A stretch of DNA of 64,000 nt from Streptomyces sp. NBC_01264 (GTDB lineage Bacteria > Actinomycetota > Actinomycetes > Streptomycetales > Streptomycetaceae), in assembly GCF_026340675.1 (NCBI RefSeq), contig NZ_JAPEOX010000004.1, forward strand, positions 186,001 through 250,000, given 5' to 3'. The translations under genes were made by a program, and so were the position numbers. How positions within the stretch are numbered: the stretch's first letter is position 1; each line of letters opens with the position of its first letter. The notes below the pieces were generated by a model. That model was not told the origin of the DNA. It saw only the letters and a program-made list of their open reading frames with translations, and did not search any database. This document shows positions 1-64,000 of the stretch, in pieces.

Positions 1-1017
1 AACTGGTTCCGCCCGCTGTCCAAGGTCATGTACTGGGCGACCAGCCCGCTGGCCAAGCTCGTCACCGTCTCGCGCACCTGGACGTGGCTGAACTCCTGGG
101 TCTACCGGACCGCGACCGCCCGGCCCACCCCGAAGCCGGCCGCCGCGACGGCTCCGGCTGCGGGGACCGGCACACCCGCCGCCCCGCCCTCCGGTGGGCA
201 CACCCCCGTGCCGTCACCGGCCGCAGCAACCGCACCGAAGGGAACACCCGTGGACAACAGCCCGGTTCAGCACACCTACCCCCTCATCTACGCGGCCGAC
301 GCCATCCGCACAGCGGGGCAGGCGTTCGCCGCCGCGCCGGCCGACTCCATGAAGGGGTACGAGGCGGTGATCGAGCACCTCGGACAGGTCAACTACGCGA
401 TGTTCGAGCTGATGCACCGCGTCGCGACCGTCACCCAGGACGACTTCAAGGTGGACCCGAACATCCCGGACCAGTTCCGCGTAATCAGCAGGCACTTCCT
501 GGCCCTGGGGCAGTTCATCGACTCGGCCCACGGGCTCTACCGGCAGATCCACGCCGCGCAGCTCGAGAACATCGAGAACCCCACCTGGCAGGGCCGCAAG
601 TGGGACGTCAGCGTGAACTGGGCGCACATCATGCCGACGTATGCCTGGGCCAACCCGCTGGTCCACGCGATGCCGCTGCTGTTCGCGTCCGCTGCGGTCC
701 GGGACGCCGGAGCCCACATCCAGATGCACCCCGCCGGCTCGATGGCCGGCTACGAGATGACCATCGAGCACCTGGCGCCCCTGGCCGAGGAGCTCTACGT
801 GCTGATGGAGACGGTCGCCGCAGTCACCGAGTCCGAGTTCAGCGTCAGCCCGGCCGTCACCGAGATGCACCGGGACGCGGCGCAGCGCTTCCGTGACCTG
901 GGAGGCGCGATCCAGGGCGTCCACCTGATGTACCGCGTCGTGCACGCGGAGCAGCTGCACAACCTGGAGAACCCGACGTACCAGGGGGCGAAGTGGGACC
1001 AGTCCCGCAACGCGTAG
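1..1017 (+). CDS. Protein with an internal duplication, 5' end outside window
   Basis: The frame is open from base 1, so the true start lies upstream. An in-frame GTG at 250 behind GAAGGGA is an alternative start that would make a separate protein of about 255 residues. The first 80 residues seen hold an aromatic, membrane-like stretch and then a Pro/Ala-rich linker. The rest is two copies of a domain of about 115 residues, each beginning around PL-x-A-A-x-A-x-R-x-A-G and ending in LENPTYQGAKWD or IENPTWQGRKWD. I do not recognise the family. It ends 64 bp before the FtsK-like translocase gene and probably belongs to the same transfer operon. Confidence 0.7.
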   Translation, partial: NWFRPLSKVMYWATSPLAKLVTVSRTWTWLNSWVYRTATARPTPKPAAATAPAAGTGTPAAPPSGGHTPVPSPAAATAPKGTPVDNSPVQHTYPLIYAADAIRTAGQAFAAAPADSMKGYEAVIEHLGQVNYAMFELMHRVATVTQDDFKVDPNIPDQFRVISRHFLALGQFIDSAHGLYRQIHAAQLENIENPTWQGRKWDVSVNWAHIMPTYAWANPLVHAMPLLFASAAVRDAGAHIQMHPAGSMAGYEMTIEHLAPLAEELYVLMETVAAVTESEFSVSPAVTEMHRDAAQRFRDLGGAIQGVHLMYRVVHAEQLHNLENPTYQGAKWDQSRNA

Positions 1018-1081
1018 TACCGACCGCGCCTGCGCGCCCCCGTTCCCCGGTCTTGCCCACGAACTGAAGGAGTTCCCCACC

Positions 1082-3565
1082 ATGTCCCGCTCGAAGGACC
1101 GCGAGGTCACCCCCTGGGTGCACGGCGTGTTCTCCACACCGCTGTTCACCTCGGGGGTCATCTACCTCGGCGGTGTCGGACTGGGCACCGTCGAGGACCT
1201 CGGTCACACCGTCCCGCTGGACCTGCTGGGGCTGGGCTCGGCCGGTGGTGTGGTCGCCGCCGCTGCCGCGCGCTACATGCGCACCGGCGGCCCGGGGGCG
1301 AGCAGGAAGGCCCGCTGGTTCCACACGGCCTTCACGGGCGTGTGGACCGGCGCGGCCGCCGCCTGGCTGAACTACACCTCGCACGGCACGCCGTGGACGC
1401 TGGCCTCAGCGGCGGCGGTGGGCGCGGTCACCGTGTGCCTGGCGCCGTTCTACTCAGTCGACCGGTATCTGCGCGCGCCGGAGATCGCGCAGCTGTGGCA
1501 GCGCGAGGAGGCGTCGCTGGCCAGGCCTCTCACGGACTGGGCGGACATGTTCACGGCGGCCGGCGCCCGCGGTGTCTTCGTGACGAGGCGCGACAAGGCG
1601 CACAACGGGTTCACGCTGACGCTGCGGCTGACCGAGACCGACTACGAGGGCCTGCAGCCGCTGCTGAAGAAGCTGGAGATGAAGGCCGGAGTCCGGCCCG
1701 GCGCGCTGACCCTCAAGCCGGGCGAGATGGCCGACGAGGCGTTCCTGTCGGTATCGACGCGCAACGTCCTGGCGGAGCTCGTCGAGCTCGACGAGGGCGA
1801 CCACCCGATCACCATCAACGAGCCGCTGACGCTGGGCATGCTGGAGTCCGGTGAGCCCATCGAACTGCTGATGCGCCAGAACTCCGTGTTCATCGCCGGC
1901 AAGAAGGGCAGCGGCAAGAGCGTGCTGCTGCACGTGCTGATCTCCCTGCTGACCCGCTGCATCGACGCGGTGATCTGGATGGTCGACATGGCCGGCGGCA
2001 ACACCGCCAAGCGCTGGATCCGGCCGTGGGTGGAGGGGTGGAAGGACAAGAACGGCAACATCATCGACCGGCCGCTCATCGACTGGGTAGCGATCACCGA
2101 GGACGAGGCCGTGCGCATGTACAACGCCGCGCACGACATTGCCGACGAGCGGGCGAAGACCATGCGCGGCGGCAAGATCGTCCCGGAGCGGCGCCGTCCG
2201 GCCCTCATCCTCATCACCGAAGAGGGATCGGACCTGATGGCCTGGTCTCCCGCGGCCGTCAAGCCCAAGACCCGGGGTATCAAGAAGGGCAGGAAGGCGG
2301 CGATCGACTACGTCGACGTCGCCCAGCGCGGCACCGGCCCCAATACCGGCGGCGGGGAGATCGAGTCCCAGTACGACACGGTGATCGGGCTGAAGTTCCC
2401 GCGTCGCGGTGAAGGCCAGTACGTCTTCCCCGACTTCTACCACCAGGTCAACCTTGCCGCGCTGCCCGGCAACGGCGCCTGCTACTGCAAGACGCCGCAG
2501 ATGCCGACCATGGATCCGCCGGCGAAGGGCCGGATCGCGTTCGTCAACGACGACGAGGACCGGGACGACATCGAGCAGATGGCCGTGGCGCGGTGGAAGA
2601 TCCGCCCCGACCTCGACGACGAGGCCGTGGCCGTCGCGTGCAAGTGGGGCTACGAGGACCGCTGGTCGGACCCCGAACGCATGGGCTGGCTCCTGGACGC
2701 CTACGGGCTGGACCGCCCGGCTGTCGCTGCCACAGCGCACGCCTCGGGCGGCAGTACCGCCACCATCCAGGCCGCTCCCCCCTCCGCTCCGCCCACCGGG
2801 GCGCCGGGTATGGGCAGCGGCCTGGGCGGCACGCAGCTGCCGGGCAACCTCGGCGACCTCCCGTCCGCGCAGGACTACCTCAACAAGTACGGCGGACAGC
2901 AGCCGCCGGCTGGTGGCCCGCCGGCTTCTCCGGGCGCCGAGCCTCCGGCCGACGCCGAGATCGAGGCGGCCGTCGCCCGGGCGGTCGCCGAGGCGGAACG
3001 GATCACCGAGCAGGCTGCGCAGAACAAGGAGAAGTTCGACAAGCCCAAGGACACCGCGGCCGGTACCCGGCAGCATCCGCGGCGCGACGAGGTCATCGCG
3101 ATGGTGCGCGACGCCGGCCCGGCGGGCACCACGATCGAGGACTGCCGCACCGAACTCGCTGCCCGGTACCCGGACGAGAAGGTGCCCTCCCGGCAGGCCA
3201 TCACGACCTGGTTCGCCAGCGTGAAGGACATCGTCCAGCCGGGCGGGCCCAAGACCCCGTACGTGTGGCGGGACGACGCGGCACCGACGACGGACGAGGA
3301 AGCCGAAGACGATCTCGACGCCCTCCAGCGGGACGACCTCGACCTGTTCCTCCACGCCGTCGAGCTGGTCGTCAGCACCCAGTTCGGCTCGGCCTCGATG
3401 CTCCAGCGCAAGCTGCGCATCGGCTTCGCGAAAGCCCTCTGGCTGATGGACCAGATGACGGCCCGCAACATCGTCGGCGCCCGCGACGGCTCCAAGGCCC
3501 GCGACGTCCTCTACCGCGCCACCGACCTGGACGACCTTCTCGACAAGCTCAAGAACGAGGACTGA
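1082..3565 (+). CDS. FtsK/SpoIIIE-like DNA translocase, putative plasmid transfer ATPase
   Basis: An 827-residue protein with an AAGGAG site 7 nt before ATG. The N-terminus has about four hydrophobic segments within residues 15-130, then a soluble region, then the motor domain. Walker A GKKGSGKS lies near residue 273 and a Walker B-like ALILITEEGSD near 374. A Pro/Gly-rich linker (about 550-640) leads to two winged-helix-like segments, the first around HPRRDEVIAMVRDAG. This layout (membrane anchor, motor, DNA-recognition wHTH) is that of Streptomyces TraB-type translocases, which move double-stranded DNA between hyphae. Family membership is inferred from motifs and size. The following small membrane genes fit a tra/spd module. 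It is distinct from the type IV coupling ATPase at 51145-53094. Confidence 0.8.
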   Translation: MSRSKDREVTPWVHGVFSTPLFTSGVIYLGGVGLGTVEDLGHTVPLDLLGLGSAGGVVAAAAARYMRTGGPGASRKARWFHTAFTGVWTGAAAAWLNYTSHGTPWTLASAAAVGAVTVCLAPFYSVDRYLRAPEIAQLWQREEASLARPLTDWADMFTAAGARGVFVTRRDKAHNGFTLTLRLTETDYEGLQPLLKKLEMKAGVRPGALTLKPGEMADEAFLSVSTRNVLAELVELDEGDHPITINEPLTLGMLESGEPIELLMRQNSVFIAGKKGSGKSVLLHVLISLLTRCIDAVIWMVDMAGGNTAKRWIRPWVEGWKDKNGNIIDRPLIDWVAITEDEAVRMYNAAHDIADERAKTMRGGKIVPERRRPALILITEEGSDLMAWSPAAVKPKTRGIKKGRKAAIDYVDVAQRGTGPNTGGGEIESQYDTVIGLKFPRRGEGQYVFPDFYHQVNLAALPGNGACYCKTPQMPTMDPPAKGRIAFVNDDEDRDDIEQMAVARWKIRPDLDDEAVAVACKWGYEDRWSDPERMGWLLDAYGLDRPAVAATAHASGGSTATIQAAPPSAPPTGAPGMGSGLGGTQLPGNLGDLPSAQDYLNKYGGQQPPAGGPPASPGAEPPADAEIEAAVARAVAEAERITEQAAQNKEKFDKPKDTAAGTRQHPRRDEVIAMVRDAGPAGTTIEDCRTELAARYPDEKVPSRQAITTWFASVKDIVQPGGPKTPYVWRDDAAPTTDEEAEDDLDALQRDDLDLFLHAVELVVSTQFGSASMLQRKLRIGFAKALWLMDQMTARNIVGARDGSKARDVLYRATDLDDLLDKLKNED

Positions 3566-3568
3566 CAC

Positions 3569-3763
3569 ATGGCCATCACCGTCTCCGCCGCCGTCCTCCT
3601 GGCGGTCATCCTCCTCATCCTGCTGCGCGGCGGCTCCCTGCGACTGGGCCCCGCGCTGGCCGCCGTCGCCTTCGGATTCTTCCTCGCCTCCACCGGCATC
3701 GCCCCGACCCTCACGAACGCCTTCAACGCCGTGGCCGACGCCGTACGCGGTATCAACTTCTGA
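3569..3763 (+). CDS. Small two-helix membrane protein
   Basis: A 64-residue protein starting 3 bp after the translocase stop, so translation is probably coupled. Residues 2-20 and about 27-45 are hydrophobic, separated by a short Arg/Gly turn, which predicts a hairpin membrane protein. No family is recognised. Its place directly behind a TraB-like translocase suggests a transfer or spread (Spd-like) accessory protein. That role is inference from context. Confidence 0.7.
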   Translation: MAITVSAAVLLAVILLILLRGGSLRLGPALAAVAFGFFLASTGIAPTLTNAFNAVADAVRGINF

Positions 3764-3774
3764 GAGAGGCCCCG

Positions 3775-4008
3775 ATGGACCTGCTCCTCACCCTGATCGG
3801 CATGTCGGTCGGCGCCGTGCTCACCCTGCTGGGACAGCGACTCGTCCGATTCCTGCGCCCCCTGCCCAGCTGCACCTGGTGCGCGACCACCTCGGGGTGG
3901 CCCGTCACCGGTCACCCCACCCACCACTGCCGCGGGTACATCACCATGGTCCGTCAACGACACCCGTCCTTCGGCGGCAACGCATGGCGTCAGACGGACT
4001 CCCGCTGA
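3775..4008 (+). CDS. Small membrane protein with Cys/His tail
   Basis: A 77-residue protein whose ATG follows GAGAGG by 6 nt and the previous stop by 11 bp. Residues 1-25 form one hydrophobic helix (MDLLLTLIGMSVGAVLTLLG). The tail contains a C-x2-C pair in SCTWCATT and a later H-H-C, which could bind a metal. It resembles the tiny membrane proteins encoded in Streptomyces transfer operons, but I cannot assign it to a named family. Confidence 0.6.
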   Translation: MDLLLTLIGMSVGAVLTLLGQRLVRFLRPLPSCTWCATTSGWPVTGHPTHHCRGYITMVRQRHPSFGGNAWRQTDSR

Positions 4009-4136
4009 CTTCCGACCCCCGCGCGCAGCCAGGCCCGCAGCTCACCAGCCGCCGGCCCCAGGCACTTTCCGGAAGGGCGGGTCCGCTCGGCCCCGCCCTT
4101 CCGGAAAGCCCCCTCACCTCCCAAAGGAGTCACCTC

Positions 4137-4724
4137 GTGTCCGCCGACACCACCCAGCACGACGCCATCGCCCGCAAGCTCCTCGACGAGGCGTACAGCG
4201 ACCCCGCGCCCGTCCCACGGGATACCCCCACCCCTGCAGCGGTGGCTCCGGGCATCACGCCCTTCGTCATCCCCGACGGCTACACACTTCGTGAGATTCA
4301 CCGAACCCATGCCGACGGGACCACGGAACTCATCCGCGAGACCCTCCCGGTCGCGTCGCTGCCGCCGGTGGTCGAACGCCACTACGCCGCGCCGGCAACC
4401 ACGACGGCCAGCGCGCCGGGCAGCGGCGCCTCACCCCACAGCTTGCCTTCCTGGCTCACCGCCAACCGGCGCCGCATCAAGGCCGGTGCCTACCTCTCCG
4501 CGGGTTCCGCCGTCGCGGTGACGGGTGGCCTCTACGGTCCGCAGATCGCAGCCGGCCTCACGACGGCCGCCGCAGCTGTGTGGGCCGCGACCCTCACGGT
4601 TCTCAAGGTCGTCGGAGTCGCCGTGGTCATCGGTGTGACCGTGCGCTTCGCCTGCGGGGGCGGCAGGCGAAGCCGCACCGGCACGTTCGAGGGGACGGTC
4701 AAGGGGACCTGGCGCAAGGACTGA
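4137..4724 (+). CDS. Spread-like membrane protein
   Basis: A 195-residue protein. GTG at 4137 is chosen because AAAGGAG stands 7 nt upstream. The first 100 residues are acidic to neutral and soluble, with the motif IPDGYTLREI. A positively charged stretch near 115 precedes two hydrophobic helices (about 122-142 and 145-168) and a basic C-terminus. Similar soluble-plus-two-helix proteins are encoded downstream of traB-like genes on Streptomyces plasmids and are called spread proteins. I infer that role from layout and context. Confidence 0.6.
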   Translation: MSADTTQHDAIARKLLDEAYSDPAPVPRDTPTPAAVAPGITPFVIPDGYTLREIHRTHADGTTELIRETLPVASLPPVVERHYAAPATTTASAPGSGASPHSLPSWLTANRRRIKAGAYLSAGSAVAVTGGLYGPQIAAGLTTAAAAVWAATLTVLKVVGVAVVIGVTVRFACGGGRRSRTGTFEGTVKGTWRKD

Positions 4725-4845
4725 GCGCCGGCAGGCCGCGCGGAGCCGCCGAGGCACTGCGACGGCTCACCGCCACAACATCAGCCCCGATCCAGCGAGT
4801 CGCAGTGCCTGCGCCAGCCGGATCACCGTAGAGAACGGAACTGAG

Positions 4846-5166
4846 ATGACATGGATGCGGCTGATCGCGAAGGTGCGGGAGCGCCGTGCAGCGCCACGCC
4901 CGCCTCGCCCCACCGTACGGATCGAACCCGGGCCACGACGCGGGGGAGTCGCGCCTGTACCCGTGACCGGGCCCAAGCGCACGGCCCCGCGTCCGCTGGC
5001 CTCGTACGAGCTGTCCACCTGGCTCTGCCCGAACCCCGATTGTGGCCTTCCGGCGAGCTCCGGTACCCACCACTGGGACGACCGCGGCCCCTACCAGCGG
5101 CTCAGCAACCATGCCCTGCGGTGCCCCGCCGGACATCGCTGGACGAACAGCACCGACGGCGGCTGA
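4846..5166 (+). CDS. Small zinc-ribbon protein
   Basis: A 106-residue protein starting at ATG 4846, behind GAACGGAACTGAG. Its basic, proline-rich first half is followed by CPNPDCG and CPAGH, which form a likely zinc-binding C-x4-C ... C-x3-H site. No enzyme motif is visible. It is the last short gene of the transfer module before the NUDIX gene. Confidence 0.6.
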   Translation: MTWMRLIAKVRERRAAPRPPRPTVRIEPGPRRGGVAPVPVTGPKRTAPRPLASYELSTWLCPNPDCGLPASSGTHHWDDRGPYQRLSNHALRCPAGHRWTNSTDGG

Positions 5167-5345
5167 CGCGCAGCACATCACGGAGCCCGCACCGCGCCCG
5201 TCGGGCTACGGTCCGCTGCCTGGGCTCGAGTGGTGGTCCTCTCCCTCGGCCACCCGATGCAGCTCGGCCGCCGGACCAGGACGGAACCGCCGTAGAGCTG
5301 CGCGGGTCCGGCCCCTCCTTCGCCTTTCGAGATCAGGATGCAGAC

Positions 5346-6167
5346 ATGACCGACGACACCACCGCCGAGACGATCCGCTTCACCGCCGACGTCGTTCTGC
5401 TCGCAGCCGGGCACGTCCTGCTGATCCAGCGCGGCTGGGAACCGTACGCAGGCTGCTGGGCCCTTCCCGGAGGTCACGTCGACGCCGAGGAAGCCAGTCT
5501 GGCCGCGGGGGCCCGCGAACTGAAGGAGGAGACCGGCATCGTGGTTCCCGCCGCTGATCTCCGGCAGGTGGGCGTTTTCGACGCCCCGGACAGGGACCCT
5601 CGCGGCCGGTACGTCACCGTCGCGTACACGGCCACCCTGCCCACGCTTGTCCCGCCGACCGCAGGGGATGACGCCACGGCCGCTCTCTGGTGGCCGCTGG
5701 GCGCGCTGCCTGACCTCGCATTCGACCACGCCGAGATCCTCGCGAGCGCCACCGACGCAGACGGTCCCACCGCAGTGTCGCTCCGAGCGCGGACGGTGCG
5801 CAGCGACCCGTCCGCGCCGCGGGTGATGCCGGCCAGCCAACAGCTCGCGCTGGCGTCCGAGTTCCGGGTGCCGCTGCCGCAGGGAAGCGCCGGCGGCTAC
5901 GCCGAGGTGGTGGTCCAGCAGGGTCTGACGGGGGACGCGTGGGGTGTGACAGACGGGGCCCTCACCGGGCTGCGGGCGTGGATCGATGGAGAGGGGTGGA
6001 GGCGCGTTTCGGATGTCGGCCGTGGGGCCGCGTTCGGGCGGGGAAGGGAGGAGGCGCTTCTGGTGGCCCACCAAGTCGCCGAGCTGGAAGCGGCCTGCTA
6101 CCAGGCCCAGATCGCGGCAGGACAGCCTGAAGAGAATTCCGGGCGGCCGGACGGTCCGCCGAGTTGA
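5346..6167 (+). CDS. NUDIX hydrolase with C-terminal extension
   Basis: A 273-residue protein. The NUDIX box is complete at about residues 42-65 (GGHVDAEEASLAAGARELKEE...), with the glutamates that bind metal. This predicts pyrophosphate-bond hydrolysis of a nucleoside diphosphate derivative; the substrate cannot be told. The NUDIX fold ends near 145. The remaining 130 residues are an unusual extension without a recognised domain, containing TGDAWGVTDGALTGLRAWIDGEGWRRVSDVGR. A strong terminator follows 33 bp after the stop, so this closes the plus-strand operon. Confidence 0.85.
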   Translation: MTDDTTAETIRFTADVVLLAAGHVLLIQRGWEPYAGCWALPGGHVDAEEASLAAGARELKEETGIVVPAADLRQVGVFDAPDRDPRGRYVTVAYTATLPTLVPPTAGDDATAALWWPLGALPDLAFDHAEILASATDADGPTAVSLRARTVRSDPSAPRVMPASQQLALASEFRVPLPQGSAGGYAEVVVQQGLTGDAWGVTDGALTGLRAWIDGEGWRRVSDVGRGAAFGRGREEALLVAHQVAELEAACYQAQIAAGQPEENSGRPDGPPS

Positions 6168-6199
6168 GCCGTCACTGCACGGTGTGAGAACAGCAGATA

Positions 6200-6235
6200 G
6201 GGGCCGGCCCGCTTCGGCGGGCCGGCCCCTTTTTT
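6200..6235 (+). terminator. Rho-independent terminator after the NUDIX gene
   Basis: Perfect 13-bp GC stem (GGGGCCGGCCCGC) with a TTCG tetraloop, followed by six T residues. Confidence 0.95.
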
Positions 6236-6291
6236 GCGTTGTCCGCGGCGCTGACGCGATCCTCGGAGAGAGGAACCGACAGCGCGGGGCA

Positions 6292-7089
6292 TCAGGTGGT
6301 GAGCTGGAAAGCCTGCTCCAGCCGGGTGGTGCGGTCATGGGCCAGGAGGTCCCTGAGGGTGACCTCGGAGCCGAACCGGTACGTACTCCAGTCGGGGGTG
6401 ATCTCCAGCTGCTCCGCCGTCCGGCTTCGTAGCGCGCTGAGTCCATGACTCCACTGCTCCTGCGAGGTGAGCACCTCCCAGGCTTCCTCGCCGTCGTCGG
6501 TCTCAGCCGTGGCGCCGGGCGGAACGAAACCTGCTGCCCACTGGGTCGGGAACTCGGAACTGTACGAGGCGACGGCGGGAAGGTCGTCGCGCTCGAGCAG
6601 AAAGCGTTGCAGGTCCTCCCATCCGCACCCCTCTCGGTAGCGGCCGGACGCCAGGCCGGTGCCCACGACGTCGGCCAGCCAGCGCCGGTTGGGGCCGTCG
6701 ACCCAGCAGTTGATCTCACACTGCCCCATGAGGCGCGCGGCGAGACGCCCCGTATCCGAGCCGTCCTCCATGGCCGTGTTGAGGACCAGGGTCAGGGGGC
6801 GGATCGTCTGGCCGCGAAAGTCGACAATCGGATCGTCGAAGATGTCCTGGAGGGCGCGGGCGTACCCCTGGAGCCAGCGGGTCGGGCCCGTGCGGAGGTG
6901 CGGTGGCACCTCACGGAGGTAGTGGTCGGTCGGCAGGAGGTCGAACAGGCCGCCGGCCGCGTCGGCTGCGTCGGGGTGGTTGGCGAGCAGCTGCGCGGCC
7001 AGGTCGTGCATCTGGATCAGCAGCCAGGGGCGTTCGCTGCCGCGCAGGGTCGCTGCCCCGTGCAGGTCCTGGAACTTGATGTAGCTCAA
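6292..7089 (-). CDS. Hypothetical protein
   Basis: A 265-residue soluble protein with ATG at 7089 behind GAGAGGACACCCC. No membrane segment or catalytic motif is obvious. It is rich in Leu, Ala and Trp, with segments such as GQCEINCWVDGPNRRWLADVVGTGL. The start and general composition recall the unknown gene at 36230-37057: both have a short hydrophobic start and a central passage on a numbered tract of aromatic and basic residues. I could not establish real homology. It lies downstream of the pilin-like gene and may share its transcript. Confidence 0.6.
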   Translation of the reverse strand: MSYIKFQDLHGAATLRGSERPWLLIQMHDLAAQLLANHPDAADAAGGLFDLLPTDHYLREVPPHLRTGPTRWLQGYARALQDIFDDPIVDFRGQTIRPLTLVLNTAMEDGSDTGRLAARLMGQCEINCWVDGPNRRWLADVVGTGLASGRYREGCGWEDLQRFLLERDDLPAVASYSSEFPTQWAAGFVPPGATAETDDGEEAWEVLTSQEQWSHGLSALRSRTAEQLEITPDWSTYRFGSEVTLRDLLAHDRTTRLEQAFQLTT

Positions 7090-7147
7090 GGGGTGTCCTC
7101 TCGTCGATTCCTTGTATCAGCCGGGTGTGACACCGGGAGGCTGGTGT

Positions 7148-8035
7148 TCAGGCCGCATCCAGAGCGAGGCGAGTGCTCGCTTCCAGGGCGGCGATCGCTT
7201 CACCGGGTACGGGAATGACGCTCTCGATCAGGCGCAGGGCGCGCCGGAGGGCGAGCTGCCGCTCGGGGGCGTGTCCCTGAGCGTCGAGGGCGATGGCCAG
7301 TGCGGCCTTGGCCTGCTCGATGTTGCGGCGCTCGGCCTCGGGGAGGTAGTCGGCGCCTTTCGCGCGGGCGTAGTGGTCGGCACGCTTCCAGGCGAGTTCG
7401 AGTGCGGTGACCGCGGTGCGGTAGGCGTCGAGGGCTTCCGGGGCGGTGGAGATGCGTGCGTCCCGCGTTGCGTCGAGGGCGTCAATGAGTTGGGCGGTGC
7501 GGTCGACGTTGACGTCTGCCAGGGCGAGGCGGTCGAGGTGGTGGAGCTGGTTCATCTGGAAGTCGCCGTAGGCCTCCAGGATCGCGTCGTGGCGCAGCTC
7601 CAACTCCGTCCTTCGCCGCGTGACTTCATCCGCGCGCGTCTGCTCGGCGCGCAGCTTCGTGCGCCGGCGGCGGATGACGGAACTGATGGCGAGGAGCAGA
7701 GCGATCACGGTCATGACGGCTCCGAGGACGAGGGAGATCGTGGTCCAGGGCAGGTCGGGTGCGCCGACGTGGGGGGCCGGGCTCGGGGTGGCGTGAGGGG
7801 CCGGGGTCTCCGTTGCGGGCGCGATGTCACCCAACACCTGGTCGGCGAGCTTGCCGGTGAAGTCGGTGAGGAGCCCGGGGTTGATCACGATGCTGGGGAA
7901 GATGATGGCGCCGACCGTGGCGAAGCACATCCGCGGCCAGTCCTGGTTGAGCCACGCCTTGCCCATCTGGATGAGGAAGAGCACCGCCATCAGCGTGGCG
8001 CCGATGGAGAGGGCCCATGCGGGGAGAAGCGTCAC
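7148..8035 (-). CDS. Pilin/TcpD-like membrane protein with coiled-coil tail
   Basis: A 295-residue protein. Residues 5-25 and about 37-55 are hydrophobic and joined by a short basic-Trp loop (KAWLNQDWPRM). A Pro/Ala linker (about 75-95) and a third helix (97-118) follow, then 175 highly charged residues predicted to be helical or coiled coil. The first 70 residues share size, spacing and pattern with the 75-residue TcpD-like protein at 49551-49778. The long tail is absent there. The gene is preceded by two copies of the CTGTCCACAGG promoter element, which it shares with the secretion locus, so it probably takes part in conjugation. The function is inferred. Confidence 0.65.
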   Translation of the reverse strand: MTLLPAWALSIGATLMAVLFLIQMGKAWLNQDWPRMCFATVGAIIFPSIVINPGLLTDFTGKLADQVLGDIAPATETPAPHATPSPAPHVGAPDLPWTTISLVLGAVMTVIALLLAISSVIRRRRTKLRAEQTRADEVTRRRTELELRHDAILEAYGDFQMNQLHHLDRLALADVNVDRTAQLIDALDATRDARISTAPEALDAYRTAVTALELAWKRADHYARAKGADYLPEAERRNIEQAKAALAIALDAQGHAPERQLALRRALRLIESVIPVPGEAIAALEASTRLALDAA

Positions 8036-8116
8036 GTAGGTGCCTTTCGAGGAGAACGCCCGCTGGCCAGCACGTGTGCCGGCCAGCGGTGTCCTGCTCT
8101 GGATCAGGACACCCTC

Positions 8117-8150
8117 ACGATCTGCGGAACTGCCTGTGGACAGAGTCCGG
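8117..8150 (-). promoter_or_regulatory. DnaA-box-like promoter element, proximal copy for 7148-8035
   Basis: On the minus strand this reads CCGGACTCTGTCCACAGG, then 10 nt, then GATCGT in the -10 position. The element lies about 85 bp from the start codon. Confidence 0.6.
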
Positions 8151-8176
8151 TGATCGCGAGGGGCCCCTGTGGACAG
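8150..8176 (-). promoter_or_regulatory. DnaA-box-like promoter element, distal copy for 7148-8035
   Basis: On the minus strand this reads CTGTCCACAGG, then 10 nt, then GATCAC. It lacks the GGACTC half seen in most copies. Its centre is 33 bp from the proximal element, about three helical turns, so two proteins could bind on one face. Confidence 0.45.
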
Positions 8177-8207
8177 CTGCGGGGTTCCCGCGGGGCTCGG
8201 CTACCGG

Positions 8208-8756
8208 TCAGATCTTGTCTCCCGGCTTGATGTGGTCCCACGTGTCCTTGTCGACCCGCTTCCAGTTGCTGCGCTTACCGTCCTGGATGAGGACCTCCCA
8301 GACCGCCGGGTGGCGCTGGGTGCCGGTCTGCTCGCGACCCGTGTACTCGCGGTCGCAGTGGCGTCGGGTCGTGTTGCCCCCGCCGGTCGCACCTCCCGCG
8401 CTGTTGCCGCCGCTGGTGCCCTTATCGAGGTTCTTCGAGTTGGGCTGAGCAGGCTTGACCTTCGTGGTTCCTCCGGTGGTGGAGGAGCGGCCCCCGGAGG
8501 TGGAGGAACGGCCCCCTGAACCGCCGGTCGTGGTGGCGCGGCTGACGCCGAGAGTGAAGGCGCTGGCGCTGATGTTGCGGCAGTTGGTCTCGCGGTAGGT
8601 ATCCCGGTAGGTCGGGGTGACCCTCTCGGCCTGGTGGCGCTTGTCCTTTACGGTGCCGTGTTCCAGCGGGCCGGAGTCGGGGCCGCACGCTCCGAGCGCG
8701 AGAGCCGCGGCGAGGGCGGACGTGGTGGCCGTGATCCGGCGGGCAGTCAGGTTCAT
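8208..8756 (-). CDS. Secreted lipoprotein
   Basis: A 182-residue protein starting at ATG 8756. A basic N-terminus, a hydrophobic stretch and the lipobox LGAC (Cys24) predict a lipoprotein signal peptide. The mature part has a Gly/Ser/Thr-rich low-complexity linker (about 80-125) and a C-terminal globular segment ending in WDHIKPGDKI. No catalytic motif is seen. It has its own copy of the CTGTCCACAGG promoter element 56 bp upstream, which links it to the transfer genes. A role at the cell surface during mating is possible. Confidence 0.75.
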   Translation of the reverse strand: MNLTARRITATTSALAAALALGACGPDSGPLEHGTVKDKRHQAERVTPTYRDTYRETNCRNISASAFTLGVSRATTTGGSGGRSSTSGGRSSTTGGTTKVKPAQPNSKNLDKGTSGGNSAGGATGGGNTTRRHCDREYTGREQTGTQRHPAVWEVLIQDGKRSNWKRVDKDTWDHIKPGDKI

Positions 8757-8811
8757 GACGGCGCGGGTCTCGCTTTCATGGGTGAAGGTGGCTCGTACGG
8801 CTGGCGGCATG

Positions 8812-8840
8812 AATGTCGCGCAGGCGACCTGTGGACAGGG
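8812..8840 (-). promoter_or_regulatory. DnaA-box-like promoter element of the lipoprotein gene
   Basis: On the minus strand this reads CTGTCCACAGG, then 10 nt, then GACATT as the -10. The GGACTC half is not conserved (GCCCCTG). Confidence 0.6.
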
Positions 8841-8904
8841 GCCGCCAGGGCGGGCCGGTTGTCCCGGCCCGCCCTGTGGGAACCAGTGGCCCCGCCGGCT
8901 CAGC

Positions 8905-8947
8905 TTGACGCGTATAACTTTCCATATGAAGATGGATGCGTCAACCT
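8905..8947 (+). promoter_or_regulatory. Accessory-regulon operator and promoter, site 1
   Basis: TTGACGCGTATAACTT at 8905-8920. By alignment with the clearer copies, the -35 is TTTCCA (8919-8924) and, after 17 nt, the -10 is CAACCT, which is weak. It precedes the winged-helix gene at 8997. Confidence 0.5.
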
Positions 8948-8996
8948 TTCCGCGTCATCACGGCGCGGTGTCGTCCGCGATGACCTCGGAGGTCAC

Positions 8997-9440
8997 TTGA
9001 CCCGCCCCCTCGGCCGTACCCAGCAACTGGTCCTCGGTGCCCTCGCGCGGCTCAACGGTGGCGTCTGGTATCCCGGTTGCGGCTGGACGGCCGGGTGCGA
9101 CGCCGATACAGCGCGGACCCTGGACAGCCTGGTGCGCCGCGGTTACGTCGCCAGGGCAAGCGCGAGCGGCCGCTACGCGATCACCGAGGGCGGCCTCAAC
9201 GCGCTGGGCTGGTACTCCTGCGCGCGATGCACCCGGCTGACACGACACCCGCTGCCGCCTCATCCCGCACCCGGGGGCCGTCGCGTGCGGTGCTCTTGGT
9301 GTCCCGAGCTGCCGACCGCCACGCGCGGGCGGCAGCCCAGCCCTGCGGCGGGCCATACGAGCGGCAGCGGCCCGTACCACCCGGCTCGTCCCGGGCCGGC
9401 GATCCCTGCCCGGGCCGCCGCCCACACCCCGGCCGGCTGA
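8997..9440 (+). CDS. Winged-helix and zinc-ribbon protein
   Basis: A 147-residue protein. TTG at 8997 is the only in-frame start with a good ribosome site (GGAGGT ending 3 nt before). Residues 8-65 look like a winged helix (QQLVLGALARLNGG ... RTLDSLVRRGYVARASASGRYAITEGGLNAL). A CARCTRL ... CSWCP pair follows that could hold zinc, then a disordered Pro/Gly-rich tail. It may bind DNA. It is the first gene of the accessory block and sits behind a copy of the TGACGCGTATAACTT element, so it could be an autoregulated member of that regulon. Confidence 0.6.
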   Translation: MTRPLGRTQQLVLGALARLNGGVWYPGCGWTAGCDADTARTLDSLVRRGYVARASASGRYAITEGGLNALGWYSCARCTRLTRHPLPPHPAPGGRRVRCSWCPELPTATRGRQPSPAAGHTSGSGPYHPARPGPAIPARAAAHTPAG

Positions 9441-9489
9441 CCGCCCCGTCGCCCCCATCTCCGAGAGGACGTGCTTTCCGATCACCACC

Positions 9490-10017
9490 ATGGCCGAGGC
9501 CCCCGCCGCCTCACCCGGTACGGGCGCCCCCGATCGCGAGGTGCGCTGGTCCCTCGCGCTCTACCGCGAGGTACAGGGAAGGGAGTTCTACGAGTGCGGG
9601 ACGCACCGGCTGAGCAGCCGGGAGCGCGTACGCGAGGAGTACCGGCTCGCGGTTGAGCGGCCCTGGGTGTCCCGGATCGCGGTGACTGAGCACGTTCGCG
9701 AGGTGACGTACCGGGCGATCGAGCGGTGGGAGCTGCCGGGGCACGAACAGCCGACGCCACCTCCCGCTCTCCCCCCGGGCGGCCACAGCGGGGTGCGTAG
9801 CTACCAGCTGCACGACCTGGAGGGCGCCGTGCACGCGTGCCGCACCGGGGACGAGGCACGCGCGCTCCTTGAGACGTGCCAGGCGATGCCCACCGAAGCG
9901 CCGAGCCAGGCCGACGAGCACCCGCGCGCGGAACCGGCGCGGGCGTGGCTGGTGGAGGTGACGGTCATCGACTCCTCCTGGCCGATCGCCCTCAGCGACC
10001 TCCCGCATGACGCGTAA
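9490..10017 (+). CDS. Hypothetical protein
   Basis: A 175-residue soluble protein. ATG at 9490 is used, although no strong ribosome site is visible. The central part (REFYECGTHRLSSRERVREEYRLAVERPWVSRIAVTEHVREVTYRAIERWEL) is rich in Arg and Glu and probably helical. The C-terminus ends in a short beta-like segment (AWLVEVTVIDSSWPIAL). The stop codon lies inside the TGACGCGTAAAAC operator copy that precedes the next gene. Confidence 0.55.
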   Translation: MAEAPAASPGTGAPDREVRWSLALYREVQGREFYECGTHRLSSRERVREEYRLAVERPWVSRIAVTEHVREVTYRAIERWELPGHEQPTPPPALPPGGHSGVRSYQLHDLEGAVHACRTGDEARALLETCQAMPTEAPSQADEHPRAEPARAWLVEVTVIDSSWPIALSDLPHDA

Positions 10018-10049
10018 AACCTGACGACCGTGTTCGATGTCCCTGGCCC
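10008..10049 (+). promoter_or_regulatory. Accessory-regulon operator and promoter, site 2
   Basis: TGACGCGTAAAAC at 10008-10020 directly joins CTGACG (-35 like), followed after 17 nt by a poor -10 (TGGCCC). The first 19 bases match site 6 at 21939 with two differences. It overlaps the 3' end of the 9490 gene. Confidence 0.4.
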
Positions 10050-10058
10050 GCCTGCCCC

Positions 10059-10676
10059 ATGGAGTTGAAGTTGCCCCGAGAAGCCCTGATCCCCGAGCGG
10101 ACACCCCGCTACCAGCCGTATCCGAAGGCGTCGCGGTGGGACGTCCGCCTCGCCGACGAGATCCTCCGCTCCGCCGGCCTCGCCGGCGCCGACTCGGCCT
10201 GCGCCGGCTTCTCCGCGGCCGCTGAAGGCCAGAGCGTACGGATCGTGTGGATCCCGCGGCCCAGCCCGGGGGCACCCTGCGAGACGCACCGGTGCCGCGA
10301 TGCTGCTCTCGACGCGTTCGAATCCGCCGTGTCGCAGGGCGGGTTCACCGACGTCCGGCGGTTCCGCCACTCCGTCCTGGCCCGCGCGGCCATCCCGGGC
10401 ACGCCGCAGACCACGGCGCGGCTGCGCCGGGTGGGCGCCCTCCTCGAGTTCCGCCGCTCGGTGGTCTTCGAGGGATACGCGCCGCAGGTCGCCGGTGGGG
10501 CCGTGCGTCTTGCCTCGCACGGGGCGTCCCCGACGTCGAACCTGATCGTCACCGACGCCCACGGAGATGAGGTGGGGCGCAGCTACGCCGATCACCGGGA
10601 TGCGGTCGAAGGTCTCGCTCACCACTACGGCCTGCCCATGCCCGTCGCCCTCGTCGACGAAGGCCGTCCGGCATGA
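10059..10676 (+). CDS. Hypothetical protein
   Basis: A 205-residue protein whose 3' end overlaps the next gene by 4 bp (ATGA), which implies coupled translation. No signal peptide or membrane helix is visible. A middle region around SVRIVWIPRPSPGAPCETHRCRDAALDAFESAVSQGGF includes a C-x4-C pair. No family is recognised. The pairing with the DUF6884-like gene suggests that the two products act together. Confidence 0.6.
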   Translation: MELKLPREALIPERTPRYQPYPKASRWDVRLADEILRSAGLAGADSACAGFSAAAEGQSVRIVWIPRPSPGAPCETHRCRDAALDAFESAVSQGGFTDVRRFRHSVLARAAIPGTPQTTARLRRVGALLEFRRSVVFEGYAPQVAGGAVRLASHGASPTSNLIVTDAHGDEVGRSYADHRDAVEGLAHHYGLPMPVALVDEGRPA

Positions 10677-11434
10677 CGGGCCCGCCGGCGGGCGAGCCCC
10701 AGGCCGTGGAGCTCAGCTGGGCCCAGCGCGCGGGACTGCACAGCGCGGCGGTTCATCCTGCGGGCGACGTACCGGCATCGCTCGCCGACAGCGAGCTGTA
10801 CGGCCTGGAACGCCTCGGCCTCATCGGCGAGATCGGGCCCCGCCTGCGGCGGCTCGGCCCCCATACCCGCGCGGCGCAGTTCCGGATCAACGCGGCGGGA
10901 AGGACTCGTGTTCTCGGGGAGGCGCTGCCCCGGGTTGTGGTGGTCCCGTGCTCGAACACGAAGTCCGCTGCGCCCGCGGGTGCTGCCGGCGAGATGTACA
11001 TCGGGAGCTACCACCGGGCTGCCCGACGGGCCGCCGAGACCCAGGCCGGCCCCGACAGCCAACTCCTCGTGCTCTCGGCGAAGTTCGGGCTGTTGCGCCC
11101 GCAGGACCACATCCTCCGGTACGACCTGCGCGCGGGCCAGCGCGGCCAGGTGCCGCGCGCCGTCCTGCTGAGCCAGGCCCACCACCTGGCGGTAGGCGTC
11201 GCGGACGTGACGGTCTTCGCCGGTAAGGCGTACGCGAACCTCGCCCGTACGGTCTGGCCCGCGCTCGCGCACCCGCTCGCCGGTGCCCGCGGTATCGGGG
11301 ACCACCTGGCGTTCTTCGCCGACCTCTACGCCCCGGATCGCCGCGGCGGTGCGCCCGACGGGCCCGGACTCTGTCCACAGGGCCAGGGCCGCACGATCTC
11401 CCACATCACCCCCACGGCCGCCCACCGGCCCTGA
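10673..11434 (+). CDS. DUF6884-like protein
   Basis: A 253-residue protein. The N-terminal 75 residues may be a small winged helix. From about residue 85 the sequence has the pattern VVVVPCSNTKS ... GEMYIGSYHRAAR ... LLVLSAKFGLLRPQDHI ... YDL, which I recognise as the DUF6884 type: a nucleotide-fold-like domain of unknown activity with an invariant Cys and Ser after a beta strand. It overlaps the upstream gene by 4 bp. Its 3' end carries, inside the coding sequence, the promoter element for the downstream VWA gene. Confidence 0.7.
   Translation: MTGPPAGEPQAVELSWAQRAGLHSAAVHPAGDVPASLADSELYGLERLGLIGEIGPRLRRLGPHTRAAQFRINAAGRTRVLGEALPRVVVVPCSNTKSAAPAGAAGEMYIGSYHRAARRAAETQAGPDSQLLVLSAKFGLLRPQDHILRYDLRAGQRGQVPRAVLLSQAHHLAVGVADVTVFAGKAYANLARTVWPALAHPLAGARGIGDHLAFFADLYAPDRRGGAPDGPGLCPQGQGRTISHITPTAAHRP
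11364..11397 (+). promoter_or_regulatory. DnaA-box-like promoter element of the VWA gene
   Basis: CCGGACTCTGTCCACAGG at 11364-11381, then 10 nt, then CACGAT as the -10 (11392-11397). It is embedded in the last codons of the preceding gene, 52 bp before the VWA start codon. This is one of only two plus-strand copies. Confidence 0.6.
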
Positions 11435-11448
11435 CGAACGGATCTCCC

Positions 11449-12147
11449 GTGCTCAAGAAGTTCTTCGGCTCCTCCACCCCCGACGTACCGTCCGCTCCCG
11501 TTGCACGGCCGGCGCGGACGTCGGTCGCCGACCTCACCAAGAAGGCGGCACACAGCCTGCAGAAGTCCGGTCTCGCGGGCGAGCGCGCGGCCGTCTACCT
11601 CGTGCTGGACCGGTCCGGATCGATGCGCAAGTACTACTCGGACGGCACCGTGCAGTACCTGGCCGAGCGCGTCCTCGGGCTGTCGCGCACCCTCGACGAC
11701 GACGGTTCGGTGCCGGTGACGTTCTTCTCCACGGACGTCGACGGAACCACGGTGGTCAGCGTCGACAACTACGAAGGCCGCATCGAGGAAGTACACCGCG
11801 GACTGGACCACATGGGCCGGACGAACTACGCCACGGCGATCCGCGCGGTGATGGCGCACCACCGGGCCTCCGGCGCCACCGCGCCGGCACTCGTCGTCTT
11901 CCAGACCGACGGCAACCCCGACGACCGCGCCGAGACGCTCGAGCTGATGCGCCAGGCGGTCGACCAGCACATGTTCTGGCTCTTCGTCTCCTTCGGGAAG
12001 AAGGTCGACTTCCTCCAGACGCTCGACCACCTCGGGCTGCCGGTGGACCACATCGGGCTGTTCCGGGCGGACGACCCCCACCGGATCGGTGACGAGGACC
12101 TCTACGACGGGATCACCTCTCAGTTCGTGCAGTGGCTGCGCGCCTGA
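11449..12147 (+). CDS. VWA-domain protein (tellurium-resistance/TerY-like)
   Basis: A 232-residue protein that is almost entirely one von Willebrand A domain. The MIDAS motif DRSGS is at about residues 54-58, the MIDAS Thr is in GRTNYATAI (about 125), and the acidic residue is in FQTDGNPDD (about 150). Such domains bind a metal ion and mediate protein contacts. A basic N-terminal segment (KKFFGSS ... LTKKAAHSLQKSGL) precedes it. There is no signal peptide, so the protein is cytoplasmic. It carries its own conjugation-type promoter element, unlike its neighbours, and so may be expressed with the transfer genes. Confidence 0.85.
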   Translation: MLKKFFGSSTPDVPSAPVARPARTSVADLTKKAAHSLQKSGLAGERAAVYLVLDRSGSMRKYYSDGTVQYLAERVLGLSRTLDDDGSVPVTFFSTDVDGTTVVSVDNYEGRIEEVHRGLDHMGRTNYATAIRAVMAHHRASGATAPALVVFQTDGNPDDRAETLELMRQAVDQHMFWLFVSFGKKVDFLQTLDHLGLPVDHIGLFRADDPHRIGDEDLYDGITSQFVQWLRA

Positions 12148-12201
12148 CCCCCAGTACCGCCCGCTGTCCCGAACGCCCCGGCCATGGCCGCGCGCCCAGC
12201 A

Positions 12202-12217
12202 CGTTCCCCAGGGAACG
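12202..12217. promoter_or_regulatory. Palindromic operator upstream of the GntR-type gene
   Basis: CGTTCCCCAGGGAACG is a perfect 7+7 inverted repeat with a 2-nt centre. A partial inverted copy, CCCTGGGGAA, lies at 12287-12296, just before the start codon, so the two probably form an autoregulatory site. Related TTCCCC half-sites occur at 1049-1056 and 1072-1079, before the translocase gene, and as CGGGGAA-N8-TTCCCCG at 13193-13214. Confidence 0.5.
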
Positions 12218-12304
12218 GATCGCGGCCGCGGCCCGGCCGGGCCCGGCCGCGGGCGGCGTACTGCCCACCTCGACCGGCCCGCTCGCCCCTGGGGAACCCC
12301 GCAC

Positions 12305-13087
12305 ATGAACCTCTTCGGACCCAACCGCATCCGCCCCGGCCACCCCGACCAGCCCTGGGCCGTATGGCTCGTCCCCACCGACGAGATCATCGAACAGCCC
12401 CACCGCGACGCCGCCCTGGTGACCGCCGGCACCAAGAACGCCACCTTCGCCGAGCAGGCGCAGCGGGGCAGCGGCCGCGGGCAGCACGCCGTCGTGCTCC
12501 ACCACGGCTTCGCCTGGCGGGGCGGGGACGACCGGGCCTCTCCGGGCCTGTCGCCCTTCGACCTCAAGGTCCACGCCAGCCTCGCGGAGCTGCTGCGTAC
12601 CCAGATCCGGGAGGGGCACCTTCGGCCCGGTGAACGGCTGCCGCTGCAGCGGGAACTGGTGAAGCTGTACCGGGTGGGCTGGCGGACGGTGAAGGAGGCC
12701 GTGGACCTCCTGGTGGGCGAAGGCCTGCTGACCCGGGGAGCGGGGGGCGCCATCGTGGCCTCGCCGGCGGCCGAGCCGCTGCCGCTTCCCGGACTGGACC
12801 TGACGCCCCTTCCTCCGCCGGAGCCGCCGGCGTCCCCCGCCACTCACCGCGCCAAGCCCCGTCACCAGCAGCTGACGGAACTCCTGGAGAAGCTCATCGC
12901 CGACGGGGCGTTCCCGCCAGGGTCGAGAATGCCGTCCGCCCGCCAGATCGCCGAGCAGCGCGGATTCTCCCTGAGCAGCGCCTATTCGGCCCTGCGTGCG
13001 CTGAAGGTGCAGGGTCTGACGGCCTCCGGGCCCCACGGTCACACCGTCGTCGCGCAGGGATCCCGCACCGCGGGCGCCGGGGCCTGA
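12305..13087 (+). CDS. Transcription regulator with two GntR-type winged helices
   Basis: A 260-residue protein. After an N-terminal region of 80 residues without a clear fold, residues 85-155 form one GntR winged helix (LAELLRTQIREGHLRPGERLPLQRELVKLYRVGWRTVKEAVDLLVGEGLL). Residues 185-250 form a second (QLTELLEKLIADGAFPPGSRMPSARQIAEQRGFSLSSAYSALRALKVQGL). No effector domain is present. Streptomyces plasmids often use GntR-type Kor repressors to silence tra genes. The tandem arrangement is uncommon. The CGTTCCCCAGGGAACG palindrome upstream suggests autoregulation. Confidence 0.8.
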   Translation: MNLFGPNRIRPGHPDQPWAVWLVPTDEIIEQPHRDAALVTAGTKNATFAEQAQRGSGRGQHAVVLHHGFAWRGGDDRASPGLSPFDLKVHASLAELLRTQIREGHLRPGERLPLQRELVKLYRVGWRTVKEAVDLLVGEGLLTRGAGGAIVASPAAEPLPLPGLDLTPLPPPEPPASPATHRAKPRHQQLTELLEKLIADGAFPPGSRMPSARQIAEQRGFSLSSAYSALRALKVQGLTASGPHGHTVVAQGSRTAGAGA

Positions 13088-13476
13088 GGCCGGCCCGATC
13101 CGGGTGTAGGTTCCCGTCAGCCGTGTCTTCACATATCGCTCTGAGCTGCGGTTTCATGTCCCGATCCTGTGGTCGTGTCACCTCCCCTGTCTCGGGGAAC
13201 TGTCCATTTCCCCGGCCCCAGATGGCTATTCAGCAGGTCATGGATCGGGGGGAGACGAGATGCAGGACTCAAGGCCCGCCTCGGTCGGGTCGGTCATGCC
13301 GGGGCCGCCGGCGTGCGTCAACGACGGGCCGCAGCGCACTCGCACGATCGGGCGAAAACCCGCAGGCGTACGGAGCTGCTGCTCCTGGCCGCCGCGGAGC
13401 GCCACCATGCTGAGCACCACCACCCGACTCCAGCGGAAGGCTCCCTGGTGAGCAGCAAGAACCGGCGCAGGCTGAC
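13088..13476. other. Intergenic region with weak small-ORF candidates
   Basis: This 389-bp stretch contains the inverted repeat CGGGGAA-N8-TTCCCCG (13193-13214). Two overlapping short frames exist: ATG 13260-13451, with a GGGGGGAG site upstream, and GTG 13313-13480, whose TGA overlaps the next GTG start. Neither has convincing protein character. A leader or small coupled peptide is possible. Confidence 0.35.
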
Positions 13477-14091
13477 GTGAGCCGAGCTGTTGCCCCGGCC
13501 GTGCGGGAGAAGGCCCGCACCCGTACCTGTCCCGACTGCCAGGCCGCGCCGGGGGAGAAGTGCGCACCGGACCGGGCCGGACGCTCTCAGCTGCACGGGG
13601 GCCGGATCCAGGACGCCCGGCGCGCGATGGATCCCCTACCTCCGTTCCGAATCCTGCCGCCGGGTACGGACCAGGACCGACAGTTCATGCCGCTCGATCC
13701 CGACTCGGCCAACACCTTGGTGGTGTCCTTGCACCAAGACGTTCTCCGGGAGCTGTCCGCCTCCCCCTACGAGGCCACCGTTCTGCTGTGGCTGGCCCTG
13801 AAGCAGGCGGAGCTGCACCGGCCGGAGGAGCCGCCGGAGATCAGGAACTTCCAGTTGGGGTTTCTGCTCGCGCCGTCGTTCTTCCTGGCGCCCGGCGAGT
13901 TCATCGAAGCGGTGGACCGGCTCGAGGCCCGCGGCTTCGTCGAGCGGGTCGGCGCGCGGGGTGTGCGGATCAACCCCGTGGCGGTCCGTGTTGTTGAGCG
14001 CCGGGACCTGCCCGCCCGCCTCCTGATGCAGTGGAACGCGGCCAGAGCCACCTGGGCAGGCTCGCCGATGCCCACCTTTCCTTCCGCCTGA
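13477..14091 (+). CDS. Zinc-finger and winged-helix protein
   Basis: A 204-residue protein with GTG at 13477. The first 45 residues hold the common actinobacterial motif CPDCQAAPGEKCAPDRAGRSQLHGGR, a C-x2-C ... C ... H zinc finger often found on plasmid- and phage-encoded DNA-binding proteins. Residues 75-175 look like a helical DNA-binding domain (EATVLLWLALKQAEL ... FIEAVDRLEARGFVERVGARGVRINPVAV). It is probably a DNA-binding protein of unknown target. Confidence 0.65.
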   Translation: MSRAVAPAVREKARTRTCPDCQAAPGEKCAPDRAGRSQLHGGRIQDARRAMDPLPPFRILPPGTDQDRQFMPLDPDSANTLVVSLHQDVLRELSASPYEATVLLWLALKQAELHRPEEPPEIRNFQLGFLLAPSFFLAPGEFIEAVDRLEARGFVERVGARGVRINPVAVRVVERRDLPARLLMQWNAARATWAGSPMPTFPSA

Positions 14092-14126
14092 CCCCAATGA
14101 GGGGGACGGGCTTCTACGCTGACGCG

Positions 14127-14414
14127 ATGAAGCTGACTGTCCACGAGCGGGGCCTGCTGCGCGCCGTTTCCCAGGCGCCTGCCCCGACCGCGATGTCCAC
14201 GTTCTTCCCCGCCCTCACCCAGGCTGTACTGCCCGAGGTGCATGCCCCGGAGGACGACCCGGTCCGCGTCGCCTGGGCAGACGAGCAGGTCGCGCTCTAT
14301 GGGGCCTCGGTCTCCCTCTGGCAGAAGAATCTGGTGCGGGTCGTCCACCCGGCGAACGGCGAGCGGCCGGACCTGGTCGAGGCCACGGACGAAGGACGTA
14401 CCGCGCTGGTCTGA
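14127..14414 (+). CDS. Small hypothetical protein, possibly leaderless
   Basis: The 95 residues from ATG 14127 (MKLTVHERGLLRAV...) have the look of a small helical DNA-binding or regulatory protein. An alternative ATG at 14097 lies just after the previous stop. No ribosome site precedes 14127, but TACGCT at 14115-14120 stands 6 nt before the ATG, the spacing expected of a -10 box for a leaderless transcript. The family is unknown. Confidence 0.5.
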   Translation: MKLTVHERGLLRAVSQAPAPTAMSTFFPALTQAVLPEVHAPEDDPVRVAWADEQVALYGASVSLWQKNLVRVVHPANGERPDLVEATDEGRTALV

Positions 14415-14627
14415 GCAGCTGCTCGAAAGCCCGTCACCGGATGCTCACCCGTGATGGCAGCCGGAGGGGGCCTGTACACGAAGAGGCGAAGTACCAGCGC
14501 TGAATGCGTGAATCCCACGGCCATGTCGAAATGGACATCGGGATGACATCGCCGCGCGGAATGATGACACGCGGTTCGGGACCCGACACCGCGCCGTGCG
14601 GGAACTCGCCGAGCACGACCCATTACG

Positions 14628-14669
14628 CGACGCGCATAACTTGCCGTAGTCTCGTACGCGGATTCAGTT
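14628..14669 (+). promoter_or_regulatory. Accessory-regulon operator and promoter, site 3
   Basis: CGACGCGCATAACTT at 14628-14642 runs into the -35 TTGCCG (14641-14646). After 17 nt comes TCAGTT as the -10 (14664-14669). It drives the gene at 14693. Confidence 0.6.
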
Positions 14670-14692
14670 ATCGGCAACGAAAGGAGTGTGGC

Positions 14693-15562
14693 GTGGCCCG
14701 CGAACGCTACTACGCACAAGAGGCCCGCGAGATCCTCGGCTACCAGTCGGCGGAGGCCTTCGAGCAGGCCCTGGAGAACAGCCACGTCCCGCCGGCCGAC
14801 GGAGAGGACGAGGAGCTCGGTCCGTTCTGGTTCATCGAGAGCCTCGGCCGGGACGAGACGCTCAGCCTGGGCGAGATCGCCAAGCTAGCCGGCGTGAACC
14901 GGGCGACGCCGCAGAAGTGGCACCGCTCCCCGACCGGGAAGGCGGCCCGCGGCTACGAGAAGGCGACCCCGCACCCGATGCGGTCGGTCGCCGAGGCGAT
15001 GGGCGTTCCCGCGCCGGAGGCGGACGAGGCGCGCCCGCGGTACCCCCGCCGGGTCGTGGTCGGGTTCCTCAAGGCCATCGGGTACATGGACGCGCGCGGC
15101 CAGCTAGTCGAGGAGATCCAGAACAAGGGACCCGGGCGCTGGGTGCCGGTCAAGCCGACCATCGACCCGCACCCGGTGAAGGACGCCGAAGCGCTGGACC
15201 CGAAGACGAAGAAGCCTCTGACCGTGGACCCGCTGACCCGGGGCCGGCTCCGGCACTACGCGCCTCACGCCTCCGCGGTGCTCGGGTACAAGGACGTCGG
15301 CGTCTTCGAGCAGTCGCTGAACAAGGGCCGCGTGCCCAAGGCCGACGGGTACGACGAGCTGCAGCGCCCGTACTGGTGGCTCGAGACCCTTGAGGGGCAC
15401 AAGGCCGACGCCGCTGACCGCAAGGAGAAGCGGCAGGCCGGCCCGGAGCCCGACGGCTACACGACGGAGGGCCAGCCGTTCCGTCTGCTGCCCGAGGACA
15501 ACTACTACGCGAAGAAGGCTGCCGAGCCCGCCGCGAGCGAGGCGAAGAACGACGCCGAATAG
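14693..15562 (+). CDS. Multi-module helix-turn-helix DNA-binding protein
   Basis: A 289-residue protein with GTG at 14693 behind AAAGGAG. Two copies of an excisionase-like module are visible, one at residues 5-50 (YYAQEAREILGYQSAEAFEQAL ... PFWFIESL) and one at about 185-230 (HYAPHASAVLGYKDVGVFEQSL ... PYWWLETL). Between them is a third helix-turn-helix (LSLGEIAKLAGVNRATPQKWHRS, about 58-80). The C-terminus is charged. Duplicated modules suit recognition of inverted or spaced repeats. The gene has its own copy of the TGACGCGTATAACTT element, so it is a candidate for the regulator of that regulon. That link is inference. Confidence 0.65.
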   Translation: MARERYYAQEAREILGYQSAEAFEQALENSHVPPADGEDEELGPFWFIESLGRDETLSLGEIAKLAGVNRATPQKWHRSPTGKAARGYEKATPHPMRSVAEAMGVPAPEADEARPRYPRRVVVGFLKAIGYMDARGQLVEEIQNKGPGRWVPVKPTIDPHPVKDAEALDPKTKKPLTVDPLTRGRLRHYAPHASAVLGYKDVGVFEQSLNKGRVPKADGYDELQRPYWWLETLEGHKADAADRKEKRQAGPEPDGYTTEGQPFRLLPEDNYYAKKAAEPAASEAKNDAE

Positions 15563-15582
15563 GCGCGAAACAGGCTCTGACC

Positions 15583-15623
15583 TGCCCTTTTAGCTCAGAT
15601 TCGTGGTATAGTTATACGCGTCA
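15583..15623 (+). promoter_or_regulatory. Accessory-regulon operator and promoter, site 4 (inverted)
   Basis: -35 TGCCCT, 18 nt, -10 TATAGT (15607-15612). The operator is inverted here: AGTTATACGCGTCA at 15610-15623 overlaps the -10 and the probable start of transcription, a position typical of repression. The TTG start of the ATPase gene is at 15710. Confidence 0.65.
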
Positions 15624-15709
15624 GAGGGTGTTGGTCCCGGAACCGGGCGCCTCACGGCCCGGACCGGGACCGCTCCCTTTTCATCCATCAAGGTGCCCCG
15701 GAGGACTCT

Positions 15710-16705
15710 TTGACGGACACCATCACGACGCACCCGCCGGACCACGAAACCCGACCCGACACGCGGCCCCTGCGCCACCCCCTGTACCCGTTCGATCCCG
15801 CGGTGCGCACGCAGACCCGCGGACGGATCGCTCTCGGCGGGCCGAGCGGATCAGGGCACACGTTCACCGCGCTGGCGATCGCCGCCGGACTCGGCAGCTC
15901 CACCGCGGTCATCGAAGCCGTGCACGGCCACGCGTCCCAGTACGCCGACCTCTTCGACTTTGACGTCTGCCCGCCGCTCTCCTACTGCTCCCCCGAGTCC
16001 CTCGTCGCCGCCCTGGCCACCTGCGCCGCACTCGGCTACGGCACCGTCGTCATCGACTCGTTCTCCCTCTTCTGGGCCGGACCGGGCGGCATCCTCGAAC
16101 AGGTCGACGACGCGGCCAAGCGCGGCTCCGGCGGCGGCAACAACGCGGGATGGAAGGAAGTGCGCCCCCGCGAACGCAGGATGCTCGACGCGCTCTTCGC
16201 CTATCCCGGCGACGTCGTGGTGACGCTGCGCTCCACCATGGAGTACGTCCTGGAGCCCGACGAGCAGGGCCGCAAGCACCCCCGCCGCGTCGGCGGCAAG
16301 CCCGTGGCCAGGGAGGGCATCGAGTACGAGTTCAACTTCGTCGCCTCGCTGGACACCGACCACACCCTCGTGGTCAACAAGGCGCTCTCGCCCGGCCTCG
16401 CGGGCACCGTCGTGCACCGGCCCGGCCGGGAGTTCGGCGCGCAGATCCGGGCCTGGCTCGACGAGGGCGCCCCGCAGAGCCCGACCGAACCGGTCGCGTC
16501 CCTCATCGCACGCGCGCGCCGACCCGAGGCCACGTTCGACGAGCTCGGCGCGCTGATGCGCACTGTCCGCGCCCGCTTCCTCGAAGACGTCCAGATCGCC
16601 GACGACGACGGTGAGACACCGATCGACCTGGGTGTCTACATCACCCGGCGCGGCAGCGCCCTGCAGGCCACCCAGGCGCAGGACAACGCCGCCTACCGCT
16701 CCTGA
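15710..16705 (+). CDS. RecA-like P-loop protein with altered Walker A (Lys to His)
   Basis: A 331-residue protein starting at TTG 15710 behind GGAGGA. The fold is that of phage-type RecA-like ATPases (Sak4-like): Walker A region GGPSGSGHTFTALAIA at about residues 43-58, Walker B-like YGTVVIDSFSLFW near 115, and RERRMLDALFAYPGDVVVTLR near 150. The Walker A lysine is replaced by histidine (GSGHT instead of GSGKT), so ATP binding may be lost or modified. Relatives act in DNA repair or recombination. The promoter is covered by an inverted copy of the accessory operator. Confidence 0.7.
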   Translation: MTDTITTHPPDHETRPDTRPLRHPLYPFDPAVRTQTRGRIALGGPSGSGHTFTALAIAAGLGSSTAVIEAVHGHASQYADLFDFDVCPPLSYCSPESLVAALATCAALGYGTVVIDSFSLFWAGPGGILEQVDDAAKRGSGGGNNAGWKEVRPRERRMLDALFAYPGDVVVTLRSTMEYVLEPDEQGRKHPRRVGGKPVAREGIEYEFNFVASLDTDHTLVVNKALSPGLAGTVVHRPGREFGAQIRAWLDEGAPQSPTEPVASLIARARRPEATFDELGALMRTVRARFLEDVQIADDDGETPIDLGVYITRRGSALQATQAQDNAAYRS

Positions 16706-16791
16706 ACCGGCGCGGCGGCCGCACACCCGGCCGCCGCGCCCCACCACCCCCAGGCTCCGCCCCACCCGCTCGACGCCCTCACGGAGGACTC

Positions 16792-17556
16792 ATGCACATC
16801 GCGCTCCTAGCGGCCCACCTAGGCCGCGCACCACCCCGCCCCCGATCACCAGGAGCCCGTGTGACCCCCTCTTCCACCGAGCCGCGCACCGTCGTTCACC
16901 AGATCCTCGCCGAGTACCGCGAGATGGCCGCCCGCCACCGCATCGCCCTCAACGCGTTCAGCGACGTCGAGGGCGTCATGGAAGGCGAGTGGGACGACTA
17001 CGAGGAAACCCGCCGCGTGCAGGCGCTGGAGGCCGACGAGAAGCTCGACGGCTTCATCGACCGGCTCACCGAGGCCTTCGGGCTTCCCCAGGACCGGCCC
17101 GTTGCCGTACTCGGCGCCAACGGCGCCCAGTTCGACGTCACGCCCGGCCAGCTCGACGACACCGCCCGCGACGCGTTCAACAACGGGCAGTGCCACGCCC
17201 TCGCCCGCGCTCTCGCTCAGGAGACCGGCTGGCAGACGGCCGCGTTCATCGACCCCGAGTGCGACGACGACTACGACAACTGCGGCCTCGGCAACCACGT
17301 CGCGGACGGCGTGTGCATCTGCCAGATCGCCCACGTCGTCGCGGTGCGGCCCGACGGCCACCTCGTCGACATCGACGGCGCCACCGACCCGCAGCTCGTC
17401 CACGACAGCCCCCTGTACGACCTGACGCCCATGACGGACGCCATGTGGCGCATGATCGAGTCCTCTCCCGCCTGGCGGGAGGCGGACACGGCCGTCGCGC
17501 GGACCTTCGTGCAGCCCCTCCTCGCCACGCTCAACACGGCGGAGGTGGCCGCCTGA
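16792..17556 (+). CDS. Putative Cys-His-Asp (papain/transglutaminase-like) protein
   Basis: 254 residues from ATG 16792, which has GGAGG 6 nt upstream. GTG 16861 with AGGAG is a close alternative and would remove a low-complexity start. A helical first half ends near 120. It is followed by NNGQCHALARALAQETGW, then IAHVVAVRPDGHLVDIDGA. This Cys, His, Asp order and spacing resembles the active sites of papain-like or transglutaminase-like enzymes. The activity is not established. It overlaps the next gene by 1 bp. Confidence 0.6.
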   Translation: MHIALLAAHLGRAPPRPRSPGARVTPSSTEPRTVVHQILAEYREMAARHRIALNAFSDVEGVMEGEWDDYEETRRVQALEADEKLDGFIDRLTEAFGLPQDRPVAVLGANGAQFDVTPGQLDDTARDAFNNGQCHALARALAQETGWQTAAFIDPECDDDYDNCGLGNHVADGVCICQIAHVVAVRPDGHLVDIDGATDPQLVHDSPLYDLTPMTDAMWRMIESSPAWREADTAVARTFVQPLLATLNTAEVAA

Positions 17557-17858
17557 TGGCCCGCCGTATCGCCGCCGCCCTCCGGGACCGCCTCGTGCGC
17601 CTCCTGATCTCCGTCACCGACCGCGCCGCGGCCCGCTCCCGCGTCCCCAACCCGATGGCGGGCATGCGGGTCGTCCTCACCCAGCTCGCCGACCAGGACC
17701 TCTCCGGCGGCGACATGATCGAGGAACTCAACTGGCGCTTGGGCGCGCTCGGCTTCACCTGGCCCGACGGCCTCTGCGACGACTGCAACGGCCCCCTGAC
17801 CACCGACGAGTCCGGCCTGTGCACGGCCTGCTCCCCCTGCCCGTCCGCGCTCGCCTAA
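17556..17858 (+). CDS. Small zinc-ribbon protein
   Basis: A 100-residue protein whose ATG overlaps the previous TGA by one base. A basic amphipathic N-terminus and a helical middle (MAGMRVVLTQLADQDLSGGDMIEELNWRLGALGF) are followed by CDDCNGPLTTDESGLCTAC, a classic two-CxxC zinc ribbon. The coupling to 16792 suggests a joint role. Confidence 0.6.
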   Translation: MARRIAAALRDRLVRLLISVTDRAAARSRVPNPMAGMRVVLTQLADQDLSGGDMIEELNWRLGALGFTWPDGLCDDCNGPLTTDESGLCTACSPCPSALA

Positions 17859-17879
17859 CCGAACACCAGAAGGAGAACG

Positions 17880-18179
17880 ATGCCGACCACCTACGGGCTG
17901 ACCGACACCCAGAAGCGGGAGAGGCGTGCCGCCGGGTGCGACTCGTACGCCTACACCAACCGGCGCGGCGCGTGCCCCGGGGCCGCCACCAGGCTGCTGA
18001 CCGTCACGTTCGCCGAGCGCCGCACCCAGCGGATGCGGCTGTGCGACCACCACGCCGCCGGTGTGCACGAGGACCTGGCCGACCCTCTGTTCGCGTACCT
18101 CCGCCACACCGGGGTCTCCGAAGCCCCGATCGGCCCTCCCGGCCCCCAGCCCGGACCCGCGCGTACGACGGACCGCTGA
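17880..18179 (+). CDS. Small Cys/His protein
   Basis: A 99-residue protein with ATG 17880 behind AGAAGGAGAACG. Cysteines at about 20 and 32 and the cluster LCDHHAAGVHED suggest a small zinc-binding fold. The C-terminus is Pro-rich. It is not recognised. The following 190 bp carry the strongest promoter of the accessory regulon. Confidence 0.6.
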   Translation: MPTTYGLTDTQKRERRAAGCDSYAYTNRRGACPGAATRLLTVTFAERRTQRMRLCDHHAAGVHEDLADPLFAYLRHTGVSEAPIGPPGPQPGPARTTDR

Positions 18180-18264
18180 CCCCTTCCCGGCCGCTCCCGA
18201 GTGACGCCGCAGCGCAGAGCGCCCCCGGCCGGCCAACGTGAGGGCGGGTTCCACCCCATCAATA

Positions 18265-18318
18265 TTGACGCGTATAACTTGCCTCCGTGCCTCATTGGCG
18301 GTAAACTTATACGCATAG
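18265..18318 (+). promoter_or_regulatory. Accessory-regulon promoter flanked by two operators, site 5
   Basis: TTGACGCGTATAACTT (18265-18280) runs into the -35 TTGCCT (18279-18284). After exactly 17 nt the -10 TAAACT (18302-18307) runs into the inverted copy AAACTTATACGCATAG (18303-18318). GCGTATAA and TTATACGC therefore face each other across the promoter. A repressor bound to both could close it by looping or by steric block. Confidence 0.7.
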
Positions 18319-18369
18319 AAGGGGGTTCGGGCCCGCCCTCAACGCGTACGTGCAACCAGGAGGACACCC

Positions 18370-18834
18370 ATTACCGACACCGTGGTCGAGCAGGTTCTCA
18401 AGGCCGCAACCGAGCAGCAGGAGGACGTCGTACGCGAGGTCTTCCGCGCGGCCGGCCTGCTGTGGCAGTGCAAGGGGCGCGACTGCCTCTTCGACAACTC
18501 CCCCTCACAGCAGCTGTGCACCGAGTGCGGGCGCCAGCGCAACGGACGCCGCGTCGACGACGACGTCCCCGTCTCCGCTCACCCGGACGACTTCGAGAAC
18601 CTCCGCGCGCAGCTCAAGAAGTACTTCCGCCGCACCGGCACGAGCCTGCCCGACGCGGTGACCTTCGAGCTCAACTTCGCGAACGAGTGGCGCTGTGACG
18701 ATGCCACCTTCCACTTCGGCGCCCGCACCGAGACCCACGACTTCGACGATGACGACGAGGTGGGCACGGCCCTCGACGGCCTCGGCCGGGCCTGGGACGG
18801 CGGCGAGGACCTGCGCGTCGCCCTGTACCGCTGA
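18370..18834 (+). CDS. Zinc-ribbon protein, possible ATT start codon
   Basis: AGGAGG stands 6 nt before ATT 18370, the ideal spacing. The first conventional in-frame start, GTG 18382, is 18 nt away and lacks its own site. Using ATT gives 154 residues, beginning with TDTVVEQV. The protein has a helical N-terminus, a CKGRDCLFDN ... CTECGRQR zinc ribbon (about 38-60) and an acidic C-terminal domain ending in GEDLRVALYR. Function is unknown. It is transcribed from the doubly operator-flanked promoter just upstream. Confidence 0.65.
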   Translation: MTDTVVEQVLKAATEQQEDVVREVFRAAGLLWQCKGRDCLFDNSPSQQLCTECGRQRNGRRVDDDVPVSAHPDDFENLRAQLKKYFRRTGTSLPDAVTFELNFANEWRCDDATFHFGARTETHDFDDDDEVGTALDGLGRAWDGGEDLRVALYR

Positions 18835-18852
18835 CCCCCGGGAGTACCGACC

Positions 18853-19317
18853 ATGACCACCTCCACGACGGCCGGCCCCCGCGTGCCGGCGCCGACCAGT
18901 CACCAGCGCGAATGGATGCTCACCGCGCTGCGCCATCCCGACCGGGAGCTCCCCGCAGGGGTCAGCTCCCGCTCGCTGGTCCTCATGCGTGAGCGCAAGT
19001 GGATCGAGCCCCTCCCGGTCAGGCCCGGCACGTCCGGCCCCTGGGACCGGCTCACCAGCCGGGGCAACCTCGCCCTGCTGAGCATTCCCAAGGCCAACGC
19101 CCTGATGAGCGTGCTGACCTCTCCCGAAGAGGGCCGGATCGACGCCAACACCTCGGCGCGGACGATGAGCTCCCTCGTGCGCGAAGGCCTCGTCACGATG
19201 CTCCCCGAGGGCGGCACGCAGGCCACGGGCGAGGAACAGCACGCCTACATCACCAACCTCGGCCGCCGGCTCGTCGGTCTGCCCGAGGTGGACGAGAATC
19301 CCGCCCCCCAGTCCTGA
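18853..19317 (+). CDS. Winged-helix-like protein
   Basis: A 154-residue protein 18 bp after the previous stop. Repeated short helices and the pattern NTSARTMSSLVREGLVTMLPEGG ... HAYITNLGRRLVGL (about 95-145) look like a winged helix with a beta wing. It probably binds DNA or another protein. It appears to be in the same transcript as 18370 and 19367. Confidence 0.55.
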   Translation: MTTSTTAGPRVPAPTSHQREWMLTALRHPDRELPAGVSSRSLVLMRERKWIEPLPVRPGTSGPWDRLTSRGNLALLSIPKANALMSVLTSPEEGRIDANTSARTMSSLVREGLVTMLPEGGTQATGEEQHAYITNLGRRLVGLPEVDENPAPQS

Positions 19318-19366
19318 CCCCCACCGGGCGCCGCCGCCGGCCCCATCCACCTCTCGAGGACCTGCC

Positions 19367-20644
19367 GTGGACATCACCACCCGCCTGCACCTGCTGGAGC
19401 TCATCCGGCTCGGCGAAGCCGCCGACGCCGCGCACCGCTCTGCCGGCAACGCCGTGCGCAAGGCCACCGCCGAACGGCGCCGCGCCCTGGCCGAACTGCG
19501 CCGCCGGCGCCGCCAGCTCGACGACGACGCCGCCGAGCGCACGGACACCGAACGGGCCCTTCGCGATGCCGAGGACGCCGTCGAGCAGTGCGAGAGGCGC
19601 AGGAGCGCCGGCGCGGCGAAGTGGCAGCGCACGTTCACGGGAACCCGTCGGGCCGACGCCCGGCTCGGCGAGCAGGTGGCCTGCCGTGCCGGCCGGCACG
19701 GATCGGCTGAGCCGCGCAGGAGGGCCGGGCGCGCCCGGCTGGCCGCCGACATCCTGGGCGAGTTCCTCGCCATGCCACTGGAGCTCGTCGAGACGGCCCA
19801 CGCCATCCTCGTGCAGAGCAGCGCTGGCAAGGACTCGGTGGTCATGCTGCACCGCGTGGTGCAGTGGGCGAAGGCAGCCGGCTGTCTGGACAAGGTTGTC
19901 GTCGTGCACGCCGACATCGGTGAGGAAGCGGAGTGGCCCGGCGTCCGGGAGCTCGCGCAGCAGCAGGCCGAGCGCTACGGACTGCGCTTCGTCGTCGTCA
20001 AGGCCGACATCGGGTTCCTCGGGATGGTCGAGCGGCGCGGGCTGTGGCCCGACGCCCAGAACCGGCTGTGCACCTCCACCCTCAAGCGCGACGAGGCCGC
20101 CAAGTTCTTCACCCAGATCGTCGACGAACTCGGCCTCAGCGAGCAGGCGGTCATCCTCAACTGCTTGGGGATCCGGGCCGCCGAGTCGCCCTCACGCCGC
20201 AAGAAGCACGAGCTGGCCATCGATCACCGTGCCAGCAACGGGCGGCGTCTCGTTCTGACATGGCACCCGGTGTTCCACCTCTCGGAAACCGAAATCTGGC
20301 AGGAGATCACGGACGCCGCGCTCGCCTACCACCCCGTCTACGACACCCTTATCCCCCGCCTCAGCTGCATCTTCTGCGTCCTGGCGGGATTCGACGTCCT
20401 CGTACGGGCCGTACGGCTGTGCTGGGTTCTCGGCCTCCCCACGCCCCAGACGTACCTCGACCTCGAGTCCCGGATCGGCCACCGCTTCAAGGACAAGTTC
20501 AGCCTCGCCGAGGTCGTTGAGGAAGCCGCCCGTCGCGAGCAGGCCGAAGGCCCCCTGATCTGGCGCCGGGGCGACGCGATCCGTCACTACCTCGGGGACG
20601 ACGCCGCCACCGCCTACCTGACGCATCTGGCACTCGCCGCCTGA
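19367..20644 (+). CDS. PAPS-reductase-like PP-loop protein with Arg-rich N-terminus
   Basis: A 425-residue protein with GTG 19367 behind GAGGAC. Residues 20-85 are very rich in Arg/Ala/Glu and likely coiled coil. The catalytic domain starts near 130: the PP-loop SSAGKDS at about 150-156, the adenylate-binding pattern VVVVHADIGEEAEW, NRLCTSTLKRD near 230 and LSCIFCVLAG near 332. This is the phage/plasmid group of the PAPS reductase/DndC superfamily. Members activate sulfate or use ATP for sulfur or nucleobase chemistry. The Cys residues could hold an Fe-S cluster as in DndC. No dnd partners are visible, so DNA phosphorothioation is not supported. Confidence 0.75.
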   Translation: MDITTRLHLLELIRLGEAADAAHRSAGNAVRKATAERRRALAELRRRRRQLDDDAAERTDTERALRDAEDAVEQCERRRSAGAAKWQRTFTGTRRADARLGEQVACRAGRHGSAEPRRRAGRARLAADILGEFLAMPLELVETAHAILVQSSAGKDSVVMLHRVVQWAKAAGCLDKVVVVHADIGEEAEWPGVRELAQQQAERYGLRFVVVKADIGFLGMVERRGLWPDAQNRLCTSTLKRDEAAKFFTQIVDELGLSEQAVILNCLGIRAAESPSRRKKHELAIDHRASNGRRLVLTWHPVFHLSETEIWQEITDAALAYHPVYDTLIPRLSCIFCVLAGFDVLVRAVRLCWVLGLPTPQTYLDLESRIGHRFKDKFSLAEVVEEAARREQAEGPLIWRRGDAIRHYLGDDAATAYLTHLALAA

Positions 20645-20668
20645 AGGGCGCATCCGAAGGAGTCCACC

Positions 20669-20839
20669 ATGCCCAGCACGACGCCCCCGAGCGCCTGCCG
20701 GCACTGCGGCATCGACCACCACGAGCACATGCAGCGGTGGACCAGCGCCGCTGGCTGGCACCAGTGGACCCAGCCCACCCAGCAGCAGGTCAAGCAGCGC
20801 ATGACGGTGCGACGCAAGGGCCGCACCACGTCCCGCTGA
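20669..20839 (+). CDS. Very small Cys/His protein
   Basis: A 56-residue protein with GAAGGAG 7 nt before ATG 20669. CRHCGIDHHEHMQRW supplies a C-x2-C-x3-H-H-x-H metal-binding cluster near residues 10-20. The C-terminus is basic (RMTVRRKGRTTSR). Clear third-position G/C bias and an ideal ribosome site support it as a gene. Confidence 0.65.
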   Translation: MPSTTPPSACRHCGIDHHEHMQRWTSAAGWHQWTQPTQQQVKQRMTVRRKGRTTSR

Positions 20840-20896
20840 CCCGCCCCGCCGCCTCAAGTCACCCCGCACCCATGCCCCCTGCCGGAAGGCTCGTGA

Positions 20897-21358
20897 ATGA
20901 CCCTCGCCCTCGCCCCCGCACCGGCCCCCACGCCGGGCGCCCTGCTCCCGCTCGTCGGCACCTCGGACTTCGACGCCGAACTGGGCCGGCTCCTCGACAC
21001 GCTCGACGCGGCGCAGCTGTTCGCCGTCGAGTCGATGTGCCTCCGGCGCCAGAGCGCGAAGTACACGGCACGGCTGCTCACCGTGCTGCGCCGGCGCGCC
21101 CGCCAGATCGTCGCCGAGGGAGAGACCGACTCGCGCTGGCCGGTCGTGGCCGTCACCTTCGGCACCTGGGACTGGGACAACGGCATCTTCTGGAAGGAGT
21201 ACGAGGTCGCGCTCCGGCACCTGGACGGGACGGTCAGCCGCGTCGACCTCGGCTACGACGACGTCTCCGGGCTGCTCGCCGACCTTGCCGGGACCGACCG
21301 GCCTGACCACGGCGACCGCCTGACCGTCGACCTGCGCACCGGAACCGTCCTCCAGTGA
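20897..21358 (+). CDS. Hypothetical protein
   Basis: A 153-residue protein with ATG 20897 behind GGAAGG. It has a helical first half (FDAELGRLLDTLDAAQLFAVESMCLRRQSAKYTARLLTVLRRRARQIV) and a beta-rich second half (VVAVTFGTWDWDNGIFWKEYEVALRHLDGTVSRVDLGYDDV). The next gene overlaps by 4 bp (GTGA). The family is unknown. Confidence 0.6.
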   Translation: MTLALAPAPAPTPGALLPLVGTSDFDAELGRLLDTLDAAQLFAVESMCLRRQSAKYTARLLTVLRRRARQIVAEGETDSRWPVVAVTFGTWDWDNGIFWKEYEVALRHLDGTVSRVDLGYDDVSGLLADLAGTDRPDHGDRLTVDLRTGTVLQ

Positions 21359-21741
21359 CGGCACACCTCCCCGCGCAGCCCTCCCCTTCCGCCCGGCCGG
21401 TGCCACCCGCCTGGGGTGCGCGCGGGCGCCGGCGTACGACCACGGTGCGCTTCGGAAGCGCCCATCTGCGCGTACGGGTGAAGGACGGCCAGGTGCTGTG
21501 GTTCGTCCGCGACGTCGGCTCCGCCGTCGGCTTCCGCCCGCCGCCCACGGCTTCCGCTGTCCCCAAGGTCCTGATGGCCACCGCTGAGCTGTGGTCCCTG
21601 ATGGCGGCGAGCGGGTACCAGCCGCCCGCCGCGTTCTCCGCCTGGGCCGCCGAAGTGGTCCAGCAACTGGTCCGCCCCCGTACCGCCGTCGCGCTGCGCG
21701 CTGTTGCGGCAGCTCCCCCGGGCTCGCGCGGCCCGGTCTGA
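21355..21741 (+). CDS. Bro-N-like (antirepressor-type) protein
   Basis: A 128-residue protein with GTG 21355 overlapping the previous stop. The stretch TTTVRFGSAHLRVRVKDGQVLWFVRDVGSAVGF (given here only as a residue range, about 28-60) has the strand-strand-helix pattern of the Bro-N domain of phage antirepressors: a short strand, an aromatic-Val turn and then DVG-x-A-x-GF. The rest is helical. Bro-N proteins bind DNA or a repressor. The assignment is by pattern only. Confidence 0.45.
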   Translation: MTAHLPAQPSPSARPVPPAWGARGRRRTTTVRFGSAHLRVRVKDGQVLWFVRDVGSAVGFRPPPTASAVPKVLMATAELWSLMAASGYQPPAAFSAWAAEVVQQLVRPRTAVALRAVAAAPPGSRGPV

Positions 21742-21938
21742 CCCTCTCCCCGCCTCCTGCGTCCCGCACCCAGACCCCCACCAAGCCGTGCGTCCGCCGT
21801 GGCAGGGACGTAGGTCGCCCAGGAGGTTCCGGTCGAGCCGATGGGGGCGTCCGCGGCCGTCGAGGTCGAAGGGGGCGCCGCCGAGATAGCCGCGTCTGCT
21901 GCGCCCAGGTGTGGCCGGAGCGCCCACCCTGGCGAGCA

Positions 21939-21980
21939 TGACGCGTAAAACTTGACATCATGTCCCTATGCGGGTAAATT
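21939..21980 (+). promoter_or_regulatory. Accessory-regulon operator and promoter, site 6
   Basis: TGACGCGTAAAACTT (21939-21953) overlaps a perfect -35 TTGACA (21952-21957), followed after 17 nt by TAAATT (21975-21980). It is the best match to a housekeeping promoter in the window. The remaining sequence between 21742 and 22142 shows nothing else I can support. Confidence 0.75.
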
Positions 21981-22142
21981 AGTGATTGTTGGCGTGCGGG
22001 GCAGACGCCTCACCGGCCGCCATCAACCAGCCGGGCCCAGTCGTGATCACCACCTTCCGACCCCGCTTCCTGCGCCGGAGGCGACTTTGAAGACCGCCCT
22101 CCCCGTGACCCGTTTCCAACGATCGAAGGAGAACCCCGCGAG

Positions 22143-22703
22143 ATGTACGACGAGAAGAACACGGTGGCTGTCGATGTCCGGGCGCTCGTGGTCGGCGGTC
22201 ACACCACCTTCGCCGACGTGGCCGCCGAAGAGCTGCTGCACCTGGAGGAGGACACCCTCGGGATGAAGGCCGGCCTGTGGTACACCGACGGCGGGACGTA
22301 CACCCTGGGCGCCCGCCAGGGCCGCCTGCGCGACCTGGCACCGGTGACGGACGAAGAGGCGGCCGAGCTCGTCGTCGACGGGGCCCCGATCCACGATGCC
22401 CGCCTGGCCCAGGACTGGACCTGCGCATTTCCCGCCCTGGTGGTCGGTCTCAGCCTGGGCGAACTCCGCGCGGCGCTCGCGAATATCGACCTCCCCGACG
22501 AGGCGATCGTCGCGATCCGTTCGGCCGAATTCCCCCGCCAGGGCGCCGGATCGCCCGCTTCCCCTCGCGTGGAGGCCGGTTACTACCGGCCGGACCCGGC
22601 CCGTGCCTCGTCCGGCGAGGCCTTCGGCGGCCCGATCGACTCCGACGAGGACGGAACGATCCCCGCGCACCTTCCCGCACTGGTCCTCCGCCCTACGCAC
22701 TGA
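22143..22703 (+). CDS. Hypothetical acidic protein
   Basis: A 186-residue acidic protein with ATG 22143 behind AAGGAG. It has no membrane segment. The motif AFPALVVGLSLGELRAALANIDLPDEAIVAIRSAEF marks a helical middle part. A flexible Pro/Gly-rich tail follows. Transcription from the strong operator-controlled promoter at 21952 leaves a leader of about 155 nt. Confidence 0.65.
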   Translation: MYDEKNTVAVDVRALVVGGHTTFADVAAEELLHLEEDTLGMKAGLWYTDGGTYTLGARQGRLRDLAPVTDEEAAELVVDGAPIHDARLAQDWTCAFPALVVGLSLGELRAALANIDLPDEAIVAIRSAEFPRQGAGSPASPRVEAGYYRPDPARASSGEAFGGPIDSDEDGTIPAHLPALVLRPTH

Positions 22704-22788
22704 CCCCGTCGGCCTCCCCCCACCTGCACGACCGCAGGGTCCGGACCTGCCTCCCGCCTCGGCCCGCGGACCACGAAGGAGATACCTG

Positions 22789-23277
22789 ATGACCAGCACA
22801 CCGCGATCCGGCAGCCGTACGACGACCGCAACCTGCCGGACGACCACCCGCCCTCGCCTCACCGCCGACGGCACAGCCGAAGCGGCTTCCCAGTCCGATG
22901 CCCCCCACACCGGGCAGGCCGCGACGGACCCGGACTCCCTCGTTCGCGAACTCGCAGACCTGCGAGGACGGTTCGAGGACGGCTACACCGCCGAGGACGT
23001 GCGGGCTGTCTTCGGGCGGATCAGCGACGCGGGCGGACCGTACCTGGTCTGCCTCTGGGACTACGCCGACGAATTCGGGTTCGGCGGTAACTCCGAGTTC
23101 TTCGCCGAGGACGACGCCGGGAACTTCTTCGAGGTCACGCCGGACATCCACCGCTGGCTCAGTGGGGAGCAGGAGGTGCCCGGAGCAGTGAGCACCTGGG
23201 TGTGCTCGCCCGTCACGAAGCCGTTCACGTTCGCAGTCAGCGACGACTTCCACAACTACGCGCGCTCCGGCAGCTGA
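22789..23277 (+). CDS. Hypothetical protein
   Basis: 162 residues from ATG 22789, chosen for GAAGGAGA upstream. The first 50 residues are Thr/Arg-rich and disordered. The folded part (SLVRELADLRGRFEDGYTAEDVRAVF ... YLVCLWDYADEFGFGGNSEFFAEDDAGNFFEVTPDIHRWL) is acidic and aromatic. No family is recognised. It is probably in one transcript with 22143 and 23363. Confidence 0.6.
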   Translation: MTSTPRSGSRTTTATCRTTTRPRLTADGTAEAASQSDAPHTGQAATDPDSLVRELADLRGRFEDGYTAEDVRAVFGRISDAGGPYLVCLWDYADEFGFGGNSEFFAEDDAGNFFEVTPDIHRWLSGEQEVPGAVSTWVCSPVTKPFTFAVSDDFHNYARSGS

Positions 23278-23362
23278 CCGGCCCCGCACCCGGCCTGGGG
23301 GCGCCCTCACCTACGCACCCGGGCAGCACGTAGTGAACCACTTCGACCGTTGGAGGGATCCC

Positions 23363-25111
23363 ATGTCCGAGAACAGCGTCACCGCGGGTCGCAGGACCCT
23401 GCCGGCGCAGGTGTACGTCGAGGCCGCCGCGCGGGCCGCCGGCCTCGCGGTCGCTGCGGCCGACACCGCGATGCACGCCGTGTCCCGCGCGGTGGCACGC
23501 GAGGCCTCGCAGCTGGAGGTCGCGATGCACGCGGCCCACCACGAGGCGCAGGAGGCCGAGCGGTTCGCCCGGTGGGCCGGCGAATGGGAGGCCGACGGAA
23601 TATCGGTGGCCACCCTTGCGAACTACGCCGCGCGAGCGGTCGACGCGGCCGTACGCGCCCAGGCCGCGGCGGGCACCGAGACGACCGCGGCGCCGCTGCG
23701 AGCGGAGCTGGAGCGCCCACTCACCGAGCAGGAGCGCGCTGAGAAGGAACGCGCCGCCCGGCGGGAGAAGGCTTGCGAGGAGGATGAGGCCCGGGCCGCC
23801 ACCGGCATGGACGCCGACAACCGCAATCAGACCTTCATGAACCGCCATTTCGCCGAGCAGTACGTCTCGGAACTCGGGTGGACAGCCGGGCACGTACGGG
23901 TGATGGAGTCCGCCGCGACCGGCCGCCTGTACTGGCGCAACGGCCAGGCCCGCCAGGCCCCGAAGCAGGATGTTCTGGACGGCGGCCGCCGACTCAGCCG
24001 CGTGCGGACACGGGCTCTGCACGCCGCCCGCTTCCTCACCGCCGTCCGCCGGGAAAGCGGCGCCCGTCTGCTCATCCTCAGCCCGCAGGGACGGGTCGCT
24101 CTGGAGCTGGCCCGCCTGTACCCGCAGGGTCTGTACGCCGACGACCGGAGCGCGTACGAGGCCCGGTACGCCCGCTGCGCCCGGTCGTGGATGTCCAGCG
24201 ACGGGAAGAAGGACGCCGCACGGCACCTTCCGCCCCTCGACCTCAGTGCGCTGCGGGCGTACCGGCGGCCGGTGACGCTGGCTGAGCAGGAGGCCCGCGC
24301 GCAGACGGAGGCGGACGGCCGGTGGGAGGACGATGGAGGCCCGTGCCCCGGCGTCCCCACGCCTCGCCCGGCCTCCATCGTTCCCGGCCCCGATTCGGCG
24401 GACGGGTTCCTCGTCGATCCCGCGCCCGCGGCGGCCACCGCGGAACTGCCGGACGCGCGGGTACCGGAGGCCGAACGGACCCTCCCTCGCCCCCGACCCC
24501 GCGCGCGGGCTGACGCTGGGCAGCGGGACCGGAGCGCCGTCTCCCCTTCCGTTATCCGCCGTCCGCAGCGCACGCTCACCGCCGAAGAGAAGCGTCGCGT
24601 GTGGGACATGGCGCTACTGAACCTGCACGGCGCCCTGATCATGGGCATCACCGATCCGGTGCCGAACCCCTCCGCGATGACCGAGGAGGAAGGCGCGTGG
24701 GTGCGCGAGCATGCGTGGCCCGGCTATTTCCACGAGATCGAACGCAAGTACGCTTTCGGATTCGCGCGCTGGGCCATGTGCGAGCGGGGTACCTGTTGGA
24801 ACTGCCTGGCCGGCAGGTGCGACCGGTGCGTCCACCGGCAGCGGGGCGGACCGCACGTCGACAACAACACCGACTGGGTTCACGGCCTCCGGGGCCGCTG
24901 CGTCGCCAAGGTCATCGTCCGGCCCGGTGGTGAGCCGTGCGTCTGGTGGTGCCGCTGCCCCTGCTCCAAGAACGCCGCGGCGCCCGCCGCGCAGCCGTCA
25001 GCGGGCCCGGTGCGCGAGCCGGACGACGCCGCGGGCCTCGCGCCGGCCCCCGAGGCCGCGTTGGACGCCGACGCCCCGAAGGCGCGCGAGAGGCAGCAGG
25101 CTCTGTTCTGA
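23363..25111 (+). CDS. Large protein with C-terminal cysteine-rich domain (DUF6248-like)
   Basis: 582 residues from ATG 23363 behind GGAGGG. The first 150 residues are Ala/Arg/Glu-rich and helical. A middle domain (about 160-310) includes FAEQYVSELGWTAGHVRVMESAATGRLYW. A disordered Pro/Ala linker (about 330-400) leads to a 120-residue domain with WVREHAWPGYFHEIERKYAFGFARWAMC ... GTCWNCLAGRCDRCVH ... CVWWCRCPC, which I recall as DUF6248-like. The many Cys residues probably bind zinc. It is the last plus-strand gene of the accessory block and converges on the GFA gene with 16 bp between stops. Confidence 0.6.
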   Translation: MSENSVTAGRRTLPAQVYVEAAARAAGLAVAAADTAMHAVSRAVAREASQLEVAMHAAHHEAQEAERFARWAGEWEADGISVATLANYAARAVDAAVRAQAAAGTETTAAPLRAELERPLTEQERAEKERAARREKACEEDEARAATGMDADNRNQTFMNRHFAEQYVSELGWTAGHVRVMESAATGRLYWRNGQARQAPKQDVLDGGRRLSRVRTRALHAARFLTAVRRESGARLLILSPQGRVALELARLYPQGLYADDRSAYEARYARCARSWMSSDGKKDAARHLPPLDLSALRAYRRPVTLAEQEARAQTEADGRWEDDGGPCPGVPTPRPASIVPGPDSADGFLVDPAPAAATAELPDARVPEAERTLPRPRPRARADAGQRDRSAVSPSVIRRPQRTLTAEEKRRVWDMALLNLHGALIMGITDPVPNPSAMTEEEGAWVREHAWPGYFHEIERKYAFGFARWAMCERGTCWNCLAGRCDRCVHRQRGGPHVDNNTDWVHGLRGRCVAKVIVRPGGEPCVWWCRCPCSKNAAAPAAQPSAGPVREPDDAAGLAPAPEAALDADAPKARERQQALF

Positions 25112-25127
25112 CGGCGGCCTCGCGGGG

Positions 25128-25559
25128 TCAGCACACGGGGCTGTTCTGGGTGTCGGGGACCTGGGCCAGCCAGTGCACGGCGTCGCCGCGGAAGGACTGG
25201 TTGACGGGGACGAGGTCGGCTCCGCTGGTGTCGTCCAGGGCCGTGACGACGATGCCGAGCTCGGGGACGTCGCTGTCGATCGCCGCGAGACGGCTGCCGC
25301 AGCTCGGGCAGAAGCCCCGATGGGCCTCGCCCTCGAACGTGGTGAACCAGGTCGGTTCGACGCCGTTGGTCCAGGTGACGTCCTCGGGGACGAAGCCGGC
25401 CCACCACATCATCGGCCCGCCGCCGAGCTTCTTGCAGTGCCGGCAGCTGCAGGTGTGCGGGTAGACAGCCTCGCCCTTGACGGTGAAGCGGACCCGCCCG
25501 CACAGGCATCCGCCCGCGCGCTCCTGGACTGCGGCGACGACGTCGGGGGTGGCGTTCAT
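25128..25559 (-). CDS. GFA-family (glutathione-dependent formaldehyde-activating-like) protein
   Basis: A 143-residue protein. GGCLCGRVRF, CSCRHCKK and FCPSCGSRL supply the C-x-C, C-x-C-x2-C and C-x2-C cysteines of the GFA (CENP-V-like) zinc fold. Most members are annotated from the Gfa enzyme, but the true substrates are usually unknown. It lies as a single minus-strand gene at the edge of the cargo region. Confidence 0.85.
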   Translation of the reverse strand: MNATPDVVAAVQERAGGCLCGRVRFTVKGEAVYPHTCSCRHCKKLGGGPMMWWAGFVPEDVTWTNGVEPTWFTTFEGEAHRGFCPSCGSRLAAIDSDVPELGIVVTALDDTSGADLVPVNQSFRGDAVHWLAQVPDTQNSPVC

Positions 25560-25811
25560 CAGTTCATCTCCCGTGCACGGTCAGCTAGTTGAGCCCGACA
25601 GTGTGCCATCCCCGCGGTGATCGTCAGGGGCGGCGACGGCGCCGCGCCCTGGATCCCGAACTGCAGCAGCGTGTGCAGCAGACTCCCGGCGCCACCGGCG
25701 ACCAGCGACGAGAATTCGTGCGGCCGGGCGGGACGGCTTGTCCAGACCGTTGCGGCCCGAACGAGTCCGCATCGGCGGCATCGCGGACCAGACGGGATTC
25801 CCCGCCGCTGC

Positions 25812-26366
25812 TCACGGGCGGCGCAGGATGGCGAGCGCCTGGTCGGCGACCTGGCCGGGGCTGAGCGCACTGGTGTCGATCACCTCGGCGCTCCTCCTCA
25901 GCCAGGCCGCATACGCCTGCTCGTAGTCAGCGAGTTTGCGGCGCCGGAACGCGCGGACCCGCTCGCTGCGCTCCTCGCTGTCGGGGAACTCCATGCTCGT
26001 CTCGATCCTGGCCCTGACGGTGTCGGAGTGGGCGTGCAGGAGAAGGTGGTGCATGTTGACGCCCGCCCGCTGGAGTAGCCCGAAGATCTCGTCGGCGTAC
26101 TCGCGACGCAGCAGCGTCATCGGCGCGATGACCGGGCCCCCCGCCGTGTGGCGGTCCATCTCGGTACAGACGCCGGCGACCAGGGTGCGCCACATCGGGT
26201 AGTCCTGGAAGTCCCTCTGTCGGCTGGGGTGGTCGGCGAGGCTCTTGCGCAGCAGGAAGCCGACGTCTTCCGGGTCGATCATGACGCTGCCCTCGAGCTG
26301 CTGGTGGAGCAACGCGGCATTGGTGCTCTTGCCGCCGCCGAAGGGCCCGTTGATCCAGATGAGCAT
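25812..26366 (-). CDS. TmrB-like P-loop kinase, possible tunicamycin-resistance type
   Basis: A 184-residue protein. It begins MLIWINGPFGGGKSTNAALL (Walker A GPFGGGKS at 7-14). It then follows the TmrB pattern: DPEDVGFLLR, DFQDYPMWRTLV, VIAPMTLLRREYADEI and HHLLLHA. Bacillus TmrB is an ATP-binding protein that gives tunicamycin resistance when overexpressed. The antibiotic link for this protein is only inference from family. A short gap of 250 bp at its 3' side shows nothing that can be supported. Confidence 0.75.
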   Translation of the reverse strand: MLIWINGPFGGGKSTNAALLHQQLEGSVMIDPEDVGFLLRKSLADHPSRQRDFQDYPMWRTLVAGVCTEMDRHTAGGPVIAPMTLLRREYADEIFGLLQRAGVNMHHLLLHAHSDTVRARIETSMEFPDSEERSERVRAFRRRKLADYEQAYAAWLRRSAEVIDTSALSPGQVADQALAILRRP

Positions 26367-26487
26367 GTTCGTCTCCTCCGTGTCCGGCGGCAGGGGAGAC
26401 GGCGCTGACCGTGGCTGTCGGGGTCGGAACGCCGGCCGCTGTTCGCGGGCATGGTCCCACGCCGGGTGGAGGCGGGCGGCCAGTCCC

Positions 26488-27084
26488 TCACGCCCGGCGC
26501 CGGCGGGCGCCCGCTTCCCACTCCTGCCAGGCCGTGTACTCCTGTCGTACGTACGCCCGCCATCCGCCGGGTGCCTGCCACTCCGAGCAGGAGGGGCTGA
26601 AGGGCCCCTCGACGTGGACCTGGCCGAGGTCGAGATCGAGGTGGAGAAGCAGGGCCGCGCTCTCCACAGCAGCGGATGTCGCGGCCTCCGCCTCCTTGGG
26701 GGTGACCAGGTTGCAGTACAGGGCGAGTTCCATCTCCCGGGCCGCTCGATCGAGGTAGGCGGCCTGGCGCAGGTAGAACAGCCGGTAGCCGCCGCTGTCG
26801 ACGGCGCGGCCGCTGTTCGCCTTGGCGGCTCGTGCGCGCGTGTTGATGCCCTCGGCCCACAGGCCCAGGACGAGCTCCTCCTCGGCGAGGTCGGGGGCAG
26901 TGCCGTAGGCCTGGTGGTAGTCCGGGGCGGGGAACTCCGGTGTTTCGAAGGCCTGCCAGAGGTGGCCGCAGCGGGTGCAGGTGAAGGCGGTGAGGGCGGC
27001 CGGCGAGTGGATCGGCCCGGTGAAGTGCGGCTCGATCCGGTCGAGGGCGCACTGCGGGCAGAGGATCGGGTGCTGGGTGGTCAT
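26488..27084 (-). CDS. Hypothetical protein with zinc ribbon
   Basis: A 198-residue protein with ATG 27084 behind AAGGGGAC. The N-terminus has two CxxC pairs (LCPQCALD and FTCTRCGHLW), which form a zinc ribbon. The remainder is helical and acidic (DLAEEELVLGLWAEGINTRARAAKANSGRAVDSGGYRLFYLRQAAYLDRAAREMELALY), then ends in an Arg cluster. No enzyme motif is seen. It sits downstream of the MFS gene terminator. Confidence 0.6.
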   Translation of the reverse strand: MTTQHPILCPQCALDRIEPHFTGPIHSPAALTAFTCTRCGHLWQAFETPEFPAPDYHQAYGTAPDLAEEELVLGLWAEGINTRARAAKANSGRAVDSGGYRLFYLRQAAYLDRAAREMELALYCNLVTPKEAEAATSAAVESAALLLHLDLDLGQVHVEGPFSPSCSEWQAPGGWRAYVRQEYTAWQEWEAGARRRRA

Positions 27085-27158
27085 CGTGTCCCCTTGTCCT
27101 GTCGTGGTGAGGGCGGGTCCGGGATGGTCGTTGTTGAGGTGAGGGGGCCGGAAACGAA

Positions 27159-27195
27159 GATGGCCCCGGCCACATGGGGTGTGGTCGGGGCCATC
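27159..27195 (-). terminator. Terminator of the first MFS gene
   Basis: A 15-bp stem (GATGGCCCCGGCCAC with GTGGTCGGGGCCATC, one G-U type mismatch) and a 7-nt loop. It is followed on the minus strand by TTCGTTTCC and lies just after the MFS stop. Confidence 0.8.
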
Positions 27196-27220
27196 GGGGT
27201 GCGTGCCGGCGTCGCGCCGA

Positions 27221-28615
27221 TCACTCGCTCGGTGCGACGGCTTCCGTGCGGCGGGTCGGCTCGTCGGCGGGCTGCGGGGTCTCGCGGGTCCCGGCTCCGG
27301 TGGCGGGCGGCGTCGGGGCGGGGGCCGGCCAGGGCACGTTGGCGAAGTTCGCGGTCACGGGTTCCTCCAGGGGCTCGGTTGTGGTCGGGGCGGGATGGGG
27401 GCGCATGGTCCGGGCGAGGGGGTAGCAAGCGGCGACGGCGGTCACCGCGCTGGCTGCGAGGATCGAGGCGACCAGCGGGCGCCCGCCGGCATCGAGCGCG
27501 AGCGCGATCCCGAGGGGCGGCAGGGAGGCAAGTGCGGTGGCTCCGCTGACGATCGCCTGGTAGCGGCCGGTCGCTCCGGGCGGTGCGGCGCTGGAGATGT
27601 AGGCGCCGAGCGCGACGCTGTAGCAGATCTCCCCCGGGACCAAGAGAACGGCCGCGACGGCGTAGCCGATCACGGTGTGCTGGAAGGCGGCCACGGTCAT
27701 GCCGAGTCCGAGGATCGCCGAGCCGGTCGCGAGGACGGGGACGAACGGGAACCGGATGGTGTCGCCGCGCCCGACCAGCAGCCGCATCAGGGGCGGTGTC
27801 AGGACCAGGACCGCGACCGTGTTGGCGACCATGGCGACGCCGTAGCTCGTCGTCGGGAGATGATCGCTCGTCATCAGGAGCGGGAGGACCGAGACCAGGC
27901 CCCAGGCGCAGATCATCGAGCAGACGGCGACCACGGTGATCCAGCGCAGGGTGGGGTCGGCCAGGATCTGCCGGTAGCTGACCGCCTGTTCCTCGTCTTC
28001 CTTCTTGGCCCGCGGTGCCAGAGTGCGACGGGCGACGACGGCGAAGCCGAGGCAGACGATGCCGTTGACGACGAACAGGAGCCGGTAGCCGTGATGGTGG
28101 GCGAGGTAGCCGCCGACGCCGCCGCACACGGCGATGCCGACGTTGGCCGACCAGTAGAGCCAGGCCTGGGCCCGGGTGCGCCCGGCCTCCGAGGAGATGG
28201 TGTCGTTGATGGCGGCCGATACCGCGGGCCGGTGGGCCTCCATGGTCAGCCCCAGGCACAGGGCGACGGCAAGGAGTGCGGGCAGTGAGGTGGCCAGGGT
28301 GAGAGCGAAGCAGGCGAGAGCCGACACGATCATCAGGGCCGTCAGGGCGGTGCGCTGTCCCAGGCGGTCGGTGAGTACGCCGGCGGAGGCCTGACCGAGG
28401 CACCAGCCGACGCCGAAGACGGTCAGCGCGGCGCCGGCGGCGGTGGTGCCGTGGCCGGAGCCGGACACCCCGGTGGCGACGTAGTAGCCGAGGAAGTCCC
28501 AGCAGAATCCACCGGCCTTCACGACCAGGGAGCTCCCGATCAGGATCCATACGACTGAGCGGGCGGTACGCACGGATGGGACGGCGTCGGTTGCGGGTGC
28601 GTGTGCGGTGGCCAT
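27221..28615 (-). CDS. MFS transporter
   Basis: A 464-residue integral membrane protein with about 12 hydrophobic helices. ATG 28615 is chosen for GGGAGA upstream. The MFS motif A region lies between helices 2 and 3 (AGVLTDRLGQRTAL). The C-terminal 50 residues are a Pro/Thr-rich cytoplasmic tail. It belongs to the drug:H+ antiporter-like group by motif, with unknown substrate. The 350-nt leader holds a short peptide and hairpins that look like an attenuator. Confidence 0.85.
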   Translation of the reverse strand: MATAHAPATDAVPSVRTARSVVWILIGSSLVVKAGGFCWDFLGYYVATGVSGSGHGTTAAGAALTVFGVGWCLGQASAGVLTDRLGQRTALTALMIVSALACFALTLATSLPALLAVALCLGLTMEAHRPAVSAAINDTISSEAGRTRAQAWLYWSANVGIAVCGGVGGYLAHHHGYRLLFVVNGIVCLGFAVVARRTLAPRAKKEDEEQAVSYRQILADPTLRWITVVAVCSMICAWGLVSVLPLLMTSDHLPTTSYGVAMVANTVAVLVLTPPLMRLLVGRGDTIRFPFVPVLATGSAILGLGMTVAAFQHTVIGYAVAAVLLVPGEICYSVALGAYISSAAPPGATGRYQAIVSGATALASLPPLGIALALDAGGRPLVASILAASAVTAVAACYPLARTMRPHPAPTTTEPLEEPVTANFANVPWPAPAPTPPATGAGTRETPQPADEPTRRTEAVAPSE

Positions 28616-28667
28616 GCAGCGTCTCCCTGCAGGCCCGGCCTGCGGTCGTCGTGTGGGGGGGGACAGC

Positions 28668-28704
28668 CCGAAGGCGGCCGTCCCAGGGGCGCGGCCGCCT
28701 TCGG
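28668..28704 (-). terminator. Hairpin in the MFS leader, candidate attenuator
   Basis: Perfect 13-bp stem CCGAAGGCGGCCG / CGGCCGCCTTCGG with an 11-nt loop, between the leader peptide and the MFS start codon. No T-run follows. A second hairpin, GTTCGCGC / GCGCGAAC at 28714-28738, covers the leader peptide stop codon. GCAGGCCCGGCCTGC at 28629-28643 lies next to the ribosome site. Confidence 0.55.
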
Positions 28705-28721
28705 TGTGAGGTTGTTCGCGC

Positions 28722-28790
28722 TTACGCGGGGCGCGAACGGTGGGGACGCTGGCGGTGCGGTCGGTCGGAGCTGTTGCGGCAGGGGCGCAT
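28722..28790 (-). CDS. Leader peptide upstream of the MFS gene
   Basis: A 22-residue reading frame with a strong ribosome site (GAGGAGAAGCCC then ATG at 28790). It reads MRPCRNSSDRPHRQRPHRSR then PA and stops at TAA. It is extremely rich in Arg, Pro and His. Its stop codon lies in an 8-bp hairpin, and a 13-bp hairpin follows before the transporter gene. This is the layout of ribosome-controlled attenuation, where stalling of translation frees the downstream gene. Confidence 0.5.
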   Translation of the reverse strand: MRPCRNSSDRPHRQRPHRSRPA

Positions 28791-28814
28791 GGGCTTCTCC
28801 TCTTCGGTGGTGCC

Positions 28815-28830
28815 GTCACCCCGGGGTGAC
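28815..28830. promoter_or_regulatory. Perfect 16-bp palindrome upstream of the MFS leader
   Basis: GTCACCCCGGGGTGAC, 25 bp before the leader peptide start, is a candidate operator. The rest of 28616-28968 is described under the leader and hairpin entries. Confidence 0.4.
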
Positions 28831-28968
28831 GGGCTGAAACTGACGGTAGGTGCAGGTCAGAGGCGCGGGCGTCGTTTCGGTGCACCCCGGACAAGGTCCG
28901 GCATTCAACTATGTCCGGGGTGCGTGGTTCGCCCACGGGAGCCGCGGCCGCCGGGCCTGGCGACCGGG

Positions 28969-30222
28969 TCACGCCCGTTCCGCTCCGCAGGACGCGGGCT
29001 TCTCCCCGTCGCCTGGAAGGGCGGCGTACGGTGCCTGCTCGGCGTGCCTGCCGGCGCCGCCCGGGCTGCTGCGGGCCTGCTCCGCGATGCCGGCCGCGGT
29101 CTGCCGTCCGACGTCGGGATGGTGGGCGGTGAGCCAGCCGAGAAGCTGCTCGACGGGCTCGGAAAGCCCGTTGCCGGCGGCGAGGTCGGCGCGGGCTGCG
29201 TCGGTGACCAGCGCGGCCAGGGCCTGGGTGGGGACCGTGTCGTGCAGGCGGATCGCGGCGAGGTGAGCGAGGTCGGCAGCCACCTCGTGGACGGCGTCGG
29301 GGGAACGGTGTCGCAGCACCCACCGGCTACGGCGGCCGGGGTGGCGCCACAGGGCGGCGAAAAAGAGCTGGTCGAGGTGGGCCCGCAGTCCCTCCGCTCC
29401 GGCCGGCAGGGTGTCGGCCCGCCGCGTCCGGCCGGCGCCGTGGTCGCCGGGGGCGGGCCGCAGACGCTGTGCGGCCCAGTCGTGGGCGACGGGGCGGGAC
29501 CACAACGGCCGCCCGCCGACGACGGCCTGGGGCTGCGGAACCCGGCACAGACCGCGGGAGTTGTAGGCGCGCAGCGTGGAGGAGCTGATGCCGGCGATGG
29601 CCGCGAAGCCGGGGGTGCCGACGAGTTGGCCGCCGGCCAGTTCCGGCGCGGTGAGCGTCACGACGCAGTCCCCCAGGTCCGGCCTGCGGGGTGACCGGCT
29701 GCGCCCGGCTGCCCAGCGGGCCAGGTCGTGCGCCCAGTTCGCCGGGTCGGGCCGTTCTGCTGAGAGGGAGACGGTGGTGTACTCGCGGCCGAGAGCGGCG
29801 TCCGGTCCGGTCTCGCGGAGCAGGTCGGCGGCGGAGACGGTGACCGCTTGGGGGACACGGTGCCGTTCGAAGGCGCCGGCGGTGTCGTCCCAGAGCTGAG
29901 CGGGCCTGAACCAGGCGGTGCCGTCCCATGCGTAGCCACCTGCGCGGGTGAGCAGCGGCGGGTCGTCCTCCCAGTCGATCCACCCGGATCCGCTGCCGTT
30001 CTCGTAGAGGAGCACCGTCCGGCCGAACTGCGGATGGACGCGCACGATCCACGTGACGTCGTCGCGGTGCTGGTCGGACAGTTCCAACGGTCCTGCGGAG
30101 ACGGCGTGCGGGTCCGACAGGATGCCACGGAGGTCGGTGTCGGCGACGAAGGGAAGGCCCGGCACGGGGTGGTCGGTGCTGGTGCCGTTCGCGAGGGGCG
30201 CGGTAGTGGGGCAGGTGGTCAT
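28969..30222 (-). CDS. Hypothetical protein
   Basis: A 417-residue protein with ATG 30222 behind GAAGGAC. The N-terminal half is rich in Asp and Trp (HPQFGRTVLLYENGSGSGWIDWEDDPPLLTRAGGYAWDGTAWFRPAQLWD). A middle segment, IAGISSSTLRAYNSRGLCRVPQPQAVVGGRPLWSRPVAHDW, looks like a MerR/excisionase-like helix-turn-helix with a wing, so DNA binding is likely. The C-terminal half is helical. The 36-bp distance to the IclR-like gene indicates one operon. Confidence 0.6.
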   Translation of the reverse strand: MTTCPTTAPLANGTSTDHPVPGLPFVADTDLRGILSDPHAVSAGPLELSDQHRDDVTWIVRVHPQFGRTVLLYENGSGSGWIDWEDDPPLLTRAGGYAWDGTAWFRPAQLWDDTAGAFERHRVPQAVTVSAADLLRETGPDAALGREYTTVSLSAERPDPANWAHDLARWAAGRSRSPRRPDLGDCVVTLTAPELAGGQLVGTPGFAAIAGISSSTLRAYNSRGLCRVPQPQAVVGGRPLWSRPVAHDWAAQRLRPAPGDHGAGRTRRADTLPAGAEGLRAHLDQLFFAALWRHPGRRSRWVLRHRSPDAVHEVAADLAHLAAIRLHDTVPTQALAALVTDAARADLAAGNGLSEPVEQLLGWLTAHHPDVGRQTAAGIAEQARSSPGGAGRHAEQAPYAALPGDGEKPASCGAERA

Positions 30223-30258
30223 CGCTGCAGTCCTTCGGGCGCTCGGGGAGTGGAAGGT

Positions 30259-31074
30259 TCAGGCCGTGCGGCGGGAGGGCGCGGTGGGGGTGGCCGCGCG
30301 GCGCAGCAGGACGGCGAACTCCTGGGTGCGCAGGGGGTCCTGGAAGAGGTGGTCGGGGCCGGTGATGCTGAGGACGGCGGTGAGGTGGCGGCCGTGGAGT
30401 ACGGGGGTGGCCAGCGTGCAGATGCCCGGACAGCGGCGCAGCGCGATCCGGTTGGAGTGGATGGCTTCGCGGGTGGCCGCCGGCAGGATCAGGGATCGGT
30501 CCTCGGCGTCGATGGCGAGGTCTGCGGGGAGGTAGGCCAGGGCTGTGCGCCCGGCAGCCGTGTGGCGGGGGTCGGTCTGCTGGGCGGCGGCCGCGCGGAG
30601 CTCCGGTTGTGGGCACAGCAGGTCGACGAGGTCGAGGTGGAGGCCCAGGCCCGGGCGGCAGCGGGGTTCGTGCCATGCCACGGCGAGGCCGGTTTCCGCC
30701 TGGAGGTGCTGCAGGACGCCGCGGACGCGGGGCGTGGTCGACGCGGTGGTGACCGGCGCGGTGAGCAGGGCCGGATCAGGGGTGAGCCGGTAGGTGCCGC
30801 GGCGGGTGCCGTGTTCGACGAGGTCCTCCAGGGCTGCGGCCTTGAGGAGCTTCGCGGCGTGCGACGGCTGCAGTTCGGCGACGCGGGCGATGTCGGCGAG
30901 CTGGTGCTCGGTGTGGGCGCCGAGGCTCAGCAGCGCGCGAAGGACACGGAAGCCGCGGCCAGCGGACTGCGGCGGCTGACGGCCGTCCGCCACGGCGGCG
31001 AGCACCTGGGGAACGGTGGGCGGCGACCACGCCGGAGAGGAGGGGTTGCGGGGCGGGACGGAGAGGCTGGACAT
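30259..31074 (-). CDS. IclR-like transcription regulator
   Basis: 271 residues from ATG 31074 (GGGAG upstream). A winged helix lies at about 25-90 (GFRVLRALLSLGAHTEHQLADIARVAELQPSHAAKLLKAAALEDLVEHG). A ligand-binding-like domain ends with HSNRIALRRCPGICTLATPVLHGRHLTAVLSITGP, matching the IclR effector domain. It is transcribed with the 28969 gene. It may control neighbouring cargo genes. The ligand is unknown. Confidence 0.75.
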   Translation of the reverse strand: MSSLSVPPRNPSSPAWSPPTVPQVLAAVADGRQPPQSAGRGFRVLRALLSLGAHTEHQLADIARVAELQPSHAAKLLKAAALEDLVEHGTRRGTYRLTPDPALLTAPVTTASTTPRVRGVLQHLQAETGLAVAWHEPRCRPGLGLHLDLVDLLCPQPELRAAAAQQTDPRHTAAGRTALAYLPADLAIDAEDRSLILPAATREAIHSNRIALRRCPGICTLATPVLHGRHLTAVLSITGPDHLFQDPLRTQEFAVLLRRAATPTAPSRRTA

Positions 31075-31177
31075 GCGGCTCCCATGGGGGTTGGGCGCGG
31101 TGAGACTCCAGAGGTCGGTGTATCGGGGTGGGAGCCGCCACCGCGGCTGCGGCTCCCTCTGCGGGTGCGCGGGCGGG

Positions 31178-31378
31178 TCAGGCGCCGCCGGGGCGGCGTG
31201 GGAACTCACCCGGGCCCGGCTCGTCGTCGGGGTCCTCACCGACCGGAGCAGACGCTCGCTCGTCGGGCTCGACGAACAGGTTCTTCCACTCGGGCTTGGG
31301 CGACAGGGGCGCGGGACGGGGGCGGCGGACGGGCGGCTCGCTCCGGCCGGGCGGGATGCGGCGCTGCTGCGGGTGCAC
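31178..31378 (-). CDS. Small Pro/Arg-rich protein
   Basis: 66 residues from GTG 31378 with AGGGGA upstream. The composition is Pro/Arg/Glu and disordered (PEWKNLFVEPDERASAPVGEDPDDEPGPGEFPRRPGG). It fills the gap between the HNH lipoprotein and IclR-like genes in the same direction. Support is moderate: good ribosome site but low-complexity sequence. Confidence 0.45.
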   Translation of the reverse strand: MHPQQRRIPPGRSEPPVRRPRPAPLSPKPEWKNLFVEPDERASAPVGEDPDDEPGPGEFPRRPGGA

Positions 31379-31393
31379 GGCGGTCCCCTTTCT

Positions 31394-32152
31394 CTACGGG
31401 AGGTTCGGCAGGGCGACGCCCTGCGTGGTGGCGGCGGGCAACGGTTCGTCGGGGCAGGTGGCGAGCACCTGACTCATCGCGTTCCTCTCGGGCGCGGTGA
31501 CCGACAGCTGGTACTTGGTCTTGACGGCGATCTGGCGGGCCACGTACCGGCAGTGGAAGGCGCGGTCCGGCGGCAGCCAGGTGTCGGCGTCCCTGTCGGA
31601 CTTGGAGGCGTTCGACGGCCCGTCCACGGCCAGCAGGTTCAGCGGGTCGTTGCTGAGGGCTTCACGCTGGGGCTGGGTGAGCTGTCGGGCGCCCGCGCGC
31701 CAGCTCGCGCCCAGCGCCACGGCGTGATCGATCTGAACCCTTGCGCTCTGCGGGCCGCGCACGAAGCGCAGTTGCCGCCCGGTGTAGGGGTCCTTGAGCG
31801 TTCCGGTAGCGACCACGCACGTCGAGGTCCCCTTGAAGGTGAGCTCGTGCAGGTCGCGGCGGAGTACGTCGTTGCGGGTGTCGCAGTGGTTTCCCGATCC
31901 GGGAGCGCTGGTGTCGTCCGACCAGGCCGGGCCGAACCCGGCTTCGCGGTCGTAGCCGGCCATCGGTGCGGGGGCACGCACGGCCAGGCGGATGAGCGCG
32001 GCCCGGGCGCTGCCGTCCGGCCCGGAGGCCAGGGCCGGCGCCTTGGCGTCGTCGGCGGCCTCGATTCCGGCGAGGGCGGAGCAGCCGCTCAGGGTAACGG
32101 CGAGGAGGAGGGTGGCGACGGCGGGGCCGGCGCCTCGGATGCGGTGGTTCAA
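31394..32152 (-). CDS. Secreted HNH (DUF1524-like) lipoprotein nuclease
   Basis: A 252-residue protein with a lipoprotein signal ending in LSGC (Cys24). The nuclease motif QIDHAVALGASWRAGA with the later DPLNLLAVDGPSNASKSDRD and TWLPPDRAFHCRYV is the DUF1524/HNH pattern. The His of DH and the Asn-Lys tail are the usual metal and phosphate ligands. Such extracellular nucleases are common in Streptomyces, and they are thought to degrade DNA outside the cell. A plasmid-borne copy near conjugation genes is notable. Confidence 0.85.
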   Translation of the reverse strand: MNHRIRGAGPAVATLLLAVTLSGCSALAGIEAADDAKAPALASGPDGSARAALIRLAVRAPAPMAGYDREAGFGPAWSDDTSAPGSGNHCDTRNDVLRRDLHELTFKGTSTCVVATGTLKDPYTGRQLRFVRGPQSARVQIDHAVALGASWRAGARQLTQPQREALSNDPLNLLAVDGPSNASKSDRDADTWLPPDRAFHCRYVARQIAVKTKYQLSVTAPERNAMSQVLATCPDEPLPAATTQGVALPNLP

Positions 32153-32218
32153 CTCGGCTGTCCCTCTGTCAGGTTCGTGCGGCGGCCCGGTGTGAGAGAG
32201 CCGCGCCGCTGGTGTCGG

Positions 32219-33055
32219 TCACGCGGTGAGGGTGCGCGCGGCGGTCGGCGTGCGCAGAGCCTTCGCGAAGGCCCTGAGCACGCCGAGCGCCCCGTCAAGG
32301 CCGGCGGCTCCGCTGGCCTGCAGGAGCGGGCGGATGAGCGGGGACCCGATCACTACGGCGTCGACGTACGGAGCGACGATCGCGGCTCGCTCGGGGGTAC
32401 TGATGCCGATGCCTCCGACCACGGGCAGGGAGCTGATCGACCGCAGCCGGCGGGTGAAGCCGTCCAGGGCGGCCAGGTCAAGTTCGCCCTGGAAGCCGGT
32501 GGGCGCGACCGCAGCGGGGGCGTACACCCACCCCGAGGCGGCGTCCGCGATGCGGGCCAGCTGTGTGTCGTCGGCACTGCGGGGGGCGAACTGCGGGGTG
32601 TGGATGCCTGCTGCGTGGGCGGCCGCGAGCCAGCCGTCCGCCTCGGAGACGGGGAGGTCGGGGATCATCGCGCCTGCGGCGCCGGCCTGGGCCAGGTCCT
32701 GGGCGAACCGTTCGACACCGAAGTCCAGGACCGGGGACCAGTAGCTCATGGCGACGACGGGTGCGCTGGTGGTGGATGCGGCGAGGCGGATGGTGGAGAA
32801 GACGTGGGCCATGCGGGCGCCCTGGCCCAGGGCCTGGGCGTACGCCTCTTTGATGTCCGGCCCGTCGAGCGTCGGCGTGTGGTGCGGGACGCCGACTTCC
32901 AGGAAGTCGGCACCGTTGCGGGTGAACGCGCGCAGGGTGTCGAGGCCGCCCGTCCAGTTGGGGAACCCGGCCGGCAGGAAGGCGCCGAGCGCGGGGCGGT
33001 GACGGTGGGCGAGCAGGGCCGTCAACGCGGTCGCGGCAGGGGTCAGGGAAGTCAT
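32219..33055 (-). CDS. trpA: Stand-alone tryptophan synthase alpha-chain homologue
   Basis: A 278-residue protein, close to the usual TrpA length. The catalytic Glu and Asp are kept with the correct 11-residue spacing: FLEVGVPHHTPTLDGPDIKE has Glu53 and Asp64. The C-terminal VVGGIGISTPERAAIVAPYVDAVVIGSPLI keeps the phosphate-binding glycines. TrpA cleaves indole-3-glycerol phosphate to indole. No trpB is nearby, so it may be a free indole-forming lyase of the BX1/Igl kind, used in a specialised pathway. The neighbouring secreted-protein genes give no hint of the product. Confidence 0.8.
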   Translation of the reverse strand: MTSLTPAATALTALLAHRHRPALGAFLPAGFPNWTGGLDTLRAFTRNGADFLEVGVPHHTPTLDGPDIKEAYAQALGQGARMAHVFSTIRLAASTTSAPVVAMSYWSPVLDFGVERFAQDLAQAGAAGAMIPDLPVSEADGWLAAAHAAGIHTPQFAPRSADDTQLARIADAASGWVYAPAAVAPTGFQGELDLAALDGFTRRLRSISSLPVVGGIGISTPERAAIVAPYVDAVVIGSPLIRPLLQASGAAGLDGALGVLRAFAKALRTPTAARTLTA

Positions 33056-33191
33056 GGCAGGGCGCGCCTTTCGCAGGGCGAGGGGTGGTGTGGGGGGCCG
33101 CGATCCCGCGGTGGGTGAACCCTGCGCGGAGACAGGAGGGGGCCGCCGGGGGTCCGGCCGCCGACGGGCGGCGGCCGGAGCCGAGCCGGAG

Positions 33192-33530
33192 CTATCCGGC
33201 GAGGTGGAACTTGATCATGTCCTGGCGGATCCAGCCCGTGGTGCCGGCCTTCAGCCCGCCCTTGGAGCGCTTGGTGAGCTTGGCCTTGTACCAGGACCCG
33301 CTCTTGCAGTAGAGGGCCAGCTGGTCCTTGTTGTAGACGAGTCCCTTGCTCGCGTACGAAGTCGACGGTCCGCTGCGGAAGTTGATGCCGTTGCCGTCGA
33401 CTTCGGCGCCCTGGTCGTAGGTGGAGCAGTCGCTGCCTGCGGCGGACGCGGCCGGCGCCAGGACGGCGGCGCCGCCGGTCAGGAGGGAGACGGACAGGGC
33501 GACGGTGGCGAGTTTCTTCAGTGCGGCCAT
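33192..33530 (-). CDS. Small secreted SH3-like protein
   Basis: 112 residues from ATG 33530 behind GAAGGGA. It has a signal peptide with AxA cleavage site (VLAPAASAAGS, about residue 30). The mature part has NFRSGPSTSYASKGLVYNKDQLALYCKSGSWYKAKL and TTGWIRQDMIKF, the pattern of bacterial SH3 domains. Such proteins bind peptidoglycan or related polymers. It sits downstream of the sortase-anchored protein but beyond a strong terminator. Confidence 0.75.
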   Translation of the reverse strand: MAALKKLATVALSVSLLTGGAAVLAPAASAAGSDCSTYDQGAEVDGNGINFRSGPSTSYASKGLVYNKDQLALYCKSGSWYKAKLTKRSKGGLKAGTTGWIRQDMIKFHLAG

Positions 33531-33554
33531 GGCGTTCGAGGTCCCTTCGGGTAG

Positions 33555-33590
33555 GACCCGGTGGCCCGCAGGTACGCGGGCCACCGGGTC
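33555..33590 (-). terminator. Terminator between the anchored protein and the SH3 protein
   Basis: Perfect 15-bp stem GACCCGGTGGCCCGC / GCGGGCCACCGGGTC with a 6-nt loop. It stands after the stop of 33627-34493 and before the start of 33192-33530. Confidence 0.8.
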
Positions 33591-33626
33591 GGGGCGCTTC
33601 ACGGCGTCCCGGTGTGCGTGGGGCTG

Positions 33627-34493
33627 TCAGGCCTGGCCGGCGGAGTGGCGGCCGGCGCGGCGCTTGCCGTACCCGACGGCGCCCACCGTCGCCAGGCCGG
33701 CCGCGAGCAGTCCGCCGGCGGCGAGAGCGAGCTGCGAGTTGCCGTCGGCTCCGGTGTGCGCGAGGCTCCCGGCCGGCGTGACGGTGTCGCTCGCGCTGAT
33801 CTGCTCGACCGAGCCGCCCTTGGCACCGGACTGGTTCGCCCCGTCCGGCTTGCCCTCGGATCCTCCGGAGCCCGAACCGCCCGAGCCCGAACCCCCGGAC
33901 TGCGAGCCGCCGCTTCCGGTAGACGGGTCCGCCCCCGGGTCGGTGGTGGGCGGCTTCGTCGGGTCCGTCGTGGGCGGGGTCGTGGGATCGGTGGTCGGCG
34001 GCTTCGTGGGGTCCGTCGTAGGCGGGGTCGTGGGGTCCGTGGTCGGCGGATCGGTCGGGTCCGTCGTCGGCGGGTCCGTCGGATCGGTGGTCGGCGGGTC
34101 GGTGGGGTCGGTGGTCGGCGGGTCGGTGGGGTCGGTCGTCGGCGGGTCCGTCGGATCGGTCGTGGGCGGGGTCGTCGGGTCCGTCGTCGGCGGGGTCGTC
34201 GGGTCGGTGCCCGGCTCGGTCGGGTCGGTGGTCGGCGGCCCCGTCGGATCGGTCGTCGGGGGCTTGGTCGGGTCCGTGCCCGGCTCACCAGTCGGTCCAG
34301 GGCTCGGCTTCTCGGCGGCCGGGGGGGTCGCCGTCTCCGGGCTCGGCGAGGCGGTGTCCGCGGCCGTAGCGGAGACCTTCGGCCCGGGGGTGTCGGTCGC
34401 GGCGAGAGCGGGCGCGGCCAGCGCCCCCGAAGCAGCGACGAGCGCGGCGGTCGCCATGACGCTCCGCAGCACGCGTGTACGGGTCTTACGCAT
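33627..34493 (-). CDS. Sortase-anchored surface protein with Pro/Thr/Asp repeats
   Basis: 288 residues from ATG 34493. It has a signal peptide (about 1-30, cleavage near ALAATD), then tandem PTTDPTxP repeats (about 75-185), a Gly/Ser/Lys segment, and the sorting signal LAHTG (about 244-248) followed by a hydrophobic helix and basic tail. LAxTG fits the class E sortases of Streptomyces. The repeats make a rod-like stalk. A DnaA-box-like promoter element 84 bp upstream groups it with the transfer genes, so it may be an adhesin that aids mating contact. That function is inference. Confidence 0.8.
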   Translation of the reverse strand: MRKTRTRVLRSVMATAALVAASGALAAPALAATDTPGPKVSATAADTASPSPETATPPAAEKPSPGPTGEPGTDPTKPPTTDPTGPPTTDPTEPGTDPTTPPTTDPTTPPTTDPTDPPTTDPTDPPTTDPTDPPTTDPTDPPTTDPTDPPTTDPTTPPTTDPTKPPTTDPTTPPTTDPTKPPTTDPGADPSTGSGGSQSGGSGSGGSGSGGSEGKPDGANQSGAKGGSVEQISASDTVTPAGSLAHTGADGNSQLALAAGGLLAAGLATVGAVGYGKRRAGRHSAGQA

Positions 34494-35160
34494 GGGTGAG
34501 ATCAGCCTCCACTGATGCACGGCAGGTCGGCCGGTCAGCGCGTGGTGCGCCGGGGCGAAAACCTGCTGGTGAATCGATCTTGGGAGGGTGGACCTGTGGA
34601 TAGAGTCCGGCGATTTCCGACCGCTGTGGGCGACGACGCCGGTCTGCCGCCGCGAGAGCTGCACCCCGCCTCATCAGACAACGGGGCGCAGTGGGGCAAA
34701 AGCATGCACATCGGCTGGCCGTACGGAAGCCAGCGGGAAGGCCGTGGGCCCGGCGACGGGCAGGTACACGCCTTACCGAACAGCGCGAGGGGCTCTCGGC
34801 AGGTGATGCGCGCGTGAGCGGTGAACCCATTCGCCCTGAGCACACCAGCTCGTTCAGGGCAGGACGATCTGCGGACTTGCTGAATCCGTTGCGGGCGCCC
34901 GCAACGGCAGCGCGGGGCCGCCCGTGACGGACCTTTCGCGAACTACCTGCAGGCTGACGGGGCTCGGCTACTCTGTCTGCTGGGTTACGCGGCCGTACCC
35001 GATGGCTCTGCCGTCAAAGGGGGTTCACACCTTCGGCCGTGGGGTCCGCGGTCGGCCCCCGAGGGGCCGGTTTTACGGCCGGCACCAAGGCCGCACCCCA
35101 CATCGCCCACGCGCTCACCGACGCCTCTTGCTACCGGCCGACGAACGCGCTCGAGAGCGC
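34494..35160. other. Intergenic region with palindrome and hairpins
   Basis: The 667 bp between the two minus-strand genes contain the promoter element above and the perfect 20-bp palindrome CGTTGCGGGCGCCCGCAACG (34887-34906). A plus-strand terminator-like hairpin, CGGCCCC / GGGGCCG followed by TTTT, lies at 35053-35074. No convincing gene is present. The plus-strand frame at 34924-35172 has no ribosome site and no protein character. Confidence 0.5.
34577..34610 (-). promoter_or_regulatory. DnaA-box-like promoter element of the anchored-protein gene
   Basis: On the minus strand this reads CCGGACTCTATCCACAGG, then 10 nt, then CAAGAT as the -10 (34577-34582). The leader is about 80 nt. Confidence 0.65.
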
Positions 35161-35571
35161 CTACTCCTGTGACATCGCGATCCACAGCGCACCCGAGTCC
35201 GCGTCACCTCGCACGTCCCACTGCGCTGGGTCCGGCTTTCCGGCCCTCACCTCGCTGATCAGCTGATCGATCCAGGCAGGGAAGCCGTCGACGACGGTCG
35301 CGCACAGCAGGGCGGCTTCGCGCGCCGACACCGAGGCAGGGACGGCTACTGCGTCGTCGTCGACGTCGTAGCGGATTCCGTGCGATGCCAGCTGGTCGCG
35401 TACGTGACGGAGCCACCCCTCGGTGACGCCGGCGTAATTCCACACCTCGCCGGCGCCCAGAATGCTCGCCGGGCTGCCGCGGTCTCCCTCACGATCGGTC
35501 AGCACGTCGTAGACGTCGCTGTGCCGGTGGATCCCCAGGTCCTCTGCCCACAGAGTGGTGCCTTCGCTCAT
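35161..35571 (-). CDS. Hypothetical protein
   Basis: 136 residues from ATG 35571. It is an acidic, soluble protein with a plausible alpha/beta fold (GWLRHVRDQLASHGIRYDVDDDAVAVPASVSAREAALLCATVVDGFPAWIDQLISEV). It has no recognised domain. It is followed by a long gap and preceded by a small Cys/His gene in the same direction. Confidence 0.6.
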   Translation of the reverse strand: MSEGTTLWAEDLGIHRHSDVYDVLTDREGDRGSPASILGAGEVWNYAGVTEGWLRHVRDQLASHGIRYDVDDDAVAVPASVSAREAALLCATVVDGFPAWIDQLISEVRAGKPDPAQWDVRGDADSGALWIAMSQE

Positions 35572-35724
35572 CCCGGCATTCTGCCGATGCTCCGGCTCCT
35601 GGTGGGGGAACGCCATGTCCGGCAAACAGGGCAATTGGACACGCAGCGAACGGGCCGAGGCTGTTCGCCCGGGCCCTGCTGCGATGTGGGCGGCGCTCCA
35701 GTTCGACCGCGGCTCGACGAACTG

Positions 35725-35985
35725 TCAGGGCATGCTGGGCAGCGGCCAGGGGTTTGGGGCGTTGATCCGGATCGCCGCACGTATGTGGACCATGGCCACG
35801 ATGGCGCTCATGTGGGTCTTGCCCTCCGTGTACCGGACGTGTTCTCTGCAGAACCAGCGGGCGTTTTCGGGATGTCCTTCACGGCCGCTGGGCGGCGCTA
35901 TCGCACGGAATCGTACGAGCGTGAAGGTCTCGTAGTCGTGGTCATTATGGGACGCGCTGCAGATCACGCAGTACGGGGGCATCAC
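35725..35985 (-). CDS. Small Cys/His protein
   Basis: An 86-residue protein with PYCVICSASHNDHDYETF and WFCREHVRY. The C-x2-C and C-x2-H residues suggest a zinc finger. The rest is a short helical segment. No clear ribosome site precedes ATG 35985. The gap of 244 bp to the next gene shows nothing I can support. Confidence 0.5.
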   Translation of the reverse strand: MMPPYCVICSASHNDHDYETFTLVRFRAIAPPSGREGHPENARWFCREHVRYTEGKTHMSAIVAMVHIRAAIRINAPNPWPLPSMP

Positions 35986-36229
35986 GGCTGGTCAACTCCA
36001 TTCCGCCGAACGGTTCATGATCGCAACCCTACGTTCGCCCTGGCCACCGGCGCGTCCGTCTCGCGCCGCAGCCTTGCAGCTCCCGGGCGCAGGCTTCGGC
36101 GCCGGATCACACTGCTCCGGAGCGCCGGATCGCGCTGGCATCCTGGCCGGGCGCTGCCTCGGCGTCCCAGGGTGCCGAGTTGCGCCGACCGCGCGGTCGG
36201 GCCTGACCGGCGCCGTCCCCGGACGCGGT

Positions 36230-37057
36230 CTAGGAAGCCGTCCCCACCTTGAGGTCGAAGGTGTTGTCCAGCAGCAGCTCATCCCCCGCCCGGTCGGCGG
36301 TGAGGGCTGACACGAGGGCCCCAGTCCGCCATCCCACCTGATGCGTGGAGGAACCGCCGTGGGCGTGGCTCAGCTCCACGGTCTGTCCGCCGCCCAGCAG
36401 CGCGATGTCCCGCACGGCGAGTCGGCTCAGCCGCTCGGAGTCCCATCCGGTCGCCCGGATCATTGCCTCGGAGGTCCGCGTCACCAGCGGGACACTGCGC
36501 TCCGACGTACGGACGCTCTCCGCCGACCCGGCACGGTCCAGCGCACTGCGCTGCACGGCGTCCGCGTGCACGGCGCGGCTGAACTCCTCTTGGCGGAACG
36601 TTCGGTTGAGGAGGTCCGCGCCGTCCATCAGAGCGTGCGTGGACCGCAGGGCCGCGCGAACCACACCCTGCTGCGCCGGTCGCAGCCGTCGGATGTCCCG
36701 CTGCAGGCGCTGCATCCAGTCGATGACGGCGAGCGGCGGCCACGAGAAGCCGGGAGACAGGGCCATGTCCGTCGCTTTCCCGGTGGTGCCGTCCACGAGG
36801 CGGCCGTCCACCCACGCGGAGATGCCGATGTAGCGGCCAAGGAGGCAGCCCGGGGTGATCCGGTCGAGGATCGGGTGGTCGCCCTGCGCGAGCGCCTCGC
36901 GGACGGCGGCGACGCGCACGTGGTGCTCCAGGGCGAGCCGGTCCAGGCTCCACGCCCCGGGGTCCTCCCGTCGCTGACGTCGGATCGTCGCGTCCCTCAG
37001 CAGAGCAGGCAGGTCGTCGTAGTCGTGGGGGGCGAGGAAGAAGGCGAGGAAGGCCAT
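36230..37057 (-). CDS. Hypothetical protein
   Basis: A 275-residue protein with a hydrophobic start (MAFLAFFLAPHDYDDLPALL), then a mostly helical, Arg-rich body (DWMQRLQRDIRRLRPAQQGVVRAALRSTHALMDGADLL). The C-terminus is beta-rich (ELSHAHGGSSTHQVGWRTGALVSALTADRAGDELLLDNTF). There is no recognised motif. It may be distantly related to 6292-7089, but I could not confirm this. Confidence 0.6.
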   Translation of the reverse strand: MAFLAFFLAPHDYDDLPALLRDATIRRQRREDPGAWSLDRLALEHHVRVAAVREALAQGDHPILDRITPGCLLGRYIGISAWVDGRLVDGTTGKATDMALSPGFSWPPLAVIDWMQRLQRDIRRLRPAQQGVVRAALRSTHALMDGADLLNRTFRQEEFSRAVHADAVQRSALDRAGSAESVRTSERSVPLVTRTSEAMIRATGWDSERLSRLAVRDIALLGGGQTVELSHAHGGSSTHQVGWRTGALVSALTADRAGDELLLDNTFDLKVGTAS

Positions 37058-37538
37058 GGATGTGCTCCCGATGCGCGGATGCGTGTACGCGGACTGGCCG
37101 GTACGCCCACCCGTCCAGGGGTGCGCGCAGCGGCCTGACTGTCACGTTGCGATCCTCAGGGGCCTGCCGGCACCTGCCACGCCCCGGTCGGCGAATCCGC
37201 CGGTGCACAGGGCTCGTTCGAGCATAGTGCAGGAGTCTGCGCAGCCTGTCGGGTTTGGGCGTGCGAGCTCACCGTTCGGGGCGGGGAGACGGCGGAGCCC
37301 GGCGCACACACGGGGGGATGCGCGCCGGGCTCTCTGTTCTCACCGTAGCCGCGTCGGCGGCAGGGGCGTGGGCCAACGGCCAGGTTCGTCCGCCTGATGG
37401 TGGGGGCGGCTGAGTGGGGCTGGATTCCCTGGAGGACAGTGCCGAGCGGCCGGTACGGCTTCCGTGACAGGGGTTGTCCCGCCACGCTCTTCTGGCGTGA
37501 CGGGCCCTGGGCATTCGGACCGCGGCGGCTGGGGGTGG
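37058..37538. other. Intergenic region with terminator
   Basis: A stem GAGCCCGGCGC / GCGCCGGGCTC at 37295-37332 with a 16-nt loop can end the MFS transcript coming from the right. The rest of the 480 bp holds no supported gene. The leader of the 36230 gene presumably starts between 37058 and 37290. Confidence 0.6.
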
Positions 37539-38795
37539 TCATCGCTCACTGGGCACGGGGCCGTACCGAGACGTCGTGTGGCCGGGGATGACCGGTGCGC
37601 CGGGGCGGAGGCGCGATCGGGCGGTGGCCAGGACCACGACCGCGGCTGCCGATGCGATGGCGGGCAGTGCAGCCCCGGCGAGGGGCTGGCCGGCAAGTAG
37701 TCCTGCGGTCGCGGTACCAGCGGAGGTCCCTACGCCGTAGCTGAGGATGAGCCAGGCGTAGGTGCCCGGGCGGGCGCCCGCCGGGACAAGGGTGTCCGCG
37801 GTCATGTAGGAGGAGGCGATGACGACGGGGAGGAACAGGCCGGGCAGCACGGCCAGGGCGCTGGCCGCGTACGGCCCGGGCAGCATCAGGATCGGCAGCC
37901 ACGCGCTGGTGAAGGCGGCTGCTCCGGTGAGGAGTTGGGCTGTGGTCGAGCCGGGCCAGGTGAGGCGCCCGTAGGCGAGTCCGCCGAGGAAGGATCCGGT
38001 GAAGAAGGCGCCGGGGATCAAGCCGGTGAGCAGATCCATGTGGTGGGTGTCGGCCATCGTGACGGCCCATACGTTCATGGCGCCCACGCCGAAGCCGATG
38101 CCGGCCAAGCCGAGGAAGAGCAGGCGCAGACCCCCGTCGCGCAGAGGGCTGCGGGTGCCGGAGGTCCCGTTCGGCGGCTCTGCCCGCCAGATGCGGGAGG
38201 GGGCGGCGGTCAGGACGACCGCCGAGCCGGCGAGTCCCAGGACCGCGGTGGCGATGAGGGCGGTGGGCGGGCCGTACGCGCTGGCGAGGTACGCCGCGAT
38301 CAGCGGGCCAGCGACGAAGAGGCTTCCCTGGGCGCCGGTGTCGAGGGCGAGGGCTGCTCGTCGCTGGTCGGGGGTGCGCAAGATGGTCGGCCATAGGGCG
38401 CGCAGGCCGGCCTCCAGCGGCGGGGTGCACAGTCCGGCCCCGGCGACGAGGGCCGTCACGAGCGCGGGGTGCGCGCCAGTGCCGGTGGCGGTGAGGGCGA
38501 GCAGGCAGCCGGCGTTGATGCAGGCAGCGGGGCTGGAGATGCGAGTTTGGCCGTAGCGGGCCAGCAAGCTCGCCTTCACCGGCTGGGAGAGGGCCGAGTT
38601 CAGGACGTACAGCGCGCTCAGGGCTCCGGCGAAGGCCAGACTTCCGTCCGCTCCGGTCGTGACAAGCAGCACGATGGCGATCGGGGCCATCGCATTGGGG
38701 AGCCGGCCTACGAGGGTGCCGATCAGAAGGCGGGCGACGTGCCGGGTACCCAGGACGGCGCTGTAGGTCGTGGGGGTGCGGTCGGTCACGGTCAC
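37539..38795 (-). CDS. MFS transporter
   Basis: A 418-residue protein with about 12 hydrophobic segments. It is clearly paralogous to the upstream transporter: both carry TTYxxVLxTxxVxRLLxGxxVGxLPxAMAPxAI near the start and TPPLEAxLRxLWPxxxxxPxQxRAALALDxxAQ in the middle. These patterns belong to a drug or amino-acid exporter-like MFS group; the substrate is unknown. It starts 54 bp after the stop of its paralogue, so the pair is one operon. The two may have arisen by tandem duplication. Confidence 0.85.
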   Translation of the reverse strand: MTVTDRTPTTYSAVLGTRHVARLLIGTLVGRLPNAMAPIAIVLLVTTGADGSLAFAGALSALYVLNSALSQPVKASLLARYGQTRISSPAACINAGCLLALTATGTGAHPALVTALVAGAGLCTPPLEAGLRALWPTILRTPDQRRAALALDTGAQGSLFVAGPLIAAYLASAYGPPTALIATAVLGLAGSAVVLTAAPSRIWRAEPPNGTSGTRSPLRDGGLRLLFLGLAGIGFGVGAMNVWAVTMADTHHMDLLTGLIPGAFFTGSFLGGLAYGRLTWPGSTTAQLLTGAAAFTSAWLPILMLPGPYAASALAVLPGLFLPVVIASSYMTADTLVPAGARPGTYAWLILSYGVGTSAGTATAGLLAGQPLAGAALPAIASAAAVVVLATARSRLRPGAPVIPGHTTSRYGPVPSER

Positions 38796-38849
38796 CTCGT
38801 GCTCGGTCTTTCGGTCGGGGGTTGTGCGTCGGGATGGGCGGGACTGCGA

Positions 38850-40133
38850 TCAGCGGGCACGCACGCACTCCCGGCCGCTGGCCTCGGCGGTGGTGGCCGG
38901 GGCGGGGGTGTGGGCGTGCTGGGCGAGGCGGCGCCGGGTGACGGCAAGGACGAGGGACGCGAACGCGGCGCCGGTGACTGTGACGGTGGCCGGGCCGAGC
39001 GGGCCGCCATCTCCGGCGGCTCCGGCCAGCGCGGTTCCGGCGGCCTGCCCGAGGCCGAGGCAGGCGATCAGCCATGCGGAGGCTTCACCGAGGGTGCCTC
39101 GGGGGGCGAGGTGGTCGAGGCTGGCGAAGCAGGCGACGAGGAGCGGGGCGAGGAACACCCCGGGCAGCAGCGCGCTGAACACGGCGCCGCTCGGGCCGGA
39201 AACGGTGAGGGTGGGCAGCAGTCCGACGAACAGGCCCGTGGCGGCGCCGAGAAGGTGGCCGGCAGGGGAGCCGGGCCAGGTGCGGCGGCCGTAGAGGAGT
39301 CCGCCGGTGAGGCTGCCGACGGCGAGTGCGGCGGGGATGAGGGTGGACAGCGCCGGGGTGTGGTGTCGTTCGGCCAGGGCCAGGGCCGTGACGCTGAGGG
39401 CCCCGATGGCGACGCCGGCGCCCAGGAGTGCGGCGGCCAGGATGCGCGGCCCGGGGGCGCGCAGCGGACCGAGCCAGTCGGCGTGCGTGGTGGGTGCGGG
39501 CCGATGCTCTCTGGAGGGGCGGGCGGTGGCGAACCACACGGTTCCGAACAGGCCGAGGAACGTCGTGGCGCCCATGACGAGTCCGGATCCGCTGGCGGCG
39601 TCGAGGGCGAGAACCAGCAGCGGGCCGGCGATGAAGACGACCTCTTGCGCGCAGGCATCCAGGGCGAGGGCAGCGCGCTGCTGCTCGGGCCGAGGGACGA
39701 CGGCCGGCCACAGCACGCGCAGGGCGGCTTCCAGCGGCGGGGTGAACAGGCCGGCCAGGGCAGTGATGGCGGCGGCGGCAACCGGGGAGGTGACCGAGTT
39801 CATGCCGGCCAGCGCGGCGAAGGCGGCTGTGGAGACGGTGACGGTGAGGGTGAGGGTGAGGAGGTGTCCGCGGCGGTCTAGCATCCGGCCCCACAGGGGC
39901 TGCCCGATGGCGGCGGTGAGTCCGTACGTGGCGGCCAGGAGTCCGGCTTGCTGCATCGAACCGCCAGCGGCACGGACGGCGAGCAGGATGGCCAGGGGTG
40001 CCATGGCGACCGGAAGGTGACCGACGACGGCGCCGGTCAGGAGCCGAAGCACGTACGCCGTGCGCAGGACGTCGCCGTAGGTGGTGGTTTTGGTGTCGGG
40101 GGTGCGGGTGGCGGGTGCGGCGCTGGTGGGCAT
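38850..40133 (-). CDS. MFS transporter, paralogue of the neighbour
   Basis: 427 residues from ATG 40133. About 12 transmembrane segments with the MFS loop WGRMLDRRGHLLTLTL between helices 2 and 3. The shared motifs with 37539-38795 cover the whole length. Its 212-bp leader contains a long inverted repeat and a GC-rich hairpin, GCCCGGCCGC / GCGGCCGGGC (40205-40231), so expression may be controlled after initiation. The substrate is unknown. Confidence 0.85.
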   Translation of the reverse strand: MPTSAAPATRTPDTKTTTYGDVLRTAYVLRLLTGAVVGHLPVAMAPLAILLAVRAAGGSMQQAGLLAATYGLTAAIGQPLWGRMLDRRGHLLTLTLTVTVSTAAFAALAGMNSVTSPVAAAAITALAGLFTPPLEAALRVLWPAVVPRPEQQRAALALDACAQEVVFIAGPLLVLALDAASGSGLVMGATTFLGLFGTVWFATARPSREHRPAPTTHADWLGPLRAPGPRILAAALLGAGVAIGALSVTALALAERHHTPALSTLIPAALAVGSLTGGLLYGRRTWPGSPAGHLLGAATGLFVGLLPTLTVSGPSGAVFSALLPGVFLAPLLVACFASLDHLAPRGTLGEASAWLIACLGLGQAAGTALAGAAGDGGPLGPATVTVTGAAFASLVLAVTRRRLAQHAHTPAPATTAEASGRECVRAR

Positions 40134-40244
40134 GGCCGGTCCTTGCTTTGGTGCGTGCCGCTGCACAGCAACGGCGGTGAGGGGTGGGGGCGAGTGAGAC
40201 TGGTGCCCGGCCGCGGTGCGGGCGGCCGGGCAGAGGCGCTGTGA

Positions 40245-40339
40245 CGAGGCGTCGTAGTTGGCACTGCTGCACGACGCTGACCAGGTGAGATGCCGCCTGG
40301 GGCATCCGTCTCGTCTGAGGTGCCGACTACGGCGCCTCG
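40245..40339 (+). repeat. Long imperfect inverted repeat between the MFS pair and the transfer locus
   Basis: CGAGGCGTCGTAGTTGGCAC at 40245-40264 pairs with GTGCCGACTACGGCGCCTCG at 40320-40339. Both mismatches become G-U pairs in plus-strand RNA but A-C clashes in minus-strand RNA. The loop is 55 nt. It begins 7 bp from the last secretion gene stop. Confidence 0.55.
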
Positions 40340-40345
40340 TTGCAG

Positions 40346-41503
40346 CTATCCGGCCCGGGGGAAGGTCGGCGGGGTCCAGCCGATGTACCTGGCGCCCCAT
40401 TTGGTCTCGAAGAGCTCGGCGTCGACGATGTCGATGTAGCCGGGCCGCAGGATGTCGTTGGAGGCGACCTTGCCGTCGCCGAGGTAGACCGCGATGTGTC
40501 CGGCCCGGTGTCCGGTGTCCCAGTACATGAGGGCCCCGGCCGGGGGGTTGCGGTCGCCGTCGTGCCGCATGGAGGCGGGCACGACCTGGTAATGATCAAT
40601 CGCGTAATTGACGCCGGAGAAGCTCCAGCCGTACACGATGGAGGTGTAGGCCAGGCAGCGCTGGTACCAGGTCTTGCTGGAGTAGGGGCCGGCGTTCCTC
40701 TTGGCCCAGGCGATGGCATCCTCGACGGAGCGCGGGTTGTTGAGGTTCCAGGTCTGCTTGCCGTCGGTGAACTTTCCGCCGGCGCTGCCGCCCGGGGTGG
40801 GTTTGGTGGTACCGCAGTTGTCGTTCTCGCTGGTGACCGGCTCGGTGTCGGTACCTCCGGTTCCGGTGGCGGAGCCACCGCGCTCGAGGTCGAGGCCGGC
40901 GTCCTTGGCGAGCTTGCGCATCGCGGTCTCGTGCCCGGCGTAGAGCGTGGGGTGGCCGGACTTCTGGACCTTCTGAGCCGCGTCGCCCAGGGCGAGCTTC
41001 TCCCAGCCCTTGATGTCGACGAGGCCGTCGTTGGTTCCGCGCCCCAGGAAGAACGACTCGGCGGCGTAGCTGGGCGTCATGATCTGCGCCTTGGTGCCCC
41101 AGTCCATGGAGGGGCGCTGCTGGAAGAGGCCCAGCGAGTCGCGGTCACCGTGGTCGAGGTTCTGCATCGTCGATTCCTGCATCGCGGTCATGAGCCCGAC
41201 GAGGGTGGCCCGGCCGGGCAGTTTCGCCTTCTTCGCGGCCTCGTCGATGTCCTTGGCGTACTTGACCTGCTGCTCGTGCAGCGTGCCGGTGGCGGTACCG
41301 CCGCCGGCGGACGCGTCGGAGGTGCCGGGGCCGGTGTCCTCGCAGTCGGCGGCCGATGCCGAACCGGCCGGCCCGAACATGCCCAGCAGGACAAGGCCGA
41401 TCAGGAAGACGACCATGGCGATGGCGCCGTACTTGATCTGGGCGCCCTTCTTGACCACGCCGGTGGCCTTGAGGGCGCCGCGCATCAGATCGCGCTCGTC
41501 CAC
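40346..41503 (-). CDS. Type IV secretion cell-wall hydrolase (VirB1/TcpG-like)
   Basis: 385 residues from GTG 41503 with AAGGAG upstream. One membrane helix (about 28-50) anchors an extracellular protein with two domains. The first has GLMTAMQESTMQNLDHGDRDSLGLFQQRPSMDWGT (about 105-140), a lysozyme-like or transglycosylase-like Glu motif. The second is a C-terminal NlpC/P60-like domain with WYQRCLAYTSIVYGWSFSG, AGHIAVYLGDGKVASND. Such enzymes open the cell wall for the conjugation channel. It starts 3 bp after the preceding gene stop. It is the last gene of the transfer locus. Confidence 0.8.
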   Translation of the reverse strand: MDERDLMRGALKATGVVKKGAQIKYGAIAMVVFLIGLVLLGMFGPAGSASAADCEDTGPGTSDASAGGGTATGTLHEQQVKYAKDIDEAAKKAKLPGRATLVGLMTAMQESTMQNLDHGDRDSLGLFQQRPSMDWGTKAQIMTPSYAAESFFLGRGTNDGLVDIKGWEKLALGDAAQKVQKSGHPTLYAGHETAMRKLAKDAGLDLERGGSATGTGGTDTEPVTSENDNCGTTKPTPGGSAGGKFTDGKQTWNLNNPRSVEDAIAWAKRNAGPYSSKTWYQRCLAYTSIVYGWSFSGVNYAIDHYQVVPASMRHDGDRNPPAGALMYWDTGHRAGHIAVYLGDGKVASNDILRPGYIDIVDAELFETKWGARYIGWTPPTFPRAG

Positions 41504-41505
41504 GG

Positions 41506-42321
41506 CTACTCCTTCAGCCCGAGGACGCGGGTGACCATCCAGGGCGAGGCCGCGTCAGCGCGCGCGACCTCGATGGTCAGATTCCGGGTGTAGGTGTAGG
41601 GGGTGGTGGCCTTGACGTCGAGGGTGACGTTGGCCTGGAGGTACACGCGGGTCGAGGTGTCGGGGGCCGGGCGGTCCGTAGCGCTCGGTGCCCCGATGTC
41701 GACCTTGGTGGGTTTGGCCTCGGTGGCCTGCGCGGCCACCAGTTGGTTGAAGTCGCGGTCGTCGTGCTGGGTGAGGTTCTCCACCAGGGGGGCGGAGGCG
41801 TACGGCGCCGCCCGCCGGACGGCGGCCTTGTGACTGCCGTCCTCGAGCGGCCGGCGCAGGGTGTAGGCGGTGACGAACGCCGTGGCGACCGCCTGGGGGT
41901 TGTCGGCGACCGGGGGCGCGCTGGCGGTGGGCGTCGGTGAGGTGACCGGGGACTTGGGTGCGTCGACGGACGGGTTCGGCTTGTTCTGGACCCGGTCCGA
42001 GCCGTCCTGGCCGGGCCACAGCCAGGCTGCGCCGGCGACCGCCGCGGCGACGACCAGCGCGATGATCGGGATGGCCACCGGGGTCGGCGTCTTGCGGCGC
42101 TCCTCGCGGATCCATTCGTTGCGTTCGTCGCGGCGGGCCGAGCGCCACCGCTTCTTGGCCTTGCGGCGCTTACGGCGCGGCAGTTCGGCCAGCTCGGGCG
42201 GGAGCTCCTCCTCGCGCAGCAGGGCACGCCACTCGGCCGCGCTCTGCGGCACGGTCGCGCGCCGGGACGCGCCGCGCTCGGAGTCGTTCTCGGGGGTGGG
42301 GGAATCGGTCTCGTGGGTCAC
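41506..42321 (-). CDS. Second VirB8/TcpC-like membrane protein
   Basis: A 271-residue protein. The N-terminal 80 residues are highly charged (RRKRRKAKKRWRSARRDERNEWIREERRK), then comes one transmembrane helix (about 83-102), then an extracellular domain from 140 to the end. That domain has AVATAFVTAYTLRRPLEDGSHKAAVRRAAPYASAPLVENL and ends in a beta sheet. This is the topology of VirB8-type conjugation proteins. A strong hairpin separates it from the VirB6-like gene, so its expression may be reduced. Confidence 0.65.
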   Translation of the reverse strand: MTHETDSPTPENDSERGASRRATVPQSAAEWRALLREEELPPELAELPRRKRRKAKKRWRSARRDERNEWIREERRKTPTPVAIPIIALVVAAAVAGAAWLWPGQDGSDRVQNKPNPSVDAPKSPVTSPTPTASAPPVADNPQAVATAFVTAYTLRRPLEDGSHKAAVRRAAPYASAPLVENLTQHDDRDFNQLVAAQATEAKPTKVDIGAPSATDRPAPDTSTRVYLQANVTLDVKATTPYTYTRNLTIEVARADAASPWMVTRVLGLKE

Positions 42322-42372
42322 GGGGGCTCCGTACGGGCTGGGCGAAGAGGCGGACGGGGCATGGCGGGATGG

Positions 42373-42414
42373 CCCCGGGGCGGTCCGGCCGCGGGTGCGG
42401 CCGGACCGCCGGGG
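42373..42414 (-). terminator. Strong hairpin within the transfer operon
   Basis: Perfect 14-bp stem GGCGGTCCGGCCGC / GCGGCCGGACCGCC with a GGGT loop, flanked by CCCC and GGGG that extend it. It lies between the VirB6-like and second VirB8-like genes and may limit read-through or stabilise mRNA ends. Confidence 0.7.
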
Positions 42415-42462
42415 ATCTCACAGGGCGGACGGGGTGCGGGACTTGCCGTGCGGGGGCCGGGT

Positions 42463-44568
42463 TCAGGACCCCGCGCGCGGCCGCGGCGGGTGCCCGTTGC
42501 GGGAGCCGCCGGCCGGCGGTAGTGCGCCGGGGGTGCGGCCCGGTGTGCGGGTCGGCCGCGGCGGGGCGGCCGGCGGCGGGTAGGTGCGGAACCGCGCCCC
42601 GGACGGGTTGGCCGGCCGGTTGATGACGGTTCCCTGGATGACCTGCCCGGCGCCGGGCGGGGAGTTCGGCGGAACTCCGGTGCGGCGGGGGGCTCCGGGC
42701 CGCACCGTGTAGGGTCCGGCGGTCCCGCCCGTCCCGGTGCGTCCGGGACCTGCGGGCCGGCGGGGTCCGGGCCTGGGCCCGGTGCTGGGACGGGTGTGCC
42801 GTCCCGGTCCGGTGGCCCTCGGTCCCGTGCTCCCGGGCCCGGTGCTCCCCGGTCCGCTACCTCCGGGCCCGGCGCCGCCCGGTCCCGCGCCTCGCGGGCT
42901 GGGGCCTGCGGGGCCGAGGCCGGCAGGGCCGGTCGGGCCGCCGCTTCGTCCGGGTCCGACCCCGGGTCCGCCTGATCCGGGCACGTTGGGCGGGTAGTTC
43001 GGGGGCGGCGGAATGGTGCGGGAGGGCCGGGTTCGCACATCGCCGGTGCCGGTGCCGGACGAAGTGTTCCCCGAGTTGTCCCCGTAGCCCCGGGGGTTGC
43101 GCGTCGACGTCGGGGGGTGGCGGTCCATGTCCCCGAAGCCGCCGCCGCGGCGTCCGCCGACGGCGTTGCGCAGCCGACGGGCGGAGGCCATCCGGCTGAC
43201 GGTGGAGAGCACGCCGCGCCCCGCCATCTGGGCGCCGCCGGCGCTGACGATGCCGTCGAGGCGGCCCTTGACCTTGAAAGCCATCGCGGCCGCGCAGATG
43301 TTGAGCGCGGAGACCATGAGCCAGCCGTAGGACGGCAGCAGCGACATCATGGCGACGCAGACGACCATCACCGAGCCGAGCAGCATCGTCGCGGTGAAGC
43401 TCACCATGACGAGGCCGAGCAGCATTTCAAACCATTGCACCCCCCACTGACGGGGTTTGCCCGGTATGCACCACAGGGTGGCGAATGCGACGCCGCACAC
43501 CAGGAGCATCAGCGCGCCGATGAGGCTGGCGAGGGTGGTAAACGCCAGGGTCAGGACGAGGGCGCAGAAGATGACGCACGAGATGATGCCGGCGAGAAGT
43601 ACGCCGATCCGGCCGCCGGGGGTGTGGCCCTGGCGCCACTTGACCGCCTCGCCGCCGACGGTCTCGCTGTCGAGGGTCTTGGCGAGGTAGTCCTCGCGGG
43701 CGTCCATGTCGGTGCCGAGCTTGACGACGTCGTCGCCCCACTCCTGGCAGGCCTTGACGGAGCCAAGATCCGCGATGCACCAGGGCACTGCCACGTAGGT
43801 GCGCCACACCGCGTCCCCCGCGCGGCGGACCGTGTTGTCCTTCTCATTGCCGGACCACTTCGGCTCCGGTGTCTTGAAGGGCATCGCCGACTCTCCGCCG
43901 GAGAGCCCGGCGCCGATCGTGCTCATCGCGACGGAGGCACCCAACTGGCGCCCATTATCGACGCCTTTGACCCAGGTGGCGGGGGCTACCAGGAAGGTCG
44001 TGGCGATCGCGGCGCTGGCCGCGACCCAGGCGATCTGCCCGAGCGGGGAGGACTCCGAGCGCTTGGCCCAGGCGATGAACCCGCCGACCGCGACGGCGGT
44101 CGGGAGGAACGTCGTCATCATCGGGCCCGCGGCCGCGCCGATCGCCTTGGAAATCGCTCCCTCGATCTCGGGCAGGCTGACCACGTTGAAGCACCAGCCC
44201 ACCACCACCACGGCGGCCCGGCCCACCAGCGTCAGGATCTGCATCAGCATGTTGCCGAAGCCGTGCAGCCAGCCGTCGATCAGGTCGCCGCCGGTCAGAT
44301 CGTCCGAGAGCTGCTTGTCGAGCTGGTAGACGTCGGGGCTGTAGCTCTCGAACAGGGTTCCCTGGCCCGGCGGTTTGAAGGGGCTGGGCATCATGTCGCC
44401 GATGCCGCCCGGCTTGTAGTCGTCGGGGCCGTCGGCGGCCGCGGCGGGAGCCAGGACGCCGAGGGTCGCGAGGATCCCCGCCGTCGGGATCAGCAGGGTG
44501 CGCAGCCGCGGCAGCATCAGCCAGGCCCGCAGCGCCGCGTAGCGGAAACGTTTCATCAACTGGTTCAT
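42463..44568 (-). CDS. VirB6/TcpH-like polytopic membrane protein
   Basis: 701 residues from ATG 44568 (GGGAG upstream). A signal-like first helix (TLLIPTAGILATLGVLAPAAAADG) is followed by an extracellular segment, then six to eight hydrophobic helices between about 110 and 470. The last 230 residues are Gly/Pro/Arg-rich with GPGGxGPG repeats and are disordered. VirB6-type proteins form the membrane channel and the long tail probably recruits other components. The gene is translationally coupled to a 26-residue reading frame just upstream. Confidence 0.75.
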   Translation of the reverse strand: MNQLMKRFRYAALRAWLMLPRLRTLLIPTAGILATLGVLAPAAAADGPDDYKPGGIGDMMPSPFKPPGQGTLFESYSPDVYQLDKQLSDDLTGGDLIDGWLHGFGNMLMQILTLVGRAAVVVVGWCFNVVSLPEIEGAISKAIGAAAGPMMTTFLPTAVAVGGFIAWAKRSESSPLGQIAWVAASAAIATTFLVAPATWVKGVDNGRQLGASVAMSTIGAGLSGGESAMPFKTPEPKWSGNEKDNTVRRAGDAVWRTYVAVPWCIADLGSVKACQEWGDDVVKLGTDMDAREDYLAKTLDSETVGGEAVKWRQGHTPGGRIGVLLAGIISCVIFCALVLTLAFTTLASLIGALMLLVCGVAFATLWCIPGKPRQWGVQWFEMLLGLVMVSFTATMLLGSVMVVCVAMMSLLPSYGWLMVSALNICAAAMAFKVKGRLDGIVSAGGAQMAGRGVLSTVSRMASARRLRNAVGGRRGGGFGDMDRHPPTSTRNPRGYGDNSGNTSSGTGTGDVRTRPSRTIPPPPNYPPNVPGSGGPGVGPGRSGGPTGPAGLGPAGPSPRGAGPGGAGPGGSGPGSTGPGSTGPRATGPGRHTRPSTGPRPGPRRPAGPGRTGTGGTAGPYTVRPGAPRRTGVPPNSPPGAGQVIQGTVINRPANPSGARFRTYPPPAAPPRPTRTPGRTPGALPPAGGSRNGHPPRPRAGS

Positions 44569-44645
44569 GCCGGACTCCCGGAGCGGACGTCGAGGGCCGC
44601 GCGGACGGCGATCGCGTCGGTCGGGGTGCGCTGTCGTGACGTCAC
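44565..44645 (-). CDS. Small coupled reading frame before the VirB6-like gene
   Basis: 26 residues from GTG 44645, with GAGGAGG 8 nt upstream, reading VTSRQRTPTDAIAVRAALDV and more. Its TGA overlaps the ATG of the next gene (ATGA). A good ribosome site and coupling support translation. The peptide has no recognisable feature. Confidence 0.45.
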   Translation of the reverse strand: MTSRQRTPTDAIAVRAALDVRSGSPA

Positions 44646-44701
44646 GGCGTTCTGCCTCCTCGGGTTGCAGGCGGCGTCGGCCGGCCCGCTGCGGATGGGG
44701 G

Positions 44702-47293
44702 TCATGCGGCTTCCGACCCTTCCGCGGGAGGGTTGTGGACAGAGTCCGCGGACTCCGGCTCGGCGCCGGGTATCGCATCCGCGAGCGCGCTGTCGTGGTC
44801 CTGGGCCTGGTCCTTGGGGTTGGTGGACAGGGCCCGCAGCAGCTCGTAGGAGGGGGCGTCCCACTGCATGGTGGCGACCCGGTCGCGGCGGTCACGCACG
44901 ATGCAGTGCCCGTGCCTGATATCGCCGTGGGCGTCCTTGCCGACCCCGTGGATCAGCGCCCGGGTGCTGTCGGAGACGGGCAGCCGCAGCAGTTCGGCCA
45001 TCGCGTCCTGCTGGCTTCGGGTGGACTGCTCAAACGCACAAACCGTAGTAATTGCTTCCAAGACGCCGTCCATTCCCAGCAGCGACTTCGGGTCCTGGGT
45101 GTCGATCGCCAGGGAGGTGTCCAACGCGCGGCCGGTGCGGGCGATGTAGTCGATGAAGCGGCGCCCGTCGTCGGTGCCGGTGAGGACGTGCACCTCCGGA
45201 ATCGCCACGACTTTCGGGAGATTCCGCAGGTCAGCGCGTGCACTCGTGTTGAGGGCGTACGCGATGAGGCCCCGCATGAGAGCGAGCGAGACGCGCTCGG
45301 TCATCGTCATGTCGGACGGCTTCGTGCCGGCCTGGGGCATCGTCAGGCCGGGCACCTGGACCAGCCACAGCCCCGGCTCCGGGCGCAGCGGGGACGCGCC
45401 GGGACGGGGCTTGCCGAGGAGCGGCGCCCCCAACTGGGTGCGCGACAGTTCCGACAGCGCCTCCCCCGCCTCCGCGGCGAGCGGGTCGCTGCTCGCCTCC
45501 AGCAGCTCGATGACGCGCCACGTCGCGGCGTCCTCGTGCTGGGCGACGGCGTTGCAGGCGCGCAGCAGGTGCGTCTCCACGCCCGCGTCCCGCATCCGCT
45601 CCGGCAGGATGATCAGCAGTTGGGAGACCACCTGGAGGGCGGCGTCGCCCCGGGGCAGCAGGAGGAAGACGTCGGCGACCGACGGGGTGTCGACGCCGCA
45701 GGTGACGTGGTGGGAGGGGAGCCCCAGGTACTCGCCGGCCTTGATCAGGCCGCCCTCGTCACCCTTGAAGCCCAGCATCAGCGAGAACGCACCCTTGAGG
45801 CCCGCGATCAGCGTCGCGAGCATCATCGACGTGGTCTTTCCCCGGCCCGAGCGTCCGACGAACGCGGTGGTCGTCGCATCACCGCGGGAGGAGCCGGCCG
45901 TGATGTCGATCCGGCACACCCCGGGGGTGGTCCCGGTGAGCAGACCCGCGATGGGCCCCTCGTCGTCCCCAGCCTCGCTGCCACCCCAGAACATCGAGGC
46001 CGCGAGCGCGTCGGTGGTGCGGATGTGGCCCAGATCCTGAACGCGGACCATGTCGCCGATCTGCGCTTCCAGCCACAGCTCGCGCTGCTCCTCGGACGCG
46101 ACGATGACGTCGATGGACAGCCCGGCGTAGTGCGCGACGACGGCGTCGCAGCGGGCGCGGAGGTCTTCGAGGGACTCGGTGGAGGAGACGATGATCCGCG
46201 GGTGGTCCTCCAGGAGGGTCATGCCGTCGCGGGACATCTGCCGGCGCAGGTCCTCCATGACCCGCTCGGTTTCCTCGGTCTCCGCAAAAGTCTCGCCGGC
46301 GGATCCCTCGGCGGCGGAGCGCCGCTGCTCCTTCGCCGACTGGCGCTGCTTGTCGACCGACTTGATGGCGGTGCCCTTGCGCCACACGCTGAAGCGGATG
46401 CTGGCTTCCGGGCACACCAGCGGGTCACTGCCGGTGTCCGGGTGCTGGTAGCGGATCTCGCTCAGGCAGCGCAGCCACTCCTGCTCCCCCGGCGTGATGA
46501 GGTCCTCGGGGAAGGCGGGCATCACCAGGACGCTGACCCAGGCGGCTGTCTCACCGCGGGCGTCCATCATGCGCAGGTGGTCCGAGTGCGGGATCGCCTT
46601 CGACTGGGTCAGCCGCACCAGGGCGGCGCCGGTGACGGTGGGCAGGTGCGGCGGGGCGGGCTGCGGGCGGAAGCTCTCCCTGGAGATCGCCCAGGCCAGC
46701 AGCTCCGCCGGCGCGATGCGCGCACGCCACGGGGTGGCCTCCAGTCGGCGTTCCATCCGCCGGGCCAGGCCGTCCAGGTGGTTCAACTCGGCCTCGTCGA
46801 GGCCGGTGTGGCCCAGCCCGAGAGCGCCCGCGACGCCGTTCTTGACGGTGGCGTTGGCGGCCGAGTCACGCTCGGCGATCCTGATACCGAGCAGGATGTG
46901 CCGCTGGGGAAGGTCGAGGGTGTCCAGGCGCTGGGCCCACATCGCCGCGACGGCCTCGACGTCGCCCGCGCTGAAGATCTGCCGGGCCTCCTCGCGGTAG
47001 TCCTCGCCGTCCAACCGCGACCAGATGATCTTGAGGTGGCAGTCGTAGCCCGGGAGGACTTTCGCGAGCGCGAGCGCTGCCGCGTCCTGCTCCAGGTCTT
47101 GCCTGTCCTCCGGCATGAGGTCGGTGTTGGCTGCCGACAGGGTGAACCATGCCTCCGCGGCGACGTCGGTGACGACCAGGCCGTCGGCAACGGCCACCAA
47201 CTGCGGTTCCTTCATCAGGCGTTCGGCGCCCAGGCCCAGCAGGCGGCCGAACTTCGACGCGGACTTCTTCGCCGCCTTGGTGGTGGTGCTCAT
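44702..47293 (-). CDS. VirB4-like conjugation ATPase
   Basis: 863 residues from ATG 47293. The N-terminal 450 residues are helical and bind other channel parts in known VirB4 proteins. The motor domain has Walker A FVGRSGRGKTTS at about 476-487. It later shows VVAIPEVHVLTGTDDGRRFIDYIARTGR and SLAIDTQDPKSLL, matching Walker B and the motif that senses the gamma phosphate. It energises pilus or channel assembly and DNA export. The last codons contain a DnaA-box-like promoter element for the downstream genes. The next upstream gene overlaps it by 4 bp. Confidence 0.85.
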   Translation of the reverse strand: MSTTTKAAKKSASKFGRLLGLGAERLMKEPQLVAVADGLVVTDVAAEAWFTLSAANTDLMPEDRQDLEQDAAALALAKVLPGYDCHLKIIWSRLDGEDYREEARQIFSAGDVEAVAAMWAQRLDTLDLPQRHILLGIRIAERDSAANATVKNGVAGALGLGHTGLDEAELNHLDGLARRMERRLEATPWRARIAPAELLAWAISRESFRPQPAPPHLPTVTGAALVRLTQSKAIPHSDHLRMMDARGETAAWVSVLVMPAFPEDLITPGEQEWLRCLSEIRYQHPDTGSDPLVCPEASIRFSVWRKGTAIKSVDKQRQSAKEQRRSAAEGSAGETFAETEETERVMEDLRRQMSRDGMTLLEDHPRIIVSSTESLEDLRARCDAVVAHYAGLSIDVIVASEEQRELWLEAQIGDMVRVQDLGHIRTTDALAASMFWGGSEAGDDEGPIAGLLTGTTPGVCRIDITAGSSRGDATTTAFVGRSGRGKTTSMMLATLIAGLKGAFSLMLGFKGDEGGLIKAGEYLGLPSHHVTCGVDTPSVADVFLLLPRGDAALQVVSQLLIILPERMRDAGVETHLLRACNAVAQHEDAATWRVIELLEASSDPLAAEAGEALSELSRTQLGAPLLGKPRPGASPLRPEPGLWLVQVPGLTMPQAGTKPSDMTMTERVSLALMRGLIAYALNTSARADLRNLPKVVAIPEVHVLTGTDDGRRFIDYIARTGRALDTSLAIDTQDPKSLLGMDGVLEAITTVCAFEQSTRSQQDAMAELLRLPVSDSTRALIHGVGKDAHGDIRHGHCIVRDRRDRVATMQWDAPSYELLRALSTNPKDQAQDHDSALADAIPGAEPESADSVHNPPAEGSEAA
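44716..44749 (-). promoter_or_regulatory. DnaA-box-like promoter element inside the virB4-like gene
   Basis: On the minus strand this reads GCGGACTCTGTCCACAAC, then 10 nt, then AAGGGT. It is embedded in the last 50 bp of the coding region and would drive the VirB6-like gene and those after it. Confidence 0.45.
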
Positions 47294-48129
47294 CGGTGGG
47301 TCTCCTTCGTCGTGCGGGCGGCGAACCGGCGCCGGTGGTCGTCGGGGGTGCGGCGGGCGTACGCGGCGGCGTCCTCCTCGCCGAGGTCGGCGGCCTGCAG
47401 GAGGCGGGTGTCGTCGGGGGTGAGGTGGTGCCACAGGCCGGGGCTCACCGGCTCGCCCGGCGGGTACGGCTCGCCGGGGACGCCGGCGTTGTGCCAGGTG
47501 TGGGTGTCCGGGTCGATCAGCAGGCGGGTACGGCACAGGTCGCGTGCGATGTGGCCGAAGCTGGGCGGGACTGCGGCGCAGGTCAGGACGACCTGGATGC
47601 CGGCCTGAAGTCCGTGTGCGAGGACGGCCGTCAGCGCGTCGAGGGCGACACCGTCGGGGCGTGGGTCGAGTTGGTGGTTCAGCAGGACATCGGTGGTGCC
47701 GTGGTTCTCGACCAGGACCAGCCGGGCGGGCCCCGGCACGCCGGCCGCGGCCCGGCCGCGGGCCTGCTTCGCCAGGCCGGTCAGATGCCGAACGATCTGG
47801 TCGGGCTCTTCGGCGTGGGTGACGCGGTCCAGGCCGCGGGCCCATTCGTGCTCGCTCATGTGCGCGTCGAGGATGTCGACGTGCAGGCCCGCGGCCAGGG
47901 CCTGCGCGCCGAGGGTGCGCAGAAGGGTGGTGGTGCCCATGCCGGCCGGGGCGACCGCCAGGACGTGCCCGTCAGCCGGGGTGAGATGCACGGGCCGGTC
48001 GCCGGTGTCGAGGCCGATGAGCGGGTGCACGTTGCGGGCGGCCGCCCGCCGGCCGGCTCCGCGGGTGAGCTGAACGCTTCGGCGGGGCAGACCCATCCGT
48101 GCGGACACGTGGGGGGAGACCCGGCTCAT
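47290..48129 (-). CDS. Lysine-less P-loop protein of the transfer locus (copy 1)
   Basis: A 279-residue protein overlapping both neighbours by 4 bp. The FtsK-like beginning, VHPLIGLDTGDRPVHLTPADGHVLAVAPAGMGTTTLLRTLGAQALA, keeps the Walker A glycines, but the lysine is replaced by Thr (GMGTTT). A Walker B-like strand ARLVLVENHGTTDVLL follows. The C-terminus has a Pro-rich loop and DDTRLLQAADLGEEDAAAYA. It is paralogous to the next gene. It may be a structural, non-hydrolysing partner of the coupling ATPase. Confidence 0.7.
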   Translation of the reverse strand: MSRVSPHVSARMGLPRRSVQLTRGAGRRAAARNVHPLIGLDTGDRPVHLTPADGHVLAVAPAGMGTTTLLRTLGAQALAAGLHVDILDAHMSEHEWARGLDRVTHAEEPDQIVRHLTGLAKQARGRAAAGVPGPARLVLVENHGTTDVLLNHQLDPRPDGVALDALTAVLAHGLQAGIQVVLTCAAVPPSFGHIARDLCRTRLLIDPDTHTWHNAGVPGEPYPPGEPVSPGLWHHLTPDDTRLLQAADLGEEDAAAYARRTPDDHRRRFAARTTKETHR

Positions 48130-48950
48130 GCCGCCTCCTCCGGTGCGATGACACCGCGGGCGAACGCGCGGGCCTCGTCGTCGCTGAGGTAGAGGGCCTG
48201 GATCCCGGTGGCCTTCTGGCCAGCGACGACGTGCATCCGCCCCGGGGTGAGGGAGTACGGCGGGATCGCCCACACCTCGGGGGCGACGCGCCCCCACAGC
48301 GCGGCACCGCCGTAGGCGAGGACCCGGGTGGGGAACACGTCGGCGGCCGGCACCTCGCCGAGTCCAGGAAGGCCGACACGCGGGTTGGCGGCGAAAACCT
48401 GGATGCCGAAGGCAGGCCCGGCGGCGAGGAGCACGCCGAGCGCCTCGACGCCGGGCGCTTCCTCGAGCTGCGTCTCGGGCCGGGTCTGGGACCAGTACTC
48501 GCGCAGTCCGAACGTGACGGTGCCCAGGTGCTCGACGACGAGGATCCGGCGCCCGGCCCAGCTGCCGTCCCAGTGGCCGGTGCCGTCCTGCAGGGCGGCG
48601 ACGGTGAGCTGGAGGTGATCGTGGATCTCCGGGATCCGGGAGAGGTAGCGCACGCCGGGCAGGTCGCGGGCCCAGGCGTGCCCGGTGCCGCCCGGGTCGA
48701 TCACGTCGACGGCCGCGCCCAGGCACAAGGCCTGCGCGGTGAGGGAGCGCAGCAGGGTGGTGGTGCCGCCGCCGGCGCCGGCGGCCACCAGGACGTGCTC
48801 GGCGCTCTCGGGCAGGGCGACCGGGCGGTCCCCGTCGGCGAGCCCAAGCAGCGGGGTGGTGGTGGAGTTGAGGGCGGTCAGGGTGTAGGGGTCGCGCAGG
48901 CGTACGGAGTTGCGCAGGGCCTGGATCGGCATGGAGGTCTGGCTGGTCAC
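48126..48950 (-). CDS. Lysine-less P-loop protein of the transfer locus (copy 2)
   Basis: 274 residues from GTG 48950, which overlaps the TGA of the upstream TcpE-like gene. The P-loop region is LVAAGAGGGTTTLLRSLTAQAL, again with Thr in place of the lysine. A Walker B-like strand RRILVVEHLGTVTFGL follows. The pair shares the order loop, strand, strand and a late hydrophobic segment. Absence of the lysine in both copies means the change is stable and probably functional. Confidence 0.7.
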   Translation of the reverse strand: MTSQTSMPIQALRNSVRLRDPYTLTALNSTTTPLLGLADGDRPVALPESAEHVLVAAGAGGGTTTLLRSLTAQALCLGAAVDVIDPGGTGHAWARDLPGVRYLSRIPEIHDHLQLTVAALQDGTGHWDGSWAGRRILVVEHLGTVTFGLREYWSQTRPETQLEEAPGVEALGVLLAAGPAFGIQVFAANPRVGLPGLGEVPAADVFPTRVLAYGGAALWGRVAPEVWAIPPYSLTPGRMHVVAGQKATGIQALYLSDDEARAFARGVIAPEEAA

Positions 48951-49537
48951 TTGGTGGCGCCCTTCGGTACGTGCCCGCCTGCACGGCGCTGCTTCTTCGT
49001 GTTCTTCTTCCGGGCCCGGGCCACGGCATCGGGCCCGTACATCCGCAGGCGCGGGCGCAGTTGCGCCGGCTTGCCGCAGGACTCGGCGGCGTCGGGGTGG
49101 TCCTCGCTGGTGGTGAACAGGGAGGAGAAGGCCGGCATCTCGCGCAGCTGGGGCGCCTGCTCGGCCAGCCGCTGGGTGCGCAGCCGCAGCCCCGCCTTGG
49201 GAGCGGGGACGCGGCCGCGGCCGATGACGGGGCGCACCCCGTGGTTGAGGTAGTTCAGCCGGACCCCCCACACCAGGAGGTTGGTGCGTCGCCAGTAGGC
49301 GGTGGACCGCTTGGCGCCGAAGTAGGTGATGAACAGCGGCGGCAGGAGGAACAGCGGGATCAGCGGCTTGAGGGGGAACCCGAAGAGCAGCAGCCACAGC
49401 CCCCACCACAGGGGGAAGATGACGGCGCCGTACTTCAGGGTGGTCCGCGGCAGGCCTTCGCCGAGGTCCAGGCCGAGCAGCTCGTGCTGCCGGGTTTCGA
49501 GATCCCAGTGACGGGTGTAGGTGCTGGAGGTGCGCAT
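48947..49537 (-). CDS. TcpE-like conjugation membrane protein
   Basis: A 196-residue protein with two long hydrophobic segments (about 37-56 and 58-75), a conserved-looking loop of basic and aromatic residues (YFGAKRSTAYWRRTNLLVWGVRLNYL) and a basic cytoplasmic tail (ARARKKNTKKQRRAGG). This is the size and topology of the TcpE family of Gram-positive conjugation systems, which are small membrane partners needed for channel assembly. Confidence 0.7.
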   Translation of the reverse strand: MRTSSTYTRHWDLETRQHELLGLDLGEGLPRTTLKYGAVIFPLWWGLWLLLFGFPLKPLIPLFLLPPLFITYFGAKRSTAYWRRTNLLVWGVRLNYLNHGVRPVIGRGRVPAPKAGLRLRTQRLAEQAPQLREMPAFSSLFTTSEDHPDAAESCGKPAQLRPRLRMYGPDAVARARKKNTKKQRRAGGHVPKGATK

Positions 49538-49550
49538 CGTCGCGTCCGCC

Positions 49551-49778
49551 TCAGCCGGTGAAGACCGTGGCGAGCTTGGCGCCGATGAACTTGAGGATGT
49601 TCACTGCCGTGTTCGGCGTGAAGATCATGACGGCGACGACGGCGCCGCCGACCATGTGGGTGATCAGCGCGCCCCACTCCTTTTTCATCCAGTGCCCGAA
49701 GCCGCGCACGGCGAGGACTGCGACGAAAAGAGAGCCGACGACGGCCAGAATCCAAGAGACGAGACCGTTTCCGCCCAT
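49551..49778 (-). CDS. TcpD/VirB2-like small membrane protein
   Basis: 75 residues from ATG 49778 (AAGGAG upstream). Two hydrophobic helices (about 6-25 and 40-57) flank the loop HWMKKEWGALITHMVGG. VirB2-like pilins and TcpD share this hairpin form. The short N-terminus has no typical signal peptide. The protein at 7148-8035 has a related N-terminus. Confidence 0.7.
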   Translation of the reverse strand: MGGNGLVSWILAVVGSLFVAVLAVRGFGHWMKKEWGALITHMVGGAVVAVMIFTPNTAVNILKFIGAKLATVFTG

Positions 49779-49875
49779 GGGGTATCCACTCCTTGGGTTG
49801 TGATGGGTTGGGGTGTTGCGGGCCCCGGAGAGCAACCGGCCCGCGGGGCGCCCCCGGTGGACGGGGCGGCGCCGG

Positions 49876-50913
49876 CTACGCGGTCTTCGCGGTGACCGCC
49901 TCGACCTGCCAGCGGCTCGCGCTGCTGGCGGAAACCTTCGTGATCGTGACCTGGTAGGTCTGCTGCAGCTGGGCGCCGCCGACCTTCCACCGCACGGTCG
50001 CGGTGCCGCTGCGCTTGTCGCCCGTTCCGGCGTCGACGACCCAGGAGTCCAGGGCGTCCATGGCCATCCCCCCGCCCAGCGGCTGGATGTTCGCGCCGGG
50101 GGCGGCGGCCTGGTCGGCGCTGCCCGCTGCCCAGGAGGTGAGGAAGGTCTTGACCGTGTCCCGGGTCGTTCCGGAAAGCTGCGAGTCGGCTTCGGGACCG
50201 TCCGGCGCCTTGTAGCCGGCGGTCTTGGGCATCCCGACGAGCGCCGGTGCGCCCGTCACGACCACCCGGCCCGCGCCCTGCGCGACGGGAACTTCCAGGC
50301 CGCGCCAACTGGACACGGTCCTCTGGTTCTTGCCGGTGCCGGTCACCACGCTGACCCGTACGTCGACGCTGACCCGGGCCCGCTTCCCGCCGACCTGGGT
50401 GACGGCCCCCGGAATCGTCTGCGCGACGAGCTGCATTCCCGCGCCGTCCCAGCCGAGCTTCGGGTCGATCCCCTCGGCCAGGTCGGCTGCGAGTTCCTTG
50501 GCCCTGAGATCGGGGGCCTGGGAGTTCCAGTTCATGTACGACCGGGCGAAGCGCGCCGCAACCTGCTGCGCTTCGAGCTCGGGGACGTTGTTCCTCCTCG
50601 CCTCGGCCAGCTCGTCCACCTGCTCGACAGGCGCCGGCGGCTTGGCCGGGAAGATCCACGTCCTGACACCCGTGAACGCGGCGAGGAAGATCACCAGCCA
50701 GATCGCGATCCGGCCGGCCTTCCGGACCGCCGAGCGTCCCGAGGACTCCTCCTCCTCCGCCCAGGCGAGCGCGGCCGGCGTCCGCGCCTCCTTCACCTCC
50801 CCGCCGGCCGCCGCCGGCCCCTCCGGCACGTGGTCAGCAGGCGCGGGAATTCCTTCTTCACCGCCCTTGGGCTCCTTCGGAGGAAGATTCAACATCTTCC
50901 GCAGCGCACTCAT
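49876..50913 (-). CDS. TcpC-like (VirB8-type) conjugation protein
   Basis: 345 residues from ATG 50913, chosen because GAGGAG stands 6 nt upstream. An upstream GTG at 50988 with a poorer site would add 25 residues. Residues 1-70 are cytoplasmic, a helix lies at about 71-92 (AIWLVIFLAAFTGVRTWIF), and two nuclear-transport-factor-like domains follow. The C-terminal segment VVRWKVGGAQLQQTYQVTITKV is beta-rich. TcpC forms a trimer in the outer leaflet side of the channel. The gene has its own promoter element. Confidence 0.75.
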   Translation of the reverse strand: MSALRKMLNLPPKEPKGGEEGIPAPADHVPEGPAAAGGEVKEARTPAALAWAEEEESSGRSAVRKAGRIAIWLVIFLAAFTGVRTWIFPAKPPAPVEQVDELAEARRNNVPELEAQQVAARFARSYMNWNSQAPDLRAKELAADLAEGIDPKLGWDGAGMQLVAQTIPGAVTQVGGKRARVSVDVRVSVVTGTGKNQRTVSSWRGLEVPVAQGAGRVVVTGAPALVGMPKTAGYKAPDGPEADSQLSGTTRDTVKTFLTSWAAGSADQAAAPGANIQPLGGGMAMDALDSWVVDAGTGDKRSGTATVRWKVGGAQLQQTYQVTITKVSASSASRWQVEAVTAKTA

Positions 50914-51014
50914 CCCGTACTCCTCGACCGCAATTCCCGATAACGGCTCTCCGCGTACGCGGACATGACGGATCGCCATGCGGCCCACGCCTTTCGCGGA
51001 AAGCTCACACCTGA

Positions 51015-51047
51015 AACCTAGGAGCGTTGCCCTGTGGATAAGTTCCG
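51015..51047 (-). promoter_or_regulatory. DnaA-box-like promoter element of the TcpC-like gene
   Basis: On the minus strand this reads CGGAACTTATCCACAGG, then 10 nt, then TAGGTT (51015-51020). The 9-mer TTATCCACA is a perfect consensus DnaA box. Confidence 0.7.
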
Positions 51048-51089
51048 CCGATTCGCGGGGCCCGACGAACTCGAAGCGGGCATGAGGAA

Positions 51090-51117
51090 GGGGGCCACGG
51101 GAAATCCCGTGGCCCCC
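51090..51117 (-). terminator. Terminator after the coupling ATPase gene
   Basis: Stem GGGGGCCACGGGA / TCCCGTGGCCCCC, followed by TTT on the plus strand and TTCC on the minus strand. It lies 28 bp beyond the stop of the 51145 gene. Confidence 0.8.
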
Positions 51118-51144
51118 CTTTCGGCGCCTAAGCGATGCATCCGA

Positions 51145-53094
51145 TCAGCTCAGGCTGTCCTCCTCCTCCTCGTCGTCGTCCCCCGGGCCCTCCTCCCCGG
51201 TCCCGCCGTCGTCACCCTCGTCCTGCGCACCGTCCGCGTCGTCGACCTCGTCGGCCTCGTCGACGTCCTGTGCCTGCGCAGCGTCGGCGGCGGGCCGGTA
51301 GTAGTCCGCCAGGTCCTCCACGGCGAACAGCTCCTTGCCGTCGACGACCTTGCCCGCGGGGAAGTTGGAGCGGCGCCGCTTGTGCTGACGCATCAGCTCG
51401 GCGCTGACCTCGATGCCCTCCTCGGCCAGGCGCCGGGAGACCTCCGCGAGCGGCAGCAGCTCCACCTCCGGCTCCTGCTCCTCGGCCTCCGACGCACCCT
51501 CACCGGGCTCCAGCTCCAGCGCCTCGTCCTTGACCATGTTCACGGCCGTCGCGTCATCACCACTCCCCTGACCAGCGGGTATCGCCTCCTTCTTGGCCAT
51601 GGCGTCCCCCGTGAAGAGCGGGCGCGACTCCTGCAGGAGCGAGGGAAGCCGCTGCGGGCTCCGGGCCGGCGGCGAGCCGTACAAGTCCCGGGTGCTGTAC
51701 GCGAACTTCGTTCGCAGCTCCAGGGCGTGGGCGCGGAAGTCGTCCGGATCGGCGTACGGAACCTGGATCCACACCCGCCGGTTTCCTTCGACGATCAGCA
51801 TGCGGCCGGCCTGGTCGATCGACTCGGGCACCGGGCTCGTGTTGACGATCATTTTCCACTGATTCGCGTTGAAATTTCCCATGAGGATCATCCGGAACAT
51901 GTTGCGCAGGCCCCGGCTGCCGACGGCGGCCTCGCGAAGGTCCTGGAAGACGCCGATGATCGTCACGTTGACGTGGCGGCCCATGCGCATGATGGTCGCG
52001 ATGTCGCCCCAGATCGGGTCGCTGGCGGGGTCGCCCTTTTCCTTGTTCTCGTTCCACCACTCCTTGGAGGCGTCGCCGAATTCGTTGCCCTCTTCGAGAA
52101 TGAGGGTGAGCCGGTCGAAGTCCTTTCTGGGGTCGGTCTTCTTCACATAGTTCCGGGCCTCAACTTCCCTCGCGGCCCAGGAAATTGCCGACCTCATGTC
52201 GCCGATATTCCCCGGGTCGGTGAAGAGGTGAACTCCCTCGACGTTCTCGAAGCAGTTGATGCTCGCCATCTTGACGTCGATGCCGATGACCGTGGCGCGC
52301 TGCCGTACAAGCTGCGTGATCACCATCTGCAGGAACGACGACTTACCGCCTCCGGAGCCCACCGACAGGGCCCACATGGCGGTTTCGCCGGTCATCTCCT
52401 TGATGATCGGGCGCTGCCGCTCGTCGATACCCAGCACCAGCTGCCCCGGCTTGCACGCGGCGATGGCCTTCTGCACCACGTCGCTGAAGAAGTCGACCCG
52501 CTCGGGCGGCTCCAGCTTCGGCTTCGGCTTCTTCGGGGTGAACGTCACGTTGAAGGGGTGGTTTTTGAGGTTCCACTCCCCCGACCACACCTTGTCCGGT
52601 GTGCCCATCCGCTCCTGGATGAGCTTGCGCATCTGCTCCTTGAAGTCGCTCGGATCGTGCCAGCCGTCGGGAAGCCGGATGGACACGAAGGAGCGGTCGA
52701 TCGGGATGTTCAGCGCGCGCAGCCGCTGGTGGTCGTCCCAGCCGGAGAGCAGGTCCTTCAGCGCCAAGGACATCGGCACCACCAGGCTGCGCATGTGGTT
52801 GCGCCGCCCGCGGCCGCGTATCGCGGCGATGATCGCGACCGGAACAGCCGCTGCGCCGACGGCGATCGACACCCGGATCACCCGGTCGTGATCCTCCACC
52901 CACCACCACATCCACGCGGCCCATCCCGCCCAGGCCAGCAGCAGGAGCCGCACCAGGGCGATGCACCACCGCGGCATACCGCCCGGCGGCCGCGGCTCAC
53001 CGTCCATGGGGGCTCCGCTGACGAAGCGGCCGAAGCCGATCGCCCCCTGTTCCAGGCCGTCTTCGAGCTGCTTGTCGAATTCAGTCCGCGCCAT
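51145..53094 (-). CDS. FtsK/TcpA-type coupling ATPase
   Basis: 649 residues from ATG 53094. Two membrane helices lie at about 52-90. A soluble linker leads to the motor with Walker A SVGSGGGKSSFLQ (about 245-257), the Walker B-like DRLTLILEEGNEF (near 335), and an Arg-finger-like region NVTIIGVFQDLREA. The last 90 residues are acidic (EEEEDSL tail). TcpA-type proteins bind the DNA or relaxase and pump it through the channel. It is transcribed from its own promoter element. Confidence 0.85.
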   Translation of the reverse strand: MARTEFDKQLEDGLEQGAIGFGRFVSGAPMDGEPRPPGGMPRWCIALVRLLLLAWAGWAAWMWWWVEDHDRVIRVSIAVGAAAVPVAIIAAIRGRGRRNHMRSLVVPMSLALKDLLSGWDDHQRLRALNIPIDRSFVSIRLPDGWHDPSDFKEQMRKLIQERMGTPDKVWSGEWNLKNHPFNVTFTPKKPKPKLEPPERVDFFSDVVQKAIAACKPGQLVLGIDERQRPIIKEMTGETAMWALSVGSGGGKSSFLQMVITQLVRQRATVIGIDVKMASINCFENVEGVHLFTDPGNIGDMRSAISWAAREVEARNYVKKTDPRKDFDRLTLILEEGNEFGDASKEWWNENKEKGDPASDPIWGDIATIMRMGRHVNVTIIGVFQDLREAAVGSRGLRNMFRMILMGNFNANQWKMIVNTSPVPESIDQAGRMLIVEGNRRVWIQVPYADPDDFRAHALELRTKFAYSTRDLYGSPPARSPQRLPSLLQESRPLFTGDAMAKKEAIPAGQGSGDDATAVNMVKDEALELEPGEGASEAEEQEPEVELLPLAEVSRRLAEEGIEVSAELMRQHKRRRSNFPAGKVVDGKELFAVEDLADYYRPAADAAQAQDVDEADEVDDADGAQDEGDDGGTGEEGPGDDDEEEEDSLS

Positions 53095-53165
53095 GACCCA
53101 CCGTCCAATCCACGACTCAGCTCCTCTCGCTCCCGGCTGAGTGCGCGGGAGAACGATCAAGCTGA

Positions 53166-53199
53166 ACCGTAGAAAGATCGCCCTGTGGACAGAGTCCGG
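53166..53199 (-). promoter_or_regulatory. DnaA-box-like promoter element of the coupling ATPase gene
   Basis: On the minus strand this reads CCGGACTCTGTCCACAGG, then 10 nt, then TACGGT (53166-53171). The remainder of the 463-bp gap 53095-53557 shows no further supported feature. Confidence 0.7.
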
Positions 53200-53557
53200 C
53201 CTCGGGCCCCTGCGACGGCCGGCCTCTCCCGGACGCAGCGTCGACAGGGTCGCTCCGAGGGAGACGACCGACGCGAGGTGCCCTGCAGCGGCGGACCGTC
53301 ATGCCGGCGCGACGGCCCCGGACCGAACGTGCGTCGGCGCCGACGCCAGCGGCAGAAAGCCCGCCTCACCGCTCTCGGCAGCGGTGTTGGGATGCCCGAC
53401 CTCCCGGATCTGCTGCCCCGCCGGCGTCGGGCTCCTGAGCTTAGGATCGATCCTGGAGAAGATTCGAACAGTTCGAGCACGTGACTTGATGGGCCCCGGC
53501 AGCCAGCGGAGCTCCTCGGCCTCCCCCGCAGTGAGAGCGGCCGATGAGGGCGGCCCC

Positions 53558-55162
53558 TCACGACACCTCCTTCACCACCTTCAGCCTCTGCCCCCGCCGC
53601 CGCACGTCCTCTTCCTTCGCGATCTTGTGAGCCTGGCCTCGGTTCACCTCCCGTCCGTGCGCGGCAAGCCAGTCGACGATCGTCGGAGTGTGCGTCGACT
53701 CGAGGACGCCCACCGCGTACCTCACGGCGGCGGCGTTGGACCTCAAGGCGGCGATCGCCTGGGTATGCACCTCAACATCCTCCGCCTCGAGCTCCACGCT
53801 GCTCGACATGTCAGGTCCACGTCGATTCGGCGTCGCCTCCTCGATGGCCACGACAGCTTTCGGAGCAGCTCCTCCGTGCTCTCCTCCCCCCTCCCCCGCA
53901 GGCTCGTCGCGCGAGGTCGGGGCCGGCAGGTCAGGAGGCGAGCCGTCCGGCACTTCCGGGGGGTCGGCCTCTGGCGCCTCCGCGTCAGCCGTAGAGGAAG
54001 GAGCCCCGGCAGGTTGGCCGGGCTCACCCTCGACGGCCACCTCCGCCTCCTGGTCCCGACGGCTCGGTACCTCTGATCCGGCTTCGCGCGAGGGCAGGAT
54101 CGGCAAGTCAGGAGGCGAGCCGTCCGGCACTTCCGGGGGGTCGGCCTCTGGCGCCTCCGCGTCAGCCGTAGAGGAAGGAGCCCCGGCAGGTTGGCCGGGC
54201 TCACCCTCGACGGCCACCTCCGCCTCCTGGTCCCGACGGCTCGGTACCTCTGATCCGGCTTCGCACGCAGATGCGGCAGCACCGGATGCGGCAGCCCGCG
54301 TCGCTGGCTCCGGACCTACCGCGACCGCCACTCCCCCGCCCTCCGACGTGGTGCTGCCGATCGGCGATACATCCCCAACGGGTGCGCCGCCAGGAGGTAG
54401 CTCGTCGTAGGCGAGAGAGGCCGCGTCCCGGTCGGCGACTTCCGGGACTGTGCTATCAGCATCCGGCTCCTGGGAAAGCGACGGAGACATTGCATCGAGC
54501 GGCACGCCGTACCGGGCAATCCGTAGGGGCAACAGCTCCTCCACCGGTGCTTTCCACCGCCATGCGCGACCGAACCGGCTTCGCAGGCGCGCCTGGTAGA
54601 TCAGCCTCTGCTGCTCCGCTGCGATGACATCGTCGTACCTACGAATCTCCCAGAGCATCATCCTCCGCCACAACCGAAAGGTCGGGAGAGGGGCAAGCAG
54701 CCACCTCCAGAGGCGCACCCCCTCCATATGGCGGTCAGCAGTTATCGCAGCCAGCCGCCCGACGGCATGACGGGCTGCCTCCACCGTCACGACGAAGAGC
54801 ACTGGAATCACTCCGTGCATCCCGACGCCCACGGGGTCCGGCCACGCCGCGGCGCCATTGAAGGCAATCGTCGCCGCGGTCAGAAGCCAAGCCGCCTGCC
54901 TGAGCATGGGGAACGGAATCCGTAGCCATGTCAGCAACAGGTCCAGCGCGAGCAAGACTGCGATCCCCGCGTCCACCCCGATCGGGAAGACGGTCGCGAA
55001 GGCTCCGAACCCCTTCTGTTCAGCCAGCTCGCGGACGGCCGCGTACGATCCCGCGAATCCGATGGCCGCAATGACCAACGCTCCCGCGACGACAACGCCT
55101 ATGAGGATGCGCTGGGTTCGGTTCAGGACGACGTCCCCTGTGCTGCGCTCCACACTTTCCAC
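53558..55162 (-). CDS. DUF2637 membrane protein with recent internal duplication
   Basis: 534 residues from GTG 55162 (GTG 55153 is an alternative with better spacing from GGAGGGA). Four hydrophobic helices in the first 140 residues have the DUF2637 pattern RTQRILIGVVVAGALVIAAIGFAGSYAAVRELA ... FPIGVDAGIAVLLALDLLLTW. A helical segment follows, then a long disordered Glu/Pro/Ala region, and a C-terminal winged-helix-like segment (TPTIVDWLAAHGREVNRGQAHKIAKEED). DUF2637 includes spread proteins of Streptomyces plasmids. The disordered region contains two nearly identical blocks of 53 codons. Confidence 0.8.
   Translation of the reverse strand: MESVERSTGDVVLNRTQRILIGVVVAGALVIAAIGFAGSYAAVRELAEQKGFGAFATVFPIGVDAGIAVLLALDLLLTWLRIPFPMLRQAAWLLTAATIAFNGAAAWPDPVGVGMHGVIPVLFVVTVEAARHAVGRLAAITADRHMEGVRLWRWLLAPLPTFRLWRRMMLWEIRRYDDVIAAEQQRLIYQARLRSRFGRAWRWKAPVEELLPLRIARYGVPLDAMSPSLSQEPDADSTVPEVADRDAASLAYDELPPGGAPVGDVSPIGSTTSEGGGVAVAVGPEPATRAAASGAAASACEAGSEVPSRRDQEAEVAVEGEPGQPAGAPSSTADAEAPEADPPEVPDGSPPDLPILPSREAGSEVPSRRDQEAEVAVEGEPGQPAGAPSSTADAEAPEADPPEVPDGSPPDLPAPTSRDEPAGEGGGEHGGAAPKAVVAIEEATPNRRGPDMSSSVELEAEDVEVHTQAIAALRSNAAAVRYAVGVLESTHTPTIVDWLAAHGREVNRGQAHKIAKEEDVRRRGQRLKVVKEVS
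53930..54264 (-). repeat. Direct tandem repeat inside the DUF2637 gene
   Basis: Copies at 53930-54087 and 54107-54264 (158 bp each) agree at every base I compared. The offset of 177 bp is 59 codons, so the frame is kept. Confidence 0.9.
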
Positions 55163-55188
55163 TCCCTCCAGACTCTCCGAGTGTGGCT

Positions 55189-55222
55189 AGCGTGCAGAGA
55201 TCCACCTGTGGACAGAGTCCGG
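55189..55222 (-). promoter_or_regulatory. DnaA-box-like promoter element of the DUF2637 gene
   Basis: On the minus strand this reads CCGGACTCTGTCCACAGG, then 10 nt, then CACGCT. Confidence 0.65.
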
Positions 55223-55420
55223 AACTCGCCTTCCTACGATCGACGAAGACCCGACGCCACCGTTTGGGTGAAGTTGGGCCGCCTCGCGATCACCCTGATC
55301 GCCACGAGGCATATACAGAAGTAGGGCCCTCATCAAGTCGACTCACCCCGCGTGCACGAACTGACAACGCTAAGGGGACCAGTGGTGCCTAGCACGCCTG
55401 GTCCCGTTCAGGCTCGACTT

Positions 55421-57129
55421 GGGTACCGGGGTACTCAACGACACTCCTGAAGGCCTGCAGCTCGAGCTGGGTACGCGCCCTGACGCGATCAGCCGGCGCT
55501 GGGTACCCGGGGTACCCAACCACCGGCCCCCCGCCTGCTGGGTACCCGGGGTACCCAACCCGATCGAGAGCCCTCCGTCTGCTGGGTACCCGGGGTACCC
55601 GGCGCAATCAGCCGGCAGCGGACCGCGGCCCGCTGGGTACCCGGGGCCCGGGGGCGGACGGCCGGCGGCGGACGGCGGACCGCTGGGTACCCGGGGTACC
55701 CAACCCGATCGAGGCCTCTCCGTCTGCCGGGTACCCGGGGTACCCGGCGGCGGACGGCCGCCTGCTGGGTACCCGGGGTACCCGGCGCGATCAGCCGGCA
55801 GCGGACCGCGGCCCGCTGGGTACCCCGGGTACCCAACCACCGGTCCCCCGCGCTGAAGGACCGGATCAGCTCACGATCCGACCGGGTACCCGGGGTACCC
55901 AACCCGATCGGCCGGCGGCGGACGGCGGACCGCCGGGTACCCGGGGTACCCAACCCGATCGAGGCCTCTCCGTCTGCCGGGTACCCGGGGTACCCGGCGG
56001 CGGACGGCCGCCTGCTGGGTACCCGGGGTACCCGGCGGCGGACGGCGGCGGACGGCCGGCGGCGGACCGCGGACCGCTGGGTACCCGGGGTACCCAACCA
56101 CCGGTCCCCCGCCTGTTGGGTACCCGGGGTACCCAACCACCGGTCCCCCGCGCTGAAGGACCGGATCAGCTCACGATCCGACCGGGTACCCGGGGTACCC
56201 AACCCGATCGAGGCCCCCGCCTGCCGGGTACCCGGGGTACCCGGCGCGATCGAGAGCCCTCCGTCTGCTGGGTACCCGGGGTACCCGGCGGCGGACGGCG
56301 GCGGACGGCGGCGGACGGCCGGCGGACCGCGGACCGCTGGGTACCCGGGGTACCCAACCACCGGCCCCCCGCCTGCTGGGTACCCCGGGGTACCCAACCA
56401 CCGGTCCCCCGCGCTGAAGGACCGAATCAGCTCACGATCCGACCGGGTACCCGGGGTACCCAACCCGATCGAGGCCCCCGCCTGCCGGGTACCCGGGGTA
56501 CCCGGCGCGATCAGCTGGCAGCGGACCGCGGCCCGCTGGGTACCCGGGGTACCCAACCACCGGCCCCCCGCGTGCTCGGTACCCGGGGTACCCAACCCGA
56601 TCGAGGCCACTCCGCCCGTTGGGTACCCGGGGTACCCGGCGCGATCGAGAGCCCTCCGTCTGCTGGGTACCCGGGGTACCCGGCGCGATCAGCCGGCAGC
56701 GGACCGCGGCCCGCTGGGTACCCCGGGTACCCAACCACCGGTCCCCCGCGCTGAAGGACCGAATCAGCTCACGATCCGACCGGGTACCCGGGGTACCCAA
56801 CCCGATCGAGGCCCCCGCCTGCCGGGTACCCGGGGTACCCGGCGCGATCAGCTGGCAGCGGACCGCTGGGTACCCGGGGTACCCGGCGCGATCGAGGCCT
56901 CTCCGCCCGTTGGGTACCCGGGGTACCCGGCGCGACCAGCCAGCGGCGGACCGCGGCCTGCTGGGTACCCGGGGTACCCGGCGGCGGACCGCTGGGTACC
57001 CCGGGGTACCCAACCATCGGCCCCCGCGCTGAAGGACCGGATCAGCTCACGATCCGACCGGGTACCCGGGGTACCCAACCCGATCGGCCGGCGGCGGACG
57101 GCGGACCGCTGGGTACCCGGGGTACCCGC
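55421..57129. repeat. Iteron array of GGGTACCCGGGGTACCC, putative centromere
   Basis: About 35 copies of the 17-mer GGGTACCCGGGGTACCC or its reverse complement by eye count, most of them exact, spaced roughly 35-65 bp apart. Each copy is near-palindromic, built of two GGTACC cores. The first copies (55421, 55635) are degenerate. Spacers reuse a few short modules, such as AACCCGATCGAGGCC and GCGGACGGCGG, and groups of copies form higher-order repeats. The array sits immediately beyond the terminator of the parAB operon. One further copy, GGGTACCTGGGGTACCC, lies upstream of parA at 59899-59915. This is the arrangement of a partition centromere. An origin or termination function is an alternative. 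Confidence 0.85.
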
Positions 57130-57217
57130 CGGGAACCTGCTGACGGGCGGTCCTCTCGGAGCGACGTGGGACTTTTCGGCGGTAGCAGTCACGTGCGGGC
57201 GCGGACTTGACCAAACA

Positions 57218-57254
57218 CGACGGAGGCCCGGCGCGTAGCGCCGGGCCTCCGTCG
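57218..57254 (-). terminator. Terminator of the parAB operon
   Basis: Perfect 17-bp stem CGACGGAGGCCCGGCGC / GCGCCGGGCCTCCGTCG with a 3-nt loop, followed on the minus strand by TGTTTGG. It is 10 bp beyond the parB stop. Confidence 0.9.
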
Positions 57255-57264
57255 GAACTGCCAA

Positions 57265-58320
57265 TCAGCCGGAAGCCTCGGACAGATCGATTCCAAACTC
57301 CTCGCAGAGTTCCTGAGCCATCTTCATGAACTCTATGGCTGCCTCCCTTGCCCGCGGCTCATCGGTCTCCCGGAGAGAGCGAATGGCCTCCTTGGCGTGA
57401 ACTGCCTGCACCGCCTTATCGTGATCCGCCACGGACGTCCGCGACGACGGCACGACCGTCTTCGGCTTCTGTTCGACCGGCTCGGCGAAACCGAGGAACG
57501 CAGCTGCCTCTTGGAGGGTCTTCTCCGTGATCTTCTTCCGTGAAGCCTCTGCCCAGGTCTGGCGGACCGCGTCCGGTCCGAACGACTTGAGGACAGGACA
57601 CAGGGGCCGGAGATGCTTCTCGACGAGCTCCATCGAGGTCACCGACTCGAGTGCCATGACGACCGGCGCCGCCCGGATGATCTTGTTGGCGTAGTTCTTC
57701 CCGAACCCAAAACGCGCCTTGATCAAAGCGTCGAAGTCAGGGAGTCCGAGCACCTCCCACAGCTTCTCCTCCTTGATGGCCAGGAAGTTCTGCCCCTGCA
57801 CAATCATCTTCTGCTGCTTGACGCGCTGTTCGTTGGCGCGACCCGCCATCTCGGCCTGAGCGATCCCTCGGGCGTAGTGAGCCAGGCGTTCTTTCGGGTC
57901 TTCGCTCTGCGGCCGCGTGAAGGGACGAATCTCGACGTACCCATTCTGATCACGGTCTGCGGGCAGCTGAACCAGCCCATCGCCATCGTCTCCAGGTAGC
58001 AGGAGCTCGCTCCCGGCGTCATCACCGTGCGCCTCTTCAACCCCGTGGCTGGTGCCGTCGGGTAGATCGCCGGAGAGTCCCTCGCCGGAGGTCTCGCCAG
58101 ATGCAGGGCTGCCGTCGCTGCGACCTTCCCCGTGTTCATCAGTATCGGCGGTGGCTTCGACCTGATCCTCAGCTGCTTGAGCCTTCTGCTGCTCGGCCTG
58201 CCGCTCGGCCTCCCACTCGGCACGAACCTGCTCTCGGGTTCGAACGGCTGGAACTGCCCCGCCCTCTGGCTGACCGCTCGTCGATCCTTTCGGGAGAGAC
58301 GAGGGCCGGTACTTGCTCAT
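57265..58320 (-). CDS. parB: ParB-like DNA-binding partition protein
   Basis: A 351-residue protein whose start overlaps the parA stop (ATGA). The first 130 residues are acidic and disordered. Residues 135-255 contain the helix-turn-helix segment WEVLGLPDFDALIKARFGFGKNYANKIIRAAPVVMALES. The C-terminus is helical. It lacks the classical ParB CTP-binding boxes, as do many plasmid centromere-binding proteins. Coupling to parA and the adjacent repeat array support the role of centromere-binding protein. The symbol is by position, not by clear homology. Confidence 0.7.
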   Translation of the reverse strand: MSKYRPSSLPKGSTSGQPEGGAVPAVRTREQVRAEWEAERQAEQQKAQAAEDQVEATADTDEHGEGRSDGSPASGETSGEGLSGDLPDGTSHGVEEAHGDDAGSELLLPGDDGDGLVQLPADRDQNGYVEIRPFTRPQSEDPKERLAHYARGIAQAEMAGRANEQRVKQQKMIVQGQNFLAIKEEKLWEVLGLPDFDALIKARFGFGKNYANKIIRAAPVVMALESVTSMELVEKHLRPLCPVLKSFGPDAVRQTWAEASRKKITEKTLQEAAAFLGFAEPVEQKPKTVVPSSRTSVADHDKAVQAVHAKEAIRSLRETDEPRAREAAIEFMKMAQELCEEFGIDLSEASG

Positions 58321-59522
58321 GCTGCGAGCTCCTTAGCCAGTTTCCGCATCGCCTCAGCCTGCGGGCAGTCAGCGGCGTACTGGAACAGCGGGATTTCATA
58401 GTCCGAAGACTCACGACCCTCGATGCTGTCCTTCAACTCCGCCAGGACGATGGGGGAGTGGAGGGTGTTCCACTCGTCGTAGAACCCCTTCGTCACCGTG
58501 CCCTTCCGCGAGTCGTAGGCGTTGATGATGAATCCGAGCTGATCGACCTCGATCCGCATGTTCTTACACGTGGTGTCGATCTGCCCCTTGAGGAGGTTGT
58601 AGGCACGGAAGGATGAGCGGTCCGACCAGACCGGGATGAGGATCCCGGAGTGGTCGATCAGCTCCCCGGGCCGGCGATGGACGAAGTCGATCGCGAGCTC
58701 CATGCCCAGTCCGAGGTTCGGGGGTCCGTCGAGAACGATCACGTCGTAGTCGTCCTCGACCGGCTCGAGGGCCCTTCGGAGGCACGTGTCGCGGCCGGCA
58801 GACATCGTGGCGAGAGCTGCATCCATGAGGAACGCGTCCTCGAACACCGGCAGTATGTGGAGGCGGCCGTCGAACATCGGGCCTGGGTTGATCTCCCGCC
58901 CCTCCATCGGCACTTCCTCGAGCGCGATGATCGAGCGTCGAAGGTGCTGGGTCGCCTTACCGAGCATGTGCTGAAGGAGGCTGTCACCACCTGTCGGCAG
59001 CTCAGCGACTTGAAGTCGAGCTGAGAGGTGACCCTGCGGGTCGTAGTCGACGATCAGGACCTTCAGGCCGAGTTCGGCGAAAGCTTGGGCGAGGGCTGCC
59101 GCGATGAACGTCTTCCCTACGCCCCCCTTCTGGTTGCCGACGAGGATGCGCTTGACCGGCTGTCGAACCAGCCGGTCAACGGGGGAGGGGTGGCGAAGAA
59201 GCCAGTAGGTGATCGCCTGAGCGATGCCCTGAACCTTCGTCAGGTTCCTTGCGTCACACTCTCGCTCGAAGCGCTCGACGCCACCAGCGGGCACGTAGGA
59301 GGCCCAGGACTTCGCGCCCTTGACGTCGACCTTGTCGACGTCGGCGTTCTCGTACCAGAGGTTCAGCGCGTTCACGATGGCGTCGGAGACGTTCAGGCCG
59401 TGCTCGGCAGCGCGGATCTTCAAGTCCCTACGCATCTCCGGCATGACGTTGGCGATGAGTTTTTCAGTGCCGGATTCACTGTTGGGGGTGGTCATGGAGG
59501 GCAACATATCAGTCACCGACAT
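58317..59522 (-). CDS. parA: ParA partition ATPase with N-terminal DNA-binding extension
   Basis: 401 residues from ATG 59522. A -10-like TACCGC (59529-59534) ends 6 nt before this ATG and there is no ribosome site, so a leaderless transcript is likely. ATG 59507 or 59495 would shorten it. The deviant Walker A GNQKGGVGKTF is at about 129-139. Other ParA motifs are DYDPQGHLSARL (A') and YDVIVLDGPPNLGL (B). The first 120 residues resemble a ribbon-helix-helix or HTH extension (EKLIANVMPEMRRDLKIRAAEHGLNVSDAIV). ParA ATPases that carry such a domain repress their own operon. Confidence 0.9.
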   Translation of the reverse strand: MSVTDMLPSMTTPNSESGTEKLIANVMPEMRRDLKIRAAEHGLNVSDAIVNALNLWYENADVDKVDVKGAKSWASYVPAGGVERFERECDARNLTKVQGIAQAITYWLLRHPSPVDRLVRQPVKRILVGNQKGGVGKTFIAAALAQAFAELGLKVLIVDYDPQGHLSARLQVAELPTGGDSLLQHMLGKATQHLRRSIIALEEVPMEGREINPGPMFDGRLHILPVFEDAFLMDAALATMSAGRDTCLRRALEPVEDDYDVIVLDGPPNLGLGMELAIDFVHRRPGELIDHSGILIPVWSDRSSFRAYNLLKGQIDTTCKNMRIEVDQLGFIINAYDSRKGTVTKGFYDEWNTLHSPIVLAELKDSIEGRESSDYEIPLFQYAADCPQAEAMRKLAKELAA

Positions 59523-59898
59523 GTCAGTGCGGTAGGCTGCCAGGAGTCGCCCAAGATGATCATGTTTCCGGTGTCCATACTGCGCTAATTGGGGGACTCC
59601 CCGCGGCGCTAGTGGGACATACCGGGCACAGAACATCGCCTGCCTCACTCGACTGCCGGTCCGTCACCTGCGCGTGTGACTGACTAACTTGTACGTCTCA
59701 GCGGCCTCGATGTCACGACGATCCCAACTCACCGCACCTCCTCGCGATCCAACCCTCAAACGCGGTCAGGTTCCGCGCCGGATGAGGCCTTGGAACAGCC
59801 AGCGCACCGATAGGTCAGCGCGACGGTTCGTCCGCTGCTCCATGTCAAACGCCGGCTCATCGGCATTCGCTTGGCTGTCTTGCACGACTCGTCGACGT

Positions 59899-59915
59899 GG
59901 GTACCTGGGGTACCC
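59899..59915. repeat. Lone iteron copy upstream of parA
   Basis: GGGTACCTGGGGTACCC, one base different from the array consensus. It lies 377 bp upstream of the parA start. Confidence 0.85.
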
Positions 59916-60400
59916 GCTGTCCGCCTCCTGCGAGTTCTGCAGCTCCACCGGCGCGCAGATGTTGGATGCGTTTCCACATCAGCGCGGCGCGCAACAAGCG
60001 CAAAACCGCACACGAAATTGAGCGGCGGAATAGTTTTCAAGTCGCCAAAATAAATTACGAAACTGAACTCTACTTTGCCCTGTGAGTTGTCGTTCTGCTC
60101 CGGGAAAATGAACGCGTCTGATAGTCAACTGATTGAGCGCCACGCCCGACAAAACCAGCAACACCGCAGGTCAGCGAGGGTGTATGGTACGAGCCTCTAA
60201 TTGAATTTCGCGATTCTCGATTACTCGAATAGGGTCGCAAAATCCAGAGGGTCAGGACTCCTGCGCCTGGCAGCCCGCATGGGTAGCGCCCACTTTTTAG
60301 GCTCACTTGTTTCTGTTCTCGACGCGAGGAGGAGCGGTGCTGATGACCACCTGTGCAGCACACGCGTTCACCAAGCGTGCGGCGATCAGCGCGCCAGGGC

Positions 60401-60433
60401 CGGAACTTATCCACAGGCGCGAGCTTGCAGGAT
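60401..60433 (+). promoter_or_regulatory. DnaA-box-like promoter element before the 60587 gene
   Basis: CGGAACTTATCCACAGG (60401-60417), then 10 nt, then CAGGAT (60428-60433). TTATCCACA is a consensus DnaA box. A 9-bp hairpin follows at 60450-60474. Confidence 0.7.
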
Positions 60434-60586
60434 GCCTCGAACGCGAAGAGGCCCGGGATCTGCGGTCCCGGGCCGTTCGCACTGCGTGGAGGGGGTGATG
60501 TCCAGCCAGATCGCTTGCTGAGTGCCGGTGTCGCCGTGTCCGACCGATTCGGGCCGCGGTGACGGTGTCCCCTTCCCTCCTCGATT

Positions 60587-63307
60587 ATGGAGCAGATCAT
60601 CTCTGTCCGTACGAGGGCTGGCTCAGTCGTGCCTGAAACGGTGCGGGAGTCGGCTCGTTCGAAGCGTTCTGGCTCGTCGTGGCGGCGTCTTCCGCGGCGG
60701 GGCGAGGTTGTCGAGATGGCGGGTCCGGTCCCGGAGTGGGGCCCTGGCGATCCGCTGGCGTTGAGTCGTGGGATGCGCGCGCGGTTGTTCACCGCGGTGC
60801 GGTCTCTGCTGGCTGATGCGTCGCTTCAGGGTGCGCCGGATGCGGTGCGGCTGGCGGCGGTGGTGTTGCTGGCGAAGGCGCCGGCGCGTTCGGTCGTGAT
60901 GCAGTTGCGGGCTGGGGAGTTGGCGCGGTGGCTCGGGTTCAGCGAGTCCTACGTCGACCACACCGTGCTGCCTGCCCTGCGTGAGGCGAAGGTGGTGACC
61001 ACCAAGCCTGTGCAGGATGAGATCGGTCAGGTCACGGGGCTTGAGTGGAAGCTCCTTCCGCTGCTTGCGGCGCGGGAGGGGGGCGACGTGATGCATCCGC
61101 TCGCCCTGGACAAGAAGCAGTTGGCGACGCTCCTTCGCCTGTGCGAGGCGGTGTTCGGGCCGGGCTGGGCGCCGACGGACGGTCCGCTCACGCCGGCGGG
61201 GCTGCTGGCGTCGCGGCGGGGGAGGGGCGCGGCCACGGACCGGCTCGCCCTGCTGCTGCTGATTCTGCAGTCGCGCCCGGACGGCCGGGTGCGGCTGGTG
61301 GGCGGTTCGGTGAAGGAGGGTCGCGGGCGGGCGGACGCCACGACGGCGAAGGCGCTGGGCTGTTCGGTGTCCGGCGGGGCGAAGGTCGTGGACCGTCTCG
61401 CGCTGGGCCAGTTCGTGGAGGTCGTGCGGGGGACGACGGAGGGCGGGCAGCTCGGGAAGGGCCGTCTGGTGGTGCCGGCGGTCGCGGCCGCGCACCGTCG
61501 TGTCCAGGGCAGGGCGCCGGAGAGCGGGGCCGCCGAGGTCGCTGGGCCGGTGGGCGGTTCGGTGGCGTGTGCGTCGTGTGCTCAGGGTGGTGTCCACGAC
61601 CAGGAGGAGACGCCGGACGAGGGCCTGGTCCTGTCGGGTGAGGGCTGGCAGCAGGAGTCCTTCGACGATGTCGAGCCTCCTTTTTTCCAGCGCCCCGCTG
61701 ATGCACCCGGAGATCTTGACGAGGTTCAGGACGACGCGTCCCCCGAGAACACCGGGGAATCGGCTGCCGATGGGGCGGGGGAGGCCGGTGTGGTGGAGCG
61801 CCCTGCTGGTGCACCGCTCCACGCCACCCACGCACCGGTGGTTGATGTATCGGGTTCTCTGACTCTTGGTTCTGGGTTGTCCGGCGAAGCCGATCGGTGG
61901 TGCGGCAGTCGGCCGGAGCGCGCAGGCGTGCGCGAGGGCCAGGCGGACCACAGCGTTGACGAACGGGACGAGGGCGCCGCTGAGGCGGCGGTCGGCCAGG
62001 GTGGCCCGCTGCGCGGGGAACAGCACAACGAAGTCCCCGGTGAGCAGCAGGAGGTGGCGGGAGGTTCGGCGGCTCGTCGCTCTGCGGGCCGGGTGGTCTT
62101 CACTCGTCCGGCACGGCTGCCGGAGGGGTTGGAGTCGGTGCTGGCGCCGGTCGCCGGCGTCTGGGCCCGGCTGGGACGGGCGGGTGCTCGGCGCCGTGTC
62201 CTGGCCGGAGTTCGGGTGCAGCTCGGTGTACTGGGCGGAGTCGTCGGCCCGGAAGCGGCGGAGGAGGCCTTGGCCGAGCGGCTCGGACGGCGTCTGGATC
62301 AGGAGATGGGCCGGCCGGTGAACGATCCGGTGGGGTGGATCCTGCGCCGCGGTCTGCCGCAGCGGGCCCTGTGCTGGTCGCAGATGTGCGACGAGGGCCG
62401 GCGGATGGACTCCGGCGCCGACTGCCCCAGCTGCCAGGTCCTGATCGGTGACCGGCGGGGTCTGCGGGCCCGGATCGCCCAGGAGACCGCCCAGGAGCTG
62501 GCGGGCGCCGCCCCGCAGGTGTTGCGGGCCGAGATCGAGAGGCGGCTTCAGTCCGCGGTGGCGTACGAGGCGGCCGTCCAGGCCGTCCGCCGTGAGCGTG
62601 CCGTGGTCGAGCAGGCCGAGCGCCGCAAGGCCACCGAACAGCGCCGGGCCGAGCTCGCCGCGGCCGAGCGGGCCCGCCTGGACGCGCCGTGCGCGGACTG
62701 CGGTCTGCCCGAGGCGGCCAGCCTGTGCCTGCTGTGCTCGGAACGCCGCCACACCCAGCGGGCCTTGGCCGAGGCGGTCGACTTCGCGGTGCTCGCCCGG
62801 GCCGACCTGGCGGATCCGGCCGACGTCGCCCGGATCACCGAGAGCTGCGCCCGGGACACCGCGGCGCTGGTCGACGGGGCCGTCGAACGGCTGCGGGCGC
62901 AGGGCGTGAACGAGGCCGGCCTGGTCCTCGAGGCCCGTGAGCGGGCGCAGCAGTTGCGCGAGGGGCGGCGGTCGAGCCTGCACGCCCGGCTGATGCGCTC
63001 CGAGCGGGCTGAGGCAGAGGCGGACAACGCCTACCAGGCCACGATCCGCGCAGCGCACCGGTATCTCAACCGGGCCACCGCGGTTGAGGCCGCCGAGAAG
63101 GCCGCGGACCAGGCTCAGGAGCGTGCGGCCGGCTTCCTGCTCGCCGAACGGACCCGGCAGCTGGAACTCGCCCGGGGCCAGTCGCCTGCGCGGCCGCCGG
63201 TGACGGACTGGCCGAGCCGGTGTGCCGAGCTCGCCGCCCAGCCGCTGCCCGGGGACCGGAGCGCAGCCTTCGCGGCGCCGGTATGCGAGGCGGTGAGCGC
63301 CGCGTGA
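60587..63307 (+). CDS. Large DNA-binding protein, putative replication or control protein
   Basis: 906 residues from ATG 60587 (ATG 60716 is an alternative, with weak GGCGAGG upstream). Residues 60-160 contain a winged helix (RARLFTAVRSLLADASLQGAPDAVRLAAVVLLAKAPARSVVMQLRAGELARWLGFSESYVDHTVLPALREAKVV). The linker (about 310-500) is acidic and disordered. The second half has CPSCQVL, a long coiled coil rich in Arg/Glu/Ala, and CADCGLPEAASLCLLCSERR (zinc). No recognised rep motif is seen. Its position next to the AT-rich region and its own conserved promoter suggest a replication initiator or master regulator. Confidence 0.6.
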   Translation: MEQIISVRTRAGSVVPETVRESARSKRSGSSWRRLPRRGEVVEMAGPVPEWGPGDPLALSRGMRARLFTAVRSLLADASLQGAPDAVRLAAVVLLAKAPARSVVMQLRAGELARWLGFSESYVDHTVLPALREAKVVTTKPVQDEIGQVTGLEWKLLPLLAAREGGDVMHPLALDKKQLATLLRLCEAVFGPGWAPTDGPLTPAGLLASRRGRGAATDRLALLLLILQSRPDGRVRLVGGSVKEGRGRADATTAKALGCSVSGGAKVVDRLALGQFVEVVRGTTEGGQLGKGRLVVPAVAAAHRRVQGRAPESGAAEVAGPVGGSVACASCAQGGVHDQEETPDEGLVLSGEGWQQESFDDVEPPFFQRPADAPGDLDEVQDDASPENTGESAADGAGEAGVVERPAGAPLHATHAPVVDVSGSLTLGSGLSGEADRWCGSRPERAGVREGQADHSVDERDEGAAEAAVGQGGPLRGEQHNEVPGEQQEVAGGSAARRSAGRVVFTRPARLPEGLESVLAPVAGVWARLGRAGARRRVLAGVRVQLGVLGGVVGPEAAEEALAERLGRRLDQEMGRPVNDPVGWILRRGLPQRALCWSQMCDEGRRMDSGADCPSCQVLIGDRRGLRARIAQETAQELAGAAPQVLRAEIERRLQSAVAYEAAVQAVRRERAVVEQAERRKATEQRRAELAAAERARLDAPCADCGLPEAASLCLLCSERRHTQRALAEAVDFAVLARADLADPADVARITESCARDTAALVDGAVERLRAQGVNEAGLVLEARERAQQLREGRRSSLHARLMRSERAEAEADNAYQATIRAAHRYLNRATAVEAAEKAADQAQERAAGFLLAERTRQLELARGQSPARPPVTDWPSRCAELAAQPLPGDRSAAFAAPVCEAVSAA

Positions 63308-63417
63308 CCAGTACGAGGTCCGACACCAGGCGCGACGAGACGGCCGGCACGGCACTCGCGGCCGGAGCCGCGGCCCGTCCGGGCATCGTGTCCCCGCGGA
63401 CGGGGCAGGCACGATGA
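63304..63417 (+). CDS. Small coupled reading frame
   Basis: 37 residues from GTG 63304, overlapping the upstream stop (GTGA). Its TGA overlaps the ATG of the next gene (ATGA). It is Arg/Thr/Ala-rich. The two overlaps suggest that it is translated to keep ribosomes moving through the operon. Confidence 0.45.
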   Translation: MTSTRSDTRRDETAGTALAAGAAARPGIVSPRTGQAR

Positions 63418-64000
63418 CCCCGACCCGCGTACCGACCCCGCGCGCGCAACGCACGACTCCCGCATCCCGTCCCGGCCGCGGAGGAAAGCCGGTGTGGGAG
63501 CACCGGGAGATCAGCAAGCGTTCGCTGCGCCTGCTGCTGGAGGGCGACACCGAGGGCCGGTACGCCGGCCGGGACGACCCCGACGCCGGCTACCGCATCA
63601 CGATGGCGCTCGCCCTGGCATGCTCGCAGCCCGGCCGGGAGTGGACGCCCGCCGACTTCCACCAGGCCCTGATCTACACCCCCACCCGCGGCGGCTGGTG
63701 GGCGCGCAAGCTCCGTGAGCGAAAGGGCTCCGAGTACGCCGAGGGCAAACTCACCGCGATGCTGGACAAGGCCCGCGAGTTCGCCGCGCGCAACGGGTCG
63801 ATCACCGACCGGCCCGACTCCGTGGAGAAGATCACCGAGGTCCGCCGCGCAGTGGAGAGCTTCACCTGGTCCTCACGCGGCGGGGGAGCAGTCGACCAGA
63901 AGAACCTCGCCGCACGGCTTCGTCTGTGCGAGCGCGCCGGCGGCCTGGACCACACCACCGCGCTACGGCCCCACGCCGAGCGGATGGGGTGCGCCAAGTC
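63414..64000 (+). CDS. Plasmid protein, 3' end outside window
   Basis: 195 residues are seen before the window ends; the frame is still open. The N-terminus is basic, then GYRITMALALACSQPGREWTPADFHQALIYTPTRGGWWARKLRERKG looks like a compact winged-helix or replication-type domain. EVRRAVESFTWSSRGGGAVDQKNLAARLRLCERAG follows. It is coupled through a 37-residue frame to the large protein upstream. It could be part of the replication machinery. No domain is firmly recognised. Confidence 0.55.
   Translation, partial: MTPTRVPTPRAQRTTPASRPGRGGKPVWEHREISKRSLRLLLEGDTEGRYAGRDDPDAGYRITMALALACSQPGREWTPADFHQALIYTPTRGGWWARKLRERKGSEYAEGKLTAMLDKAREFAARNGSITDRPDSVEKITEVRRAVESFTWSSRGGGAVDQKNLAARLRLCERAGGLDHTTALRPHAERMGCAK

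Follow-up and report, generated by a model that had tools for sequence, protein, structure and literature searches.

At the middle promoters of bacteriophage T4 the -10 element is kept and a MotA box centred at about -30 is described as replacing the -35 element (PMC6755090), and the PafBC promoters of mycobacteria are described as being used by the housekeeping holoenzyme through a special -26 motif that an additional factor recognises (PMC11804915). For Streptomyces, the DnaA box has been given the rule [T/C][T/C][G/A]TCCAC[A/C] (PMC3583192), TTGTCCACA is given in a table as the high-affinity S. coelicolor DnaA box (PMC4285127), and autoregulation by DnaA has been reported in S. lividans (PMC8203912). 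The sps sequence, a short palindrome common to many Streptomyces plasmids, is described as being bound by the plasmid protein SpdA2, as lying in or adjoining spdA with two or three copies together, and as affecting stability (PMC4170104). Here we describe an element of Streptomyces linear plasmids together with its constancy, its exact spacing from a -10-like hexamer, its orientation towards genes, the peak of start codons behind it and its distribution. Such a 17-letter signal, at a fixed distance before likely transcription starts, suggests that one protein, perhaps host DnaA, switches backbone genes together.

The window, a 64,000-nt stretch of Streptomyces sp. NBC_01264 (contig NZ_JAPEOX010000004.1, positions 186,001 to 250,000), is part of a 319,979-bp linear plasmid. 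According to the original prediction, ten DnaA-box-like elements in the window are each followed, after exactly 10 nt, by a -10-like hexamer. All ten elements were found in the orientation claimed (Table 1), and the positions given for them are the left ends of 33-nt units made up of element, 10 nt and hexamer, save that the unit placed at 11364 begins at 11365. The hexamer has the form NANNNT in nine of the ten units, the sole exception being the unit at 8150, the more upstream of two in tandem; tandem copies of the element also occur on NZ_CP108096.1 and NZ_CP109056.1. An exact TTATCCACA, claimed for two elements, is present at 51015 and 60401, and the element at 44716 ends in AC, not GG. 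The strand was said always to fit the downstream gene, and a same-strand open reading frame (ORF) does start no more than 320 nt downstream at 19/19 plasmid sites, in a check that looked at one strand only and used mechanical ORF calls. For ORF 8208-8810 the mechanical start leaves too little room after the hexamer, and the gene probably begins further in; the mechanical start of ORF 51145-53160 lies 5 nt past the hexamer, and relatives have later starts. A family search returned no match for ORF 33627-34520 or ORF 51145-53160, and ORF 42463-44568 bears a weak likeness to the mobilome membrane protein CD3337/EF1877 (51.5 bits against a cut-off of 120).

Table 1 Putative promoter units in the window, each consisting of an element, 10 nt and a hexamer.
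Position	Strand	Element	Hexamer	Downstream gene	Remark
8117..8149	-	CGGACTCTGTCCACAGG	GATCGT	ORF 7148-8035 (-)	
8150..8182	-	CCGCAGCTGTCCACAGG	GATCAC		second copy, upstream; last -10 position without T
8812..8844	-	CGGCCCCTGTCCACAGG	GACATT	ORF 8208-8810 (-)	
11365..11397	+	CGGACTCTGTCCACAGG	CACGAT	VWA/TerF-like gene 11449-12147 (+)	
34577..34609	-	CGGACTCTATCCACAGG	CAAGAT	ORF 33627-34520 (-)	
44716..44748	-	CGGACTCTGTCCACAAC	AAGGGT	ORF 42463-44568 (-)	
51015..51047	-	CGGAACTTATCCACAGG	TAGGTT	TcpC-like gene 49876-50988 (-)	
53166..53198	-	CGGACTCTGTCCACAGG	TACGGT	transfer-region ORF 51145-53160 (-)	
55189..55221	-	CGGACTCTGTCCACAGG	CACGCT	DUF2637 gene 53558-55162 (-)	
60401..60433	+	CGGAACTTATCCACAGG	CAGGAT	906-aa putative replication gene 60587-63307 (+)	

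The pattern YTRTCCACA-N13-A-N3-T occurs nine times in the window, compared with 0.01 on average over 200 first-order Markov draws, and the whole plasmid carries 18 such units. On the whole plasmid the 17-mer gave 15 matches at zero to two mismatches and none at three, and the reversed 17-mer used as a control gave none at zero to three. Allowing up to two mismatches in the 11-mer CTSTCCACAGG gave no excess over chance (46 seen, 50 expected), so the signal resides in the strict core and its spacing. Eight related plasmids hold 88 CTNTCCACAGG cores, as against 10 for reversed controls. Position 1 of the box may be C or T and position 3 may be A or G (T in one case), with TCCACA invariant; the letters before CCACA are CTGT, CTAT or TTAT, with TTGT and CTTT once each. 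About 5 bits of conservation lie 5′ of the 9-mer box, where the conserved letters are CGG(A/C)CT.

Sites picked by the core alone in the eight related plasmids have A in 81/84 and T in 80/84 at the exact -10 place, T(-12) not being kept (C 41, G 28, T 12, A 3). Among 54 exact cores in 15 elements or pieces the A/T pair stands at spacing 10 in 51, and shifting the spacing by 1 to 5 nt either way yields one such pair in all. The units thus carry A(-11) and T(-7), as a sigma-70 type promoter does, at a fixed place before the start. What they lack is a recognisable -35 at 16-18 nt: as the original prediction held, no -35 hexamer is at the usual place, and the 17-nt position is filled by the element letters CTCTGT, unlike TTGACN. 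Start codons that open a frame of 50 aa or more lie exactly 6 nt past the hexamer at 33/295 pooled sites, compared with 2 at offset 5, 7 at offset 7 and 0 to 8 at every other offset below 38; further on, counts rise to 19 at offset 38 and to as many as 12 within 43-54, in part through related genes. After a GC filter there are 32 offset-6 cases, in 12 BLAST families, and of 31 sites lacking the A/T pair two likewise have a start codon at that offset. Every locus collected entered the pooled sets, including loci obtained with an A/T requirement, so that we rely on these sets for the start-codon peak and leave their A/T share aside. A peak at this offset is the pattern expected of leaderless mRNAs, fits transcription beginning 7 nt past the hexamer, and is a second sign of real promoters. 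To judge from the DNA, then, the units look like real promoters with a fixed distance from element to -10, and they probably share one regulator, as had been proposed.

The set extends far beyond the window, both on the rest of the replicon and on related plasmids. On NZ_CP109056.1 all 17 cores of the form YTRTCCACAG(G/C) lie in intergenic gaps of the PLSDB table, and the CDS that follows shares the strand of the core, beginning 8-121 nt past the hexamer at 16 cores and 351 nt past it at one. Ten further plasmids comprise seven without the unit, two with one, and NZ_CP108665.1, the one with the same backbone, with 10. Copies of the signal on other elements stand upstream of rep, tap, tpg and tra genes; on G014:C296 a Tap gene lies downstream of one, and the copy before the Tpg gene has GTTCCT, which is without the A. 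Equal frequency in Streptomyces chromosomes was not seen, the motif being scarce there in scans of whole genomes rather than coding DNA alone. Beyond the genus, a scan across the class found no genome out of 268 with more than four matches, and many matches lie in box-rich, origin-like stretches; the 80 of 119 matches listed in a taxon scan include 46 Streptomyces rows and 1 Kitasatospora row. The motif is present in 20 stretches of viral contigs. One motif-rich genome, G256, has 10 sites besides the one at dnaA. A match upstream of dnaA was considered as the same promoter and rejected: judged by eye, TTGAAC-N18-TACCGT immediately downstream makes a better promoter, and the A/T fit of the match is therefore probably incidental.

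We consider, with a probability of about 0.68, that these units form a sigma-70 promoter class whose -35 element is replaced by a 17-bp protein site and which serves plasmid backbone genes. The element would be the upstream half of this class at the backbone genes of a Streptomyces linear plasmid family, and on smaller elements and chromosome ends the same class would occur in ones to threes, at rep, tap, tpg and other genes. RNA polymerase carrying a housekeeping-type sigma would read a -10 whose sole constant letters are A(-11) and T(-7), and a candidate protein bound asymmetrically to CGG(A/C)CT-YTRTCCACAG(G/C), from about -39 to -23, would replace the -35 contact by taking over or redirecting sigma region 4, as do T4 MotA/AsiA and mycobacterial PafBC. 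Replication, telomere, transfer and other genes may thereby answer one signal. We infer activation by the protein rather than repression, HrdB as the sigma and a role for sigma region 4.

Among named proteins host DnaA is the strongest single candidate for this role, though at a low probability; its binding to the box and activating from there would be a special case of the promoter class proposed above, in which plasmids read the host replication state and set their replication, telomere and transfer genes by it. The DnaA-box resemblance noted originally is genuine, since the core fits YTRTCCACA and the tolerated variants stay close to the Streptomyces box rule. Most YTRTCCACA boxes of four whole plasmids are in promoter position (18/19 on this plasmid, 19/21, 19/20 and, on NC_023286.1, only 10/14), and the motif stays constant on elements whose proteins are only about 25-50% identical. 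The chromosomal match recurring most among the genus matches listed, CTRTCCACAGGCTGGGGACAACAACTT, has a DnaA-like protein, recognised by sight, downstream of it at sites L361 and L446, and the autoregulation reported in S. lividans (PMC8203912) points the same way. Yet conservation is not confined to the box, as a DnaA regulon would have it, but includes the roughly 5 bits upstream, and the high-affinity TTGTCCACA, the TTGT form, is avoided (1/78 cores). A C at box position 3, common in four oriC regions (a box table covering four of nine), is absent from the 15 elements or pieces, and second DnaA boxes, looked for near the sites, are not in excess. Seven of the ten further plasmids are without the unit even though their hosts have DnaA. 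The conserved flanks, the avoidance of TTGTCCACA and the chromosomal scarcity argue against DnaA alone. The next candidate, and a rather doubtful one, is a plasmid-borne regulator bound with sigma region 4, either WhiB-like (operon at C4 91107-94435) or a small HTH protein such as its 188-aa HTH-like neighbour. BLAST clustering, iterated HMMs and single-protein searches, which can miss short or diverged proteins, found no plasmid-encoded regulator common to every carrier tested; clustering of ORFs from 11 elements gave groups in at most 9/11, Tap-like, Rep-like and WhiB-like among them. The WhiB family is present on 8/8 related plasmids and a WhiB-like pattern on 9/11 motif-bearing elements, but the proteins seem by sight to be of different subfamilies, and the pattern, which also missed a listed member on G025:C3, was not found on E295 (G295:C34) or E390 (G390:C2). 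Although the 188-aa protein tracks motif-rich (9/9) against motif-poor (0/9) plasmids, it was rejected as a universal regulator, not being found in G256, G390, G091, G211 and G266. A 461-aa HTH protein was likewise rejected: six of 14 genomes with sites have it (two full-length, one in two pieces, three weak), and it was not found in the other eight.

A repressor operator over a weak promoter could also hold its place, and the element would then be the operator of a plasmid-wide repressor (kor type, GntR or ParB-like as RK2 KorB) covering the -35 region, a reading we think unlikely. The inverted repeat CTGT-NN-ACAG pointed out in the original prediction is indeed in most sites, but the right arm alone is invariant, the left varying between CTGT, CTAT and TTAT with A at its third position in 20/76 sites, so that a symmetric kor-type operator, with both arms conserved, is not supported. 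GntR-like matches turned up on 11/11 elements with a profile from iterated HMMs on the ORFs of a 69-kb contig (G390:C2), but they mixed antisense ORFs with unlike proteins, differ by sight in their recognition regions and were rejected. A repressor would, moreover, have no need of the exact 10-nt spacing and would leave the absent -35 unexplained. Fixed spacing would also follow if an alternative sigma factor read the whole element as its -35; this is very improbable, as the PLSDB gene table (incomplete) of NZ_CP109056.1, with its 17 cores, contains no such factor, an element of about 17 bp reaching -23 is long for a -35, and the A(-11)/T(-7) pair resembles that of sigma-70 promoters.

If the proposed promoter class is real, large linear Streptomyces plasmids, which carry genes among antibiotic producers, would have their replication, telomere and transfer genes under common control, and the regulator becomes directly searchable, since a short piece of promoter DNA could serve as bait for it. 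A more speculative view, which we hold to be improbable, is that on linear plasmids and chromosome ends host DnaA stands in for the contact with sigma region 4, one DnaA box in a fixed place driving rep, tap, tpg and tra so that the host replication state times plasmid replication, telomere upkeep and conjugation. Were the protein DnaA, plasmid transfer would be linked to the host replication cycle.

Compared by description rather than by letters, sps resembles the element as a short palindrome common to many Streptomyces plasmids and, as it is described, differs in its confinement to the surroundings of spdA, its clustered copies and its role in stability. In the RK2 Kor regulon and the Streptomyces plasmid kor systems, repressor operators are carried with their own regulator; they share with our proposal one regulator over many plasmid backbone genes, whereas the element described here is common to unlike plasmids. 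DnaA-regulated promoters are similar in that the plasmid core fits the actinobacterial DnaA box and dissimilar in that the element has conserved flanks outside it; the DnaA-regulated cases known to us are not one-box regulons of fixed spacing. PafBC promoters likewise place a special motif upstream of the -10, the added factor being known there and proposed here. The mycobacterial RecA-NDp motif is TTGTCRGTGG-N8-TANNNT; the plasmid element does not match it, differing in sequence and lying about 3 nt further from the -10. Sequence and hosts differ from those of the T4 middle promoters as well, and the likeness to sigma appropriation or adaptation is one of geometry only: in both, a box near -30, here a 9-mer spanning about -33 to -25, stands in place of the -35.

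The original prediction placed ten elements in the window, each followed after exactly 10 nt by a -10-like hexamer. All 10 places do carry the 17-mer element (general form CGG(A/C)CT, then the 9-mer YTRTCCACA, then G(G/C)), and the hexamer has the form NANNNT at nine of them; the remaining one, which lacks the T, is the upstream member of a tandem pair. The window has 9 occurrences of the pattern YTRTCCACA-N13-A-N3-T, whereas first-order Markov sequences (200 draws) had 0.01 on average. Over the whole of C4, the contig whose bases 186001-250000 form the window, there are seven exact copies of the 17-mer, four with one mismatch, four with two and none with three. Four mismatches correspond to background (14 for the 17-mer versus 12 for the reversed word), and we count as real variants four of these 14, namely three copies of CGGAACTTATCCACAGG and the tandem copy. 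A loose 11-mer scan allowing two mismatches gave no excess over chance, and the claim therefore depends on the strict core and its spacing. On C4 a same-strand ORF starts within 320 nt of 19 of 19 sites (ORFs called mechanically, single strand examined).

Elsewhere in the genome CTCTGTCCACAGG is rare: 12 of its 14 copies lie on C4 and one each on contigs C5 and C7, with none on the remaining seven contigs. Eight related plasmids contain CTNTCCACAGG 14, 12, 12, 13, 13, 8, 9 and 7 times (88 in total) and its reversed word 10 times. From these plasmids we tabulated 84 distinct sites with surrounding DNA, using nothing downstream for selection; hexamer position 2 is A in 81 of these core-selected sites and position 6 is T in 80, with position 1 unconstrained (C 41, G 28, T 12, A 3). 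Across 15 elements or pieces, this A/T pair stands at spacing 10 in 51 of 54 exact copies of CTGTCCACAGG; it appears once in total when the spacing is shifted by 1–5 nt (at -3), and at most 6 times at larger shifts (at -8). The promoter is kept with the core variants CTAT (9/10), TTAT (11/13), TTGT (1/1) and CTTT (1/1), and with a final C (4/4) or T (1/1); after a single change inside TCCACAG it was found in none of 20 occurrences in the 15 elements or pieces. CGG(A/C)CT, 5′ of the 9-mer, contributes about 5 bits in a set of 76 sites, some of which are orthologous and hence not independent.

Placement in gene gaps and a start-codon peak are two further signs that the units may act as promoters. 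On plasmid NZ_CP109056.1, identified by coordinates as contig C2 of genome G284, all 17 cores YTRTCCACAG(G/C) are intergenic according to the PLSDB gene table. The CDS that follows has the same orientation in every case and lies 8–121 nt past the hexamer at 16 cores and 351 nt past it at one. Among 295 pooled distinct sites, start codons (counted if the frame opened at least 50 aa) peak 6 nt past the hexamer (33 sites), compared with 2 at offset 5, 7 at offset 7 and no more than 8 at other offsets below 38; there are 19 at offset 38 and 10–12 at several offsets in 43–54. The 32 offset-6 cases left after a GC filter form 12 BLAST families, the largest of which (12 cases) is Tap-like, and at sites without the A/T pair a start lies at offset 6 in 2 of 31. 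Leaderless transcripts beginning at the A of ATG would give such a peak. Promoters of the TTATCCACAGG class share an GTGNGCTTT-like stretch about 6–10 nt past the hexamer that might belong to the mRNA leader as a functional element.

Coordinates of features on C4 and related plasmids or pieces
Replicon	Position	Feature
C4	1398 / 318578	motif-like matches in mirror order at the two ends
C4	8204 / 311772	motif-like matches in mirror order at the two ends
C4	8150-8182	unit without T in the hexamer (window coordinates)
C4	8182	tandem copy, four mismatches (window coordinate)
C4	91107-94435	gene group conserved on related plasmids (L013, outside the window): small HTH-like, 461-aa HTH, DciA-like (DUF721), small and WhiB-like proteins
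C4	276046-281327	three adjacent paralogous genes, element at each; relative on NZ_CP109056.1 annotated as toxin glutamine deamidase domain protein
NZ_CP109056.1	12036	core, nearest gene at 82 nt (PLSDB tables)
NZ_CP109056.1	142854	core, nearest gene at 51 nt (PLSDB tables)
C4	80146, 237041	GTGNGCTTT-like stretch
W01	85927, 235832	GTGNGCTTT-like stretch
W03	71117, 173140	GTGNGCTTT-like stretch
W08	80946	GTGNGCTTT-like stretch

C4 measures 319,979 bp. Because motif-like matches mirror each other near both ends, we regard this replicon as linear, and its terminal inverted repeats as at least about 8 kb long. It matches Streptomyces linear plasmids in its backbone, which includes a VirB4-like ATPase as well as TcpC-like and DUF2637 proteins. 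On C4 the unit precedes genes for VWA/TerF-like, TcpC-like, DUF2637 and other transfer-region proteins, the gene of the putative 906-aa replication protein, that of a GNAT protein, a gene present in three copies at about 276–281 kb, and others; on other elements it is also found 5′ of a transfer gene. We infer that the 906-aa protein acts in replication because its relatives precede a DciA-like (DUF721) gene on three smaller elements (loci L200, L203 and L205). At L026 and L202 the unit lies before a gene whose product is related to the 461-aa HTH protein, and DUF721 comes next; at L203 it precedes a Tap gene (NF047542, 996 bits). The element also lies 5′ of a Tpg gene (NF047541, 205 bits) on contig C296 of genome G014, with the hexamer GTTCCT, which lacks the A, and on contig C15 of G020 the hexamer GAGGCT stands before a Tpg-like gene. 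In several genomes the unit is 5′ of a family of ~150-aa proteins, often near chromosome ends and also on plasmids (L031, L032, L369, L447).

The strict pattern occurs in 13 of 199 genus genomes, our own included (reversed control, 0). A looser pattern matches 198 of 392 genomes, mainly once or twice each, high counts being restricted to G000 (16), G284 (12), G256 (11) and G028 (6); none of the 268 genomes scanned elsewhere in the class exceeds 4 matches. Of ten further family plasmids, NZ_CP108665.1, whose backbone is the same, carries 10 matches and two others carry one each. The remaining seven, among them a 1.8-Mb plasmid, have none, and three of these carry a VirB4 relative (46–53% identity). 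Among the matches listed, the recurrent single match is a site 5′ of dnaA. CTRTCCACAGGCTGGGGACAACAACTTGAAC is conserved there on the chromosomes of G020, G295 and G014 (L361, L362 and L381; at L361 and L446 the DnaA protein was identified by eye). A likely promoter, TTGAAC-N18-TACCGT, comes after it, and it is probably a DnaA autoregulatory box. Other chromosomal sites, TTRTCCACAGG, lie 5′ of a TetR-like gene and PaaA-like genes, named by sight (L439, L448, L454).

The motif is constant across elements whose proteins share only ~25–50% identity, which favours as its reader a factor that would not diverge along with the element proteins. Host DnaA is our leading candidate, at a probability of roughly one in four. 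The element core fits the DnaA-box rule, boxes stand in promoter position in 18/19, 19/21, 19/20 and 10/14 cases on plasmids, and CTRTCCACAGG is also present 5′ of chromosomal dnaA (DnaA assigned by sight). However, bases upstream of the box are conserved, TTGTCCACA is nearly absent, C at box position 3 is absent, second boxes nearby show no excess, and such promoters are scarce on chromosomes.

That the reader is instead a plasmid-borne regulator, WhiB-like or the 188-aa HTH-like protein, we consider slightly less likely than DnaA. WhiB-family proteins are present on 8 of 8 related plasmids and a WhiB-like pattern on 9 of 11 motif-bearing elements compared, but the proteins are of differing types across elements, and the pattern search of the 11 did not detect one on E295 (contig C34 of G295) or E390 (contig C2 of G390). 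The 188-aa protein, whose gene adjoins the 461-aa HTH gene, is found on 9/9 motif-rich and 0/9 motif-poor plasmids, yet was not found in G256 despite 10 non-dnaA sites there. The one-sided conservation speaks against a repressor that binds a symmetric operator.

No paper in the PMC library searched has CTGTCCACAGG at a word start, and the papers that 10- and 11-letter core words matched are, by title and abstract start, on subjects other than Streptomyces plasmid promoters. Among the papers listed that deal with linear plasmids of Streptomyces and with DnaA boxes or start sites, none describes the element, judging by title and abstract start. The sps palindrome found in small Streptomyces plasmids (PMC4170104) and the SCP1 parS sites (PMC13245405) appear to be other systems. 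The element spans about -39 to -23, where it would occupy the place of the sigma region 4 contact; the sigma factor, judging by the -10, may be HrdB. T4 promoters with a MotA box around -30 (PMC6755090) and PafBC promoters with a motif at -26 (PMC11804915) share this build, and we therefore propose that an activator could likewise replace the -35 contact here.
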